Assembly: GCA_021648445.1 (NCBI GenBank)
Contig: JAKISU010000010.1
Location: 1-39,930 of the forward strand
Reading direction: 5' to 3'
DNA: 39,930 bases
Source of the DNA: Flavobacteriaceae bacterium
GTDB taxonomy: Bacteria; Bacteroidota; Bacteroidia; Flavobacteriales; Flavobacteriaceae
In this document: piece after piece, positions 1-39,930 of the stretch
How positions within the stretch are numbered: position 1 is the first letter of the stretch
Layout: each line of letters opens with the position of its first letter
Translations under genes and position numbers: made by a program
Notes under the pieces: generated by a model
The model's database searches: none
What the model was told of the DNA's origin: nothing
The model's input: only the letters and a program-made list of their open reading frames with translations

Positions 1-283
1 TAACTTAGAAGAAACACCAGATGGTTTTCAAAAAGCAATACGTTCACACTGGGCTATAGAGAATAAACTCCATTGGATTCTTGATGTGGCTTTTTGTGAA
101 GATGCATCCAGAAAAAGAACAGGAAATGCTGCTCAAAACTTTTCTATACTAAACAAAATAGCACTCAATAAACTTAAAAATGAAAAAACAGAAAAACAAG
201 GAGTCAAAGGGAAAAGACTTAGAGCTGCTTGGGACAACAACTATTTGCTTAAAGTTTTAAATTTATAAGTGTGCGTTTGCCCT
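1..283 (+). mobile_element. 3' end of an ISAs1-like insertion sequence
   Basis: This is the end of an insertion sequence that begins outside the window. It contains the transposase C-terminus (2-268) and, three bases after the stop codon, a terminal repeat TGCGTTTGCCCT at 272-283. The reverse complement of that 12-mer occurs at 39805-39816, where a second copy in the same orientation appears to begin. Family assignment rests on the transposase C-terminus. Target duplications cannot be tested because the outer end of each copy is missing. Confidence 0.75.
2..268 (+). CDS. ISAs1-family transposase, C-terminal part (5' truncated by window edge)
   Basis: The frame is open from base 2 to the TAA at 266-268, giving 88 residues with no start codon in the window. 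The segment RSHWAIENKLHWILDVAF, followed by an acidic ED pair and RKR/GNA words, is the well-conserved end of ISAs1-family DDE transposases. It carries the last catalytic Glu within the HW-IEN stretch. The C-terminus (K-KRLRAAWDNNYLLKVL) is also typical of the family. An internal ATG at 86 is not a real start, because the conserved motif lies upstream of it. The protein would catalyse cut-and-paste movement of the element. Whether the complete copy is intact cannot be judged here. Confidence 0.85.
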   Translation, partial: NLEETPDGFQKAIRSHWAIENKLHWILDVAFCEDASRKRTGNAAQNFSILNKIALNKLKNEKTEKQGVKGKRLRAAWDNNYLLKVLNL

Positions 284-300
284 AGATCAATAAACGTTTT

Positions 301-462
301 ATACCAATTTAACCATAAAACTAGTCATACAACTTGTTCCTTTTTCACTTATATTTTGTTAAAAAAAGAAACTATAATTAATACTATACTTTTTTTTTTT
401 GCCTCATCTAAGCAAAAAATGATTCAATTTATTAATGACAAATTTTATAATTAAATTGGTAT
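301..462. repeat. 162-bp AT-rich element with 12-bp perfect inverted ends
   Basis: ATACCAATTTAA at 301-312 is exactly inverted as TTAAATTGGTAT at 451-462. The interior is very AT-rich, has a poly-T run and holds no credible gene. Size and structure resemble a MITE or IS remnant lying just beyond the IS end, but no clear target duplication is visible. The rest of the 284-513 gap shows nothing else recognisable. Confidence 0.4.
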
Positions 463-513
463 TATAAATAGATTTTATAATCCTTTTCAGGGTAAGTTAA
501 ATTCAAGTATTAT

Positions 514-1161
514 TCATTTTTTACGGTTTGTGTTAAATAAAAACCAACCTATCCAAAGGGTTACTAAGACACCTATTGCAGTATAAATTGCAGGTTTAGG
601 GTTTTCAATTGAACTGACTGAACCGGCATAAGAAATAATTAAAACGTAAGGCACAGTACTTATTGACCAAGCAAGGATAAATTTTGAAAACTTCATTTTA
701 GTCATCCCTGCTAAACAAGCTGTAACTTCCGGTAAAATAGGCATAGCTCGTGACAATAAAATCATTACAAAACCATGTTGCCTGAATGTGGTTTTTGCTT
801 CTTGACGTGCTTTTTCTTTTTTTAATAGCATACCAAAAATCTTTTCTCCAAGAACATTACTTAATCCATATCCTGTAACTCCTGCTAGAATTAATCCAAT
901 AAATGAGGCAATAGCTCCGTATTGAAAACCAAGAAAATATCCAGATAAAGTAATTACAGTAAGTGTAGGGATTGCTATAAATAAATCGGAAAATAGTAAT
1001 AGTACAACTATGCTTCCCACATAGTATGGAGATAATTCTTTTGCTTGTAAAAACCAATTTTTAATTTGCTCAATACTCAAAATGCCTGTCATTTTTATCA
1101 AGACAAATGTTAGAGCAAAAAACGATGCTATAATTACTATAACTTTAATAAGGTGTTTCAT
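514..1161 (-). CDS. TVP38/TMEM64 (VTT/DedA-like) family membrane protein, full-length copy
   Basis: This 215-residue, strongly hydrophobic protein has about six predicted membrane segments: near residues 5-27, 45-70, 78-105, 135-155, 160-182 and 190-208. The central region (LFSDLFIAIPTLTVITLSG, then the FGAIASFIG/AGVTGYG-type stretch) and the later RAMPILPEV segment match the VTT (SNARE-associated, PF09335) domain of TVP38/TMEM64 and DedA-type proteins. These integral inner-membrane proteins are linked to lipid or envelope homeostasis, with poorly defined substrates. The first 115 or so residues are repeated nearly identically in the truncated gene at 4982-5338. In the ancestral arrangement the SDR gene now at 5517-6242 probably lay directly upstream on the same strand. 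Confidence 0.85.
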   Translation of the reverse strand: MKHLIKVIVIIASFFALTFVLIKMTGILSIEQIKNWFLQAKELSPYYVGSIVVLLLFSDLFIAIPTLTVITLSGYFLGFQYGAIASFIGLILAGVTGYGLSNVLGEKIFGMLLKKEKARQEAKTTFRQHGFVMILLSRAMPILPEVTACLAGMTKMKFSKFILAWSISTVPYVLIISYAGSVSSIENPKPAIYTAIGVLVTLWIGWFLFNTNRKK

Positions 1162-1168
1162 GTGTTTA

Positions 1169-1184
1169 TCCCGAGTACTCGGGA
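1169..1184. repeat. Palindrome TCCCGAG-TA-CTCGGGA
   Basis: A perfect 16-bp palindrome (18 bp with its flanking A and T) just upstream of the VTT start codon. It lies in the extra segment absent from the second copy of the duplication. It belongs to the TCCCGAG-NN-CTCGGGA subfamily, also seen at 10905 and 19386. Confidence 0.7.
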
Positions 1185-1294
1185 TTGTTTTTTTTTGGTC
1201 ACACCTTGTTCGCTATTAATCATTTTTTTTGGTGTTAAACTTTTTAGCATGCTCGTTTCATGTGTCTATATATTTGATAAATTGGTCACATGTT

Positions 1295-1311
1295 GCCTGC
1301 CCGCCACAGGC
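1295..1311. repeat. GC-rich inverted repeat GCCTG...CAGGC
   Basis: GCCTG (1295-1299) and CAGGC (1307-1311) flank CCCGCCA. It stands out sharply in an AT-rich spacer. In the other copy of this duplicated spacer the corresponding place (5377-5396) holds an unrelated palindrome instead. Confidence 0.5.
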
Positions 1312-1458
1312 TGGTTTGCTCGTGAAGTGTGCAGGAGTCATTTTCCTTTGGTGACAATATTAATATCATTTTATCTAAAAAAATGGATGAAACAAGTAAT
1401 TGTTTTGAATGAACAATTATTTGTGATGAATAGACATTTTAGCTTGCTCGCTTCATAT

Positions 1459-1557
1459 TTATCCTTTCATTATTTTATCTGCTATGCTTGGACTGATTCG
1501 GTTTATTATTCTAAGCAGTTTTATTTTACCAATATTCACTTCATATTTATTTTTATA
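1459..1557 (-). pseudogene. 3' fragment of the SDR oxidoreductase gene
   Basis: On the minus strand about 33 codons ending at the stop (1459-1461) encode KYEVNIGKIKLLRIINRISP and then SIADKIMKG. This is nearly identical to the C-terminus of the complete SDR gene at 5517-6242. No start, NAD-binding motif or catalytic residues are present. The fragment is a by-product of the block duplication and is not expected to be functional. Similarity stops near 1555, where the inserted DUF4249/TonB-receptor segment begins. Confidence 0.8.
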
Positions 1558-1583
1558 TTGGTTTTTTAAAATAGCGAAAGTTG

Positions 1584-2465
1584 TTACTCAAAAGTATAAA
1601 GTTCGTTTACAAATTCGGTAACTCTAAAATACCCAAAGGCATAATTATCGGGGTTTTCTGGATTTATACAATTGCCTTTTAGTCTTGTTGGCACTGTTGC
1701 AAAAGGATTTCCTGCGTCATCTCCTTGTTCTACTAATCTGTGCAGAAAATCAAAATATTCTTCAGATATACCAAATAGATTGATGTCAACTACATCACCT
1801 GGTAAAATCTCATCTTCTTCATCGTCTTCGTCTTCTTCATATAAAATAAACATTTCGTTACCGTTTGTAAATTCATCAGGCATAATTATTCTACTTGGAA
1901 ACAAATCATCGCCTTCTAAAAAAGTTGCATAATAAAAATTGGTTTCGTCTACTGGATCATCAAAATAGATGGTAAGATCCAATTCTTCTTCGTCAAAACC
2001 TCCTTCAAGAGATTGTTCAATTCTATTTATTTCTGAAACTGCTATTAATGTTTCTTGAGCAATATAAGTTTCATTATTATAAATTACTTCTAAATTGTAG
2101 GTATTGTTAATGATAGGTACAAAGTCTGAAATCGTATAACTTCCATTTTGCTGGTCTTCAAAGATAAAGACATCTCCATTTGTAGCATTTTCAACTTTTA
2201 CAGACGCTCCTGTTACTGGATTTGGTACTGTATCAAAATATGGTGTAGAAAGGCTTAATTTTATGGTCTGGTTATTTCCTGAAGAACCTTTTTCCCAATC
2301 TAAAGAAGCTTCGATAACTAAACGTGATGCTTCGGTTGGCACGGCTATATCTACAACATCTGTACAGGAAAAAGTTACTATACTTAATCCAATGATTGTT
2401 ACTATTTTTATGTTGCTTTTTAATTTGAAAATGCTTTTGCTTAACTTACTTGCTAAATTCTTCAT
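1584..2465 (-). CDS. DUF4249 domain-containing lipoprotein
   Basis: 293 residues. The N-terminus has a basic region and a hydrophobic stretch ending in the lipobox-like IVTFSC (Cys near residue 34), so a lipid-anchored envelope protein is expected. The sequence after it (TDVVDIAVP, then L-IEASLDWE and a beta-rich domain with VTGASVKVENATNG) fits DUF4249 (PF14054). These Bacteroidota lipoproteins are commonly encoded next to TonB-dependent receptors and thought to act as surface partners. A highly acidic run (EEDEDDEEDE) lies near residues 210-220. It starts 4 bp after the receptor gene ends, so the two are almost certainly co-transcribed. The substrate is unknown. Confidence 0.8.
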   Translation of the reverse strand: MKNLASKLSKSIFKLKSNIKIVTIIGLSIVTFSCTDVVDIAVPTEASRLVIEASLDWEKGSSGNNQTIKLSLSTPYFDTVPNPVTGASVKVENATNGDVFIFEDQQNGSYTISDFVPIINNTYNLEVIYNNETYIAQETLIAVSEINRIEQSLEGGFDEEELDLTIYFDDPVDETNFYYATFLEGDDLFPSRIIMPDEFTNGNEMFILYEEDEDDEEDEILPGDVVDINLFGISEEYFDFLHRLVEQGDDAGNPFATVPTRLKGNCINPENPDNYAFGYFRVTEFVNELYTFE

Positions 2466-2469
2466 TTTA

Positions 2470-4848
2470 TTAAAATTTAAAGTTATACGTTACTGAAGGA
2501 ATGATACCAAATATGGAAGTTCTTAATGCTTCATTTGCTCCTGTGTTAAAATTTTGACTGAAAGTAATTGAGGCTGCGTTTCTTCTGTTGTATAGGTTGT
2601 AAATACTAAAAACCCATTCGCCTTTCCACTGTTTACTTGGTTTTCGGTTGGGTTTGTAGGTTGCCGAAACATCCATTCTATGATAGGCAGGCAGTCTGTT
2701 GGCATTTCTTTCGTCATAAACTACAACAGAAAAGCCTTCGTATTCGTATTGTCCTGTTGGATAGGTAACTGGACGACCTGTTTGGTAAACTGCATTTGCG
2801 CTAAAGATCCATTTATCGGTCAATTTATAAACTCCTGTAATAGAAATATCGTGAGTGCGATCGTGAGGTGTGTTGTACCAATTGCCATTGTTGATTCCTG
2901 GTCCTCCAGCATTTCCGCCAAAAGAACGTTGCTCAGATTTTGCCAACGTATAGGAAACCCAACCTGTAAAACGACCTTTATTTTTTCTAAACATTAGTTC
3001 TAATCCGTAGGCTCTTGCCTCTCCATTTAAGATTTCGGTTTCTATCGTATTATTTCCAATTAGGTCTGCTCCATCAATATAGTCTATGCGATTTTCTGTT
3101 GTTTTATAATAGGTTTCTGCTTCAAATGAATAGGCATTATTATTAAATTTTTTATAGAAACCTAAGGCATATTGGTTGGATAATTGAGGTTTTATAAAAG
3201 TTCCACTCGTTGTCCAAACGTCTAAAGGTGTTACTGATGCAGTATTAGAAAGCAAGTGTAAATATTGTGCGGTACGAGTGTAACTTCCTTTTATGGAAGA
3301 GTTGTCTGTTAGTATATACGACAGCCCTAAACGGGGTTCAAAATTCCCGAATTGTTTAATGGTTTCACCTGTTGAATATGGGGTTTCTCCTATGGCTTCT
3401 CCATCTTGATAAATACCTAATTCTTGGTTATAAACTACGGGTTGGTTATTGGCGTAATTTGTAATAGATTGTCCTCCTAAACGGTTAAACATACTATAGC
3501 GTAAACCGTATCTTGCCGTTAACTTGTCTGTTATTTTATGCTCTACGCTTACATAAGCGCCGCCTTCAAAGGCTCTTTTTTGGTCTAATTTTAATGGATT
3601 AATGGGGGAAGTTGCAGTAGTTGGCGTAATTTCTCCGGGATTTAGATTGTATGAAATACCACTTGCTCCAAAGTCTATTTTCAATTTATCGCTTGCATAA
3701 TAACCGAAATCGTATTTTAAGTTATAATTTGTTATCTCTGATATCCAATCAAACTGTACGAAATCAAGCACTATTTGATAGTCGTATTTACTATAAATAA
3801 GTGATACGTTTGAAAATAGTTTATCATTAAAAATATGATTCCAACGTAGGTTTGCAGAAACGTTTCCGTAGTTGCTTTTTAAAAGGCCTCCAATATTTAA
3901 AACATCGCGTCCAAAATAACTTGATAGGTAAATTTTATTATTTTCATTGACTTCGTAATTGGTTTTAAGATTTAAATCATAAAAACTAATTTTATCGTTT
4001 TTTAACTCATCAGATAACCCCATAAACAACTGCGCATACGTTGATCTTCCTGCCAAAAGAAAAGAACCTTTCTTCTTAAACAATGGTGCTTCAACCGCTA
4101 ATCTACTTGATATTAATCCAATACCTCCATTAATTTCTAATTCTTTATTATTACCGTCTTTTTGCCTTACATCCAAAACGGAAGCAGTTCGTCCTCCAAA
4201 TTTTGCAGGAATATCGCCTTTATAAAGTTTTACATTCTTAATTGCATCATTATTAAACACCGAAAAAAGTCCGAAAAAATGGGAAGTATTGTAAATAATT
4301 GCCTCGTCTAATAGTACCAAATTTTGATCTACCGCTCCGCCTCTTACATTAAACCCTGCAGAGCCTTCTCCGTTATTTGATACGCCTGGCAGTAATTGAA
4401 TGGTTTTAATTAAATCTACTTCGCCTAATACAGCAGGAGCCAGTTTAATTGTTTCTGCCTTTAAAGTTACAACTCCCATTTGTGGTTTTCGTATGTTCAG
4501 TTTTTTTGAATCGTCAGTTGCAGTAATAATAATTTCGTCTAATATACTTGAGTCTTCTTCTACTTCAATATTTAGTTTTATATCTTGTGTAAGCGATATT
4601 TCTTTCTGTATTTCTTTATAACCTAAATATGAAACGACTAATGTATATTCTCCTTTTGGTGCTGTTATAGAGTAAAAACCATACTCATTGGTGGTTGTTC
4701 CTATTGTTGTGCCTTTTAAATAAATTGTTGTTCCAAACACGGTTTCACCATTTGCCTGATCACTAATTGTTCCTCGTATAGTATATTCTTCTTGAGCGAA
4801 TATTATACTACTAAATAAGATGAAAAAGAATACTGAAAAATATTTCAT
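2470..4848 (-). CDS. TonB-dependent receptor with carboxypeptidase-like N-terminal domain
   Basis: 792 residues. A signal peptide (MKYFSVFFFILFSSIIFA) is followed by a carboxypeptidase-regulatory-like beta-sandwich (residues 22-105: TIRGTISD, TIYLKGTTIGTTTNEYGFYS). A plug domain follows (about 120-230, with PGVSNNGEGSAGFNVRGGAV and LLDEAIIYN), then an outer-membrane beta-barrel ending in the aromatic F-K-F. It should import an unidentified ligand across the outer membrane using TonB energy, with the DUF4249 lipoprotein as partner. A -7 box TAGATTTG on the minus strand (4958-4965) lies about 110 bp upstream. The whole operon, with its promoter, sits between the two copies of the VTT/SDR duplication, which suggests insertion as a unit. 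Confidence 0.9.
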   Translation of the reverse strand: MKYFSVFFFILFSSIIFAQEEYTIRGTISDQANGETVFGTTIYLKGTTIGTTTNEYGFYSITAPKGEYTLVVSYLGYKEIQKEISLTQDIKLNIEVEEDSSILDEIIITATDDSKKLNIRKPQMGVVTLKAETIKLAPAVLGEVDLIKTIQLLPGVSNNGEGSAGFNVRGGAVDQNLVLLDEAIIYNTSHFFGLFSVFNNDAIKNVKLYKGDIPAKFGGRTASVLDVRQKDGNNKELEINGGIGLISSRLAVEAPLFKKKGSFLLAGRSTYAQLFMGLSDELKNDKISFYDLNLKTNYEVNENNKIYLSSYFGRDVLNIGGLLKSNYGNVSANLRWNHIFNDKLFSNVSLIYSKYDYQIVLDFVQFDWISEITNYNLKYDFGYYASDKLKIDFGASGISYNLNPGEITPTTATSPINPLKLDQKRAFEGGAYVSVEHKITDKLTARYGLRYSMFNRLGGQSITNYANNQPVVYNQELGIYQDGEAIGETPYSTGETIKQFGNFEPRLGLSYILTDNSSIKGSYTRTAQYLHLLSNTASVTPLDVWTTSGTFIKPQLSNQYALGFYKKFNNNAYSFEAETYYKTTENRIDYIDGADLIGNNTIETEILNGEARAYGLELMFRKNKGRFTGWVSYTLAKSEQRSFGGNAGGPGINNGNWYNTPHDRTHDISITGVYKLTDKWIFSANAVYQTGRPVTYPTGQYEYEGFSVVVYDERNANRLPAYHRMDVSATYKPNRKPSKQWKGEWVFSIYNLYNRRNAASITFSQNFNTGANEALRTSIFGIIPSVTYNFKF

Positions 4849-4957
4849 AAATGAGTGGTTTAATTTTGTGTGTAGTTGATTGCTTTAACGCAAGCTCTTT
4901 TTTTATATTTTGTCTGAAATGCTTAAAGTTTAGTTAAATTAATTTTATTTAAAGATG

Positions 4958-4965
4958 CAAATCTA
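4958..4965 (-). promoter_or_regulatory. Predicted -7 box (TAGATTTG) of the TonB receptor operon
   Basis: Read on the minus strand this is a perfect TAnnTTTG, the Bacteroidota sigma-A -7 consensus. A TTG-type element lies 17 bp upstream. It would give a leader of about 100 nt before the ATG at 4848. Confidence 0.5.
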
Positions 4966-4981
4966 TTAGTAATGATCTTCG

Positions 4982-5338
4982 TCAATATTTTTCTTTTTTT
5001 AATAAGAATTTAAAAATATTTTCTCCAAAAACAGCACTTAATCCATATCCTGTAACTCCTGCTAAAATTAATCCAATAAATGAGGCGATAGCTCCATATT
5101 GAAAACCAAGAAAATATCCAGATAAAGTAATTACAGTAAGTGTAGGAATCGCTATAAATAAATCGGAAAATAATAATAGTACAACTATGCTTCCCACATA
5201 GTATGGAGATAATTCTTTTGCTTGTAAAAGCCAATCTTTAATTTGTTCAATACTCAAAATGCCTGTCATTTTTATCAAGACAAATGTTAGAGCAAAAAAC
5301 GATGCCATAATTACTATAACTTTAATAAGGTGTTTCAT
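4982..5338 (-). pseudogene. Truncated duplicate of the VTT-family membrane protein gene
   Basis: 118 codons. Residues 1 to about 115 are almost identical to the full gene at 514-1161; differences include I11M, N35D and F37L. The reading then runs into a short unrelated tail, LLKKEKY, and a TGA stop. The C-terminal half of the VTT domain, including the RAMPILPEV segment, is missing, so function is doubtful. It marks the right-hand copy of the direct repeat flanking the DUF4249/TonB-receptor operon. Confidence 0.85.
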
Positions 5339-5614
5339 GTGTCTATATTATTTGATAAATTGGTCACATGTTGTTCACTCCCGAAGCGTCGGGAGTCATT
5401 TTCCTTTGGTGACAATATTAATATCATTTTATCTAAAAAAATGGATGAAACAAGTAATTGTTTTGAATGAACAATTATTTGTGATGAATAGACATTTTAG
5501 CATGCTCGCTTCATATTTATCCTTTCATTATTTTGTCTGCTATGCTTGGACTAATTCGATTTATAATTCTAAGTAGTTTTACTTTGCCAATGTTCACTTC
5601 ATATTTATTTTTTT
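4990..5614. repeat. Copy 2 of the duplicated VTT-5'/spacer/SDR-3' block
   Basis: Direct repeat of 808-1557. This copy is continuous with the rest of the complete SDR gene, while copy 1 is continuous with the rest of the complete VTT gene. Recombination between the two would remove the operon at 1584-4848 and leave one intact VTT-SDR locus. Boundaries are estimated by eye. Confidence 0.85.
5377..5396. repeat. Palindrome ACTCCCGA-AGCG-TCGGGAGT
   Basis: 20 bp with 8-bp arms. It sits in the spacer between the truncated VTT gene and the SDR gene, where the other copy of the block has a GCCTG/CAGGC repeat instead. It belongs to the TCCCGA...TCGGGA repeat population. Confidence 0.7.
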
Positions 5615-6242
5615 TAAAGGCTTTTATAAATTCGTCTGCTAATTTTTGAGGCGAAATCTTTCCTTTTCCTCTTCCTTCTGTCATTGCTGTATCTACTAAT
5701 GATGGAATAATTTCAAATACTTTTACTTTTTTTAATTGATACCTTAATGCCTTTGAAAAAATATGAATACCTGCTTTTGTTCCGCAATAAACTGGAGCTT
5801 GCGATTTAGGAACAATTGCCAAACCTGATGAAACATTTACAATTGCAGAATTATCATTCACTTTTAATGTAGGTAATAATAAAGCGATAAGTTTTAGAGG
5901 AGCAAGGAAGTTCGTGCTTAGTTCATACTCTATTTTGTAAAGTAGTTGTGGTTCTTCTGAAAAGTTATAATTGTATTGAATTCCTGCGTTATTAATTAAG
6001 ATATTAAGGTCTTTGTGTTGTTGTTCAACAAATAATGTGAGTTTATCTAATTCTTCTTGTTTAGAAACGTCACATTTAAAAGGAATAATTCGTTGGTCTA
6101 ACTTTGAAAGTTTTTCTAACTTTTTTTTATTTCTACCAACTGCAATTATTTTATTATCTAATTCAAGAAATTTTTTGGTAAGCGCTTTTCCAATTCCTGA
6201 AGTTGCACCTGTAATTAGTATCTTGTTATTATGAAGTTGCAT
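5517..6242 (-). CDS. SDR-family NAD(P)-dependent oxidoreductase (DltE-like)
   Basis: 241 residues from the chosen ATG at 6242. The classical short-chain dehydrogenase fold is visible: TGATSGIG cofactor motif near the N-terminus, NNAG around residue 85, Ser in NVSSGLA, and the catalytic YxxxK in YCGTKAG. The C-terminal region (EIIPSLVDTAMTEGRGKGK) resembles DltE-like SDRs. The substrate is unknown. An upstream ATG at 6266 would add eight residues, but it coincides with the expected transcription start of a -7-like box TATTCTTG at 6273-6280, so 6242 is preferred. The gene's 3' end is duplicated at 1459-1557. Confidence 0.85.
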   Translation of the reverse strand: MQLHNNKILITGATSGIGKALTKKFLELDNKIIAVGRNKKKLEKLSKLDQRIIPFKCDVSKQEELDKLTLFVEQQHKDLNILINNAGIQYNYNFSEEPQLLYKIEYELSTNFLAPLKLIALLLPTLKVNDNSAIVNVSSGLAIVPKSQAPVYCGTKAGIHIFSKALRYQLKKVKVFEIIPSLVDTAMTEGRGKGKISPQKLADEFIKAFKKNKYEVNIGKVKLLRIINRISPSIADKIMKG

Positions 6243-6272
6243 TTTCTTGTGAGTTTTATAGAGCAAAAATCA

Positions 6273-6280
6273 CAAGAATA
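6273..6280 (-). promoter_or_regulatory. Candidate -7 box (TATTCTTG) for the SDR gene
   Basis: A 7/8 match to TAnnTTTG on the minus strand. It would start transcription near 6266, about 24 nt before the preferred ATG at 6242. Confidence 0.35.
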
Positions 6281-6313
6281 GAAATGTTATGCATTTACAT
6301 ATGTAAAGATTTT

Positions 6314-6630
6314 AACCTGAGTTCAACTTAAGATTTTTTTACAGCTTCGATCAATTTTTTCATATTCGAAGATAGATTTTTGAAGGACTAATTAGTTAAT
6401 TCAATAAAATATGTGAAGAAACCGACAAAGGAGGTTCACGAACATCATTAAAAAAATTAAAATAGGAGTGAGTAATTGGTAAAATTCATCAAGCCCAAAA
6501 GGGAACTAAAAGAAAAGGCAATCTTTTTTGTGTAAAATTTTTGAAATATCTCGATATTCCATAAATTTTCTACTTCAAATTTCACCCTTTTTTTTAATTC
6601 TGTAAATTAAACTTAGGTCGAACTCAGGTT
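6314..6630. mobile_element. 317-bp MITE-like element with 19-bp imperfect inverted ends
   Basis: AACCTGAGTTCAACTTAAG (6314-6332) pairs with the inverted copy at 6612-6630, matching 17 of 19 positions. The right end touches the stop codon of the downstream-lying Crp/Fnr gene (6630-6632). The interior is AT-rich and has no recognisable coding capacity. A similar solo end, AACGTGAGTTCGACATAA, occurs at 11064-11081. The structure suggests a non-autonomous or decayed IS. The parent family is not identified. Confidence 0.55.
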
Positions 6631-7196
6631 TATTTTTTTGCTCTAATTCGGCTTAATTGAGTTGGTGTAATACCTAAATAGGAAGCAATGTGGTATTGTG
6701 GAATTAGATTTTCTAAACCAGAATGTTCTTGTTTAAAGATTTCATAACGTTCAGAAGCCTCTAATGTAACCAATTCTATTTCTCGCTTTTCTTTTATTGC
6801 AAATTTTTGTTCTGCCAAAATTCTGGCAAAACGTTCAAATTTTGGCGTTGAATCATAGAGTTTGGTCATACTCTTATAATTAGCTTGAAGTACTGTACAG
6901 TCAGTCAAGCATTGAATATTAATCAGGTTTTTATGACCTGATATTAAAGACGAATATGCTCCCACAAAAGAATGGCTCGTAAAAAAGGTTTTGTTATATT
7001 CACTTCCTTCTTTATTGCGGTAAAAAGCACGCATTACTCCTGATTTGATAAAAGCAAATTTTGAAGAATATTCACCTTCAACAGCAAAGTAATCATTCCT
7101 TTTTATACTATTTTCTGAAAATAGGAGCAAAAATATTTCCATTTCGTTTTTGGTAAAATGTACAAACCCATTTAAGTGTTTTTCAAGTTCATTCAT
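6630..7196 (-). CDS. Crp/Fnr-family transcriptional regulator (second of a tandem pair)
   Basis: 188 residues. The N-terminal two thirds form a cyclic-nucleotide-binding-like beta-barrel (NDYFAVEGEYSSKFAFIKSG, then G-MRAFYRNKEGSEYNKTFF). The C-terminus is a helix-turn-helix, YHIASYLGITPTQLSRIR. The layout is that of small Bacteroidota Crp/Fnr regulators, whose effector is usually unknown and which often lack the residues for cAMP binding. It overlaps the preceding paralogue by 8 bp, so the two are co-transcribed and may form heterodimers (inference). The stop codon abuts the inverted repeat of the 6314-6630 element. Confidence 0.85.
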   Translation of the reverse strand: MNELEKHLNGFVHFTKNEMEIFLLLFSENSIKRNDYFAVEGEYSSKFAFIKSGVMRAFYRNKEGSEYNKTFFTSHSFVGAYSSLISGHKNLINIQCLTDCTVLQANYKSMTKLYDSTPKFERFARILAEQKFAIKEKREIELVTLEASERYEIFKQEHSGLENLIPQYHIASYLGITPTQLSRIRAKK

Positions 7197-7764
7197 TATA
7201 AAGCCTTTTTCTTATTCTACTTAATGCTTCAGGTGTAACTCCTAAATAAGAGGCTATCATATATTGTGGTACTCTTTGTATAACTTCTGGTCTTTCTTTT
7301 ACTAATTTTTTATAGCGTTCTTCATAAGTCATTAAAAGTAAGTCATCGTTTTTAGAAGCCATTTTTATAAAGAGGTGTTCTGCAATAAGCCTTCCAAAGT
7401 TTACAAAATTATTTATTGTTTTATAAAAATGATACAGGTCTTTTCTTTTCAGAATTAATACAGTACTGTCTTCTAAGGCTTGAATACTTTCTTTTGCCTT
7501 TTTATCTGTTAAAAAACTAACATAATCACCAAAAAACACATTTTCAAAAAAAAATTCTGTGCTATATTCTTGTCCATCTCCTAAACTATAAAGCCTAAAT
7601 GCTCCTTTATTAATGAAAATCACATAGTCGCATACCTGACCTTCATTTAATAGGATATCACCTTTTTTAAGATGTTTTACTTCCAAGCTTTTTTTAAATT
7701 CATTCAATTGTTCTTCTGTAAAATCAACAAATTGATTAAGGAACTCGCAAATAGCGTTATACAT
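7189..7764 (-). CDS. Crp/Fnr-family transcriptional regulator (first of a tandem pair)
   Basis: 191 residues. The effector-binding barrel is visible (KKGDILLNEGQVCDYVIFIN, then KGAFRLYSLGDGQEYSTEFF). The C-terminal helix-turn-helix is YMIASYLGVTPEALSRIRKR, closely similar to that of its neighbour. The two genes are diverged tandem duplicates. A -7 box TATTTTTG on the minus strand (7801-7808) would give a leader of about 30 nt. Likely targets include nearby genes such as the SDR gene, by analogy with other local Crp/Fnr regulators, but no operator was identified. Confidence 0.85.
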   Translation of the reverse strand: MYNAICEFLNQFVDFTEEQLNEFKKSLEVKHLKKGDILLNEGQVCDYVIFINKGAFRLYSLGDGQEYSTEFFFENVFFGDYVSFLTDKKAKESIQALEDSTVLILKRKDLYHFYKTINNFVNFGRLIAEHLFIKMASKNDDLLLMTYEERYKKLVKERPEVIQRVPQYMIASYLGVTPEALSRIRKRLYNE

Positions 7765-7800
7765 AGAGGTATGGATTTATTCATTGTCATTTATTGGTCT

Positions 7801-7808
7801 CAAAAATA
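7801..7808 (-). promoter_or_regulatory. Predicted -7 box (TATTTTTG) for the Crp/Fnr pair
   Basis: Perfect TAnnTTTG on the minus strand, 36 bp before the start codon at 7764. No convincing -33 TTG was seen. Confidence 0.4.
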
Positions 7809-7960
7809 GTTAAAACTCTTCTAAAATTTCATTATAGTTAATAGTTTAACATAGAGTTCGTCTTGAGTCATAAGTATTTAGACAAATTCTGAAACTTGGA
7901 GAATGCTTTTGTTCTCTACTGAAATACTTTTTAGTAGTATGGTTATAACGCGCAAATAAA

Positions 7961-8032
7961 AAATTCTTGAAACCGACCTGCCTACCGGCAGGCAGGCTAT
8001 CCCCGAGGCTCGTCCGACCGGAGCGGGCGAGC
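7961..8032. repeat. Intergenic repeat unit, copy i, with nested palindrome
   Basis: It begins with ATTCTTGAAACCGA, then a 20-bp GC-rich palindrome (7977-7996), then CTATCCCCGAGG and a GC-rich tail. Related units without the nested palindrome lie at 8991-9034 (TTTCTTGAAACCAACTATCC) and 10718-10770. This GC-rich block is in the 7765-8236 gap. An apparent ORF over it on the minus strand (7846-8034) is not credible. Confidence 0.5.
7977..7996. repeat. GC-rich palindrome CCTGCCTACCGGCAGGCAGG
   Basis: 20 bp, self-complementary except at two paired positions. It interrupts the repeat unit at 7961-8032 between AAACCGA and CTATCC. Related words occur at 1295-1311 and 26043-26058. Confidence 0.6.
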
Positions 8033-8063
8033 ATATTATCACGGAATTTATAGATTCAAAACA

Positions 8064-8140
8064 GGGAAAATCCCCTTTTTACACAGGAAAAACCCTTTTT
8101 TATATAAAGGGAAAAACCTCTTAAAATTCAGGGTTTTTCC
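8064..8140. promoter_or_regulatory. Array of GGGAAAAACC-type words upstream of the collagen-like lipoprotein
   Basis: Three direct words (GGGAAAATCCCC at 8064-8075, AGGAAAAACCCT at 8085-8096, AGGGAAAAACC at 8108-8118) are spaced 21 and 24 bp apart, about two helix turns. They are followed by an inverted word GGTTTTTCC (8132-8140). The last two could also form a 9-bp stem with a 13-nt loop. Helical phasing next to a promoter suggests a regulator-binding array. The binding protein is unknown. Confidence 0.4.
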
Positions 8141-8142
8141 TC

Positions 8143-8173
8143 TTGTCTTGAATTGATTTATACTTCACATTTG
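8143..8173 (+). promoter_or_regulatory. Candidate promoter for the collagen-like lipoprotein
   Basis: TTG at 8143-8145, then 20 bp, then CACATTTG at 8166-8173, a 7/8 match to TAnnTTTG. The start codon follows about 60 bp downstream. Confidence 0.35.
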
Positions 8174-8236
8174 CAGTCAAAATAAATCAATAAAAATTTG
8201 AAAAAAATTAGTATTAACAATTAAAATTAAATTATT

Positions 8237-8809
8237 ATGAAAAATGTAATCTCAAAAACAAAGTATGTGCTTATGGCACTAATTATGGTAGTAAGCTTTT
8301 CATGTTCTCCTGAAGACGGTGCTGATGGTGCACAAGGACCCGCAGGGCAAGACGGTACAAATGGGCAAGATGGAGAAGATGGTAATGCGAATGTGCAAAC
8401 TTTTATCTTTGACATTTCAGGAGTGTCTGGATCAAGTTACACACAAAGTATTCCCGAACTGACACAAGATGTCATTGACAATGATGTTATTCTTGGTTAT
8501 GTCAATAGAGGTGCGTTTCAGTATCCGTTACCTGCTATTAAAGTTCAAGGCATATATGATATTAGAACATTATATCGTGTTGGAAATTACCTTATGAATT
8601 TTGATCTTAGTTCTAATGGTAACAATCACAATATATCTGCTGGAGATCTTGAAGAATTAAAAATAATAATTATTGAATCTTCAAATACAACAGCGGGAAG
8701 AAGCACAAGTACGTCTAAAAAACAAAATGTTTTTAATGAATTAAAAGCTGCAGGAGTAGATGTAAATAATTATAATGAAGTAATGGACTATTATGGATTA
8801 GATTATTAA
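8237..8809 (+). CDS. Lipoprotein with a short collagen-like Gly-X-Y segment
   Basis: 190 residues. The N-terminus MKNVISKTKYVLMALIMVVSFSC is a lipoprotein signal with Cys 23 as lipidation site. Residues 26-52 contain about seven consecutive G-x-y triplets (GADGAQGPAGQDGTNGQDGE and onward), as in collagen-like regions that often begin Bacteroidota surface lipoproteins. The remaining 135 residues form an unassigned beta-rich domain with VILGYVNRGAFQYPLP and a C-terminal part of the type found in uncharacterised Flavobacteria lipoproteins. No catalytic motif was recognised. Upstream lies the GGGAAAAACC array, and downstream a terminator hairpin. Confidence 0.8.
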   Translation: MKNVISKTKYVLMALIMVVSFSCSPEDGADGAQGPAGQDGTNGQDGEDGNANVQTFIFDISGVSGSSYTQSIPELTQDVIDNDVILGYVNRGAFQYPLPAIKVQGIYDIRTLYRVGNYLMNFDLSSNGNNHNISAGDLEELKIIIIESSNTTAGRSTSTSKKQNVFNELKAAGVDVNNYNEVMDYYGLDY

Positions 8810-8833
8810 AATATTATTTGAGTTAGTTAGTCA

Positions 8834-8877
8834 TAAAACCGTTGTTATCCTTCTACAAAAAGACAACGGTTTTATTT
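8834..8877 (+). terminator. Rho-independent-like terminator after the collagen-like lipoprotein
   Basis: TAAAACCGTTGT (8834-8845) pairs with ACAACGGTTTTA (8863-8874), a 12-bp stem followed by TTT. Confidence 0.65.
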
Positions 8878-8933
8878 ATAAGTTTTCAAGTATCACCCCA
8901 ATATATACCTTGTTTCTCCTGATAAAACTTCGA

Positions 8934-8953
8934 CTCCCGATAGCTATCGGGAG
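8934..8953. repeat. Perfect palindrome CTCCCGATAGCTATCGGGAG
   Basis: 20-bp perfect palindrome and reference member of the TCCCGAT-NGCTA-TCGGGA subfamily. It forms part of a larger hairpin: ACCTTGTTTCTCC (8908-8920) is inverted at 8951-8963. Confidence 0.8.
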
Positions 8954-8990
8954 AAACAAGGTTTTGTTATGTTATATCAATCTAATAAAA

Positions 8991-9034
8991 AATTTCTTGA
9001 AACCAACTATCCCCGAAGCAAGCCGTCGGGGAAC
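8991..9034. repeat. Intergenic repeat unit, copy ii
   Basis: TTTCTTGAAACCAACTATCC followed by a TCCCCGA...TCGGGGA inverted repeat (9010-9032, 9-nt loop). Related to the units at 7961 and 10718. Confidence 0.5.
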
Positions 9035-9044
9035 TCTTTTGATT

Positions 9045-9077
9045 AGACCTGTCAGGTTTGTAAAACCTGACAGGTCT
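9045..9077. terminator. 15-bp-stem hairpin (AGACCTGTCAGGTTT type)
   Basis: AGACCTGTCAGGTTT (9045-9059) pairs perfectly with AAACCTGACAGGTCT (9063-9077) across a 3-nt loop. It lies directly beyond the stop codon of the minus-strand aldehyde dehydrogenase gene. A near-identical hairpin at 14519-14551 follows dsbD, so this is a dispersed repeat that can serve as a terminator. Confidence 0.6.
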
Positions 9078-9078
9078 T

Positions 9079-10647
9079 TTATAAATCAAATTTTATTCCC
9101 TGAGCTAAGGGAAGGTCGGTAGTATAATTAATAGTATTTGTTTGACGTCTCATATAAACTTTCCAAGCGTCAGAACCAGATTCTCTACCACCACCGGTTT
9201 CTTTTTCACCACCAAAAGCGCCACCTATTTCAGCCCCGGAAGTACCAATATTTACATTTGCTATTCCACAATCTGATCCTGCAACAGATAAGAAACGTTC
9301 TGCTTCACGCAAATTATTGGTCATAATTGCTGATGATAAGCCCTGAACAACGCCATTTTGAATTTCAATTGCATTCTCTACATCTCCTGAATATTTTAAC
9401 AGATATAAGATTGGTGCAAAGGTTTCATGTTGTACAATTTCATAGCTATTATCCGCCTCAGCAATAGCTGGTTTCACATAACATCCACTCTCATAGCCTT
9501 CACCGGAAAGCACACCGCCTTCAATAACCAAATTACCGCCTTCTTCAACTACTTTTTTCAACGATTCTTGATACATTGCAACTGCATCTTTATCGATTAA
9601 CGGACCTATATGATTATTTTCATCTAACGGATTACCTATTCGTAACTGTTTATAAGCATCTACAATCGCATTTTTAACGTTATCGTATATACTTTCATGA
9701 ATTATCAATCGGCGTGTTGAGGTACAACGTTGTCCGGCAGTACCAACAGCGCCAAATACAGCACCAATAACTGTCATTTTTATATCAGCATCGGGCGTAA
9801 CTATAATAGCATTGTTGCCACCTAATTCTAATAGTGATCTTCCTAGTCGTTCAGCTACTTTTTGAGCCACAATTTTTCCCATTCTAATGGAACCGGTAGC
9901 AGAAATTAAAGGAACTCGTTTATCTGTAGTCATCATTTCGCCTACACGATAATCGCCATTTATCAAACAAGATATTCCTTCAGGTAAACCATTTTCTTTA
10001 AATACTGTAGCAGCAATATTTTGACAAGCAATGCCACAAAGTGGTGCTTTTTCTGAAGGTTTCCATACACAAACGTCACCACAGATCCATGCAAGTGCTG
10101 TATTCCAAGCCCAAACAGCCACAGGGAAATTAAAAGCAGAAATAATTCCAACCACACCTAATGAGTGGTATTGATCATACATTCTATGACCAAAACGCTC
10201 ACTGTGCATAGTTGAACCATCTAACTGACGCGATAAGCCTACAGCAAAATCACATATATCTATCATTTCTTGCACTTCACCAAGTCCTTCTTGGTAGCTT
10301 TTACCCATTTCATAGGATACTAACTTGCCTAGGGGTTCTTTTAATTCACGTAATTTTTCACCAAACTGACGCACAATCTCTCCTCTTTGAGGAGCCGGCA
10401 TCACTCTCCAGCTTTTAAATGCTGAAGTAGCTGCACTCATCATTTTTTCATAATCTTCTTTGGTCGTTGTTTTTACTTTCCCAATCAATTGTCCGTCAAC
10501 GGGCGAGTAACTCTCTATTGCCTCTCCATTCCGATAGCTATCGGGAGAAAACCATTGAGAACCTGTAGAAGTTCCCTCATTTATATCTTTTACTCCTAAC
10601 TGTTGTAATGCTTTTTCTATACCGAAATCTGTTACTATTAATGTCAT
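9079..10647 (-). CDS. ALDH7-type aldehyde dehydrogenase (antiquitin / aminoadipate-semialdehyde dehydrogenase-like)
   Basis: 522 residues. The NAD-dependent aldehyde dehydrogenase fold is clear: SAFNFPVAVWAWNTA, WKPSEKAPL, ATGS, LLELGGNN with the catalytic Glu, and GTAGQRCTSTRR with the nucleophile Cys at about residue 308. GGAFGGEKETGGGRESGSDA and the C-terminal RRQTNTINYT are typical of the ALDH7 (antiquitin, AmaB) branch, which oxidises alpha-aminoadipic semialdehyde in lysine breakdown. The real substrate is inferred. Residues 35-39 (PDSYR) are encoded by the dispersed palindrome CCCGATAGCTATCGG and look like an in-frame insertion between WFS and NGE. A minus-strand TAATTTTG box (10672-10679) is a possible promoter. 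The gene stands alone. Confidence 0.9.
   Translation of the reverse strand: MTLIVTDFGIEKALQQLGVKDINEGTSTGSQWFSPDSYRNGEAIESYSPVDGQLIGKVKTTTKEDYEKMMSAATSAFKSWRVMPAPQRGEIVRQFGEKLRELKEPLGKLVSYEMGKSYQEGLGEVQEMIDICDFAVGLSRQLDGSTMHSERFGHRMYDQYHSLGVVGIISAFNFPVAVWAWNTALAWICGDVCVWKPSEKAPLCGIACQNIAATVFKENGLPEGISCLINGDYRVGEMMTTDKRVPLISATGSIRMGKIVAQKVAERLGRSLLELGGNNAIIVTPDADIKMTVIGAVFGAVGTAGQRCTSTRRLIIHESIYDNVKNAIVDAYKQLRIGNPLDENNHIGPLIDKDAVAMYQESLKKVVEEGGNLVIEGGVLSGEGYESGCYVKPAIAEADNSYEIVQHETFAPILYLLKYSGDVENAIEIQNGVVQGLSSAIMTNNLREAERFLSVAGSDCGIANVNIGTSGAEIGGAFGGEKETGGGRESGSDAWKVYMRRQTNTINYTTDLPLAQGIKFDL
10529..10546. repeat. Palindrome inside the ALDH gene
   Basis: The core CCGATAGCTATCGG at 10531-10544 is a perfect 14-bp palindrome. 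On the coding strand CCC GAT AGC TAT CGG encodes P-D-S-Y-R, residues 35-39 of the aldehyde dehydrogenase. Same sequence as the intergenic palindrome at 8934-8953. Confidence 0.8.
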
Positions 10648-10671
10648 TTTATGATTCTTTGTGTTATGTTA

Positions 10672-10679
10672 CAAAATTA
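10672..10679 (-). promoter_or_regulatory. Candidate -7 box (TAATTTTG) for the ALDH gene
   Basis: Perfect TAnnTTTG on the minus strand, 24 bp before the start codon at 10647. No clear -33 element. Confidence 0.4.
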
Positions 10680-10717
10680 CAAATTATTACGTATTTGTAG
10701 ATATTTTGTTTTAAATA

Positions 10718-10770
10718 AATTTCTTAAAACGAACTATCCTCGAGGTCCGCCCGTGCCGGTCGGACGGGCA
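10718..10770. repeat. Intergenic repeat unit, copy iii
   Basis: AATTTCTTAAAACGAACTAT, then CCTCGAGG and a GC-rich hairpin with GCCCGT (10749-10754) and ACGGGC (10764-10769). It lies upstream of the ALDH gene in the 499-bp gap 10648-11146. Beyond it the gap holds an ACTTCGACAAACTCAGTAC word (10784-10802), a hairpin ACCTCTCC/GGAGAGGT (10865-10884), two palindromes and a solo MITE end. Confidence 0.45.
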
Positions 10771-10832
10771 GAGCCATAGGAGTATACTTCGACAAACTCA
10801 GTACATGTTTCGTTCGTTTTATACCTAGTCAA

Positions 10833-10850
10833 TCCCAATAGCTATCGAGA
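10833..10850. repeat. Degenerate palindrome TCCCAATAGCTATCGAGA
   Basis: Two mismatches from TCCCGATAGCTATCGGGA. A decayed member of the same family between ALDH and tilS. Confidence 0.45.
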
Positions 10851-10904
10851 AGGCACAAGTTTTGACCTCTCCTCAAGGAGAGGTGAAATCGGAAACCTCA
10901 AGGC

Positions 10905-10922
10905 ATCCCGAGCACTCGGGAT
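10905..10922. repeat. Palindrome ATCCCGAG-CA-CTCGGGAT
   Basis: 8-bp arms around a 2-nt centre. Same subfamily as 1169-1184 and the copy inside pgi. Confidence 0.7.
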
Positions 10923-11063
10923 AGGGAAATTTCTTAGATTAAAATAATATACATTCTTCATATTAGTATACAAGGCATCTTATTGTACTAAAACAGAAGC
11001 CACAAATTCACGAATACTTAAAAACGATCCTTCAACATCGCTCAGAAAGACATTATCTAATTT

Positions 11064-11081
11064 AACGTGAGTTCGACATAA
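11064..11081. repeat. Solo inverted-repeat end related to the 6314-6630 element
   Basis: AACGTGAGTTCGACATAA matches the right end of the 6314-6630 element (read as AACCTGAGTTCGACCTAA) at 16 of 18 positions. No partner end was found nearby. It may be the relic of a deleted element upstream of tilS. Confidence 0.4.
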
Positions 11082-11146
11082 AAAAATATAATCTCAAATA
11101 AAAAAACCTAACGACCAATAACTAAAAAACTTATCTTTACCCCGTT

Positions 11147-12484
11147 TTGTTAACACAGTTTTCTGAACATATCAACATTCATTTTTCTTTTTTAAAAGAC
11201 AAAAAATTACTGATTGCCATTTCCGGTGGATTAGATAGTGTGGCATTAACGCATTTATTTAATCAACTAAACTTTTCCATTTCATTGGCACATTGTAATT
11301 TTCGCTTACGCGGAAAGGATGCAGACCAAGATGAGGTTTTTGTAAAGCAATTGGCTGAACAGTTACAAGTACCTGTTTTTACAAGATCATTTGAAACAGA
11401 AATTGTTGCTAAACAAAAAAAACTATCCATTCAATTAACTGCCAGAAAACTAAGATATGATTGGTTTGATGAACTTACTAAAAAACATAAATTAGATTAT
11501 TTATTGACTGCACATCATGCCGATGATAACTTAGAAACATTTTTAATTAATACTATTAGAGGAACAGGACTAGACGGCTTAACCGGAATACCGGAAAAAA
11601 ACAAAAATATCATCAGACCGTTATTACTCTTTAGTAGAGAACAAATTGAAAACTATGCTAAAGAAAATAATATCGCTTGGCAAGAAGATAGCACCAATGC
11701 AGAAACAAAATATTTGAGAAATAAGATCAGACATGAGGTAATACCAATTTTAAAAGAGTTGAACCCAAGTTTGTTGACCTCATTTGGTCAAACTATTGAA
11801 AATTTAAAAGGAAGTCGCCAAATCATTGATGATAGAATAACTAGAGTAAAAAAAACAGCTGTCATCCCTGCTCCCGATGGCTATCGGGAAGGAATCCAGA
11901 AACTTAGCATAGAGAATCTTAAAAAACTCAACAACCCTAAAGCCTATTTATACGAATTATTAAAAAACTGTGGATTTACAGAATGGAATGATATAACCAA
12001 TCTATTAGAAGCACAATCAGGCAAACAAGCATTAAGCAAAACCCATCGTTTGGTTAAAGACAGAGACTATTTATTGTTGTCCGACTTACTTCCAACAAAA
12101 ACGGAAGAAAAAGCATATAGAATCAAAAAAAAAGATGAAGATTTAGAAATTGAAGATTTTAAACTCAAACTATCAAGTGTAAAAACTCGAAACCTAAAAC
12201 CCGAAACCCAAAACACAACATACGTAGATAAAGACAAATTAAAATTCCCTCTTAATGTAAGAAAATGGAAAAACGGCGACTATTTTTATCCATTTGGTAT
12301 GCAGGGTAAAAAGAAACTAAGCAAGTTTTTTAAAGATGAAAAAATATCTCTCCTGCAAAAGGAAAAAATATGGTTACTTTGCTCAGAAAATCAAATAGTT
12401 TGGATAATCGGTAGGCGATTAGATGACAGATATAAAATAAAAGACACAACAAAAAATATTCTAAAAATAGAAATCATAAAATGA
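11147..12484 (+). CDS. tilS: tRNA(Ile)-lysidine synthase TilS
   Basis: 445 residues. TilS attaches lysine to C34 of tRNA-Ile(CAU), using ATP, so that AUA is read as isoleucine. The PP-loop SGGLDS is at residues 26-31, followed by AHCNFRLRGKDAD and the DYLLTAHHADDNLETFL motif of the TilS/MesJ ATPase core. The C-terminus (FPLNVRKWKNGDYFYPFGMQ, KKLSKFF) is the tRNA-recognition part. The start is TTG at 11147; no ATG is available, since the frame is closed by TAA at 11123 and the PP-loop follows at once. A TATCTTTA -7-like box (11132-11139) puts transcription near the start codon. Residues 243-247 (PDGYR) come from the dispersed palindrome. A repetitive stretch at 12185-12213 encodes KTRNLKPETQN. 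Its TGA overlaps the ATG of dsbD. Confidence 0.93.
   Translation: MLTQFSEHINIHFSFLKDKKLLIAISGGLDSVALTHLFNQLNFSISLAHCNFRLRGKDADQDEVFVKQLAEQLQVPVFTRSFETEIVAKQKKLSIQLTARKLRYDWFDELTKKHKLDYLLTAHHADDNLETFLINTIRGTGLDGLTGIPEKNKNIIRPLLLFSREQIENYAKENNIAWQEDSTNAETKYLRNKIRHEVIPILKELNPSLLTSFGQTIENLKGSRQIIDDRITRVKKTAVIPAPDGYREGIQKLSIENLKKLNNPKAYLYELLKNCGFTEWNDITNLLEAQSGKQALSKTHRLVKDRDYLLLSDLLPTKTEEKAYRIKKKDEDLEIEDFKLKLSSVKTRNLKPETQNTTYVDKDKLKFPLNVRKWKNGDYFYPFGMQGKKKLSKFFKDEKISLLQKEKIWLLCSENQIVWIIGRRLDDRYKIKDTTKNILKIEIIK
11872..11889. repeat. Palindrome TCCCGATGGCTATCGGGA inside tilS
   Basis: Arms TCCCGA/TCGGGA around TGGCTA. It is read in frame as CCC GAT GGC TAT CGG, P-D-G-Y-R, at TilS residues 243-247, in the linker between the ATPase core and the C-terminal domains. 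Same phase as in the ALDH and nitrilase genes. Confidence 0.8.
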
Positions 12485-14493
12485 AGAAGTTATTATATAT
12501 TCTAAGCCTCTTTTTTGTATTTACAACAACCATCAATGCACAGATTTTTGAACCTGTAAAATGGCAAACTTCAGTAGAGAAAGTATCAGAATCTGAATTT
12601 GATTTGGTAGTAACAGCAACTATTGATGAAGGTTGGCATTTGTATTCGCAATCAATTCCAGAAGATGGTCCAATTCCTACTACCTTTAGCTTTAAAGATG
12701 TTGAAGGTAAATATCAATTAGTTGGTAAAACTATTGAAGACAAAGGTCATGAAGAGTTCGATAAAGTATTTGAAATGAATATCAAATATTTTGAAAACAA
12801 AGCAACATTTAAACAGCGGATCAAATTACTAACTGACGAGAAGATTATCATTACAGAAACTGTAGAGTTTATGGTTTGTGACGATGCTCAATGTTTACCG
12901 CCCACTGAAGAAGAAATTAGTTTTACTGTACAAGGAAAAGCAAGTACAGGAAAAATAGATGAAATAAAAAGTACTGAGAATAATAAAGTTAATGGCAGTA
13001 CTAACATTCAAAAGAAAGCTGAAGTTAAAAAAGTTATTGAAACGACACCAAAGGGAAAAAAGCCTAGAAGCTTGTTAGGAATTTTCTTAATAGCCTTTTT
13101 CTCAGGCTTTTTAGCATTACTTACGCCATGTGTATTTCCGATGATACCTATGACAGTAAGTTTTTTTACCAAACAAAGTAAGACGAAAGCAGCAGGAATT
13201 AAAAATGCTCTTATTTATGGACTATCCATTATATTAATTTATGTTGCATTAGGGACAATGGTGTCATACTTTTTTGGTGCCGATGCACTAAATGCACTTG
13301 CAACAAACGTATGGTTTAATATTATTTTCTTCTTATTATTGATAATTTTTGCAATTTCCTTTTTAGGAGCTTTTGAGCTAACACTGCCAAGTTCTTGGGG
13401 AACTAAAGTAGATGCACAAGCTGATAGAGGAGGTATAATAGGAATTTTCTTTATGGCACTAGCATTGGCTATTGTTTCATTTTCTTGTACAGGTCCGATT
13501 GTCGGAACCTTATTAGTAGAAGCAGCTTCCGGTGGGAATCAAATAGGCCCCATTGTTGGAATGTTAGGTTTTTCATTAGCAATAGCCATACCATTTGCTT
13601 TATTTGCAGCATTTCCCGGTTGGTTAAATTCATTACCAAAATCAGGAGGTTGGTTAAATACAGTTAAAGTTGTACTAGGATTTTTAGAACTAGCATTAGC
13701 CTTTAAATTTTTATCAAATGCTGATTTGGTATTACAGTTACATTGGCTGGAAAGAGAAGTGTTTTTAGCCATTTGGATTACAATTTTTGGAGCATTGGCA
13801 TTTTACTTATTCGGAAAAATCAGATTGCCACATGATTCGCCAACTGAACACATTTCAGTAGGGAGATTAAGCTTGGGCTTAATAGTAGTAGCATTTACTA
13901 TTTATTTAATTCCTGGTCTTTGGGGAGCACCATTAAAACTAATAAGCGGTTTCCCACCACCAATGCAGTATAGTGAATCTCCTTATGGAGTCGGCTTTAC
14001 AAGACTGGGTTCAGGAGGAGCTACACATCAAAAATTACCCGAAGATGCTAAATATGGACCACATGATATTATTACATTTTTAGATTACGATAAAGGGTTG
14101 GCGTATGCTAAAGAAGTAAATAAACCAGTATTATTAGATTTTACAGGTCATGCATGTGTAAACTGTCGAAAAATGGAAGAACGCGTATGGTCAGACCCCA
14201 ACGTTTTACAAGTGCTTAAAAATGATATTGTCTTAGTTTCTTTATATGTTGATGATAAACGACCACTACCTGAAAACGAACAATATATATCTGAAACCAC
14301 AGGAAAGAAAATTAAGTCTATTGGTAATAAATGGAGCGATTTTCAGATAAAAAAATACAAAGCTAATGCGCAACCCTATTATGTATTGTTGGATCATAAC
14401 GGAGATAATTTAAACGAATATTCAGCCTATAATCCGAATATTGACAGTTATTTGGCATGGCTTAAAGAAGGTATCGGAAATTTTAAAAAATAA
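12481..14493 (+). CDS. dsbD: DsbD-family thiol:disulfide interchange protein
   Basis: 670 residues. It transfers electrons from cytoplasmic thioredoxin across the inner membrane to periplasmic thiol proteins. A signal peptide (MKKLLYILSLFFVFTTTINA) precedes the N-terminal DsbD-alpha-like domain with the Cys pair in CDDAQCLPP. The membrane core (about 195-480) has Cys 217 in TPCVFPMIPM and Cys 336 in SFSCTGPIVG. A C-terminal thioredoxin-like domain has CVNC at 559-562. All three redox pairs are present, so the cascade should be functional. ATGA overlap with tilS indicates translational coupling. A strong terminator follows. Confidence 0.92.
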   Translation: MKKLLYILSLFFVFTTTINAQIFEPVKWQTSVEKVSESEFDLVVTATIDEGWHLYSQSIPEDGPIPTTFSFKDVEGKYQLVGKTIEDKGHEEFDKVFEMNIKYFENKATFKQRIKLLTDEKIIITETVEFMVCDDAQCLPPTEEEISFTVQGKASTGKIDEIKSTENNKVNGSTNIQKKAEVKKVIETTPKGKKPRSLLGIFLIAFFSGFLALLTPCVFPMIPMTVSFFTKQSKTKAAGIKNALIYGLSIILIYVALGTMVSYFFGADALNALATNVWFNIIFFLLLIIFAISFLGAFELTLPSSWGTKVDAQADRGGIIGIFFMALALAIVSFSCTGPIVGTLLVEAASGGNQIGPIVGMLGFSLAIAIPFALFAAFPGWLNSLPKSGGWLNTVKVVLGFLELALAFKFLSNADLVLQLHWLEREVFLAIWITIFGALAFYLFGKIRLPHDSPTEHISVGRLSLGLIVVAFTIYLIPGLWGAPLKLISGFPPPMQYSESPYGVGFTRLGSGGATHQKLPEDAKYGPHDIITFLDYDKGLAYAKEVNKPVLLDFTGHACVNCRKMEERVWSDPNVLQVLKNDIVLVSLYVDDKRPLPENEQYISETTGKKIKSIGNKWSDFQIKKYKANAQPYYVLLDHNGDNLNEYSAYNPNIDSYLAWLKEGIGNFKK

Positions 14494-14518
14494 AATAGTG
14501 TAACTATTATTTATAGAA

Positions 14519-14556
14519 AGACCTGACAGGTTTTGGAAACCTGTCAGGTCTTTTTT
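14519..14556 (+). terminator. Terminator after dsbD (AGACCTGACAGGTTT hairpin)
   Basis: AGACCTGACAGGTTT (14519-14533) pairs perfectly with 14537-14551 across a TGG loop and is followed by five more T. A textbook intrinsic terminator. The hairpin is also a dispersed repeat (compare 9045-9077). Confidence 0.85.
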
Positions 14557-14574
14557 AACAATAAAAAAACAAGT

Positions 14575-14582
14575 TATATTTG
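14575..14582 (+). promoter_or_regulatory. Predicted -7 box (TATATTTG) for tryptophan 2,3-dioxygenase
   Basis: Perfect TAnnTTTG, 19 bp before the ATG at 14602. It supports 14602 rather than an upstream ATG at 14533, which lies inside the terminator. Confidence 0.5.
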
Positions 14583-14601
14583 TACATCAATTAATACTAC
14601 A

Positions 14602-15552
14602 ATGGACAAAGAAATAATAAAAAAAATTGACCTTTTAAAAGATAAATATGATGCTATTGGTCAAGACCTTGAAACACACCTTGACGGATTACTACATAGC
14701 AAACCCATGCGCTATTGGGATTTTATTCAAACAGATGCTTTATTAAACTTACAAGTACAACGTACAACGCATCCTGATGAAATGGTATTTTTAATGTATC
14801 ATCAAATCAATGAATTGTTGTTTAAAATGATATTGTGGGAAATGAAACAAGTTTCGCATCACAAAAATTTAACAGCAGCATTTTTCACTTCTCGTTTAGG
14901 GAGAATCAGTCGTTATTTCGATATGCTTTCAACATCTTTTGATGTGATGGGCGAAGGAATGGAAGTTGCACAGTATATGAAATTTAGGGATACTTTGACA
15001 CCTGCAAGTGGATTTCAAAGCGCACAATATAGAATGATTGAAATTTGTTCAACAGACCTTATTAACTTAATTGATTTTCGTTTTAGATCAACTATTGACA
15101 GAGACACACCTTTTGAGCATGCTTTTGAACATATGTACTGGCAAGCCGCAGGGAAAGATCATAAAACAGGTAAAAAGGCATATTTTTTAGAAGAATTTGA
15201 AAAAAAATATAAAGATGAATTAATTCGTTTGATGCAAGAGTATAACGAAATCAATCTTTATGATAAATATAAAAGTTTACCCAAAAAAGTTAAAGAAGAT
15301 ATCAATTTAAAAAATGCCATGCGTCATTATGATTATACAGTAAATATTAGTTGGGTGATGCATCATTATGATGCAGCCTGTAAATATTTATTGAGCGAAG
15401 GTGAAAATACTGAGGCAACAGGTGGAAGTGAATGGCAAAAATATATGTTGCCGAGATACCAAAAGCGTATATTTTTTCCCGAACTATGGAGTGAAGAAGA
15501 ATTGGAGAACTGGGGCATTACAAATTTGACTTCCTATAAAATATTAATCTGA
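14602..15552 (+). CDS. Tryptophan 2,3-dioxygenase family protein
   Basis: 316 residues from ATG 14602. Family members are haem enzymes that open the tryptophan indole ring to N-formylkynurenine, the first step of the kynurenine pathway. HPDEMVFLMYHQINELLFKM matches the family's HDE-FI-HQ-YELWFK segment. FRDTLTPASGFQSAQYRMIE matches its FR-L-P-SGFQS-QFR segment. Near the C-terminus SWVMHHYDA supplies the expected haem-ligand His region and ATGGSEW the conserved TGGS loop. An ATG at 14533 in the same frame is rejected because it would make translation run from inside the dsbD terminator. No other kynurenine-pathway gene is adjacent. Confidence 0.85.
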   Translation: MDKEIIKKIDLLKDKYDAIGQDLETHLDGLLHSKPMRYWDFIQTDALLNLQVQRTTHPDEMVFLMYHQINELLFKMILWEMKQVSHHKNLTAAFFTSRLGRISRYFDMLSTSFDVMGEGMEVAQYMKFRDTLTPASGFQSAQYRMIEICSTDLINLIDFRFRSTIDRDTPFEHAFEHMYWQAAGKDHKTGKKAYFLEEFEKKYKDELIRLMQEYNEINLYDKYKSLPKKVKEDINLKNAMRHYDYTVNISWVMHHYDAACKYLLSEGENTEATGGSEWQKYMLPRYQKRIFFPELWSEEELENWGITNLTSYKILI

Positions 15553-15570
15553 TTCTTACGTATTAATATA

Positions 15571-15826
15571 TAGGGTACTTCTAATAATTCATTCGCATAA
15601 AAATTTACATAACTTTTCTTAGATGAAATGAAATTTTAGAATACTATCGAGAAAATTTTACGAAATATAAGGAAAGTTATGAAAACCCCTTTGGGAACAA
15701 AAATAAAGAACAATCTACTCGTAAATATTTTCTTGAAATAGCAAAAGCTATTACAAAAAATATTTTCTTCGCATCTTATTCTTTATTTTTGTTTTTTGAA
15801 AGAAATGAATTATTAGAAGTACCCTA
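15571..15826. mobile_element. 256-bp MITE-like element with 23-bp perfect inverted ends
   Basis: The 23 bases starting TAGGGTACTTCTAATAATTC (15571-15593) are perfectly inverted at 15804-15826, and both sides are bordered by TA (15569-15570 and 15827-15828), consistent with a TA target duplication. The interior has a stretch open in one frame without recognisable transposase motifs. It fills most of the 331-bp gap after the dioxygenase gene and ends 10 bp before the -7 box of the DUF3108 gene. Confidence 0.7.
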
Positions 15827-15836
15827 TAGGTACTTA

Positions 15837-15844
15837 TATTTTTG
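15837..15844 (+). promoter_or_regulatory. Predicted -7 box (TATTTTTG) for the DUF3108 gene
   Basis: Perfect TAnnTTTG giving a leader of about 33 nt to the ATG at 15884. Its -33 region falls inside the right end of the MITE-like element. Confidence 0.45.
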
Positions 15845-15883
15845 GAACGGTAATTGTATTTTAAGTTCTAGATAAGATTAAGC

Positions 15884-16657
15884 ATGAAAAAAAATATACT
15901 ATTTATATTACTATTTGCAATGACAATAGCAAATGCACAAACTGAAGTGAAAGCTTTTAAAAAAGGTGAGTGGCTTAAATTTAGAATAAGCTATAGTAAT
16001 TTTTTAAATGCTGGCAATGCAACAATGACAGTTAAAGAAACTACCAATAATGGCAATGAAGTTTTCCATGTGGTAGGTAAAGGAAAAACAACGGGTGTTA
16101 TAAGTTGGTTTTTTAAAGTTAGAGATAACTATCAGTCATATTTTTATAAAGAAACGATGCAACCTTATCGATTTATCAGAAAAATTAATGAAGGAGGCTA
16201 CACTAAAAATAAGGAAATATTATTTGATCAGGCTTCAAAAAAAGCAACGGTTAAAGATTATAAGCATAAAACAGAAAAGCAATACACTACAAATAATAAT
16301 GTGCAAGATATGCTTTCAACTTTATATTATTTAAGAAGTCAAGATATAAAGAAAATGAAAGCCGGTGATGAAACTACATTAACCATGTTTTTTGATGAAA
16401 CGAATTATAAATTCAAATTACGTCTATTGGGTAGAGAGATAATTCGCACAAAATTCGGAAAAATTGCGGCAGTTAAATTTAGACCTATTGTACAAGAAGG
16501 TAGAGTTTTTAAAGAAAATGAAAGCCTTACTGTTTGGGTAAGTGATGACGAGAACAAAATACCTTTACGTATCAAAGCGTCACTTGCAGTTGGGTCTTTG
16601 AGAGTTGATTTAGATGCCTATAAGGGCTTAGCAAATCCGTTTCCTATCATTTTTTAA
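15884..16657 (+). CDS. DUF3108 domain-containing exported protein
   Basis: 257 residues. A cleavable signal peptide (MKKNILFILLFAMTIANA) is followed by a domain with FKKGEWLKFRISYSNFLNAG and GNEVFHVVGKGKTTG. Later come DMLSTLYYLRS and a C-terminal VWVSDDENKIPLRIKASLAV. This order is characteristic of DUF3108 (PF11306), a periplasmic or cell-surface beta-rich family of unknown function. The gene precedes an M23 endopeptidase, an order common in Flavobacteriia, so a role in the envelope is plausible but unproven. A hairpin lies just past the stop. Confidence 0.8.
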   Translation: MKKNILFILLFAMTIANAQTEVKAFKKGEWLKFRISYSNFLNAGNATMTVKETTNNGNEVFHVVGKGKTTGVISWFFKVRDNYQSYFYKETMQPYRFIRKINEGGYTKNKEILFDQASKKATVKDYKHKTEKQYTTNNNVQDMLSTLYYLRSQDIKKMKAGDETTLTMFFDETNYKFKLRLLGREIIRTKFGKIAAVKFRPIVQEGRVFKENESLTVWVSDDENKIPLRIKASLAVGSLRVDLDAYKGLANPFPIIF

Positions 16658-16664
16658 TGAGGCT

Positions 16665-16700
16665 CTATTTTTAAAATGTGTTCTAACATTTTAAAAATAG
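16665..16700. terminator. AT-rich hairpin after the DUF3108 gene
   Basis: CTATTTTTAAAATG (16665-16678) pairs with CATTTTAAAAATAG (16687-16700), 14 bp with an 8-nt loop, starting 8 bp after the stop codon. A second small hairpin ATTCCGCTA/TAGCGGAAT follows at 16714-16733. Confidence 0.5.
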
Positions 16701-16753
16701 TTAGACCGAATTAATTCCGCTATTTAGCGGAATCTCATTCTTATTACCTATTG

Positions 16754-17130
16754 GATTCTACTGCAAATTTAATGGAAATTTTCATTTCAGCATGTCAGTT
16801 CGAGTGATTTAATGGAGCGATAGCGGAATTAAATTGTATCGAGAACCGTTTTTATTAACAACGGTTCTCGATACAATTTCGTTCGTTTCTCTCGAAATCA
16901 CTACCATTGACGTAACTTTTTTAAGTTGCTGTTTTGTAGTTAATTACCACAAAACACCCCTAAAGTCCCCTCAAGGGGACAATTCTTCAAATTATCTTCT
17001 CAATTATTGACATTATCCTTAGATTTTTAAACGTCATTTTCATACGCTGTTTTATTTTTAAAACTCCACTCTCGAACTGACGGATTGTTATTAAATAAAT
17101 TAATAGACCCACTAAATTTGCAGTAGAACC
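16754..17130. mobile_element. 377-bp non-coding element with inverted ends and 8-bp target duplication
   Basis: TTCTACTGCAAATTTA at 16756-16771 is perfectly inverted at 17113-17128. The termini read GATTCTACTGC and, on the other strand, GGTTCTACTGC. ACCTATTG directly flanks both ends (16746-16753 and 17131-17138), an 8-bp target-site duplication. There is no coding frame. Inside lie a hairpin with 20-bp arms (16831-16850 and 16860-16879, around GTATCGAGAACCGTT), a GTCAGTTCGAGTG/CTCTCGAACTGAC pair and a GTCCCCTCAAGGGGAC hairpin. It occupies most of the 649-bp gap before the M23 gene. An 8-bp duplication would suit IS6- or IS1595-like transposases. The family is unproven. Confidence 0.8.
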
Positions 17131-17266
17131 ACCTATTGATTAACCTTGATAGTTATCGATACGAAGGAGTCTTGATTCAAAGTTATAGAGTTGTCTGAAT
17201 ATTTTGATCTCATAATGTTAAAAACTTTTTAACAAAACATCTATTCCTCATTCTCATTTAAAATAG

Positions 17267-17274
17267 TAGATTTG
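17267..17274 (+). promoter_or_regulatory. Predicted -7 box (TAGATTTG) for the M23 peptidase gene
   Basis: Perfect TAnnTTTG, 32 bp before the ATG at 17307. No clear -33 TTG. Confidence 0.45.
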
Positions 17275-17306
17275 TTCCGTTATTTTTAAAAACGAGAACA
17301 GATTAA

Positions 17307-18530
17307 ATGAAGAACTCCCTAATACTTCTATTTACAATCTTATTTTTTTCCTGTAAAGGAGATATTCCTGTAGAAACCAAAACAATTGAAGAGAAGATTG
17401 TTGCTCCTAAGATTATTCAAAAATTCGGATATATATATAATGGTTACAAAGTTATTGAAGACACCATAAAAAAGAATGAAAACTTTGGTGAGATATTATA
17501 TAGAAATCATGTTGATTTCCCTGAAATTCACAATATAGTTGAATCATCAAAAGATTCATTTGATGTACGAAGATTAAGAACAGGTAAACCTTATACGGTT
17601 TTAGCTAAAAATGACTCTACTGAAAAAGCTCAAGTTTTTATTTATCAACCTAGTAAAACAGAATATGTAGTTATAGATTTTACTGATTCTATTCAAACGC
17701 AGAAGTATAAAAAGAAAATAAAAACAGTTACCAAAACAGCTACCGGAATTATTAAATCATCACTGTCTGAGGCAATGGATGATCAAGGCTTAGATTATGC
17801 TTTGGTAAATGAAATGTCTGATATTTATGCTTGGGCGATAGATTTTTTCCACCTTCAAAAAAAGGATAATTTTAAAGTTATTTATGAAGAAAAATTTGTT
17901 GATGATACAATTTATATAGGCATTGGAAAAGTAAAAGCAGCCTATTTTGAACATAAAAAAACACCTTTTTATGCGTTTAATTTTGTGACAGATTCTACCA
18001 AAAATATTGCTGATTATTATGACGACGAGGCGAACACTTTACGTAAACAGTTTTTAAAAGCGCCTTTAAAATTTAGCAGAATATCATCTAGATATAATCT
18101 AAAAAGATATATTAGATATTATGGTCGTGTTAAACCCCACAGAGGTACTGATTTTGCTGCTGCAATTGGCACACCTATTTTGAGCACCGCTAACGGAACA
18201 GTGGTTGAATCTCGTTATCGAGGAGGTAATGGTAATTATGTTAAAATAAAACATAATTCAACATATTCAACACAATATTTACACATGAGAAAGCGTGATG
18301 TTAAAGTAGGCGATTTTGTAAAACAAGGAGATGTAATTGGTACTGTAGGAATGACAGGAAGTACAGCAGGACCACATGTATGTTATCGTTTTTGGAAACA
18401 CGGACAACAAGTTGATCCGTTGAGGCTAAAATTACCGGCTGCGAAACCTATTGAAGAATCTTTAAAAGAAGACTATTTGAGTTTTATTGCCCCTCTAAAA
18501 GAACAATTAGATCAAACGTTAATCAAATAA
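17307..18530 (+). CDS. M23-family peptidoglycan endopeptidase, lipoprotein
   Basis: 407 residues. The N-terminus MKNSLILLFTILFFSCKG is a lipoprotein signal with Cys 16. An N-terminal region of about 240 residues carries an LysM-like or OapA-like part (NHVDFPEIHNIVESSKDSFD). It is followed by the LytM/M23 zinc domain: RVKPHRGTDFAA with the first zinc His and Asp, STQYLHMRK, and GPHVCYRFW with the final His. These residues are those needed for zinc binding and catalysis, so the enzyme should cut peptide cross-links in peptidoglycan, probably from the periplasmic face of a membrane. It lies between DUF3108 and pgi with its own promoter. Confidence 0.9.
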   Translation: MKNSLILLFTILFFSCKGDIPVETKTIEEKIVAPKIIQKFGYIYNGYKVIEDTIKKNENFGEILYRNHVDFPEIHNIVESSKDSFDVRRLRTGKPYTVLAKNDSTEKAQVFIYQPSKTEYVVIDFTDSIQTQKYKKKIKTVTKTATGIIKSSLSEAMDDQGLDYALVNEMSDIYAWAIDFFHLQKKDNFKVIYEEKFVDDTIYIGIGKVKAAYFEHKKTPFYAFNFVTDSTKNIADYYDDEANTLRKQFLKAPLKFSRISSRYNLKRYIRYYGRVKPHRGTDFAAAIGTPILSTANGTVVESRYRGGNGNYVKIKHNSTYSTQYLHMRKRDVKVGDFVKQGDVIGTVGMTGSTAGPHVCYRFWKHGQQVDPLRLKLPAAKPIEESLKEDYLSFIAPLKEQLDQTLIK

Positions 18531-18548
18531 AGCCAATATCGTTTTGTC

Positions 18549-18683
18549 CGGTTGAGCGGAGTCGAAACCTCAGAATTAATCATTGGAGTATATTTTTTTC
18601 TACACAAAGGTTTAATTTTTAATTTCTTACAGCCTTTGCGATTTTTGCGAAAAAACTTTGCGACCTTTGCGTGAAACAAAAGC
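18549..18683. repeat. Short dispersed repeat words upstream of pgi
   Basis: The 171-bp gap 18531-18701 contains CGGTTGAGCGGAGTCGAAAC, a word related to the ACTTCGACAAACTCAGTAC stretch near 10784 on the other strand. It also contains repeated CTTTGCG units (CTTTGCGATTTTTGCG, then CTTTGCGACCTTTGCG). No convincing promoter was found, so transcription of pgi may come from these sequences or from upstream. Confidence 0.35.
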
Positions 18684-18701
18684 GTTTTTATTTATAATAT
18701 T

Positions 18702-20276
18702 ATGCCATTAAAGAATCAAAATCCAACAAAAACTAAAGCTTGGGAAAAACTCCAAGAATCATATCAAGAGCTTAAAAACATTGATATGAAAACCTTGTTT
18801 TTAAATGATGTTCATAGAAAAGAAAAATATACCTTAACATTTAATGATTTTAACCTAAATTTCTCAAAAAATAGAATAAACGATGCAGTTTTACAACAAC
18901 TACTTGAATTAGCAAATGAAGTTGATTTAAAAGACGGAATAAAAAAAATGTTTTCAGGCGATATTATAAACGCTACTGAAAATAGAGCAGTTTTACATAC
19001 TGCTTTACGTAATAAATCCGGCAATGCAGTATTGGTCAATGGTAAGAATATAATGCCTGAAGTAGAAGCATCTCTTAAAAAAATGAATAGTTTTTCCGGC
19101 AGTGTTATTTCAGGTAAATTAAAAGGGTATTCAGGTAAGGCATTTACCGATGTTGTTAATGTTGGTATTGGCGGTTCTGATTTAGGCCCGAGAATGGTAG
19201 TAGATGCTTTGCAGTATTATAAAAATCATCTAAAAACACATTTCATATCGAATATTGACGGAGATCACATTTCGGAAACCTTAAAAGAACTAAACCCGGA
19301 AACCACACTTTTTGTAATTGTTTCAAAGACCTTTACCACTCAAGAAACCTTGACGAATGCTGAAACTATCAAAAAATGGTTTTTATCCCGAGGACTCGGG
19401 AGCAAAGAAACGGATATCAAACACAATTTTGTGGCAGTTTCTACCAATTTAGAAAAAGTAGCCGATTTTGGCATCGCTCAAGAAAACATTTTTACAATGT
19501 GGGATTGGGTAGGCGGTCGTTATTCTTTATGGAGCGCTGTAGGTTTATCTATTAGTTTAGCATTAGGCTTCGACAATTTTAATAAATTGTTGACAGGCGC
19601 TTATGAAATGGATGAACATTTTAAAACAGCACCTTTTCAAAAAAATATGCCTGTTATATTGGCATTGATAAGCATTTGGTATAATAATTTTTTTAATACA
19701 GAATCTGAAGTTGTCATTCCGTTTTCACAATATTTAACGCAGTTAGTACCTTTTTTACAGCAGCTTTCTATGGAGAGTAATGGAAAATCTGTCGATAGAA
19801 ATGGCAATACAATTGATTATCAAACAGGCAATATTATTTGGGGTAATACAGGCACTAATGTACAACATGCTTTTATGCAATTGGTACATCAAGGTACTAA
19901 ATTAATTCCTGTTGATTTTATCGGGTTTTCTAATTCGTTATATGGCAATAAAGAACATCATGAGAAGTTAATGGCTAATTTTTACGCTCAAGCGGAAGCA
20001 TTATATTTAGGTAAAACAAAGGAAGAAGTACATTTAGAGCTAAAGGTTGCTAATAATCAAGATAAAATAGAACAATTACTCCCTTTTAAGGTTTTTCAAG
20101 GTAATAAACCTTCAAACACTTTGGTAATAGATAAATTAAGTCCCAAAAACTTAGGATCTCTTATCGCTATATATGAACATAAAACTTTTGTACAAGGTTA
20201 TATTTGGAATATTTTCAGTTTTGACCAATTTGGGGTGGAGCTAGGTAAAGAATTGGCAAAAACACATCTACAATAA
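18702..20276 (+). CDS. pgi: Glucose-6-phosphate isomerase
   Basis: 524 residues, slightly short of the 545 or so of enterobacterial Pgi. It interconverts glucose-6-phosphate and fructose-6-phosphate in glycolysis and gluconeogenesis in the cytoplasm. VGIGGSDLGPRMV, FVIVSKTFTTQET, FTMWDWVGGRYSLWSAVGL, IWGNTGTNVQHAFMQLVHQG with the catalytic Glu/His neighbourhood, and the final FSFDQFGVELGK with the conserved Lys are all family signatures. Residues 229-234 (SRGLGS) are encoded by the palindrome at 19386-19401, apparently inserted into a surface loop after KKWFL. A weak hairpin follows the stop codon. Confidence 0.95.
   Translation: MPLKNQNPTKTKAWEKLQESYQELKNIDMKTLFLNDVHRKEKYTLTFNDFNLNFSKNRINDAVLQQLLELANEVDLKDGIKKMFSGDIINATENRAVLHTALRNKSGNAVLVNGKNIMPEVEASLKKMNSFSGSVISGKLKGYSGKAFTDVVNVGIGGSDLGPRMVVDALQYYKNHLKTHFISNIDGDHISETLKELNPETTLFVIVSKTFTTQETLTNAETIKKWFLSRGLGSKETDIKHNFVAVSTNLEKVADFGIAQENIFTMWDWVGGRYSLWSAVGLSISLALGFDNFNKLLTGAYEMDEHFKTAPFQKNMPVILALISIWYNNFFNTESEVVIPFSQYLTQLVPFLQQLSMESNGKSVDRNGNTIDYQTGNIIWGNTGTNVQHAFMQLVHQGTKLIPVDFIGFSNSLYGNKEHHEKLMANFYAQAEALYLGKTKEEVHLELKVANNQDKIEQLLPFKVFQGNKPSNTLVIDKLSPKNLGSLIAIYEHKTFVQGYIWNIFSFDQFGVELGKELAKTHLQ
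19386..19401. repeat. Palindrome TCCCGAG-GA-CTCGGGA inside pgi
   Basis: 7-bp arms with a 2-nt centre, read as TCC CGA GGA CTC GGG AGC (S-R-G-L-G-S, residues 229-234). Same subfamily as 1169-1184 and 10905-10922. Confidence 0.75.
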
Positions 20277-20280
20277 AAAT

Positions 20281-20315
20281 AAGCCTAACCCTTCTAGGGT
20301 TTGATCCTGAGGCTT
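20281..20315 (+). terminator. Possible terminator hairpin after pgi
   Basis: AACCCT (20287-20292) pairs with AGGGTT (20296-20301), and outer AAGCCT pairs with AGGCTT (20310-20315). There is no T run, so function is uncertain. The rest of the 316-bp gap up to 20592 holds the receptor promoter and leader. Confidence 0.3.
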
Positions 20316-20467
20316 CTAGACCGGAAAGGTTATATAATCAACTTCTACCTATTCTGTTTGTTAATAAGTTGACACTAGAAAAATTATATCAGTTAAATAA
20401 TTTTATTTATATTCGTAAACAAGGTAAAAAGTTAATCTTTTCTTAAAGTTTTTTTGATTAAAATGTT

Positions 20468-20475
20468 TACTTTTG
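20468..20475 (+). promoter_or_regulatory. Predicted -7 box (TACTTTTG) of the Oar-like TonB receptor
   Basis: Perfect TAnnTTTG. It implies a leader of about 110 nt before the ATG at 20593, long enough for regulation. The leader contains a possible 15-codon ORF (20508-20555) starting MKRACKKL. Confidence 0.45.
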
Positions 20476-20592
20476 CCTCATAAATTATAAACTAATTCAA
20501 TTTACAAATGAAACGAGCATGTAAAAAGCTTATCATTTTTAAGAATGATTGCTAACAGTATGTGAACTTCAAAAACAATTAAAAACGAACAC

Positions 20593-23500
20593 ATGAAAAA
20601 AATTACTAAATTATTAATGGTAATGTTATGTTTTGTCATGACATCTGCCATGTATGGACAAGGGGTTACCACCTCTTCACTAAACGGTAAAGTTCTTGAT
20701 AATAACGGAGATCCTTTACCGGGAGCTAATGTAGTTGTAATACATACCTCTTCAGGAACAAAGTATGGCTCGGCAACAGATTTTGACGGTTTATTCAGAA
20801 TCTCAAATATGAGAGTTGGTGGACCATATACTATTACAATTTCTTATATAGGATTTAATGACTTTGTAAGAAGCAATGTTTCTCTTCAATTAGGGCAAAC
20901 ATTTAGAGTCAACGCTACAATGGTTGAAACTGCCAATGCCTTAGAAGAAGTCGTAATTACGACTCAAACTAATAATATTTTTGATGGAAATAAAACAGGT
21001 ACAGGAATAACTATTAGTCAAAGAGAAATAGCTACTATTGCAGCAGCATCACGTTCGATTGCTGATTTTGTCAGATTAACTCCTCAAACTCAAATCACTG
21101 AAGGAAATGATGGTTTTTCAATATCAATTAGTGGTCAAAACAATCGTTTTAATTCAATCTATATTGATGGTGCTGTAAATAATGATGTATTCGGTTTAGC
21201 CGGCTCAGGAACTAATGGAGGTCAAACCGGGGTTAGTCCTTTTTCAATCGATGCCATTGAACAATTTCAAGTAAACATTGCTCCGTTTGATGTTAAAATA
21301 TCAGGTTTTACCGGAGGTGCTATTAGTGCGGTTACTCGTTCAGGAAACAATAATTTTGAAGGATCTGCATATTATTTTACGAGAAATGAAAGTTTTGCAG
21401 GTAAAACACCTCCTGATTTAGCATTCGGTAACGAAAGAACTAGATTAGGAGATTTTTCAGCAAAAACTTATGGAGTTAGAATTGGAGGTCCTATTGTAAA
21501 AGACAAATTATTCTTTTTTGTTAATTATGAACGACAAGATGAAGAAACTCCTCAGCCTTTTAATGCAAATTCTTATATCGGAGATTCTGATGCTGCTGCC
21601 CTAACAACTTTAAGAAATTTTGTGAATACAACGTATAATTATGATATTGGCAATTTTGACAATGCTTTAAGGACACTAGTGAGTGATAAGATAACGGCTA
21701 AACTAGATTGGAATATAAGTGACCAACACAAATTATCTTTAAAGCATACTTACGTTCAGGGAGATAACTTAGAGACTAGAAATTCAAGTGCTAGAAGCCT
21801 TGCTTTTTCTAATGGCTCAGAAGCTTTTTTAACGAAAACAAACACTAGTTCATTAGAATGGAGTTTTCAAGGCAATAAAATTTCTAACAATTTATTGTTA
21901 GGATATACACAAGTAAGAGATGATAGAGACCCAAGCGGAAACCCTTTCCCTTCTGTATTTATTGGTGATGGTTTAAACCCTTTTGCTTTCCAAGGAATTT
22001 TATTTGGTGCAGAACCATTTTCAACAGCAAATTTATTAGACCAAGACGTATTTACTATTACAAATAATTTTCAAATTTATAAAGGAGTTCATACTATAAC
22101 CATAGGTACTCACAATGAGTTTACCAAAATAAAAAACTTGTTTTTCCCATATAATTATGGTAGATATATGTACAATTCTATTGATGAATTTATAACTAAT
22201 GCCCCTGCATTTAGATACGAAAGAGGATATTCATTATTGAGTTCTGGAGCAGGAGATACTTCTTCGGGAGCTGCAGAATTTAATACAAAGCAATTTGGTT
22301 TATATTTTCAAGATGAAGCTCAAGTATCAGACAATGTAAAAATCTCAGTTGGTGTTCGTTTTGATATGCCTATATGGGAAGACGGAGCTGTAAATGATGA
22401 TTTTAATAATAGAACAATCCCTTTATTAGAAGCAGAAGGTATAGACTTAAGAGGTGCTAGAGTAGGAAAAGGATTATCAAATAGAGTTTATCTGTCACCT
22501 AGAGCAGGGTTTAACTGGAATGTAAAAGGTGAAAACAAAACTCAAATACGTGGAGGGATAGGTATTTTCACCTCAAGACTTCCTTTTGTTTGGCCGGCTG
22601 GTACGTACAATAATAATGGTATAACAGGAGGGTTTGCCGTAATTAGAAATAGTGCTGTTTTTAACCCTGATGTAAATAACCAACCTGTAGATGCAGTACC
22701 GGGAACAGGTGAACTAGGAGGTAATGTTGACTTATTTGCTCCTAATTTTAAGTTACCTCAAGTTGTTAAATATAATTTAGTAATTGACCAAAAATTACCT
22801 TGGGGGGTAACTGCTTCTGCCGATATTATATATAATGATAATCTAAGTGCAGTTTATTATGAAGGGCTTAACATAAGAGGACCTGTTGGTAGTTTAAATG
22901 GAGCAGATAACAGACCTGTATATTCAACATCGGCAATTGATAGAACATACCAAAGAATAACCTTAGCATACAATACTACTAAAGGTAATTCATGGAATAC
23001 ATCTTTTACTTTACGTAAGAATTTTACTGCAACAGATAAGTTTAAAGTATATTCTTTAGCAACATACTCTTATGGTGATGCTAATGTAATTTTTGATGCT
23101 ACTTCATCTCAAAACAGCTCTCAATGGAGAAATCAACAATCTGTAAATGGTAAAAATTCTGCCTTACCAGTAACAAGATCTGATTTTTCACAAGGACATA
23201 GAGTTTTCACGAATTCAAGTTTTGAATTTAACTGGAGTGATAATTTAAAAACAACTTTAGGGTTTTTCTATGATGGAACTCAAGGTCGACCATTCTCCTA
23301 TATTTATGGTTCAAGTGATAGATCAAGGTTATTAGGTGATGACTCTAGAGATAATGCATTGTTTTATGTACCTGCAAATGCTTCTGAAATTAATTTAATT
23401 GATTTAGATAATGGAGGTACTATTATTACTGCTGCTGAACAATGGACAGCACTTGATAATTATATTGAAAGTAATGAATACCTTAGAGAGCGCAGAGGTC

Positions 23501-23835
23501 AATATACTGAAAGAAATGGTGATAGAGGTAGATGGAGTCATGTTGTTGATTTAAAATTTATTCAAGACTTTTCAATAAACGCTTTTGGTAAGAAGCAAAC
23601 GCTTCAATTTACTGCTGATATTTATAACTTTACAAACTTAATTAATAAAGATTGGGGTAAACGTTATTTTACTAGAAATGTTACCATTGTTAATGTTGAA
23701 AATGGTAGAGGGGATATTAATCCTGAATTTAATTTTGATCCAAATAGAACAGTTGTTACTAACCAATTAGATGACAGAGGCATTCAAAGCTCAAGATGGC
23801 AAATGCAAATTGGGTTGAGGTACTTATTTAACTAA
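20593..23835 (+). CDS. Oar-like TonB-dependent receptor
   Basis: 1080 residues. A signal peptide (MKKITKLLMVMLCFVMTSAMYG) is followed by a carboxypeptidase-like beta-sandwich (about 28-115: SSLNGKVLDNNGDPLPGANV and onward). A plug domain follows (about 130-260: FVRLTPQTQITEGNDGFSIS, then YIDGAVNNDVFGLAGSG). A large beta-barrel follows, ending in GLRYLFN. Length, TGGAISAVTRSGNNNFEGS and the barrel style resemble the OmpA-related (Oar) receptors of Bacteroidota. The ligand is unknown; no SusD or DUF4249 partner is adjacent, so it appears to be monocistronic. A strong hairpin terminator is shared with the convergent metalloprotease gene. Confidence 0.88.
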   Translation: MKKITKLLMVMLCFVMTSAMYGQGVTTSSLNGKVLDNNGDPLPGANVVVIHTSSGTKYGSATDFDGLFRISNMRVGGPYTITISYIGFNDFVRSNVSLQLGQTFRVNATMVETANALEEVVITTQTNNIFDGNKTGTGITISQREIATIAAASRSIADFVRLTPQTQITEGNDGFSISISGQNNRFNSIYIDGAVNNDVFGLAGSGTNGGQTGVSPFSIDAIEQFQVNIAPFDVKISGFTGGAISAVTRSGNNNFEGSAYYFTRNESFAGKTPPDLAFGNERTRLGDFSAKTYGVRIGGPIVKDKLFFFVNYERQDEETPQPFNANSYIGDSDAAALTTLRNFVNTTYNYDIGNFDNALRTLVSDKITAKLDWNISDQHKLSLKHTYVQGDNLETRNSSARSLAFSNGSEAFLTKTNTSSLEWSFQGNKISNNLLLGYTQVRDDRDPSGNPFPSVFIGDGLNPFAFQGILFGAEPFSTANLLDQDVFTITNNFQIYKGVHTITIGTHNEFTKIKNLFFPYNYGRYMYNSIDEFITNAPAFRYERGYSLLSSGAGDTSSGAAEFNTKQFGLYFQDEAQVSDNVKISVGVRFDMPIWEDGAVNDDFNNRTIPLLEAEGIDLRGARVGKGLSNRVYLSPRAGFNWNVKGENKTQIRGGIGIFTSRLPFVWPAGTYNNNGITGGFAVIRNSAVFNPDVNNQPVDAVPGTGELGGNVDLFAPNFKLPQVVKYNLVIDQKLPWGVTASADIIYNDNLSAVYYEGLNIRGPVGSLNGADNRPVYSTSAIDRTYQRITLAYNTTKGNSWNTSFTLRKNFTATDKFKVYSLATYSYGDANVIFDATSSQNSSQWRNQQSVNGKNSALPVTRSDFSQGHRVFTNSSFEFNWSDNLKTTLGFFYDGTQGRPFSYIYGSSDRSRLLGDDSRDNALFYVPANASEINLIDLDNGGTIITAAEQWTALDNYIESNEYLRERRGQYTERNGDRGRWSHVVDLKFIQDFSINAFGKKQTLQFTADIYNFTNLINKDWGKRYFTRNVTIVNVENGRGDINPEFNFDPNRTVVTNQLDDRGIQSSRWQMQIGLRYLFN

Positions 23836-23854
23836 TAATTTATTATAAATAAAT

Positions 23855-23881
23855 AAAAAACCCGCAAATTGCGGGTTTTTT
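23855..23881. terminator. Bidirectional terminator between TonB receptor and metalloprotease genes
   Basis: AAAAAACCCGCAA pairs with TTGCGGGTTTTTT around a minimal loop, with an A run on one side and a T run on the other. It serves the converging genes ending at 23835 and 23886. Confidence 0.85.
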
Positions 23882-23885
23882 ATGC

Positions 23886-24989
23886 TTAAAAATTACTAAC
23901 CCATTCTTGATAACAGTCTCCTACAGGATTCCCATAATCATATTCACAATATTCACGAGTTATATCTGTTAGAAAATACCTATTTCCACTTCCACTAGAA
24001 ATAGTTTTTGTATAGTTTGAAGTTGTTGTCTGTCCAGCTGATTGACCTTCCGTGAATAGAGTTTTGATAGAATATTTAACTGTGGCCGGCAAACTTAAAG
24101 GAGTTGTGTAACTACCATTAGTATAAAGTTTTACATAAACATCATCTACTCGTTCAAAAGTATCCGGGTCATAAGAATTGTAAACATTTTCATACTCAAC
24201 TTTTACAGAATATGGGAATAAATATTGTGCAGCTATAATGTCGTAAGTTGAAAAACTGTTCCAAGTAAAAAGTGCAGTGCCTCCATTCATAACAGAATTA
24301 GAATCTCCATTTGGTGTTCCTGGAATTGTGTTAGCACTATATTCATTTTGTGAGTCCCAATTAGTATGTCTTAACCCGATACAATGCCCTAATTCATGAA
24401 CCATATTATACCTTTTACTTCCTTCACTAACATTAATATTAAGAAAATCAAGATTTACAAGCACGGTATTATAGGGGTTGCCATTTGAAGGAAAGCCTGC
24501 TGAAGCAACAACATTATTTGGGAGTGCACCATTATCAGATTTGATTGTTATATCAGCATTAGAGTTAGTTGATAAATTAAAATAAACCGATGAACCAGAA
24601 ATACTATTCCAATCATTAATTGCTGAACTAATTGCTGTTCTCCAATTATCTTGCCCTGAACTTGGCATTGAATTATCTATATAAACAGAAATATTAGTCT
24701 TAGTCAAGTCTAATAAATTACTGTTATTAACGGCTTGTTTAGTAAAGGTATCTGAAATAGCTGGATAGTCTTTTATGTTTTTTGAAAACATTAAATCTCC
24801 TTCAACTAAAAAAAAATCATCATATTCCTTTATCATCTCTCTATCATACCCCATTGCTACTAGCTTTGCAATTACAGGGCTTTGATCTTGATTAAGGGAG
24901 GAATCTTGAGGAATAAACACCTCATCTGTGTTTTGACATGAAAATAAAAACAATACAGAAATAACGAATAAAAGTTTTAAATACTTCAT
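23886..24989 (-). CDS. M57-type zinc metalloprotease lipoprotein (HEIGH family)
   Basis: 367 residues from ATG 24989. MKYLKLLFVISVLFLFSC is a lipoprotein signal with Cys 18; an upstream ATG at 25043 would place 18 extra residues before it and is rejected. The middle of the protein has MVHELGHCIGLRHTNW, a HExxHxxGxxH zinc motif of the metzincin-like type found in peptidase family M57 (dual-action HEIGH metallopeptidases). A Bacteroidota-type TYDIIAAQYLFPYS segment follows where a Met-turn-like region is expected. The C-terminal 110 residues are beta-rich with two Cys near the end. Probably a secreted, surface-anchored protease; substrate unknown. Confidence 0.82.
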   Translation of the reverse strand: MKYLKLLFVISVLFLFSCQNTDEVFIPQDSSLNQDQSPVIAKLVAMGYDREMIKEYDDFFLVEGDLMFSKNIKDYPAISDTFTKQAVNNSNLLDLTKTNISVYIDNSMPSSGQDNWRTAISSAINDWNSISGSSVYFNLSTNSNADITIKSDNGALPNNVVASAGFPSNGNPYNTVLVNLDFLNINVSEGSKRYNMVHELGHCIGLRHTNWDSQNEYSANTIPGTPNGDSNSVMNGGTALFTWNSFSTYDIIAAQYLFPYSVKVEYENVYNSYDPDTFERVDDVYVKLYTNGSYTTPLSLPATVKYSIKTLFTEGQSAGQTTTSNYTKTISSGSGNRYFLTDITREYCEYDYGNPVGDCYQEWVSNF

Positions 24990-25141
24990 AATAATAATGT
25001 TTAGATTAATACTGCTTTTAGTATAAGTGATTAAAGAATACAAAGCAATAGTGAAAATGGGTAATTTTAAAAATACCTAAAAACCATGATTAGCAAGGTT
25101 TAATCTATTATATAACAGTAAATTTTATACATAAAATTCAC

Positions 25142-25149
25142 TACATTTG
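25142..25149 (+). promoter_or_regulatory. Predicted -7 box (TACATTTG) for the small membrane protein
   Basis: Perfect TAnnTTTG, 24 bp before the ATG at 25174. Confidence 0.5.
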
Positions 25150-25173
25150 CTCAAATCAAAATAGCTACATACC

Positions 25174-25602
25174 ATGATAAAAATGATTCACTCTTATTGG
25201 GCATATCTAGCAATATTACTATTAATTATAGCAGTTATAAATGCGATAATTGGCTTAACTCAAAACAAGAAATTTTCAGCTAAAGATTTAAGAATATCTT
25301 TATTTACATTAATAGTTATGCATATTCAACTTTTAATTGGGTTGGGTTGGTATTTTATGTCACCGGCTTATAAAGTGCTAAAAGCAAGTGGAATGGGAGT
25401 AACGATGAAAGATAGCGCATTACGATTATTGGCCGTAGAACACCCTTTAATGATGCTACTTGCCATTATTTTTATTACTATAGGTTGGTCTAAACATAAA
25501 AAACAAACTACTGATAAAGGAAAATTTAAAACCATTACAATCTTTTACGGATTAGCATTGTTATTTGTATTGAGTAGAATTCCTTGGACACAGTGGTTTT
25601 AA
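25174..25602 (+). CDS. Small four-helix membrane protein, cytochrome b-like
   Basis: 142 residues with four hydrophobic segments (about 9-27, 44-64, 89-107 and 122-138). His residues lie in or near the membrane (H6, H50 in VMHIQLLIG, H90 in VEHPLMMLL, and H108 after the third helix). Such conserved His in a four-helix protein suggests haem ligation, and homologues in Flavobacteriia are often labelled cytochrome B, but the function is not established. Translation could begin at ATG 25174 or at the ATG three codons later. It lies alone, convergent with the four-helix-bundle gene. Confidence 0.65.
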   Translation: MIKMIHSYWAYLAILLLIIAVINAIIGLTQNKKFSAKDLRISLFTLIVMHIQLLIGLGWYFMSPAYKVLKASGMGVTMKDSALRLLAVEHPLMMLLAIIFITIGWSKHKKQTTDKGKFKTITIFYGLALLFVLSRIPWTQWF

Positions 25603-25620
25603 TTGATTTAAGAACAACGA

Positions 25621-25998
25621 TTAACGATTTTTGAGGTTTGAATTATTATTTTTTGAAGTTTTTATGCTAGCGACAAAAATTGAGATCAATTGATTGTTTT
25701 CATCCAATGCTTTTTCTAAGTTTTCTTGATTTCCAGAATAAAGATTTGCTCTATTAATAATTTTTAAGCAATTAAAACTTTCTCTCAGTTCTTTAAGGCA
25801 AATACTCATTTTATGAACAAAATCTTTATGAGACTCTGCGCTTCTTGCCTCTCCATAATTTAATGCAGGTGACCCAGAAGACCGAATTAGCTGATTACCG
25901 TAGTAATTAGCTGCATAATTAGTTTTGAGATTATTACAAATACTAATAATAAGAACTGAAAAATCAATTATTCTATCTTCTAAATCATTAGTTTTCAT
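25621..25998 (-). CDS. Four-helix-bundle protein (S23/IVP family)
   Basis: 125 residues, almost entirely helical. DLEDRIIDFSVLIISICNNL, then YGNQLIRSSGSPALNYGEA, HKDFVHKMSICLKELRESF and a fourth helix correspond to the four helices of PF05635, first known from intervening sequences in 23S rRNA genes. In Bacteroidota these genes occur dispersed on chromosomes. They form pentameric bundles; the function is unclear. A second, clearly different paralogue is inside the sdh operon (32913-33290). Confidence 0.8.
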   Translation of the reverse strand: MKTNDLEDRIIDFSVLIISICNNLKTNYAANYYGNQLIRSSGSPALNYGEARSAESHKDFVHKMSICLKELRESFNCLKIINRANLYSGNQENLEKALDENNQLISIFVASIKTSKNNNSNLKNR

Positions 25999-26042
25999 AA
26001 ATCATTCTATTTTAAGTTCTACAATTGTCAATCATTAACCCG

Positions 26043-26058
26043 CCTGCCGGCGTGCAGG
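26043..26058. repeat. GC-rich palindrome CCTGCCGGCGTGCAGG
   Basis: CCTGC and GCAGG arms. Same family as 7977-7996, in the gap between the four-helix-bundle gene and plsC. Confidence 0.55.
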
Positions 26059-26120
26059 TCGTTATTCGTTAATTTTTTTACTAAAAATGATTAATAGATT
26101 ATTCAATAATTAATACAATA

Positions 26121-26912
26121 TTGTATATTAGACTTGTCATTTTATCAAAAAAGAGACATTTACATCAAAAACTAATTTTGAAACTAATTTTACCTTATAT
26201 TTTATCTACTATTTACTATCTGTTTTTTCATTTTGGATTACTTTTTTTTCATGGTTTACAATGGATAGCATATAACTTAACAGGCTATAAAGGACATAAG
26301 TGGGTTGTAGATATGATGAATGGTTATCTGACCAGCTGTTTATATATTTTAGGTACTCGAATTACGTTTATAAATAGACATCAGCTCCCTAAAAATGTGC
26401 CATTAATAATAGTATCTAATCATCAAGGCTTGTACGATATTTCTCCTATTTCTTGGTTTTTTCGAAGGTTTCATCCAAAATTTGTTTCTAAAAAAGAATT
26501 AGGTAAAGGCATTCCAAGTGTTTCATATAACTTAAGACATGGAGGCTCAGTATTGATTGACAGAAAAGATGCCAAGCAATCTATAACAACCATTATAAAT
26601 TTTGGCAAATACATTGAAAAGAATAACTATACTGCTGTAATTTTTCCGGAAGGAACTCGAAGCAAAACGGGTAAACCGAAACCGTTTTCAGCCGCGGGAT
26701 TAAAAGTACTGGCTAAATTTTCTCCATCATCTTATGTTATACCTATGACTATTAATAACTGTTGGAAGTTAGCGAGAAAGGGAAAGTTTCCTTTGGCAAT
26801 TGGACAACATATTACATTTGAAATTCACAAACCAATTAAAGCAACATCGTTAAAGTTTGAAGATTTACTTGAGAAAGTTGAAAATACCATTAAAAATTCT
26901 ATAATTTTGTAA
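26121..26912 (+). CDS. plsC: 1-acyl-sn-glycerol-3-phosphate acyltransferase (PlsC family)
   Basis: Up to 263 residues. PlsC enzymes add the second acyl chain to lysophosphatidic acid at the inner membrane. The hydrophobic N-terminus (ILPYILSTIYYLFFHFGLLF) is followed by the acyltransferase blocks NHQGLYDISPI (catalytic NHxxxxD) and VIFPEGTRSKTGKP, with GGSVLIDRKDAK between them. The start is uncertain: no ATG is available, and the longest frame begins at TTG 26121. A TAGACTTG -7-like box at 26129-26136 favours a later TTG at 26178, giving 244 residues. The downstream acyl-ACP desaturase suggests a joint role in membrane lipid composition. Confidence 0.85.
   Translation: MYIRLVILSKKRHLHQKLILKLILPYILSTIYYLFFHFGLLFFHGLQWIAYNLTGYKGHKWVVDMMNGYLTSCLYILGTRITFINRHQLPKNVPLIIVSNHQGLYDISPISWFFRRFHPKFVSKKELGKGIPSVSYNLRHGGSVLIDRKDAKQSITTIINFGKYIEKNNYTAVIFPEGTRSKTGKPKPFSAAGLKVLAKFSPSSYVIPMTINNCWKLARKGKFPLAIGQHITFEIHKPIKATSLKFEDLLEKVENTIKNSIIL
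26878..26909 (+). promoter_or_regulatory. Predicted promoter of the acyl-ACP desaturase gene
   Basis: TTG at 26878-26880, 21 bp, then TAATTTTG (26902-26909), a perfect TAnnTTTG, all inside the end of plsC. It gives a short leader before ATG 26932. Confidence 0.5.
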
Positions 26913-26931
26913 ACTCATTAAAACAAAAAAG

Positions 26932-27927
26932 ATGTCATTACAAAATATCAGATTAGAGGTTATGCAAACACTTGAAAAAAATATCAACCTGTTTGTAGAT
27001 AAATTCCTTATTAGTCCAGAAAAAATCTGGCAACCGACAGATTTTTTACCCAATTCTCAAAGCGATAATTTTATAGATGAGGTTGAAGAAATAAGAGAAA
27101 TATCTAAAGAATTAGATGATGATTTTTGGGTAGTTTTGGTAGGTGATACTATCACCGAAGAAGCTTTGCCAACCTATGAATCATGGTTGCTTGATGTTGA
27201 AGGTGTTTCGCAACATAATAGCGAAGGAGGCGATAATGGCTGGGCTAAATGGATACGAGCATGGACAGGAGAAGAAAACAGACATGGAGATGTATTGAAT
27301 AAATATTTGTATTTATCCGGTAGAGTAAATATGCGTGAAGTTGAAATTACTACCCAACATTTAATTGCTGATGGCTTTGATATTGGTACCGCTCGTGATC
27401 CTTATAAAAACTTTGTTTACACCAGTTTTCAAGAACTTGCAACCTATATTTCACATAATAATGTAGCAAAAATTGCTAAAGAAAAAGGACATAAATTATT
27501 GGCAAAAATGTCTAAAATTATTGCAGGTGATGAAATGCGTCATCATTTAGCATATGTTGAATTTGTAAGACAGATATTTAACTATGATCCAAGCGAAATG
27601 ATGTTGGCTTTTCAACAGATGATGAAACATAAAATAGTGATGCCTGCGATGCATTTAAGAGAGTCATTTGAAGCCAAAGGAACACTTTTTGACCAATTTT
27701 CAGTAGTAGCACAACGAGCAGGTGTGTATACAGGTTTTGATTACGTAAGTATCATAGAAAAACTAAACAATGCTTGGCAAATTGATAAAATTTCTGGTCT
27801 AACTGCCGAAGCAGAAAAAGCTAGAGATTATTTGATGAAATTGCCTGAGCGGATGTATCGTATTACAGAACGTATAATTATACCTGATACTAAGTTTGAA
27901 TTTAAATGGATGAATCCGATAAGTTAG
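26932..27927 (+). CDS. Acyl-ACP desaturase (stearoyl-ACP Delta-9 type)
   Basis: 331 residues. This soluble di-iron enzyme introduces a double bond into acyl chains bound to acyl-carrier protein. The di-iron ligands are visible: WTGEENRHGDVLNKYL carries the first EENRH motif and IAGDEMRHHLAYVEF the second DEMRH motif, spaced as in plant-type and mycobacterial DesA desaturases. Oxygen and a ferredoxin are the expected partners. It follows plsC by 19 bp with its own promoter, so the two may be co-regulated for control of membrane fluidity (inference). Confidence 0.9.
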   Translation: MSLQNIRLEVMQTLEKNINLFVDKFLISPEKIWQPTDFLPNSQSDNFIDEVEEIREISKELDDDFWVVLVGDTITEEALPTYESWLLDVEGVSQHNSEGGDNGWAKWIRAWTGEENRHGDVLNKYLYLSGRVNMREVEITTQHLIADGFDIGTARDPYKNFVYTSFQELATYISHNNVAKIAKEKGHKLLAKMSKIIAGDEMRHHLAYVEFVRQIFNYDPSEMMLAFQQMMKHKIVMPAMHLRESFEAKGTLFDQFSVVAQRAGVYTGFDYVSIIEKLNNAWQIDKISGLTAEAEKARDYLMKLPERMYRITERIIIPDTKFEFKWMNPIS

Positions 27928-27928
27928 T

Positions 27929-28723
27929 TTACTGTATAATTTTAAAGACATCACCATCATCTAAAAATCGAAATTTTTCTCTACTGTTTTTTATATGAGT
28001 AGCATTTAACGTAATTATTTCTGTGTGCACTTTGTCGGATTGAATGTTAGAAATTTCATTTCCTAAAGTATCAAAAACAGCAGAATTACCTGTATATTCA
28101 TAACCATTAATATCTAAACCAACCCTATTTACTCCAATACAGTAACTCATATTCTCTATGGCTCTGGCTTTTAATAACGTGCTCCAAGCATTAATTCTGG
28201 GTTTTGGCCAATTGGCAACATAAATAAGCAGATCATAATTTTCTACATTTCTTGCCCAAACAGGAAAACGAAGATCATAACATATTAATGGACAAATTTT
28301 CCACCCTTTATAATCAATAATCAGTTTTTTATTTCCTGCTGTATAGACTTTATCTTCACCAGCCAAGGTAAAAGTATGCCGTTTGTCATAAGTTTGAATT
28401 TCACCGTCCCGATTGCTATCGGGAGGAAACACAAAAACCAAGCGATTATAATAGTTGTTATCTTCTTTAATAATTAAACTTCCGGTAATGGCTGTATTTT
28501 TTTGTTTTGCAATGTTTTTAAGCCATAACATTGTTTTGTCTTCCATAGTTTCGGCTACTTCAGCAGGGTTCATTGTAAAACCTGTGCTAAACATTTCCGG
28601 CAATATAATTAAATCTACTGTTGAAGAAATCGCATCAATTTTTTCAAGGAAGTTAATCCTGTTTTGTTCCGGGTTTTCCCAAACTAATTCAGATTGTACG
28701 AGTACTACTTTTAAATCTTGCAT
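27929..28723 (-). CDS. Nitrilase-family omega-amidase (YafV/Nit2-like)
   Basis: 264 residues. Carbon-nitrogen hydrolase fold with the catalytic triad Glu (ILPEMFSTGF), Lys (YDKRHTFTLAGED) and Cys (CPLICYDLRFPVWARN). It is likely to hydrolyse alpha-ketoglutaramate or related omega-amides, as YafV and Nit2 do. It overlaps the upstream methionine aminotransferase gene by 13 bp; such aminotransferases use glutamine and produce the ketoglutaramate that this enzyme would remove. Residues 101-105 (PDSNR) are encoded by the dispersed palindrome at 28407-28424, apparently inserted between VFP and DGE just before the catalytic-Lys segment. Confidence 0.88.
   Translation of the reverse strand: MQDLKVVLVQSELVWENPEQNRINFLEKIDAISSTVDLIILPEMFSTGFTMNPAEVAETMEDKTMLWLKNIAKQKNTAITGSLIIKEDNNYYNRLVFVFPPDSNRDGEIQTYDKRHTFTLAGEDKVYTAGNKKLIIDYKGWKICPLICYDLRFPVWARNVENYDLLIYVANWPKPRINAWSTLLKARAIENMSYCIGVNRVGLDINGYEYTGNSAVFDTLGNEISNIQSDKVHTEIITLNATHIKNSREKFRFLDDGDVFKIIQ
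28407..28424. repeat. Palindrome TCCCGATTGCTATCGGGA inside the omega-amidase gene
   Basis: Arms TCCCGA/TCGGGA. On the coding strand CCC GAT AGC AAT CGG encodes P-D-S-N-R, residues 101-105, the same phase as in ALDH and tilS. Confidence 0.8.
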
Positions 28724-29859
28724 AATATTTCTGCTGCATTTTCTAATGTTTCGTTCTTTTTAGCAAAACAAAAGCGTAGCATTTTTGTGTCTAAGTTATT
28801 GACGTTAAAAACAGATATCGGTATACAGGCTATTTTATTTTCTCTTACTAATCTCATTGCATAATCGATATCACCTTCATCGGTTATTTTACTGTAATCT
28901 AATAATTGAAAATAAGTTCCGCTTGACGGAGTAAATTCAAAACGAGAACTTTCAATGGCGTTTAAAAAGAAATCTCTTTTCTCTTGATAGAATGAGTTTA
29001 ATTCTAGGTAATGATGAGGTTCTTTTAAATATTCAGCCAAAGCTATTTGTATAGGATGATTGGCACAAAACACATTAAATTGATGTGTTTTTCTAAATTC
29101 ATGCATCAATTCTACAGGCGCGGCACAATAACCCATTTTCCAGCCTGTATTATGAAAAGTTTTACCAAAGGAAGCCACAATAAAAGAACGCTCTTTTAAA
29201 TGCGGAAACAAACACAGACTATAATGTTGTATACCATCAAAAAGGATATGTTCATACACTTCATCACTTAACACAATAATATTAGTGTCTTTTACCAAAT
29301 TCTCTAAAGCCAACATATCTTCTTTAGTCCAAGTCGTACCACAAGGATTGTGCGGAGTGTTGATAATAACCATCTTCGTTTTATGAGTAATTAGTTGTTT
29401 CACTTTTTGCCAATCAACTTTATAATGAGGAGCTTCTAATTGTACAAAAACAGGTTTTCCTTTATGTAACTCAATAGCAGGCTCATAACAGTCATAAGCA
29501 GGTTTAAAAATAATGACTTCGTCATCTGCATTAATAAATGTTGAAATAATGGTAAAAATGGCTTGAGTTGCCCCAGCCGTAATGGTTATTTCAGTCTCAG
29601 GATCATAAGTTGTACCATAAAGAGTATCGTATTTTTCAGCAATCCGTTCTCTTAACTGAATAACTCCTTGCATAGGTGAATATTGATTAAATCCGTTTTT
29701 CATAGCATTTGAAACCAATTCGATCAATTTTGGGTCAGATTCAAAATCAGGAAAACCTTGAGATAAATTAATAGCATTGTAATCTTTTGCCATCTTACCC
29801 ATTATAGTAAAAATGGTTGTTTTTACGTTTGGAAGCTTGGAATTGAACTCAATATTCAT
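28711..29859 (-). CDS. Methionine aminotransferase (YbdL-like, PLP-dependent class I/II)
   Basis: 382 residues. AINLSQGFPDFESDPKLIEL, NQYSPMQGVIQLRERIAEKY, NTPHNPCGTTW (Asn contact with PLP) and SFGKTFHNTGWKMGYC with the PLP-binding Lys are those of class I aminotransferases of the YbdL/glutamine transaminase K group. It would transfer the amino group between methionine or aromatic amino acids and a keto acid, possibly with glutamine as donor, in methionine salvage. Its coding region overlaps the omega-amidase by 13 bp, a typical coupling of these two activities. Confidence 0.88.
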   Translation of the reverse strand: MNIEFNSKLPNVKTTIFTIMGKMAKDYNAINLSQGFPDFESDPKLIELVSNAMKNGFNQYSPMQGVIQLRERIAEKYDTLYGTTYDPETEITITAGATQAIFTIISTFINADDEVIIFKPAYDCYEPAIELHKGKPVFVQLEAPHYKVDWQKVKQLITHKTKMVIINTPHNPCGTTWTKEDMLALENLVKDTNIIVLSDEVYEHILFDGIQHYSLCLFPHLKERSFIVASFGKTFHNTGWKMGYCAAPVELMHEFRKTHQFNVFCANHPIQIALAEYLKEPHHYLELNSFYQEKRDFFLNAIESSRFEFTPSSGTYFQLLDYSKITDEGDIDYAMRLVRENKIACIPISVFNVNNLDTKMLRFCFAKKNETLENAAEILCKI

Positions 29860-29942
29860 AGGTAATTAAAATATTAGATAAAGTAACAAAAAATTTCCTC
29901 AAAAAATTTATAAATAAACAATAGGATTAAACAGCTCTTTTC

Positions 29943-29950
29943 TACCTTTG
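29943..29950 (+). promoter_or_regulatory. Predicted -7 box (TACCTTTG) for the S46 peptidase
   Basis: Perfect TAnnTTTG, 18 bp before the ATG at 29969. Confidence 0.5.
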
Positions 29951-29968
29951 AATATTAAATAAACTATC

Positions 29969-32068
29969 ATGAAACTTTTTAAAATACTGTTACTTTTTAT
30001 AACACTACAAATTTCTGCTCAACAAGGCGGCATGTGGATTCCTTCTCTTTTAAAGGGGATGAATGAAGAAGAAATGCAATCATTAGGCAGCAAATTATCT
30101 GCAAAAGATATTTATGATATCAATAATTCCAGTTTAAAAGATGCTATTGGTCATTTTAATGGTGGGTGTACTAGCGAAGTTATTTCACCTAAAGGATTAT
30201 TACTAACAAACCATCACTGTGGATTCAGTCAAATCCAATCACATTCCTCTCTAGAAAACGATTATTTAAAAGATGGGTTTTGGGCAATGAGTTTAGAAGA
30301 AGAATTACCTAATGAAGGTTTATACGTAGAATTTATTGTGAGTATTCATGATGTTACGAAACCAGTTCTTGAAGGTGTAACTGATGAAATGACTGAAAAT
30401 GAAAAACAATCTAAACGAGATAAAAATAGTAATGAGATTGAAAAAAATTGGTCAAAAGAAGTATGGCAAAACACCAAAATAAAATCTTTTTATAAAGGAA
30501 ACCAATATTTCTTATTTGTGACAGAACGTTTTGAAGACATCCGTTTGGTAGGAGCGCCACCTACAAGTATTGGTAAATTTGGAAGTGATACTGATAACTG
30601 GGTTTTTCCACGACATACAGGAGACTTTTCAATCTTTAGAATTTATGCAAATACAGAAAATCGTCCTGCAAAGTATTCAAAAGACAATGTGCCTTATACG
30701 CCAAAACACTTTCTACCGATTTCTTTAGATGGTGTTGAAGAAGGTGATTTTACGTTAGTTTTTGGATTCCCCGGTAAAACTAATGAATATCTTCCGGCGG
30801 TTGCTATAGAACAGATTACCCAAAAATATAATCCTAGTAATATTAAAATTAGAGAAGCTGCGTTGAAAGTGATTGATGCAAAAATGAAAGAGAGCGATAA
30901 AGTACGTATTCAATATGCTTCAAAACAAGCACGTATTGCTAATTCTTGGAAAAAATGGATTGGAGAGAACTTAGGAATTCAAAAGAGTAATGCCATTGCC
31001 AATAAACGTGCATTTGAAGAAAAATTTACCAAAAGTTTAAACACAAAAGCATTACAAGATGCTTATGGAGATATTCTTCCTGAATTTGAAAGACTTTACA
31101 AAGAATTTGAAGATGTTAATGTTAAGCGGAGAAATTTTATTGAAACATTTATTATTAATAACGAGTTGATGCACATGATGTTCAGATTGGCTCAACTGGA
31201 AAATACAGCTTCTCAAAGTGAAGAAGCTTTTAATAAAGCTAAGATGGGAATGATCTCCAGATTAAAGGGGATCCATAAAAATTATGATGTAACAGTAGAT
31301 AAAGGGGTGTTTGAAAACATAATGCCTTTGTACACAAAAAATGTTGATGTTTCAATTTATGAGAATACTAATTTTATCGATTTAGATAAAGCATTGTCAA
31401 TGCTTGAAGGTGATTCTGACGAGATTCTTAAAAAATTGAATGCTGACGTGGCATATCAATATGCAAAACCATTTATTGAGGAGTTTTACACTAAAATGAA
31501 CCCTGAATACAATCGTATTAACACACAAATTAGTGCAGTTCAAGGTAAGTATATGAAGGCTTTAATGGAGGTAATGCCAAATCAACGATATTATCCTGAT
31601 GCGAATGGCACATTGCGTGTTACTTACGGACAAGTAAAGGGCTATGCACCCAGAGATGCTGTATATTATAATCCCGTGAGTTATTTAGAGGGTGTTATGG
31701 AAAAATATATACCGGGCGATTATGAATTTGATGTACCTCAAAAACTACAAGAATTGTACAAAGCAAAAGATTACGGGCAGTATGCTGATGCAAATGGTAA
31801 ATTGCCTATTTGCTTTTTAGGAACCAATCATACCACAGGAGGAAATTCCGGTAGCCCGGCTATTGATGCTCATGGAAACTTAGTAGGATTAAATTTTGAT
31901 CGTGTTTGGGAAGGCACCATGAGTGATTATAATTATGATGCAGAACTTTGCCGAAATATCATGGTTGACCTGCGTTATATATTGTTTATTATTGATAAAT
32001 ATGCAGGAGCTACGCATTTAATTGATGAAATGAAATTGGTGCATCCTAAAAGTAATAAAAGACAGTAA
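29969..32068 (+). CDS. S46-family dipeptidyl-peptidase, DPP11-like (Asp/Glu-specific)
   Basis: 699 residues with signal peptide MKLFKILLLFITLQISA. Chymotrypsin-fold catalytic triad: His in LLLTNHHCGFSQIQSHSS, Asp in GSDTDNWVFPRHTGDFSIF and Ser in TTGGNSGSPAID. S46 enzymes release dipeptides from peptide N-termini in the periplasm. An Arg 18 residues after the catalytic Ser, in NFDRVWEGTMSD, corresponds to the Arg that gives Porphyromonas DPP11 its preference for acidic P1 residues; DPP7 has Gly there. It supports peptide-based nutrition. A terminator follows. Confidence 0.9.
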   Translation: MKLFKILLLFITLQISAQQGGMWIPSLLKGMNEEEMQSLGSKLSAKDIYDINNSSLKDAIGHFNGGCTSEVISPKGLLLTNHHCGFSQIQSHSSLENDYLKDGFWAMSLEEELPNEGLYVEFIVSIHDVTKPVLEGVTDEMTENEKQSKRDKNSNEIEKNWSKEVWQNTKIKSFYKGNQYFLFVTERFEDIRLVGAPPTSIGKFGSDTDNWVFPRHTGDFSIFRIYANTENRPAKYSKDNVPYTPKHFLPISLDGVEEGDFTLVFGFPGKTNEYLPAVAIEQITQKYNPSNIKIREAALKVIDAKMKESDKVRIQYASKQARIANSWKKWIGENLGIQKSNAIANKRAFEEKFTKSLNTKALQDAYGDILPEFERLYKEFEDVNVKRRNFIETFIINNELMHMMFRLAQLENTASQSEEAFNKAKMGMISRLKGIHKNYDVTVDKGVFENIMPLYTKNVDVSIYENTNFIDLDKALSMLEGDSDEILKKLNADVAYQYAKPFIEEFYTKMNPEYNRINTQISAVQGKYMKALMEVMPNQRYYPDANGTLRVTYGQVKGYAPRDAVYYNPVSYLEGVMEKYIPGDYEFDVPQKLQELYKAKDYGQYADANGKLPICFLGTNHTTGGNSGSPAIDAHGNLVGLNFDRVWEGTMSDYNYDAELCRNIMVDLRYILFIIDKYAGATHLIDEMKLVHPKSNKRQ

Positions 32069-32074
32069 ATAAAA

Positions 32075-32104
32075 AAATCCCAAGCACTACACTTGGGGTT
32101 TTAT
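32075..32104. terminator. Terminator between the S46 peptidase and sdhB
   Basis: AAATCCCAAG pairs with CTTGGGGTTT across CACTACA, with A and T runs on either side. It can serve both converging transcripts. Confidence 0.75.
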
Positions 32105-32122
32105 AATACTGAAATTTCTTTT

Positions 32123-32869
32123 TTACCCTTTCAAACTAGCCACCAAATACTCTCTATTCATTCTGGCAATATTTTCTAATGAAATACCTTTAGGACATTC
32201 AACTTCACATGCACCGGTATTGGTACAATTACCAAAACTTTCTTCATCCATTTGTTTTACCATGTTTAGTACTCGGTCAGTAGCTTCAACTTGACCTTGA
32301 GGTAATAAAGCATATTGTGAAACTTTTGCTGAAACAAACAACATTGCACTTGAGTTTTTACAACTTGCCACGCAAGCACCACAACCAATACAGGTTGCTG
32401 CGTCCATAGCTTCGTCAGCAGCATGTTTTGAAATAGGAATTGCATTGGCATCTTGTGTATTACCGGAAGTATTTACTGAAATAAATCCGCCCGCTTGTTG
32501 AATTCGCTCAAAAGCCATTCTGTCAACTACCAAGTCTTTTATTACAGGAAAGGCATTGGCTCTAAATGGCTCAATTGTAATAGTATCACCATCATTGAAT
32601 GTACGCATGTGTAACTGGCAAGTAGTAATACCTCTATCCGGGCCGTGAGCTTCCCCGTTGATGTACATAGAGCACATACCACAAATACCCTCGCGACAAT
32701 CATGGTCAAAAGCAACAGGTTCTTCATCTTTGGCTACCAACTGTTCATTTAACACATCCATCATTTCTAAAAATGACATGTGTTCTGAGATATCAGTTAC
32801 GTTATATTCGACCATTTGACCCTTGTCGTTTGATCCTTTTTGCCTCCAGATTTTTAGTATTAAATCCAT
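32123..32869 (-). CDS. sdhB: Succinate dehydrogenase/fumarate reductase iron-sulfur subunit
   Basis: 248 residues. It passes electrons from the flavoprotein to the quinone site. The 2Fe-2S ligands lie in [12 protein letters not shown] and TTCQLHM. Two ferredoxin-type groups follow, [13 protein letters not shown] and [15 protein letters not shown], for the 4Fe-4S and 3Fe-4S centres. Order on the minus strand is sdhC, sdhA, then a four-helix-bundle gene, then sdhB, so sdhB is separated from sdhA by 538 bp. An inverted repeat begins 3 bp upstream of its ATG. It should still be on the sdh transcript unless the insert terminates it. Confidence 0.93.
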
Positions 32870-32871
32870 GT

Positions 32872-33396
32872 AGTTATTGGTTATTTGTTAAAAGTTATTA
32901 GTAAATTTTAACTTATTTATTATTTGCGTTTTTTATAAGATATTTTATATATCCATTTAATATTATTATGCATTCATTAGTAATTGATTTTAATTTCAAA
33001 AACTCTTCATCATTAATATATTCATCATCATTTGCAGTTATTAGTTGGTCTATTATTTCATATAATGAACCTCTTGCTATTCTACAAAATTGTGCGTTTT
33101 CTCTAAAATAAAATCTTCCATATCCTTCAGAAATATTATGAGTTACTGACCTTGACGCTCTTCTCATTTGAGATACTAACTCAAATTTTTCAAATGAAGG
33201 AAACGTTTTAATTAATTTTGAAATCTTTTTCCTTAAAACTCTCCCTTTTTTCCAACATTCTAAATCTTCAAAAGAACGAATTTCACTCATTAGTTTAGCT
33301 ATTTTATTTTTTTATATTTAATTAATCTTAACTTTTTAAATTAAAAAAATTATCAATATTACTGAAAAGCACTAATAACTTATTAACCCAATAACT
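32872..33396. mobile_element. Inverted-repeat-bounded insert carrying a four-helix-bundle gene in the sdh operon
   Basis: The left arm (32872-32902) begins AGTTATTGG and ends AAGTTATTAGT. The right arm (33371-33396), read on the other strand, begins AGTTATTGGG and ends AAGTTATTAGT. The arms differ by a few bases between these two matching blocks. They enclose the gene at 32913-33290 and occupy nearly all the space between the sdhA stop and the sdhB start. An insertion is inferred, because sdhA and sdhB are normally adjacent. Confidence 0.5.
32913..33290 (-). CDS. Four-helix-bundle protein (S23/IVP family) inside the sdh operon
   Basis: 125 residues. SFEDLECWKKGRVLRKKISK, the central RASRSVTHNISEGYGR and RIARGSLYEIIDQL are the strongest signatures of PF05635 proteins. 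It is on the same strand as sdh, between sdhA and sdhB. The family has no established enzymatic role. Local AT content is higher than in sdhA or sdhB, consistent with an acquired unit. Together with the flanking inverted repeats this suggests that the gene travelled into the operon. Confidence 0.88.
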   Translation of the reverse strand: MSEIRSFEDLECWKKGRVLRKKISKLIKTFPSFEKFELVSQMRRASRSVTHNISEGYGRFYFRENAQFCRIARGSLYEIIDQLITANDDEYINDEEFLKLKSITNECIIILNGYIKYLIKNANNK

Positions 33397-33407
33397 ATTA
33401 ACTTTTC

Positions 33408-35420
33408 CTATTTATAACTTCTCGTTTTCAACTCAATATCTTTAAATTCTAATTCTTCTTTATGTAAAACCGCATCACTTGGTTCGCCTTTATACTCCCA
33501 AGCAGAGACATGGGCATAATCTTTATCATTACGTAATGCTTCTCCTTTTTGCGGTCCATCAATTTCAACAGACTCTTCTCTAAAGTGACCTCCACAAGAT
33601 TCATTTCTATTTAGAGCATCTTTAGCAAATAATTCTCCTAATTCTAAGAAATCTGCAACTCTACCGGCTTTTTCTAGTTCTTGATTAAATTCATTTAGGC
33701 TGCCGGGAACTTTTACATTTTTCCAGAAATCTTCACGGATTTCTTTGATCTCAGCAATGGCTTCTTTTAAGTGCTTTTCATTTCTGGCCATCCCAACTTT
33801 ATCCCACATTACTTTCCCCAATTTTTTATGATAATGATCAACTGAATGTGTACCCTTATTATTGATAAAGAAATCTAAACGCTCTTTAACAGTATTTTCT
33901 GCTTCTTCAAATTCAGTAGAATCTGTAGAGATTGCTCCGGTACGGATATCATCAGATAAATAATCGCCAATGGTATATGGTAATACAAAATAACCATCAG
34001 CCAAACCTTGCATTAATGCAGAAGCACCAAGTCGATTTGCTCCGTGATCAGAAAAATTCGCTTCCCCAATACAATATAACCCCGGTACAGTTGTCATTAA
34101 ATTATAATCAACCCAAACGCCACCCATGGTATAGTGTGTAGCCGGATAGATCATCATTGGTGTTTTATATGGGTTTTCAGCAACGATCTTTTCATACATC
34201 TGGAATAAATTTCCATATTTTTCTTCGATAACAGCTTCCCCTAATTCTAGTATTTTTTCTTTAGATGGACTATGATCTCCATGCAATAAAGCTTGTTCAG
34301 TTCCGTAACGTTGAATGGCCGATTTAAAATCTAAGTATACAGCTTCACTGGTTTCATTCACTCCATATCCGGCATCACAACGCTCTTTTGCAGCTCTTGA
34401 AGCCACATCACGCGGTACTAAATTACCAAAAGCAGGATAGCGTCTTTCTAAATAATAATCTCTATTTTCTTCCGGTATTTGGGTTGGTTTTAGTTTTCCT
34501 TCACGGATAGCTAGTACATCTTCCATATGTTTAGGTACCCAAATACGACCGTCATTACGTAAAGATTCAGACATCAAGGTCAGTTTTGATTGATAATCAC
34601 CACTTCTAGGAATACAAGTAGGATGGATTTGTGTATAGCAAGGGTTTGCAAAATACGCTCCTTTTTTATGAATTTTCCAAGCGGCAGTTGCGTTAGAACC
34701 CATGGCATTGGTAGATAAAAAATATACATTACCATAACCGCCGGAAGCTACTACTACAGCATGAGCTGAATGTCTTTCAATTTCGCCGGTAATTAAATTA
34801 CGAGCGATAATACCACGCGCTTTTCCATCAACTAAAACAACATCAAGCATTTCATGACGGTTGTGCATTTCAATTTTACCACGTGCAATTTGTCTGTTCA
34901 TTGCTGAATAGGCTCCTAATAATAATTGCTGACCTGTTTGTCCTTTAGCATAAAAAGTTCTTGAAACGAGTACGCCGCCAAAAGAACGATTGTCTAATAA
35001 ACCACCGTAATCACGCGCAAAAGGAACGCCTTGAGCTACACATTGATCTATAATATTTCCTGAAACTTCTGCTAAACGATGTACGTTTGCTTCTCGTGAT
35101 CGATAATCGCCTCCTTTGACGGTATCATAAAATAAACGATAATTTGAATCGCCGTCACCCATATAATTCTTAGCAGCATTTATTCCGCCTTGAGCGGCAA
35201 TAGAATGTGCTCTACGAGGAGAATCTTGGTAACAAAATGCTTTTACATTGTACCCTAATTCTGCTAAAGTTGCAGCTGCCGAACCACCAGCCAAACCAGT
35301 ACCAATTACAATAATATCAATATTACGTTTATTAGCAGGGTTTACAAGATTAATATTGTCTTTATAAGTTGTCCATTTATCTTTTAAAGGACCTTGGGGT
35401 ATTTTAGAATCTAATTTCAT
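33408..35420 (-). CDS. sdhA: Succinate dehydrogenase/fumarate reductase flavoprotein subunit
   Basis: 670 residues. [20 protein letters not shown] is the FAD-binding Rossmann motif. The His in [18 protein letters not shown] is the covalent flavin attachment site. [33 protein letters not shown] and [12 protein letters not shown] are substrate and capping-domain signatures, with the catalytic Arg/His set. This is the type of subunit found with a single cytochrome b chain in Bacteroidota. It follows sdhC by 39 bp; that gap contains a small hairpin ATACTGAA/TTCAGTAT (35419-35439). Confidence 0.95.
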
Positions 35421-35459
35421 ACTGAACTGGTTTCAGTATCTGTTGAAGATACTGTATTA

Positions 35460-36137
35460 TTAATGATAGAAATGATGATATAATGCTATAATTATAAAAC
35501 CTAATGGAATTAAAATAGCATACGCTTTTCCAAACGTTTTCAACCCTTTAGTATATTTATTATTTGCTCCAACAGATTGGAAAGCAGCATTAAAACCATG
35601 TAATAAATGTAAAGCTAAAAAAACAAAGGCTAATACATAAACCCCTACTCTAACCGGGTTTAAAAATTTATGTTGTAATTCTTCAAAATAACGAAACCCT
35701 TCACCATTAGCCAATAAGCCGGACATATCACCTTGAATATATTTAGTAGTTAATTCCGGAATCCAGAAATCGTAGAAGTGTAAACCCATAAAGGCTAAAA
35801 TTACCAAGCCAGAATAAATCATATTTCTACTCATCCACGTAGAATTGGCACCGCCATTATTTTTTGCATAGCTTACTTTTCTAGCATTTCTATTTTTAAA
35901 TTCTAATACAAAACCCATGGCAAAATGAAATACAACACCAAATAATAAAACAGGTTGTAAAGCATATTGTATTAATGGATTTGTACCCATAAAATGTGAT
36001 AGTTCATTAAATGTGTCAGCACTAAAGATGGAGGTAACATTAATTGCAAAATGTTGCAATAAAAAAAACATTAAAAAGAATGCTGAAAGTGCCATGGCAT
36101 ACTTTCTAGCAAGCGATGAAGATAACAATCCGCTCAT
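35460..36137 (-). CDS. sdhC: Succinate dehydrogenase cytochrome b subunit
   Basis: 225 residues from ATG 36137. Five hydrophobic segments with His residues (LLQHFAINV, FHFAMGF, GLHFYDF, HLLHGFN) fit the fused diheme cytochrome b anchor of the Bacteroidota complex, which binds quinone and haems in the inner membrane. An in-frame ATG at 36212 would add 25 charged residues (MFELTDYKLLKKKLLRSESH and onward) unlike the family's N-terminus, so MSGLLSSSLARKYAMALSAF is preferred. First gene of the sdh operon. Confidence 0.9.
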   Translation of the reverse strand: MSGLLSSSLARKYAMALSAFFLMFFLLQHFAINVTSIFSADTFNELSHFMGTNPLIQYALQPVLLFGVVFHFAMGFVLEFKNRNARKVSYAKNNGGANSTWMSRNMIYSGLVILAFMGLHFYDFWIPELTTKYIQGDMSGLLANGEGFRYFEELQHKFLNPVRVGVYVLAFVFLALHLLHGFNAAFQSVGANNKYTKGLKTFGKAYAILIPLGFIIIALYHHFYH

Positions 36138-36212
36138 TTTGATTCGTTTTTTGTGAGACTCTGATCGTAAAAGCTTTTTTTTAAGCAATTTATAATCAGT
36201 AAGTTCGAACAA

Positions 36213-36255
36213 ATCCCGCTACTTATGCTGAACTTGTTTCAGTATCTAGCGGGAT
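36213..36255. repeat. Hairpin ATCCCGCTA...TAGCGGGAT in the sdhC leader
   Basis: 9-bp arms (36213-36221, 36247-36255). The loop contains a second inverted word CTGAA/TTCAG that recurs between sdhC and sdhA. It lies in the untranslated leader of the sdh transcript and could affect expression. Confidence 0.5.
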
Positions 36256-36283
36256 CTTGGTCTGATAATCATTAATTATCTTA

Positions 36284-36291
36284 CAAAGGTA
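36284..36291 (-). promoter_or_regulatory. Predicted -7 box (TACCTTTG) of the sdh operon
   Basis: Perfect TAnnTTTG on the minus strand. It implies a leader of about 140 nt, including the TCCCGC hairpin, before sdhC. Confidence 0.5.
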
Positions 36292-36419
36292 ACATAAGAA
36301 TTAAATCTAAAAAGTGATTTTTGTCATTTTTTATTATTTAGTCCTGAGTTCTTGGGATAAAAAAGGTAAATTTAAGAACTGCTATCAAAATAATTCAATT
36401 AGTGTTTTTAAACTAATAC

Positions 36420-36427
36420 TAACTTTA
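36420..36427 (+). promoter_or_regulatory. Candidate -7 box (TAACTTTA) for the hydrolase-OsmC gene
   Basis: A 7/8 match to TAnnTTTG with a leader of about 30 nt to ATG 36464. Confidence 0.3.
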
Positions 36428-36463
36428 TGGTTAAATCGGTATAATACTTAAATCTTTAATTTT

Positions 36464-37678
36464 ATGTACAGTAAAAAAATAACATTTAAAAATAAACAAG
36501 GACAACTTTTAACTGGTGAAATTGATTTTCCAATTGATAAAAAACCATTGAGTTATGCCTTATTTGCTCATTTTTTTACCGGGAATAAAAATTTTACAGC
36601 AGTACGAAATATTTCTCGCGCCTTAACTCAAAATCAAATTGCGGTGATGCGTTTTGATTTTACCGGTTTGGGAAAAAGTGAAGGAAAATTTGAAGATTCA
36701 AATTTTAGTACAAATGTTGACGATTTGATTTCGGCTGCTGAATTTTTAGCAGAAAACCATCATGCGCCAAAAATTATAATCGGTCATTCATTGGGCGGTG
36801 CTGCTGCTATTTATGCTGCAAATACCATTGACTCCATTGAAACGGTAGCTACTATTGCTGCACCTTCAAATCCGAGTCATGTAGAACATTTATTTTCTGA
36901 ACATATAGAGGATATTGAGATAGACGGCGAAGCTACTTTCGAAATTGCAGGAAGGCAATTCACAATAAAGAAGCACTTTTTAGAAGATATTCATTCTAAA
37001 GATCTTCCAAAAATATTAAAGGATCTACGGAAGCCTATTTTGGTGTTTCATTCACCGCAAGATAAAGTTGTTGAGGTTAGAAATGCACGTGAAATTTATA
37101 AAGCGGCACATCATCCTAAAAGCTTTATTTCATTAGATGGTGCAAATCATTTATTAACAAACAAAGAAGATTCTTTTTATGTTGGTAAGGTAATTTCGAG
37201 TTGGGCACATCGATATGTGAATGCCAATGAAGAAAAAGAAGAATTATCTACTGATAAATCAGTTGTAGTACGGATTGGTAGAGAAAAATACACCACTGAA
37301 ATTGTAGCAAGAAGTCATTCACTTTTGGTAGATGAACCTAAAAAATACGGAGGTAAGGATGCAGGCATGAGCCCCTATGAATTATTATTGGCGAGTTTAG
37401 GCTCATGCACGGCCATTACGTTACGGATGTATGCAGATAGAAAAGAATGGGATTTACGTGAAATAAAAGTACATTTAGAACATTTTAAACAACATGCAAA
37501 AGATTCAGATGATTGTGCAGATTCAGATACAAAAATTGATAAATTTGTACGAGAGATTAAATTAAAAGGCAATTTAACTGAAGAACAAAAACAGCGATTA
37601 ATTCAAATTGCTAATAGATGTCCGGTTCATAAAACCTTGGAGAATAAAATAGAAATTGAAACGACTTTACGACGATAA
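36464..37678 (+). CDS. Fusion of alpha/beta hydrolase and OsmC-family peroxiredoxin-like domain
   Basis: 404 residues. Residues 1-255 form an alpha/beta hydrolase: FAHFFTGNKN, FDFTGLGKSEG, nucleophile elbow GHSLGGAAA, acid in FHSPQDKVV and His in GANHLL. Residues 265-404 are an OsmC domain: a Glu region is followed by LLASLGSCTAITLRMYADRK, with the peroxidatic Cys, and IANRCPVHKTLE, with the second Cys. OsmC proteins reduce organic hydroperoxides. The fused form is known in several bacteria, but its joint substrate is not established. Both Cys are present, so peroxidase activity is plausible. Confidence 0.9.
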   Translation: MYSKKITFKNKQGQLLTGEIDFPIDKKPLSYALFAHFFTGNKNFTAVRNISRALTQNQIAVMRFDFTGLGKSEGKFEDSNFSTNVDDLISAAEFLAENHHAPKIIIGHSLGGAAAIYAANTIDSIETVATIAAPSNPSHVEHLFSEHIEDIEIDGEATFEIAGRQFTIKKHFLEDIHSKDLPKILKDLRKPILVFHSPQDKVVEVRNAREIYKAAHHPKSFISLDGANHLLTNKEDSFYVGKVISSWAHRYVNANEEKEELSTDKSVVVRIGREKYTTEIVARSHSLLVDEPKKYGGKDAGMSPYELLLASLGSCTAITLRMYADRKEWDLREIKVHLEHFKQHAKDSDDCADSDTKIDKFVREIKLKGNLTEEQKQRLIQIANRCPVHKTLENKIEIETTLRR

Positions 37679-37713
37679 GATATCATACACAGAAAAAGTA
37701 TATCAATTTTATC

Positions 37714-37754
37714 GTCACTTCGAGTGTCTGCCAGAGGCGGGCACTCGAAGTGAC
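37714..37754. terminator. Hairpin between the hydrolase-OsmC gene and rimK
   Basis: GTCACTTCGAGTG (37714-37726) pairs perfectly with CACTCGAAGTGAC (37742-37754). The 15-nt loop carries a CTGCCAGAGGCGGG word. There is no T run. It is a probable dispersed repeat that may act as a terminator. Confidence 0.5.
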
Positions 37755-37783
37755 AAGTCATATATTATTAGGGATTTATTACT

Positions 37784-38686
37784 ATGAAAATATTTATATT
37801 ATCTGTAGGAGAAAATATTTATTCAACCCAACGTTTAGTTGAAGAAGCTGAGCACAAAGGACATTCTGTACGTGTAATTAATCATACCAAATGCTCGGTG
37901 AAATTAGGTAGTGGAAGACCTCAAATTATTTTTGAAGGCGAAAATATTATTGACAAACCAGATGTGATCATCCCTAGGATTGGTGGTTCGGTAAGCCGTC
38001 ATGGCGCGGCAATTGTAAAGGAATTTGAAATGAATGGTGTTTTTAGTACGGCTCGTTCTTTAGGGATTCTAAGAGCACAAAATAAAGTGAGGACACTGCA
38101 AATAATGAATAGAAAGAATGTGCCAATACCACAAACGGTTTTTTCAATCAATCCGAAAAATATTGATGAACAAATTGAGTTATTAGGCGGTCCGCCTGTC
38201 ATCATCAAATTGCAAGAAGGAACTCAAGGATTGGGTGTTATTTTAGCTGAATCAAAAAAATCTGCAAAATCTATTATGGATACCTTCTATAACATGAATG
38301 CTAGTTTTATGCTGCAAGAATTTATTGAAGAATCTAACGGCGAAGATATCAGAGCTATTGTTGTGGGTAATAAAGTGGTTGCTGCGATGAAACGTAAAGG
38401 CGAAGTAGGCGAATTCAGATCTAATATCCACAGAGGAGGTACAGGTGAAGTAGCTGAACTCACAAATAGAGAAGTAAAAATAGCATTACAAGCCACAAAA
38501 TATTTAAGTTTACCCGTAGCCGGTGTAGATATGATCCGTTCAAAAAAAGGATCATTATTGATAGAAGTAAATGCTTCACCGGGATTGCAAGGTGTTGAAG
38601 CCTACACCAAAGTAAATATAGCAGAACACATTATTAAATTTTTAGAAACCAATGTTCGAAAAAAATTTCAGAAACGAACCCGTTGA
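37784..38686 (+). CDS. rimK: Ribosomal protein S6-glutamate ligase-like protein (RimK family)
   Basis: 300 residues. ATP-grasp ligase of the RimK type: PDVIIPRIGGSVSRHG, AQNKVRTLQIMNRKNVPIPQ, PPVIIKLQEGTQGLGV (ATP-binding loop), FMLQEFIEESNGEDIRAIVV and LLIEVNASPGLQGVEAYTKV (metal ligands Glu and Asn). RimK adds Glu to the C-terminus of ribosomal protein S6 in Proteobacteria; in Bacteroidota the acceptor is less certain. The gene overlaps the downstream desuccinylase-like gene by 35 bp, a conserved pairing suggesting that the neighbour trims or removes the modification. Confidence 0.9.
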   Translation: MKIFILSVGENIYSTQRLVEEAEHKGHSVRVINHTKCSVKLGSGRPQIIFEGENIIDKPDVIIPRIGGSVSRHGAAIVKEFEMNGVFSTARSLGILRAQNKVRTLQIMNRKNVPIPQTVFSINPKNIDEQIELLGGPPVIIKLQEGTQGLGVILAESKKSAKSIMDTFYNMNASFMLQEFIEESNGEDIRAIVVGNKVVAAMKRKGEVGEFRSNIHRGGTGEVAELTNREVKIALQATKYLSLPVAGVDMIRSKKGSLLIEVNASPGLQGVEAYTKVNIAEHIIKFLETNVRKKFQKRTR

Positions 38687-39611
38687 AATAAGAGGTCAAA
38701 AAGTTGAGTTAGGTGAAGATAGATTGATCAAAATTGAAATTGACCGATTACCAACAGGAACGGCAATTGAGATTCCAATTTATGTCTTTAACGGAATCGA
38801 AGAAGGACCAACTATTCTATTGCAAGCAGGTTTACATGGCGATGAGGTAAATGGAATAGAATTGGTTAGAAAAATGTTGGCTAAAAATTATTTTGACATT
38901 AAAAGAGGCTGTTTAATTGTGGTTCCGTTATTGAATGTTTTTGGCTTTTTACATTTTTCAAGAGATGTGCATGGTAAAGATGTAAACAGAAGCTTCCCGG
39001 GTTCTAAAATGGGTTCGTTGGCAAGTAGAATAGCTTATGTTTTGATGCGTGAAATTGTAAATAATATTGATTTTGGTATTGATATTCATACAGGTGCTAA
39101 TCAAAGAAGTAACTATCCTCAGATTCGTTATACACCAGATAGTGAACAAGGCAAAAAATTAGCAACTATTTTTAACGCTCCTTATCAATTTGCATCTAAA
39201 TTAATTCCTAAGTCATTCCGAAAAGAAGCGCATAAACATGATATTCCCATTATAGTTTATGAAGGCGGCGAAGCTTTAAGGCTAGATAAATTTGCTATAA
39301 AAAAAGGGATTGAAGGCGTGTTAAATGTTTTGGAATATTTTGAGATGATTGATAACAGAAATGAAAAGGCAGAAACGATAATTATTGAACTTTCTCAACG
39401 AAAATGGATTAGAGCCAGAATAGCAGGAATGTTTAACGTAAGGGTTAAGAATGGAGAACAAGTAACCAAAGGACAAACATTAGGATATATCACAGATACT
39501 TATGGAGAATCGACCATAAGAGTAAAATCTCCTCATGATGGGTATATCATAGCAATCAATAATTTTCCGGTTATAAGTAGAGGTGAAGCGATTTTTCATA
39601 TAGGGAAATAA
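38652..39611 (+). CDS. Succinylglutamate desuccinylase/aspartoacylase family protein
   Basis: 319 residues. Zinc carboxypeptidase-like fold of the AstE/AspA family: GLHGDEVNGIELVRKM (His and Glu zinc ligands), DVNRSFPGS (substrate Arg) and IDIHTGAN (third ligand His). A conserved Glu near IIVYEGGEALR serves as catalytic base. The C-terminal barrel-like part ends with HDGYIIAINNFPVISRGEAI, as in family members with a lipoyl-like domain. Position after rimK with a 35-bp overlap indicates a joint operon. The true substrate, an acylated amino acid or a polyglutamate-like tail, is unknown. Confidence 0.88.
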   Translation: MFEKNFRNEPVEIRGQKVELGEDRLIKIEIDRLPTGTAIEIPIYVFNGIEEGPTILLQAGLHGDEVNGIELVRKMLAKNYFDIKRGCLIVVPLLNVFGFLHFSRDVHGKDVNRSFPGSKMGSLASRIAYVLMREIVNNIDFGIDIHTGANQRSNYPQIRYTPDSEQGKKLATIFNAPYQFASKLIPKSFRKEAHKHDIPIIVYEGGEALRLDKFAIKKGIEGVLNVLEYFEMIDNRNEKAETIIIELSQRKWIRARIAGMFNVRVKNGEQVTKGQTLGYITDTYGESTIRVKSPHDGYIIAINNFPVISRGEAIFHIGK

Positions 39612-39722
39612 GCGATTTTTAAAATTTTAACTACATATAAAAACTCTTTAGAAAGCACCAAAAATAAATTTACAAAACCCAAATAATGTCTAATATTTTA
39701 AATTTCAAACCTTTAACCCGCA

Positions 39723-39741
39723 TTATTCACAGTGTGAATAA
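39723..39741. repeat. Small palindrome TTATTCAC-AGT-GTGAATAA
   Basis: 8-bp perfect arms around a 3-nt centre in the 193-bp stretch between the last gene and the IS end. It could be an operator, a repeat or a hairpin. No T run follows. Nothing else recognisable lies in 39612-39804. Confidence 0.4.
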
Positions 39742-39804
39742 ATCTAAAAACCAGTACATATAAATTTCAAAATCCAAATTTGATAAAATTTTCAGACACT
39801 TTAC

Positions 39805-39930
39805 AGGGCAAACGCATCTAAAACTATTTTGATTTTCTCGAATTTATCCTTATAAATTGTTGTAATTCGGAACTTTGATTTGTTGTTTTTCATATTTATT
39901 TTTCGTATATTATATTGATAATCAATATTT
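39805..39930 (+). mobile_element. Left end of a second ISAs1-like element (truncated by window edge)
   Basis: AGGGCAAACGCA at 39805-39816 is the exact reverse complement of the terminal 12-mer at 272-283, placed and oriented as a left end. The remaining 114 bases are AT-rich and non-coding, as expected upstream of a transposase gene that would begin beyond the window. Confidence 0.6.

Follow-up and report, generated by a model that had tools for sequence, protein, structure and literature searches.

Several described systems resemble in part the hairpin that we analysed in a 39,930-nt stretch of DNA from a Flavobacteriaceae bacterium (hereafter the window). The palindromic elements of Rickettsia are much longer, roughly a hundred bases, and we know of no tRNA/GIY-YIG arrangement associated with them. 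Like the hairpin described here, they are in-frame palindromic repeats in unrelated protein genes, as stated in an excerpt of PMC3733652. They belong, however, to another phylum, and our hairpin spans 16-18 bp and usually encodes five residues. REP elements and REPtrons (TnpA_REP, RAYT) share with it a short, high-copy and mostly intergenic hairpin, and according to the same excerpt REPs are also found in ORFs (PMC3733652); PMC6006769, in the consulted part, describes REPs as having GT[AG]G at their foot. In contrast, the present hairpin is shorter, has no fixed GT[AG]G foot and was not found to flank a RAYT-like gene. Fungal mitochondria carry double-hairpin elements and GC clusters, which are tiny mobile hairpins, and their genomes also host GIY-YIG genes; these elements differ from ours in residing in organelles and in their sequence. 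Free-standing GIY-YIG homing endonuclease genes, whose homing logic we take as general background, share with the loci described below the GIY-YIG domain and a partly duplicated target gene of which an intact copy is kept, but here the targets are bacterial tRNA genes and one loop of the spare tRNA piece is replaced by a hairpin. The cyanobacterial HIP1 is likewise an iterated palindrome, of coding and non-coding DNA. Its word is 8 bp long and is linked to methyltransferases (PMC4390886, in the portion consulted), whereas our hairpin is 16-18 bp long, uneven in its distribution and inserted, its 14-mer core being absent from 12 of the 16 other members of the genus.

Among the listed titles and abstract beginnings of open-licence papers, none described this hairpin element, and the papers containing its sequence were, among the matches listed, unrelated by title and likely represent primer matches. 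To our knowledge, few DNA units seen to insert repeatedly would be shorter.

The hairpin and its distribution

The unit is 18 bp long, TCCCGAT-AGCT-ATCGGGA (arms TCCCGAT and ATCGGGA), and not 15 bp as an earlier, sequence-only reading of the window had it; with the loop AGCT it is a perfect palindrome. The 18-mer belongs to a scattered family of miniature hairpins that follow the pattern TCCCGA(T)-four-base loop-(A)TCGGGA; its sister form, TCCCGA-N4-TCGGGA, comprises 16 bp. With at most one mismatch, CCGATNGCNATCGG matched four places in the window, against a mean of 0.01 in shuffled windows, and these are the four that had been pointed out. One is intergenic (8935-8952, within a 20-bp palindrome at 8934-8953). 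Another, with one outer base changed, lies at 10529-10546 (minus strand) in an aldehyde dehydrogenase gene of the ALDH7/antiquitin type (9079-10647, minus strand), where it encodes PDSYR (residues 35-39). The third, with the loop GGCT, is found at 11872-11889 (plus strand) in a gene that the earlier reading named tilS (11147-12484, plus strand) and encodes PDGYR (residues 243-247), and the fourth, at 28407-28424 (minus strand; loop TGCT on the plus strand), encodes PDSNR (residues 101-105) in a carbon-nitrogen hydrolase (omega-amidase) gene of the nitrilase family (27929-28723, minus strand); the three peptides begin at the residues that had been claimed. Four occurrences is the right number for the 18-mers, but the wider family has eight members in the window. 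The additional four are 16-bp hairpins: one with the loop GGAC at 19386-19401 (plus strand), within a gene (18702-20276, plus strand) that, from its sequence family, we take to be the glucose-6-phosphate isomerase gene pgi, and three that are intergenic, at 1169-1184 (loop GTAC; TATTTA stands there in two candidate empty sites), 5379-5394 (loop AGCG) and 10906-10921 (loop GCAC; in the same place as in the fetched locus L016).

The proposed genome-wide excess over a control was borne out. The window's own genome (G000; other G numbers denote genus genomes and L numbers fetched loci) contains 69 core copies, against none for the reversed control; the count for the 14-mer core is 61. This genome has 103 copies of the 16-mer TCCCGA-N4-TCGGGA, which occurs in 15 of the 17 genomes of the genus, copy numbers ranging from 0 to 103; G001 and G008, for example, had neither this form nor the core. 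Some of the 16-mers counted may be non-insertions, because the pattern also fits part of a cobalamin riboswitch (L378). The exact 18-mer was detected in 108 of the 397 genomes of the family, with the window's own among them, in at least 118 stretches from a scan of 84,980 species, 117 of these being titled as Bacteroidota, and in 37 stretches of viral contigs. In 28 copies the outer bases differ from TC/GA, and complementary changes preserve both outer pairs in 15 of them.

An identical 18-mer throughout the phylum, together with a 16-mer family in nearly all genus genomes, might be expected of a functional word under selection, whether HIP1-like, a terminator or a protein-binding site. We regard this as very improbable, given the very uneven copy number (61 copies of the 14-mer core in the own genome and none in most other members of the genus; 0 to 103 of the 16-mers), the presence of copies in unrelated enzymes and tRNA pieces, and the scarcity of T-runs, which are rarer directly after the stem (18/470) than 30 nt further out (42/470). 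On this last count a Rho-independent terminator was rejected.

A short, high-copy and mostly intergenic hairpin also recalls a REP element mobilised by a Y1 tyrosine transposase (RAYT), and REPs within ORFs are known (excerpt of PMC3733652). Six Y1_Tnp matches exist in G000, such matches are present in other hairpin-bearing genus genomes as well, and a 16-mer lies to one side of the IS200-like gene of L244, about 220 bp from the Y1 match (L245 and L255 have none). Nevertheless, G016, which is 99% complete, lacks any Y1_Tnp match while holding 11 core copies; the hairpin that flanks the RAYT-like gene of L380 is another one, CCTACAAGGT...ACCTTGCAGG; and base counts at six positions on either flank of 189 copies showed no fixed GTAG-like tag. 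The RAYT-like matches in L380-L388 had no TCCCGA hairpin within 2 kb, or within the sequence available where the stretch ended sooner. We therefore disfavour mobilisation by a RAYT, which appears improbable.

In-frame gains and replaced target bases

In coding genes the net gain is usually 15 bp. The aldehyde dehydrogenase has exactly five extra residues, absent from 13 of 14 genus orthologues and present as the same insert in G012, and the omega-amidase has exactly five that are lacking in 14 of 14 genus orthologues and in PDB 2e11. For these two proteins the suggestion of an in-frame insertion of five codons stands; for tilS, whose orthologues are too variable around the hairpin to prove an insertion, it may or may not hold. 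Any insert in tilS may moreover be compound, because the sequence on either side is similar to a common GTCATTCCTGC...GCAGGAATCCAG repeat. Beyond the window, gltX and asnB each have exactly five extra residues and a GlcD-like FAD/FeS protein shows exact presence or absence of the insert. The hairpin in pgi corresponds to a net gain of two residues with respect to the seven nearest orthologues, and in murB (L093) its region was too variable for residues to be counted. In a viral-contig ORF (L358/L442), a 68% identical relative (L443) lacks 30 bp, comprising the palindrome and flanking bases, in frame; two queries with palindrome-bearing viral-contig ORFs returned no relative without the palindrome. 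As to this outcome, an in-frame gain, the likeness drawn to the Rickettsia elements is a fair one.

The three window genes use the same reading phase, as had been noted, but it is not the only one, since PIAIG is also encoded elsewhere in the genome: among 10 copies deep in ORFs of at least 150 aa at own-genome loci, seven read PD.xR and three PIAIG. The third phase contains TAG and is impossible in an open frame, so its absence from ORFs is no test of selection.

Could the five residues be ancestral and lost in the other lineages? Three inserts (ALDH, asnB and GlcD-like) are common to G000 and G012, which do not pair in a five-gene tree (p-AU 0.037). However, several unrelated proteins would each have had to lose exactly this palindrome in nearly all relatives, and the inserts of gltX and of the omega-amidase are confined to G000 among the genus genomes searched, contradicting such an origin for these two genes; overall, we consider it extremely improbable. 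For the shared inserts it is likelier that the tree is wrong, that the sites were hit repeatedly or that the inserts passed between lineages. The nearest relative compared was 84% identical over five proteins.

Pairs of filled and empty sites (36 usable) revealed what the insertion does to its target. Most often 3 bp are replaced (13/36), and the loss generally ranges from 2 to 6 bp, with some longer cases; because it varies, no single reaction is fixed. The event is not a pure 15-bp insertion, as first envisaged: an 18-bp hairpin substitutes for about 3 bp of target. Matches of 4 bp between the two flanks were in excess (10 of 189 copies, versus 0.94 in shuffles), and several of them, read by eye, fall within repeats of 7-bp period, where they are not evidence of duplication because a 3-bp loss gives the same match. 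Target-site duplication, a feature of MITEs, was rejected despite this excess, as the empty sites display replacement and not duplication. We also discarded an origin of the loop from the target, since the 16-mer loops resemble the replaced bases only weakly by eye, and an insertion sequence with TCCCGATAG ends: the 45 half-sites in 1.33 Mb were mainly decayed palindromes, and no long inverted pair was seen by eye. Together, the empty sites prove repeated insertion, including in core genes such as that of glutamyl-tRNA synthetase, with the frames kept open, and show the hairpin to be a natural means by which proteins acquire short in-frame additions.

tRNA pieces, GIY-YIG genes and a candidate mover

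An association that lay beyond the view of the sequence-only reading is that with tRNA pieces and GIY-YIG genes. Truncated tRNA copies, in which the D-, variable, anticodon or T-loop is replaced by the hairpin, lie beside intact tRNAs, and 11 loci (L071, L099, L125, L140, L203, L209, L215, L239, L376, L379 and L398) combine such pieces with an intact tRNA and a GIY-YIG ORF; L239 comes from Gillisia limnaea. These loci present two features of a GIY-YIG homing element, namely a gene for the GIY-YIG domain and a target gene that is present whole and, next to it, in part. In all 11, which involve different tRNA genes and different genera, 0-28 bp separate the hairpin from the border of the GIY-YIG ORF. 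Three of the proteins were scanned and matched Pfam GIY-YIG (PF01541) with E values of 5e-14 to 3e-11; the remaining ORFs were called by their match to these three or to their profile. Overall, 19 of 21 GIY-YIG ORFs are within 150 bp of a hairpin, a zone making up 111 kb of 1,804 kb, all 15 loci with such ORFs being stretches fetched for containing hairpins. None was detected in 0.95 Mb not selected for hairpins, a small and mostly gene-centred control, nor in 300 kb of the own genome carrying 22 hairpins. Sequence of tRNAs is found within 70 bp of at least 17 of 330 distinct hairpins.

The hairpins, their spread, the in-frame gains, the small loss of target and the arrangement with tRNA and GIY-YIG genes are observations; movement by the GIY-YIG protein, the supply of the hairpin sequence and its use to the element are inferences. 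We tentatively propose, at just short of an even chance, that the hairpin inserts across Bacteroidota, replacing a few bases, and that a small, stand-alone GIY-YIG nuclease is the most probable agent of its movement. The nuclease would cut a structured or tRNA-like target, and the hairpin would be supplied either by being placed at the break or by arriving as the end of the element, for which it perhaps spoils the cut site. Solitary hairpins elsewhere would represent cuts or insertions away from tRNA genes. In genes, survival would be limited to events that leave the frame open, and the PDSYR and PIAIG peptides would for this reason sit in tolerant places.

That the hairpin is instead a mobile unit or scar put in by some other process of host or phage, be it break repair, template switching or a reverse transcriptase, with the GIY-YIG gene as a co-lodger at tRNA hot spots, is a real possibility, which we rate somewhat lower. 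The majority of hairpins are away from GIY-YIG genes, an intact nuclease gene is missing from the fetched stretch for at least six of the tRNA pieces with a hairpin (L069, L103, L113, L119, L157 and L229), the target loss is variable, and the 18-mer occurs in the viral contigs mentioned above. The GIY-YIG protein itself had no match in the viral contigs, plasmids or phages searched. Such an activity would, however, have to account for the close spacing of hairpin and GIY-YIG frame in every tRNA-linked locus, across varied tRNAs and genera, and a template or a binding protein is required to explain an arm of constant 6-7 bp throughout the phylum.

Returning to the GIY-YIG nuclease, its link to the hairpin, if true, would provide a candidate mover for abundant hairpin repeats without a transposase and make their spread testable at the bench on one protein of 96 residues, that of L071. 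A broader picture, which we place somewhat below an even chance, would be that stand-alone GIY-YIG nucleases home into the tRNA genes of Bacteroidota, that they use a hairpin of 16-18 bp to seal or disarm the tRNA piece they displace, and that the same hairpin then spreads alone through the genome, adding five-residue peptides to proteins; this would constitute a new kind of mobile system that extends over the phylum. Two GIY-YIG ORFs (L089 and L395) adjoin other repeats and not the TCCCGA hairpin; lying between such repeats, they suggest that other widespread repeats of Bacteroidota may have GIY-YIG partners of their own.

The hairpin unit and its distribution

The palindrome that the sequence-only reading had located in three genes of the window does lie inside them, and the repeated unit exists, but it is 18 bp long, TCCCGATAGCTATCGGGA, and not 15 bp, as is evident from the flanks of its copies (inspected for 54 of the 69 core copies of the source genome: 50 outside the window and the window's four). 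The core CCGAT-N-GC-N-ATCGG occurs at four places in the window, against a shuffle mean of 0.01, and 69 times in the source genome (an assembly of 3.07 Mb in 213 contigs, 85% complete), where the reversed pattern is absent; the suspected genome-wide excess was thus borne out. The exact 14-mer core has 61 copies in this genome, while among 16 other members of the genus four carry 11, 7, 2 and 1 copies and twelve carry none. The exact 18-mer was found in 108 of 397 family genomes, our own counted (reversed control, 0), with the highest counts being 57 (own), 53 and 39. Across 84,980 species genomes it is present in at least 118 stretches, against a chance expectation of about 4 per 257 billion bases at even base composition; by record title, 117 of the 118 listed belong to Bacteroidota and one to a bacterium without a taxon name. 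Viral contigs carry it as well, in 37 stretches.

The 18-mer is a hairpin with the tetraloop AGCT, and it is this loop that makes it a perfect palindrome. TCCCGA-N4-TCGGGA (the 16-mer) with other loops outnumbers it, with 103 copies in the source genome and 47, 39, 34 and 32 in four relatives; this form was found in 15 of 17 genus genomes (reversed control 0, except 1 in G009), although a few matches may be riboswitch hairpins. In a 300-kb sample of the source genome, made up of the window and the first parts of five large contigs (four already known to carry copies), the TCCCGA type is the most frequent G+C-rich hairpin arm, at 22 of 120; once this sample was shuffled, no arm was repeated among the top five. 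The outer two bases differ from TC/GA in 28 copies, and in 15 of these both outer pairs are still complementary, changes that, judged from sequence, point to a paired (hairpin) form.

At some loci (L088, L004, L084 and L093) the palindromes have grown by nesting; one hairpin, for example, has two TCCCGATAG units in each of its arms, and TCCCGA units stand in tandem beside others. At L380:5474-5506 and L380:7576-7608, a TCCCGA hairpin fills the loop of a different dispersed hairpin, ATTCCTGC-loop-GCAGGAAT; at other places that loop is about 4 bases long. In the window, at 514-1184 and 4982-5394, a 16-bp hairpin lies just upstream of each of two closely similar gene starts (215 aa and a truncated 118 aa), which we take to be those of a DedA-like membrane protein. 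At L101:1342-1640 in G016, a genome of the same genus, two 18-bp hairpins come within 180 bp after a gene for the Bacteroidales small SRP RNA (Rfam RF04183).

In-frame gains and replaced bases

The proposed in-frame insertions of five residues proved exact in two proteins: in the aldehyde dehydrogenase they are absent from 13 of 14 genus orthologues (with one paralogue and the second fragment of one gene excluded), G012 having PDSYR at the same place, and in the omega-amidase, a nitrilase, from 14 of 14, as well as from PDB 2e11. Outside the window, exactly five residues are lacking in 13 of 14 gltX orthologues, one having its own longer loop; for asnB five are absent in 14 of 15 and present in G012; and for a GlcD-like FAD/FeS protein 8 of 13 lack five residues and 4 of 13 lack four, G012 carrying the insert. 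The 16-mer in pgi, within the window, gives a net gain of two residues relative to the seven nearest orthologues and of three relative to six others, and a gene on a viral contig is 30 bp longer, in frame, than its 68% identical relative, the extra bases including the 18-mer; around the TilS and murB copies the orthologues vary too much to count a gain. The single reading phase proposed earlier holds in part: in ORFs of source-genome loci, seven copies encode PDSYR-like peptides but three encode PIAIG, and the third phase, which contains TAG, is not countable within an open frame.

The nearest relative compared shows 84% identity over five proteins. Three inserts are common to the source genome and G012, yet a five-gene tree of 12 genomes left these two unpaired (p-AU 0.037; 0.067 once G010 was added). 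Old insertion followed by loss, gene transfer, repeated hits or a wrong tree may each explain this.

In the DNA analysed, 47 of 226 distinct copies had a candidate empty site, one with similar flanks (at most 2 mismatches in each flank of 14) but lacking a whole palindrome. Eleven were set aside because their "empty" form was a palindrome too, nested or decayed. Of the 36 left, which are not all independent, 13 have the hairpin in place of 3 bp (one of these according to a single empty site out of four); it replaced 6 bp in nine, mostly hairpin-repeat families, 5 bp in six, 4 bp in four, 2 bp in one and at least 10 bp in three. Candidate empty sites were found for 25 of 81 16-mers, with 4 to 6 bp replaced in 16 of the 25. 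Comparison of filled and empty sites identifies the apparent event as a replacement that loses few bases, the 18-mer most often adding a net 15 bp, outside genes too. Preferences in the flanks of 189 copies are weak: T immediately precedes 7 and A immediately follows 7; position -3 is Y in 134, and position +3 is R in 148.

We are nearly certain that these are dispersed hairpin inserts of 16-18 bp, which cost few target bases and lie in frame in several proteins. In outcome the hairpin resembles RPEs and REPs, but it failed tests that define REPs, and also tests that define MITEs.

Truncated tRNA genes and GIY-YIG ORFs

Inspection of flanks showed truncated tRNA genes in which a loop holds the hairpin and which adjoin an intact tRNA of matching type. 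At L071 (source genome) and L099 (G016), a 5' piece of tRNA-Asn, its D-loop holding the hairpin, is accompanied by a GIY-YIG ORF and an intact tRNA-Asn. At L203 the upstream stretch and 5' end of tRNA-Phe are duplicated and the D-loop is replaced; L125 has two tandem units with a 3' piece of tRNA-Met (variable loop), L140 pieces of tRNA-Pro and tRNA-Thr, L215 tRNA-Leu (T-loop and D-arm), and L376 and L379 tRNA-Asp. L239 (Gillisia limnaea) has tRNA-Asn copies with hairpins, two still called as tRNA by ARAGORN. At L398 (G009), an intact tRNA-Phe precedes four tandem 377-bp GIY-YIG units; after every unit comes a tRNA 3' piece whose T-loop is replaced, and the last piece shows one changed arm base. 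L209 (Flavobacterium soyae) is organised likewise at tRNA-Val, its arms being TTCCGAT. Hairpin-bearing tRNA pieces at L103, L113, L119, L157 and L229 have no nuclease gene in the retrieved stretch, and the one at L069 lies beside a putative decayed nuclease gene (by eye). By blastn, tRNA sequence lies within 70 bp of at least 17 of 330 distinct hairpins, a lower bound because blastn misses L071 and L398. In two viral contigs (L331:4837-4854 and L348) the 18-mer sits in the D-loop of a tRNA-like sequence; ARAGORN called no tRNA in either stretch.

A profile built from 13 of the hairpin-linked ORFs was run on 1,804 kb of hairpin-selected and 950 kb of other DNA, and found 21 GIY-YIG ORFs, all in the former and none in the latter, in a control biased by its hairpin-enriched sample and by seeds taken from the first search. 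A hairpin, under a pattern loosened after L209 had been observed, lies within 150 bp of 19 of the 21 (such stretches total 111 kb), a figure that takes every tandem copy as one; counted by loci, 13 of 15 have a hairpin this close. Against the link, 300 kb of the source genome with 22 hairpins holds no such ORF. On balance, it appears quite probable that the hairpin is tied to a family of GIY-YIG genes and to truncated copies of tRNAs; that the GIY-YIG protein moves the hairpin is a tentative proposal, to which we give slightly less than an even chance.

The two exceptions are GIY-YIG genes flanked, by eye, by other dispersed repeats (L395:8532-8831 and L089:22-339; TTGCTTCGTCGC/CCTCGCAATGACG and CTGAACTTGTTTCAG/CTGAAACAAGTTCAG), hinting at further repeat families with GIY-YIG partners. 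Another GIY-YIG ORF (L167:6472-6864), bounded by CCCCGTTACAA and TTTGTAACGGGGC, lies, at a guess, inside a putative transposase gene.

Other repeats

A RAYT-like Y1 transposase gene in the source genome (contig C108, L380:2317-3218) is flanked by a CCTACAAGGT...ACCTTGCAGG hairpin, in at least three copies to one side and a single copy to the other; this arrangement is REPtron-like, but its repeat is different from the TCCCGA hairpin. Dispersed repeats of further kinds occupy intergenic window positions 8984-9080 and 10712-10945; they have many copies in the source genome, G010 and G015, and in several places form a pair about 150 bp apart. On contig C114 of the source genome (L381:20-262), four copies of a repeat of about 36-45 bp at 66-bp spacing probably form the terminal part of a CRISPR array.
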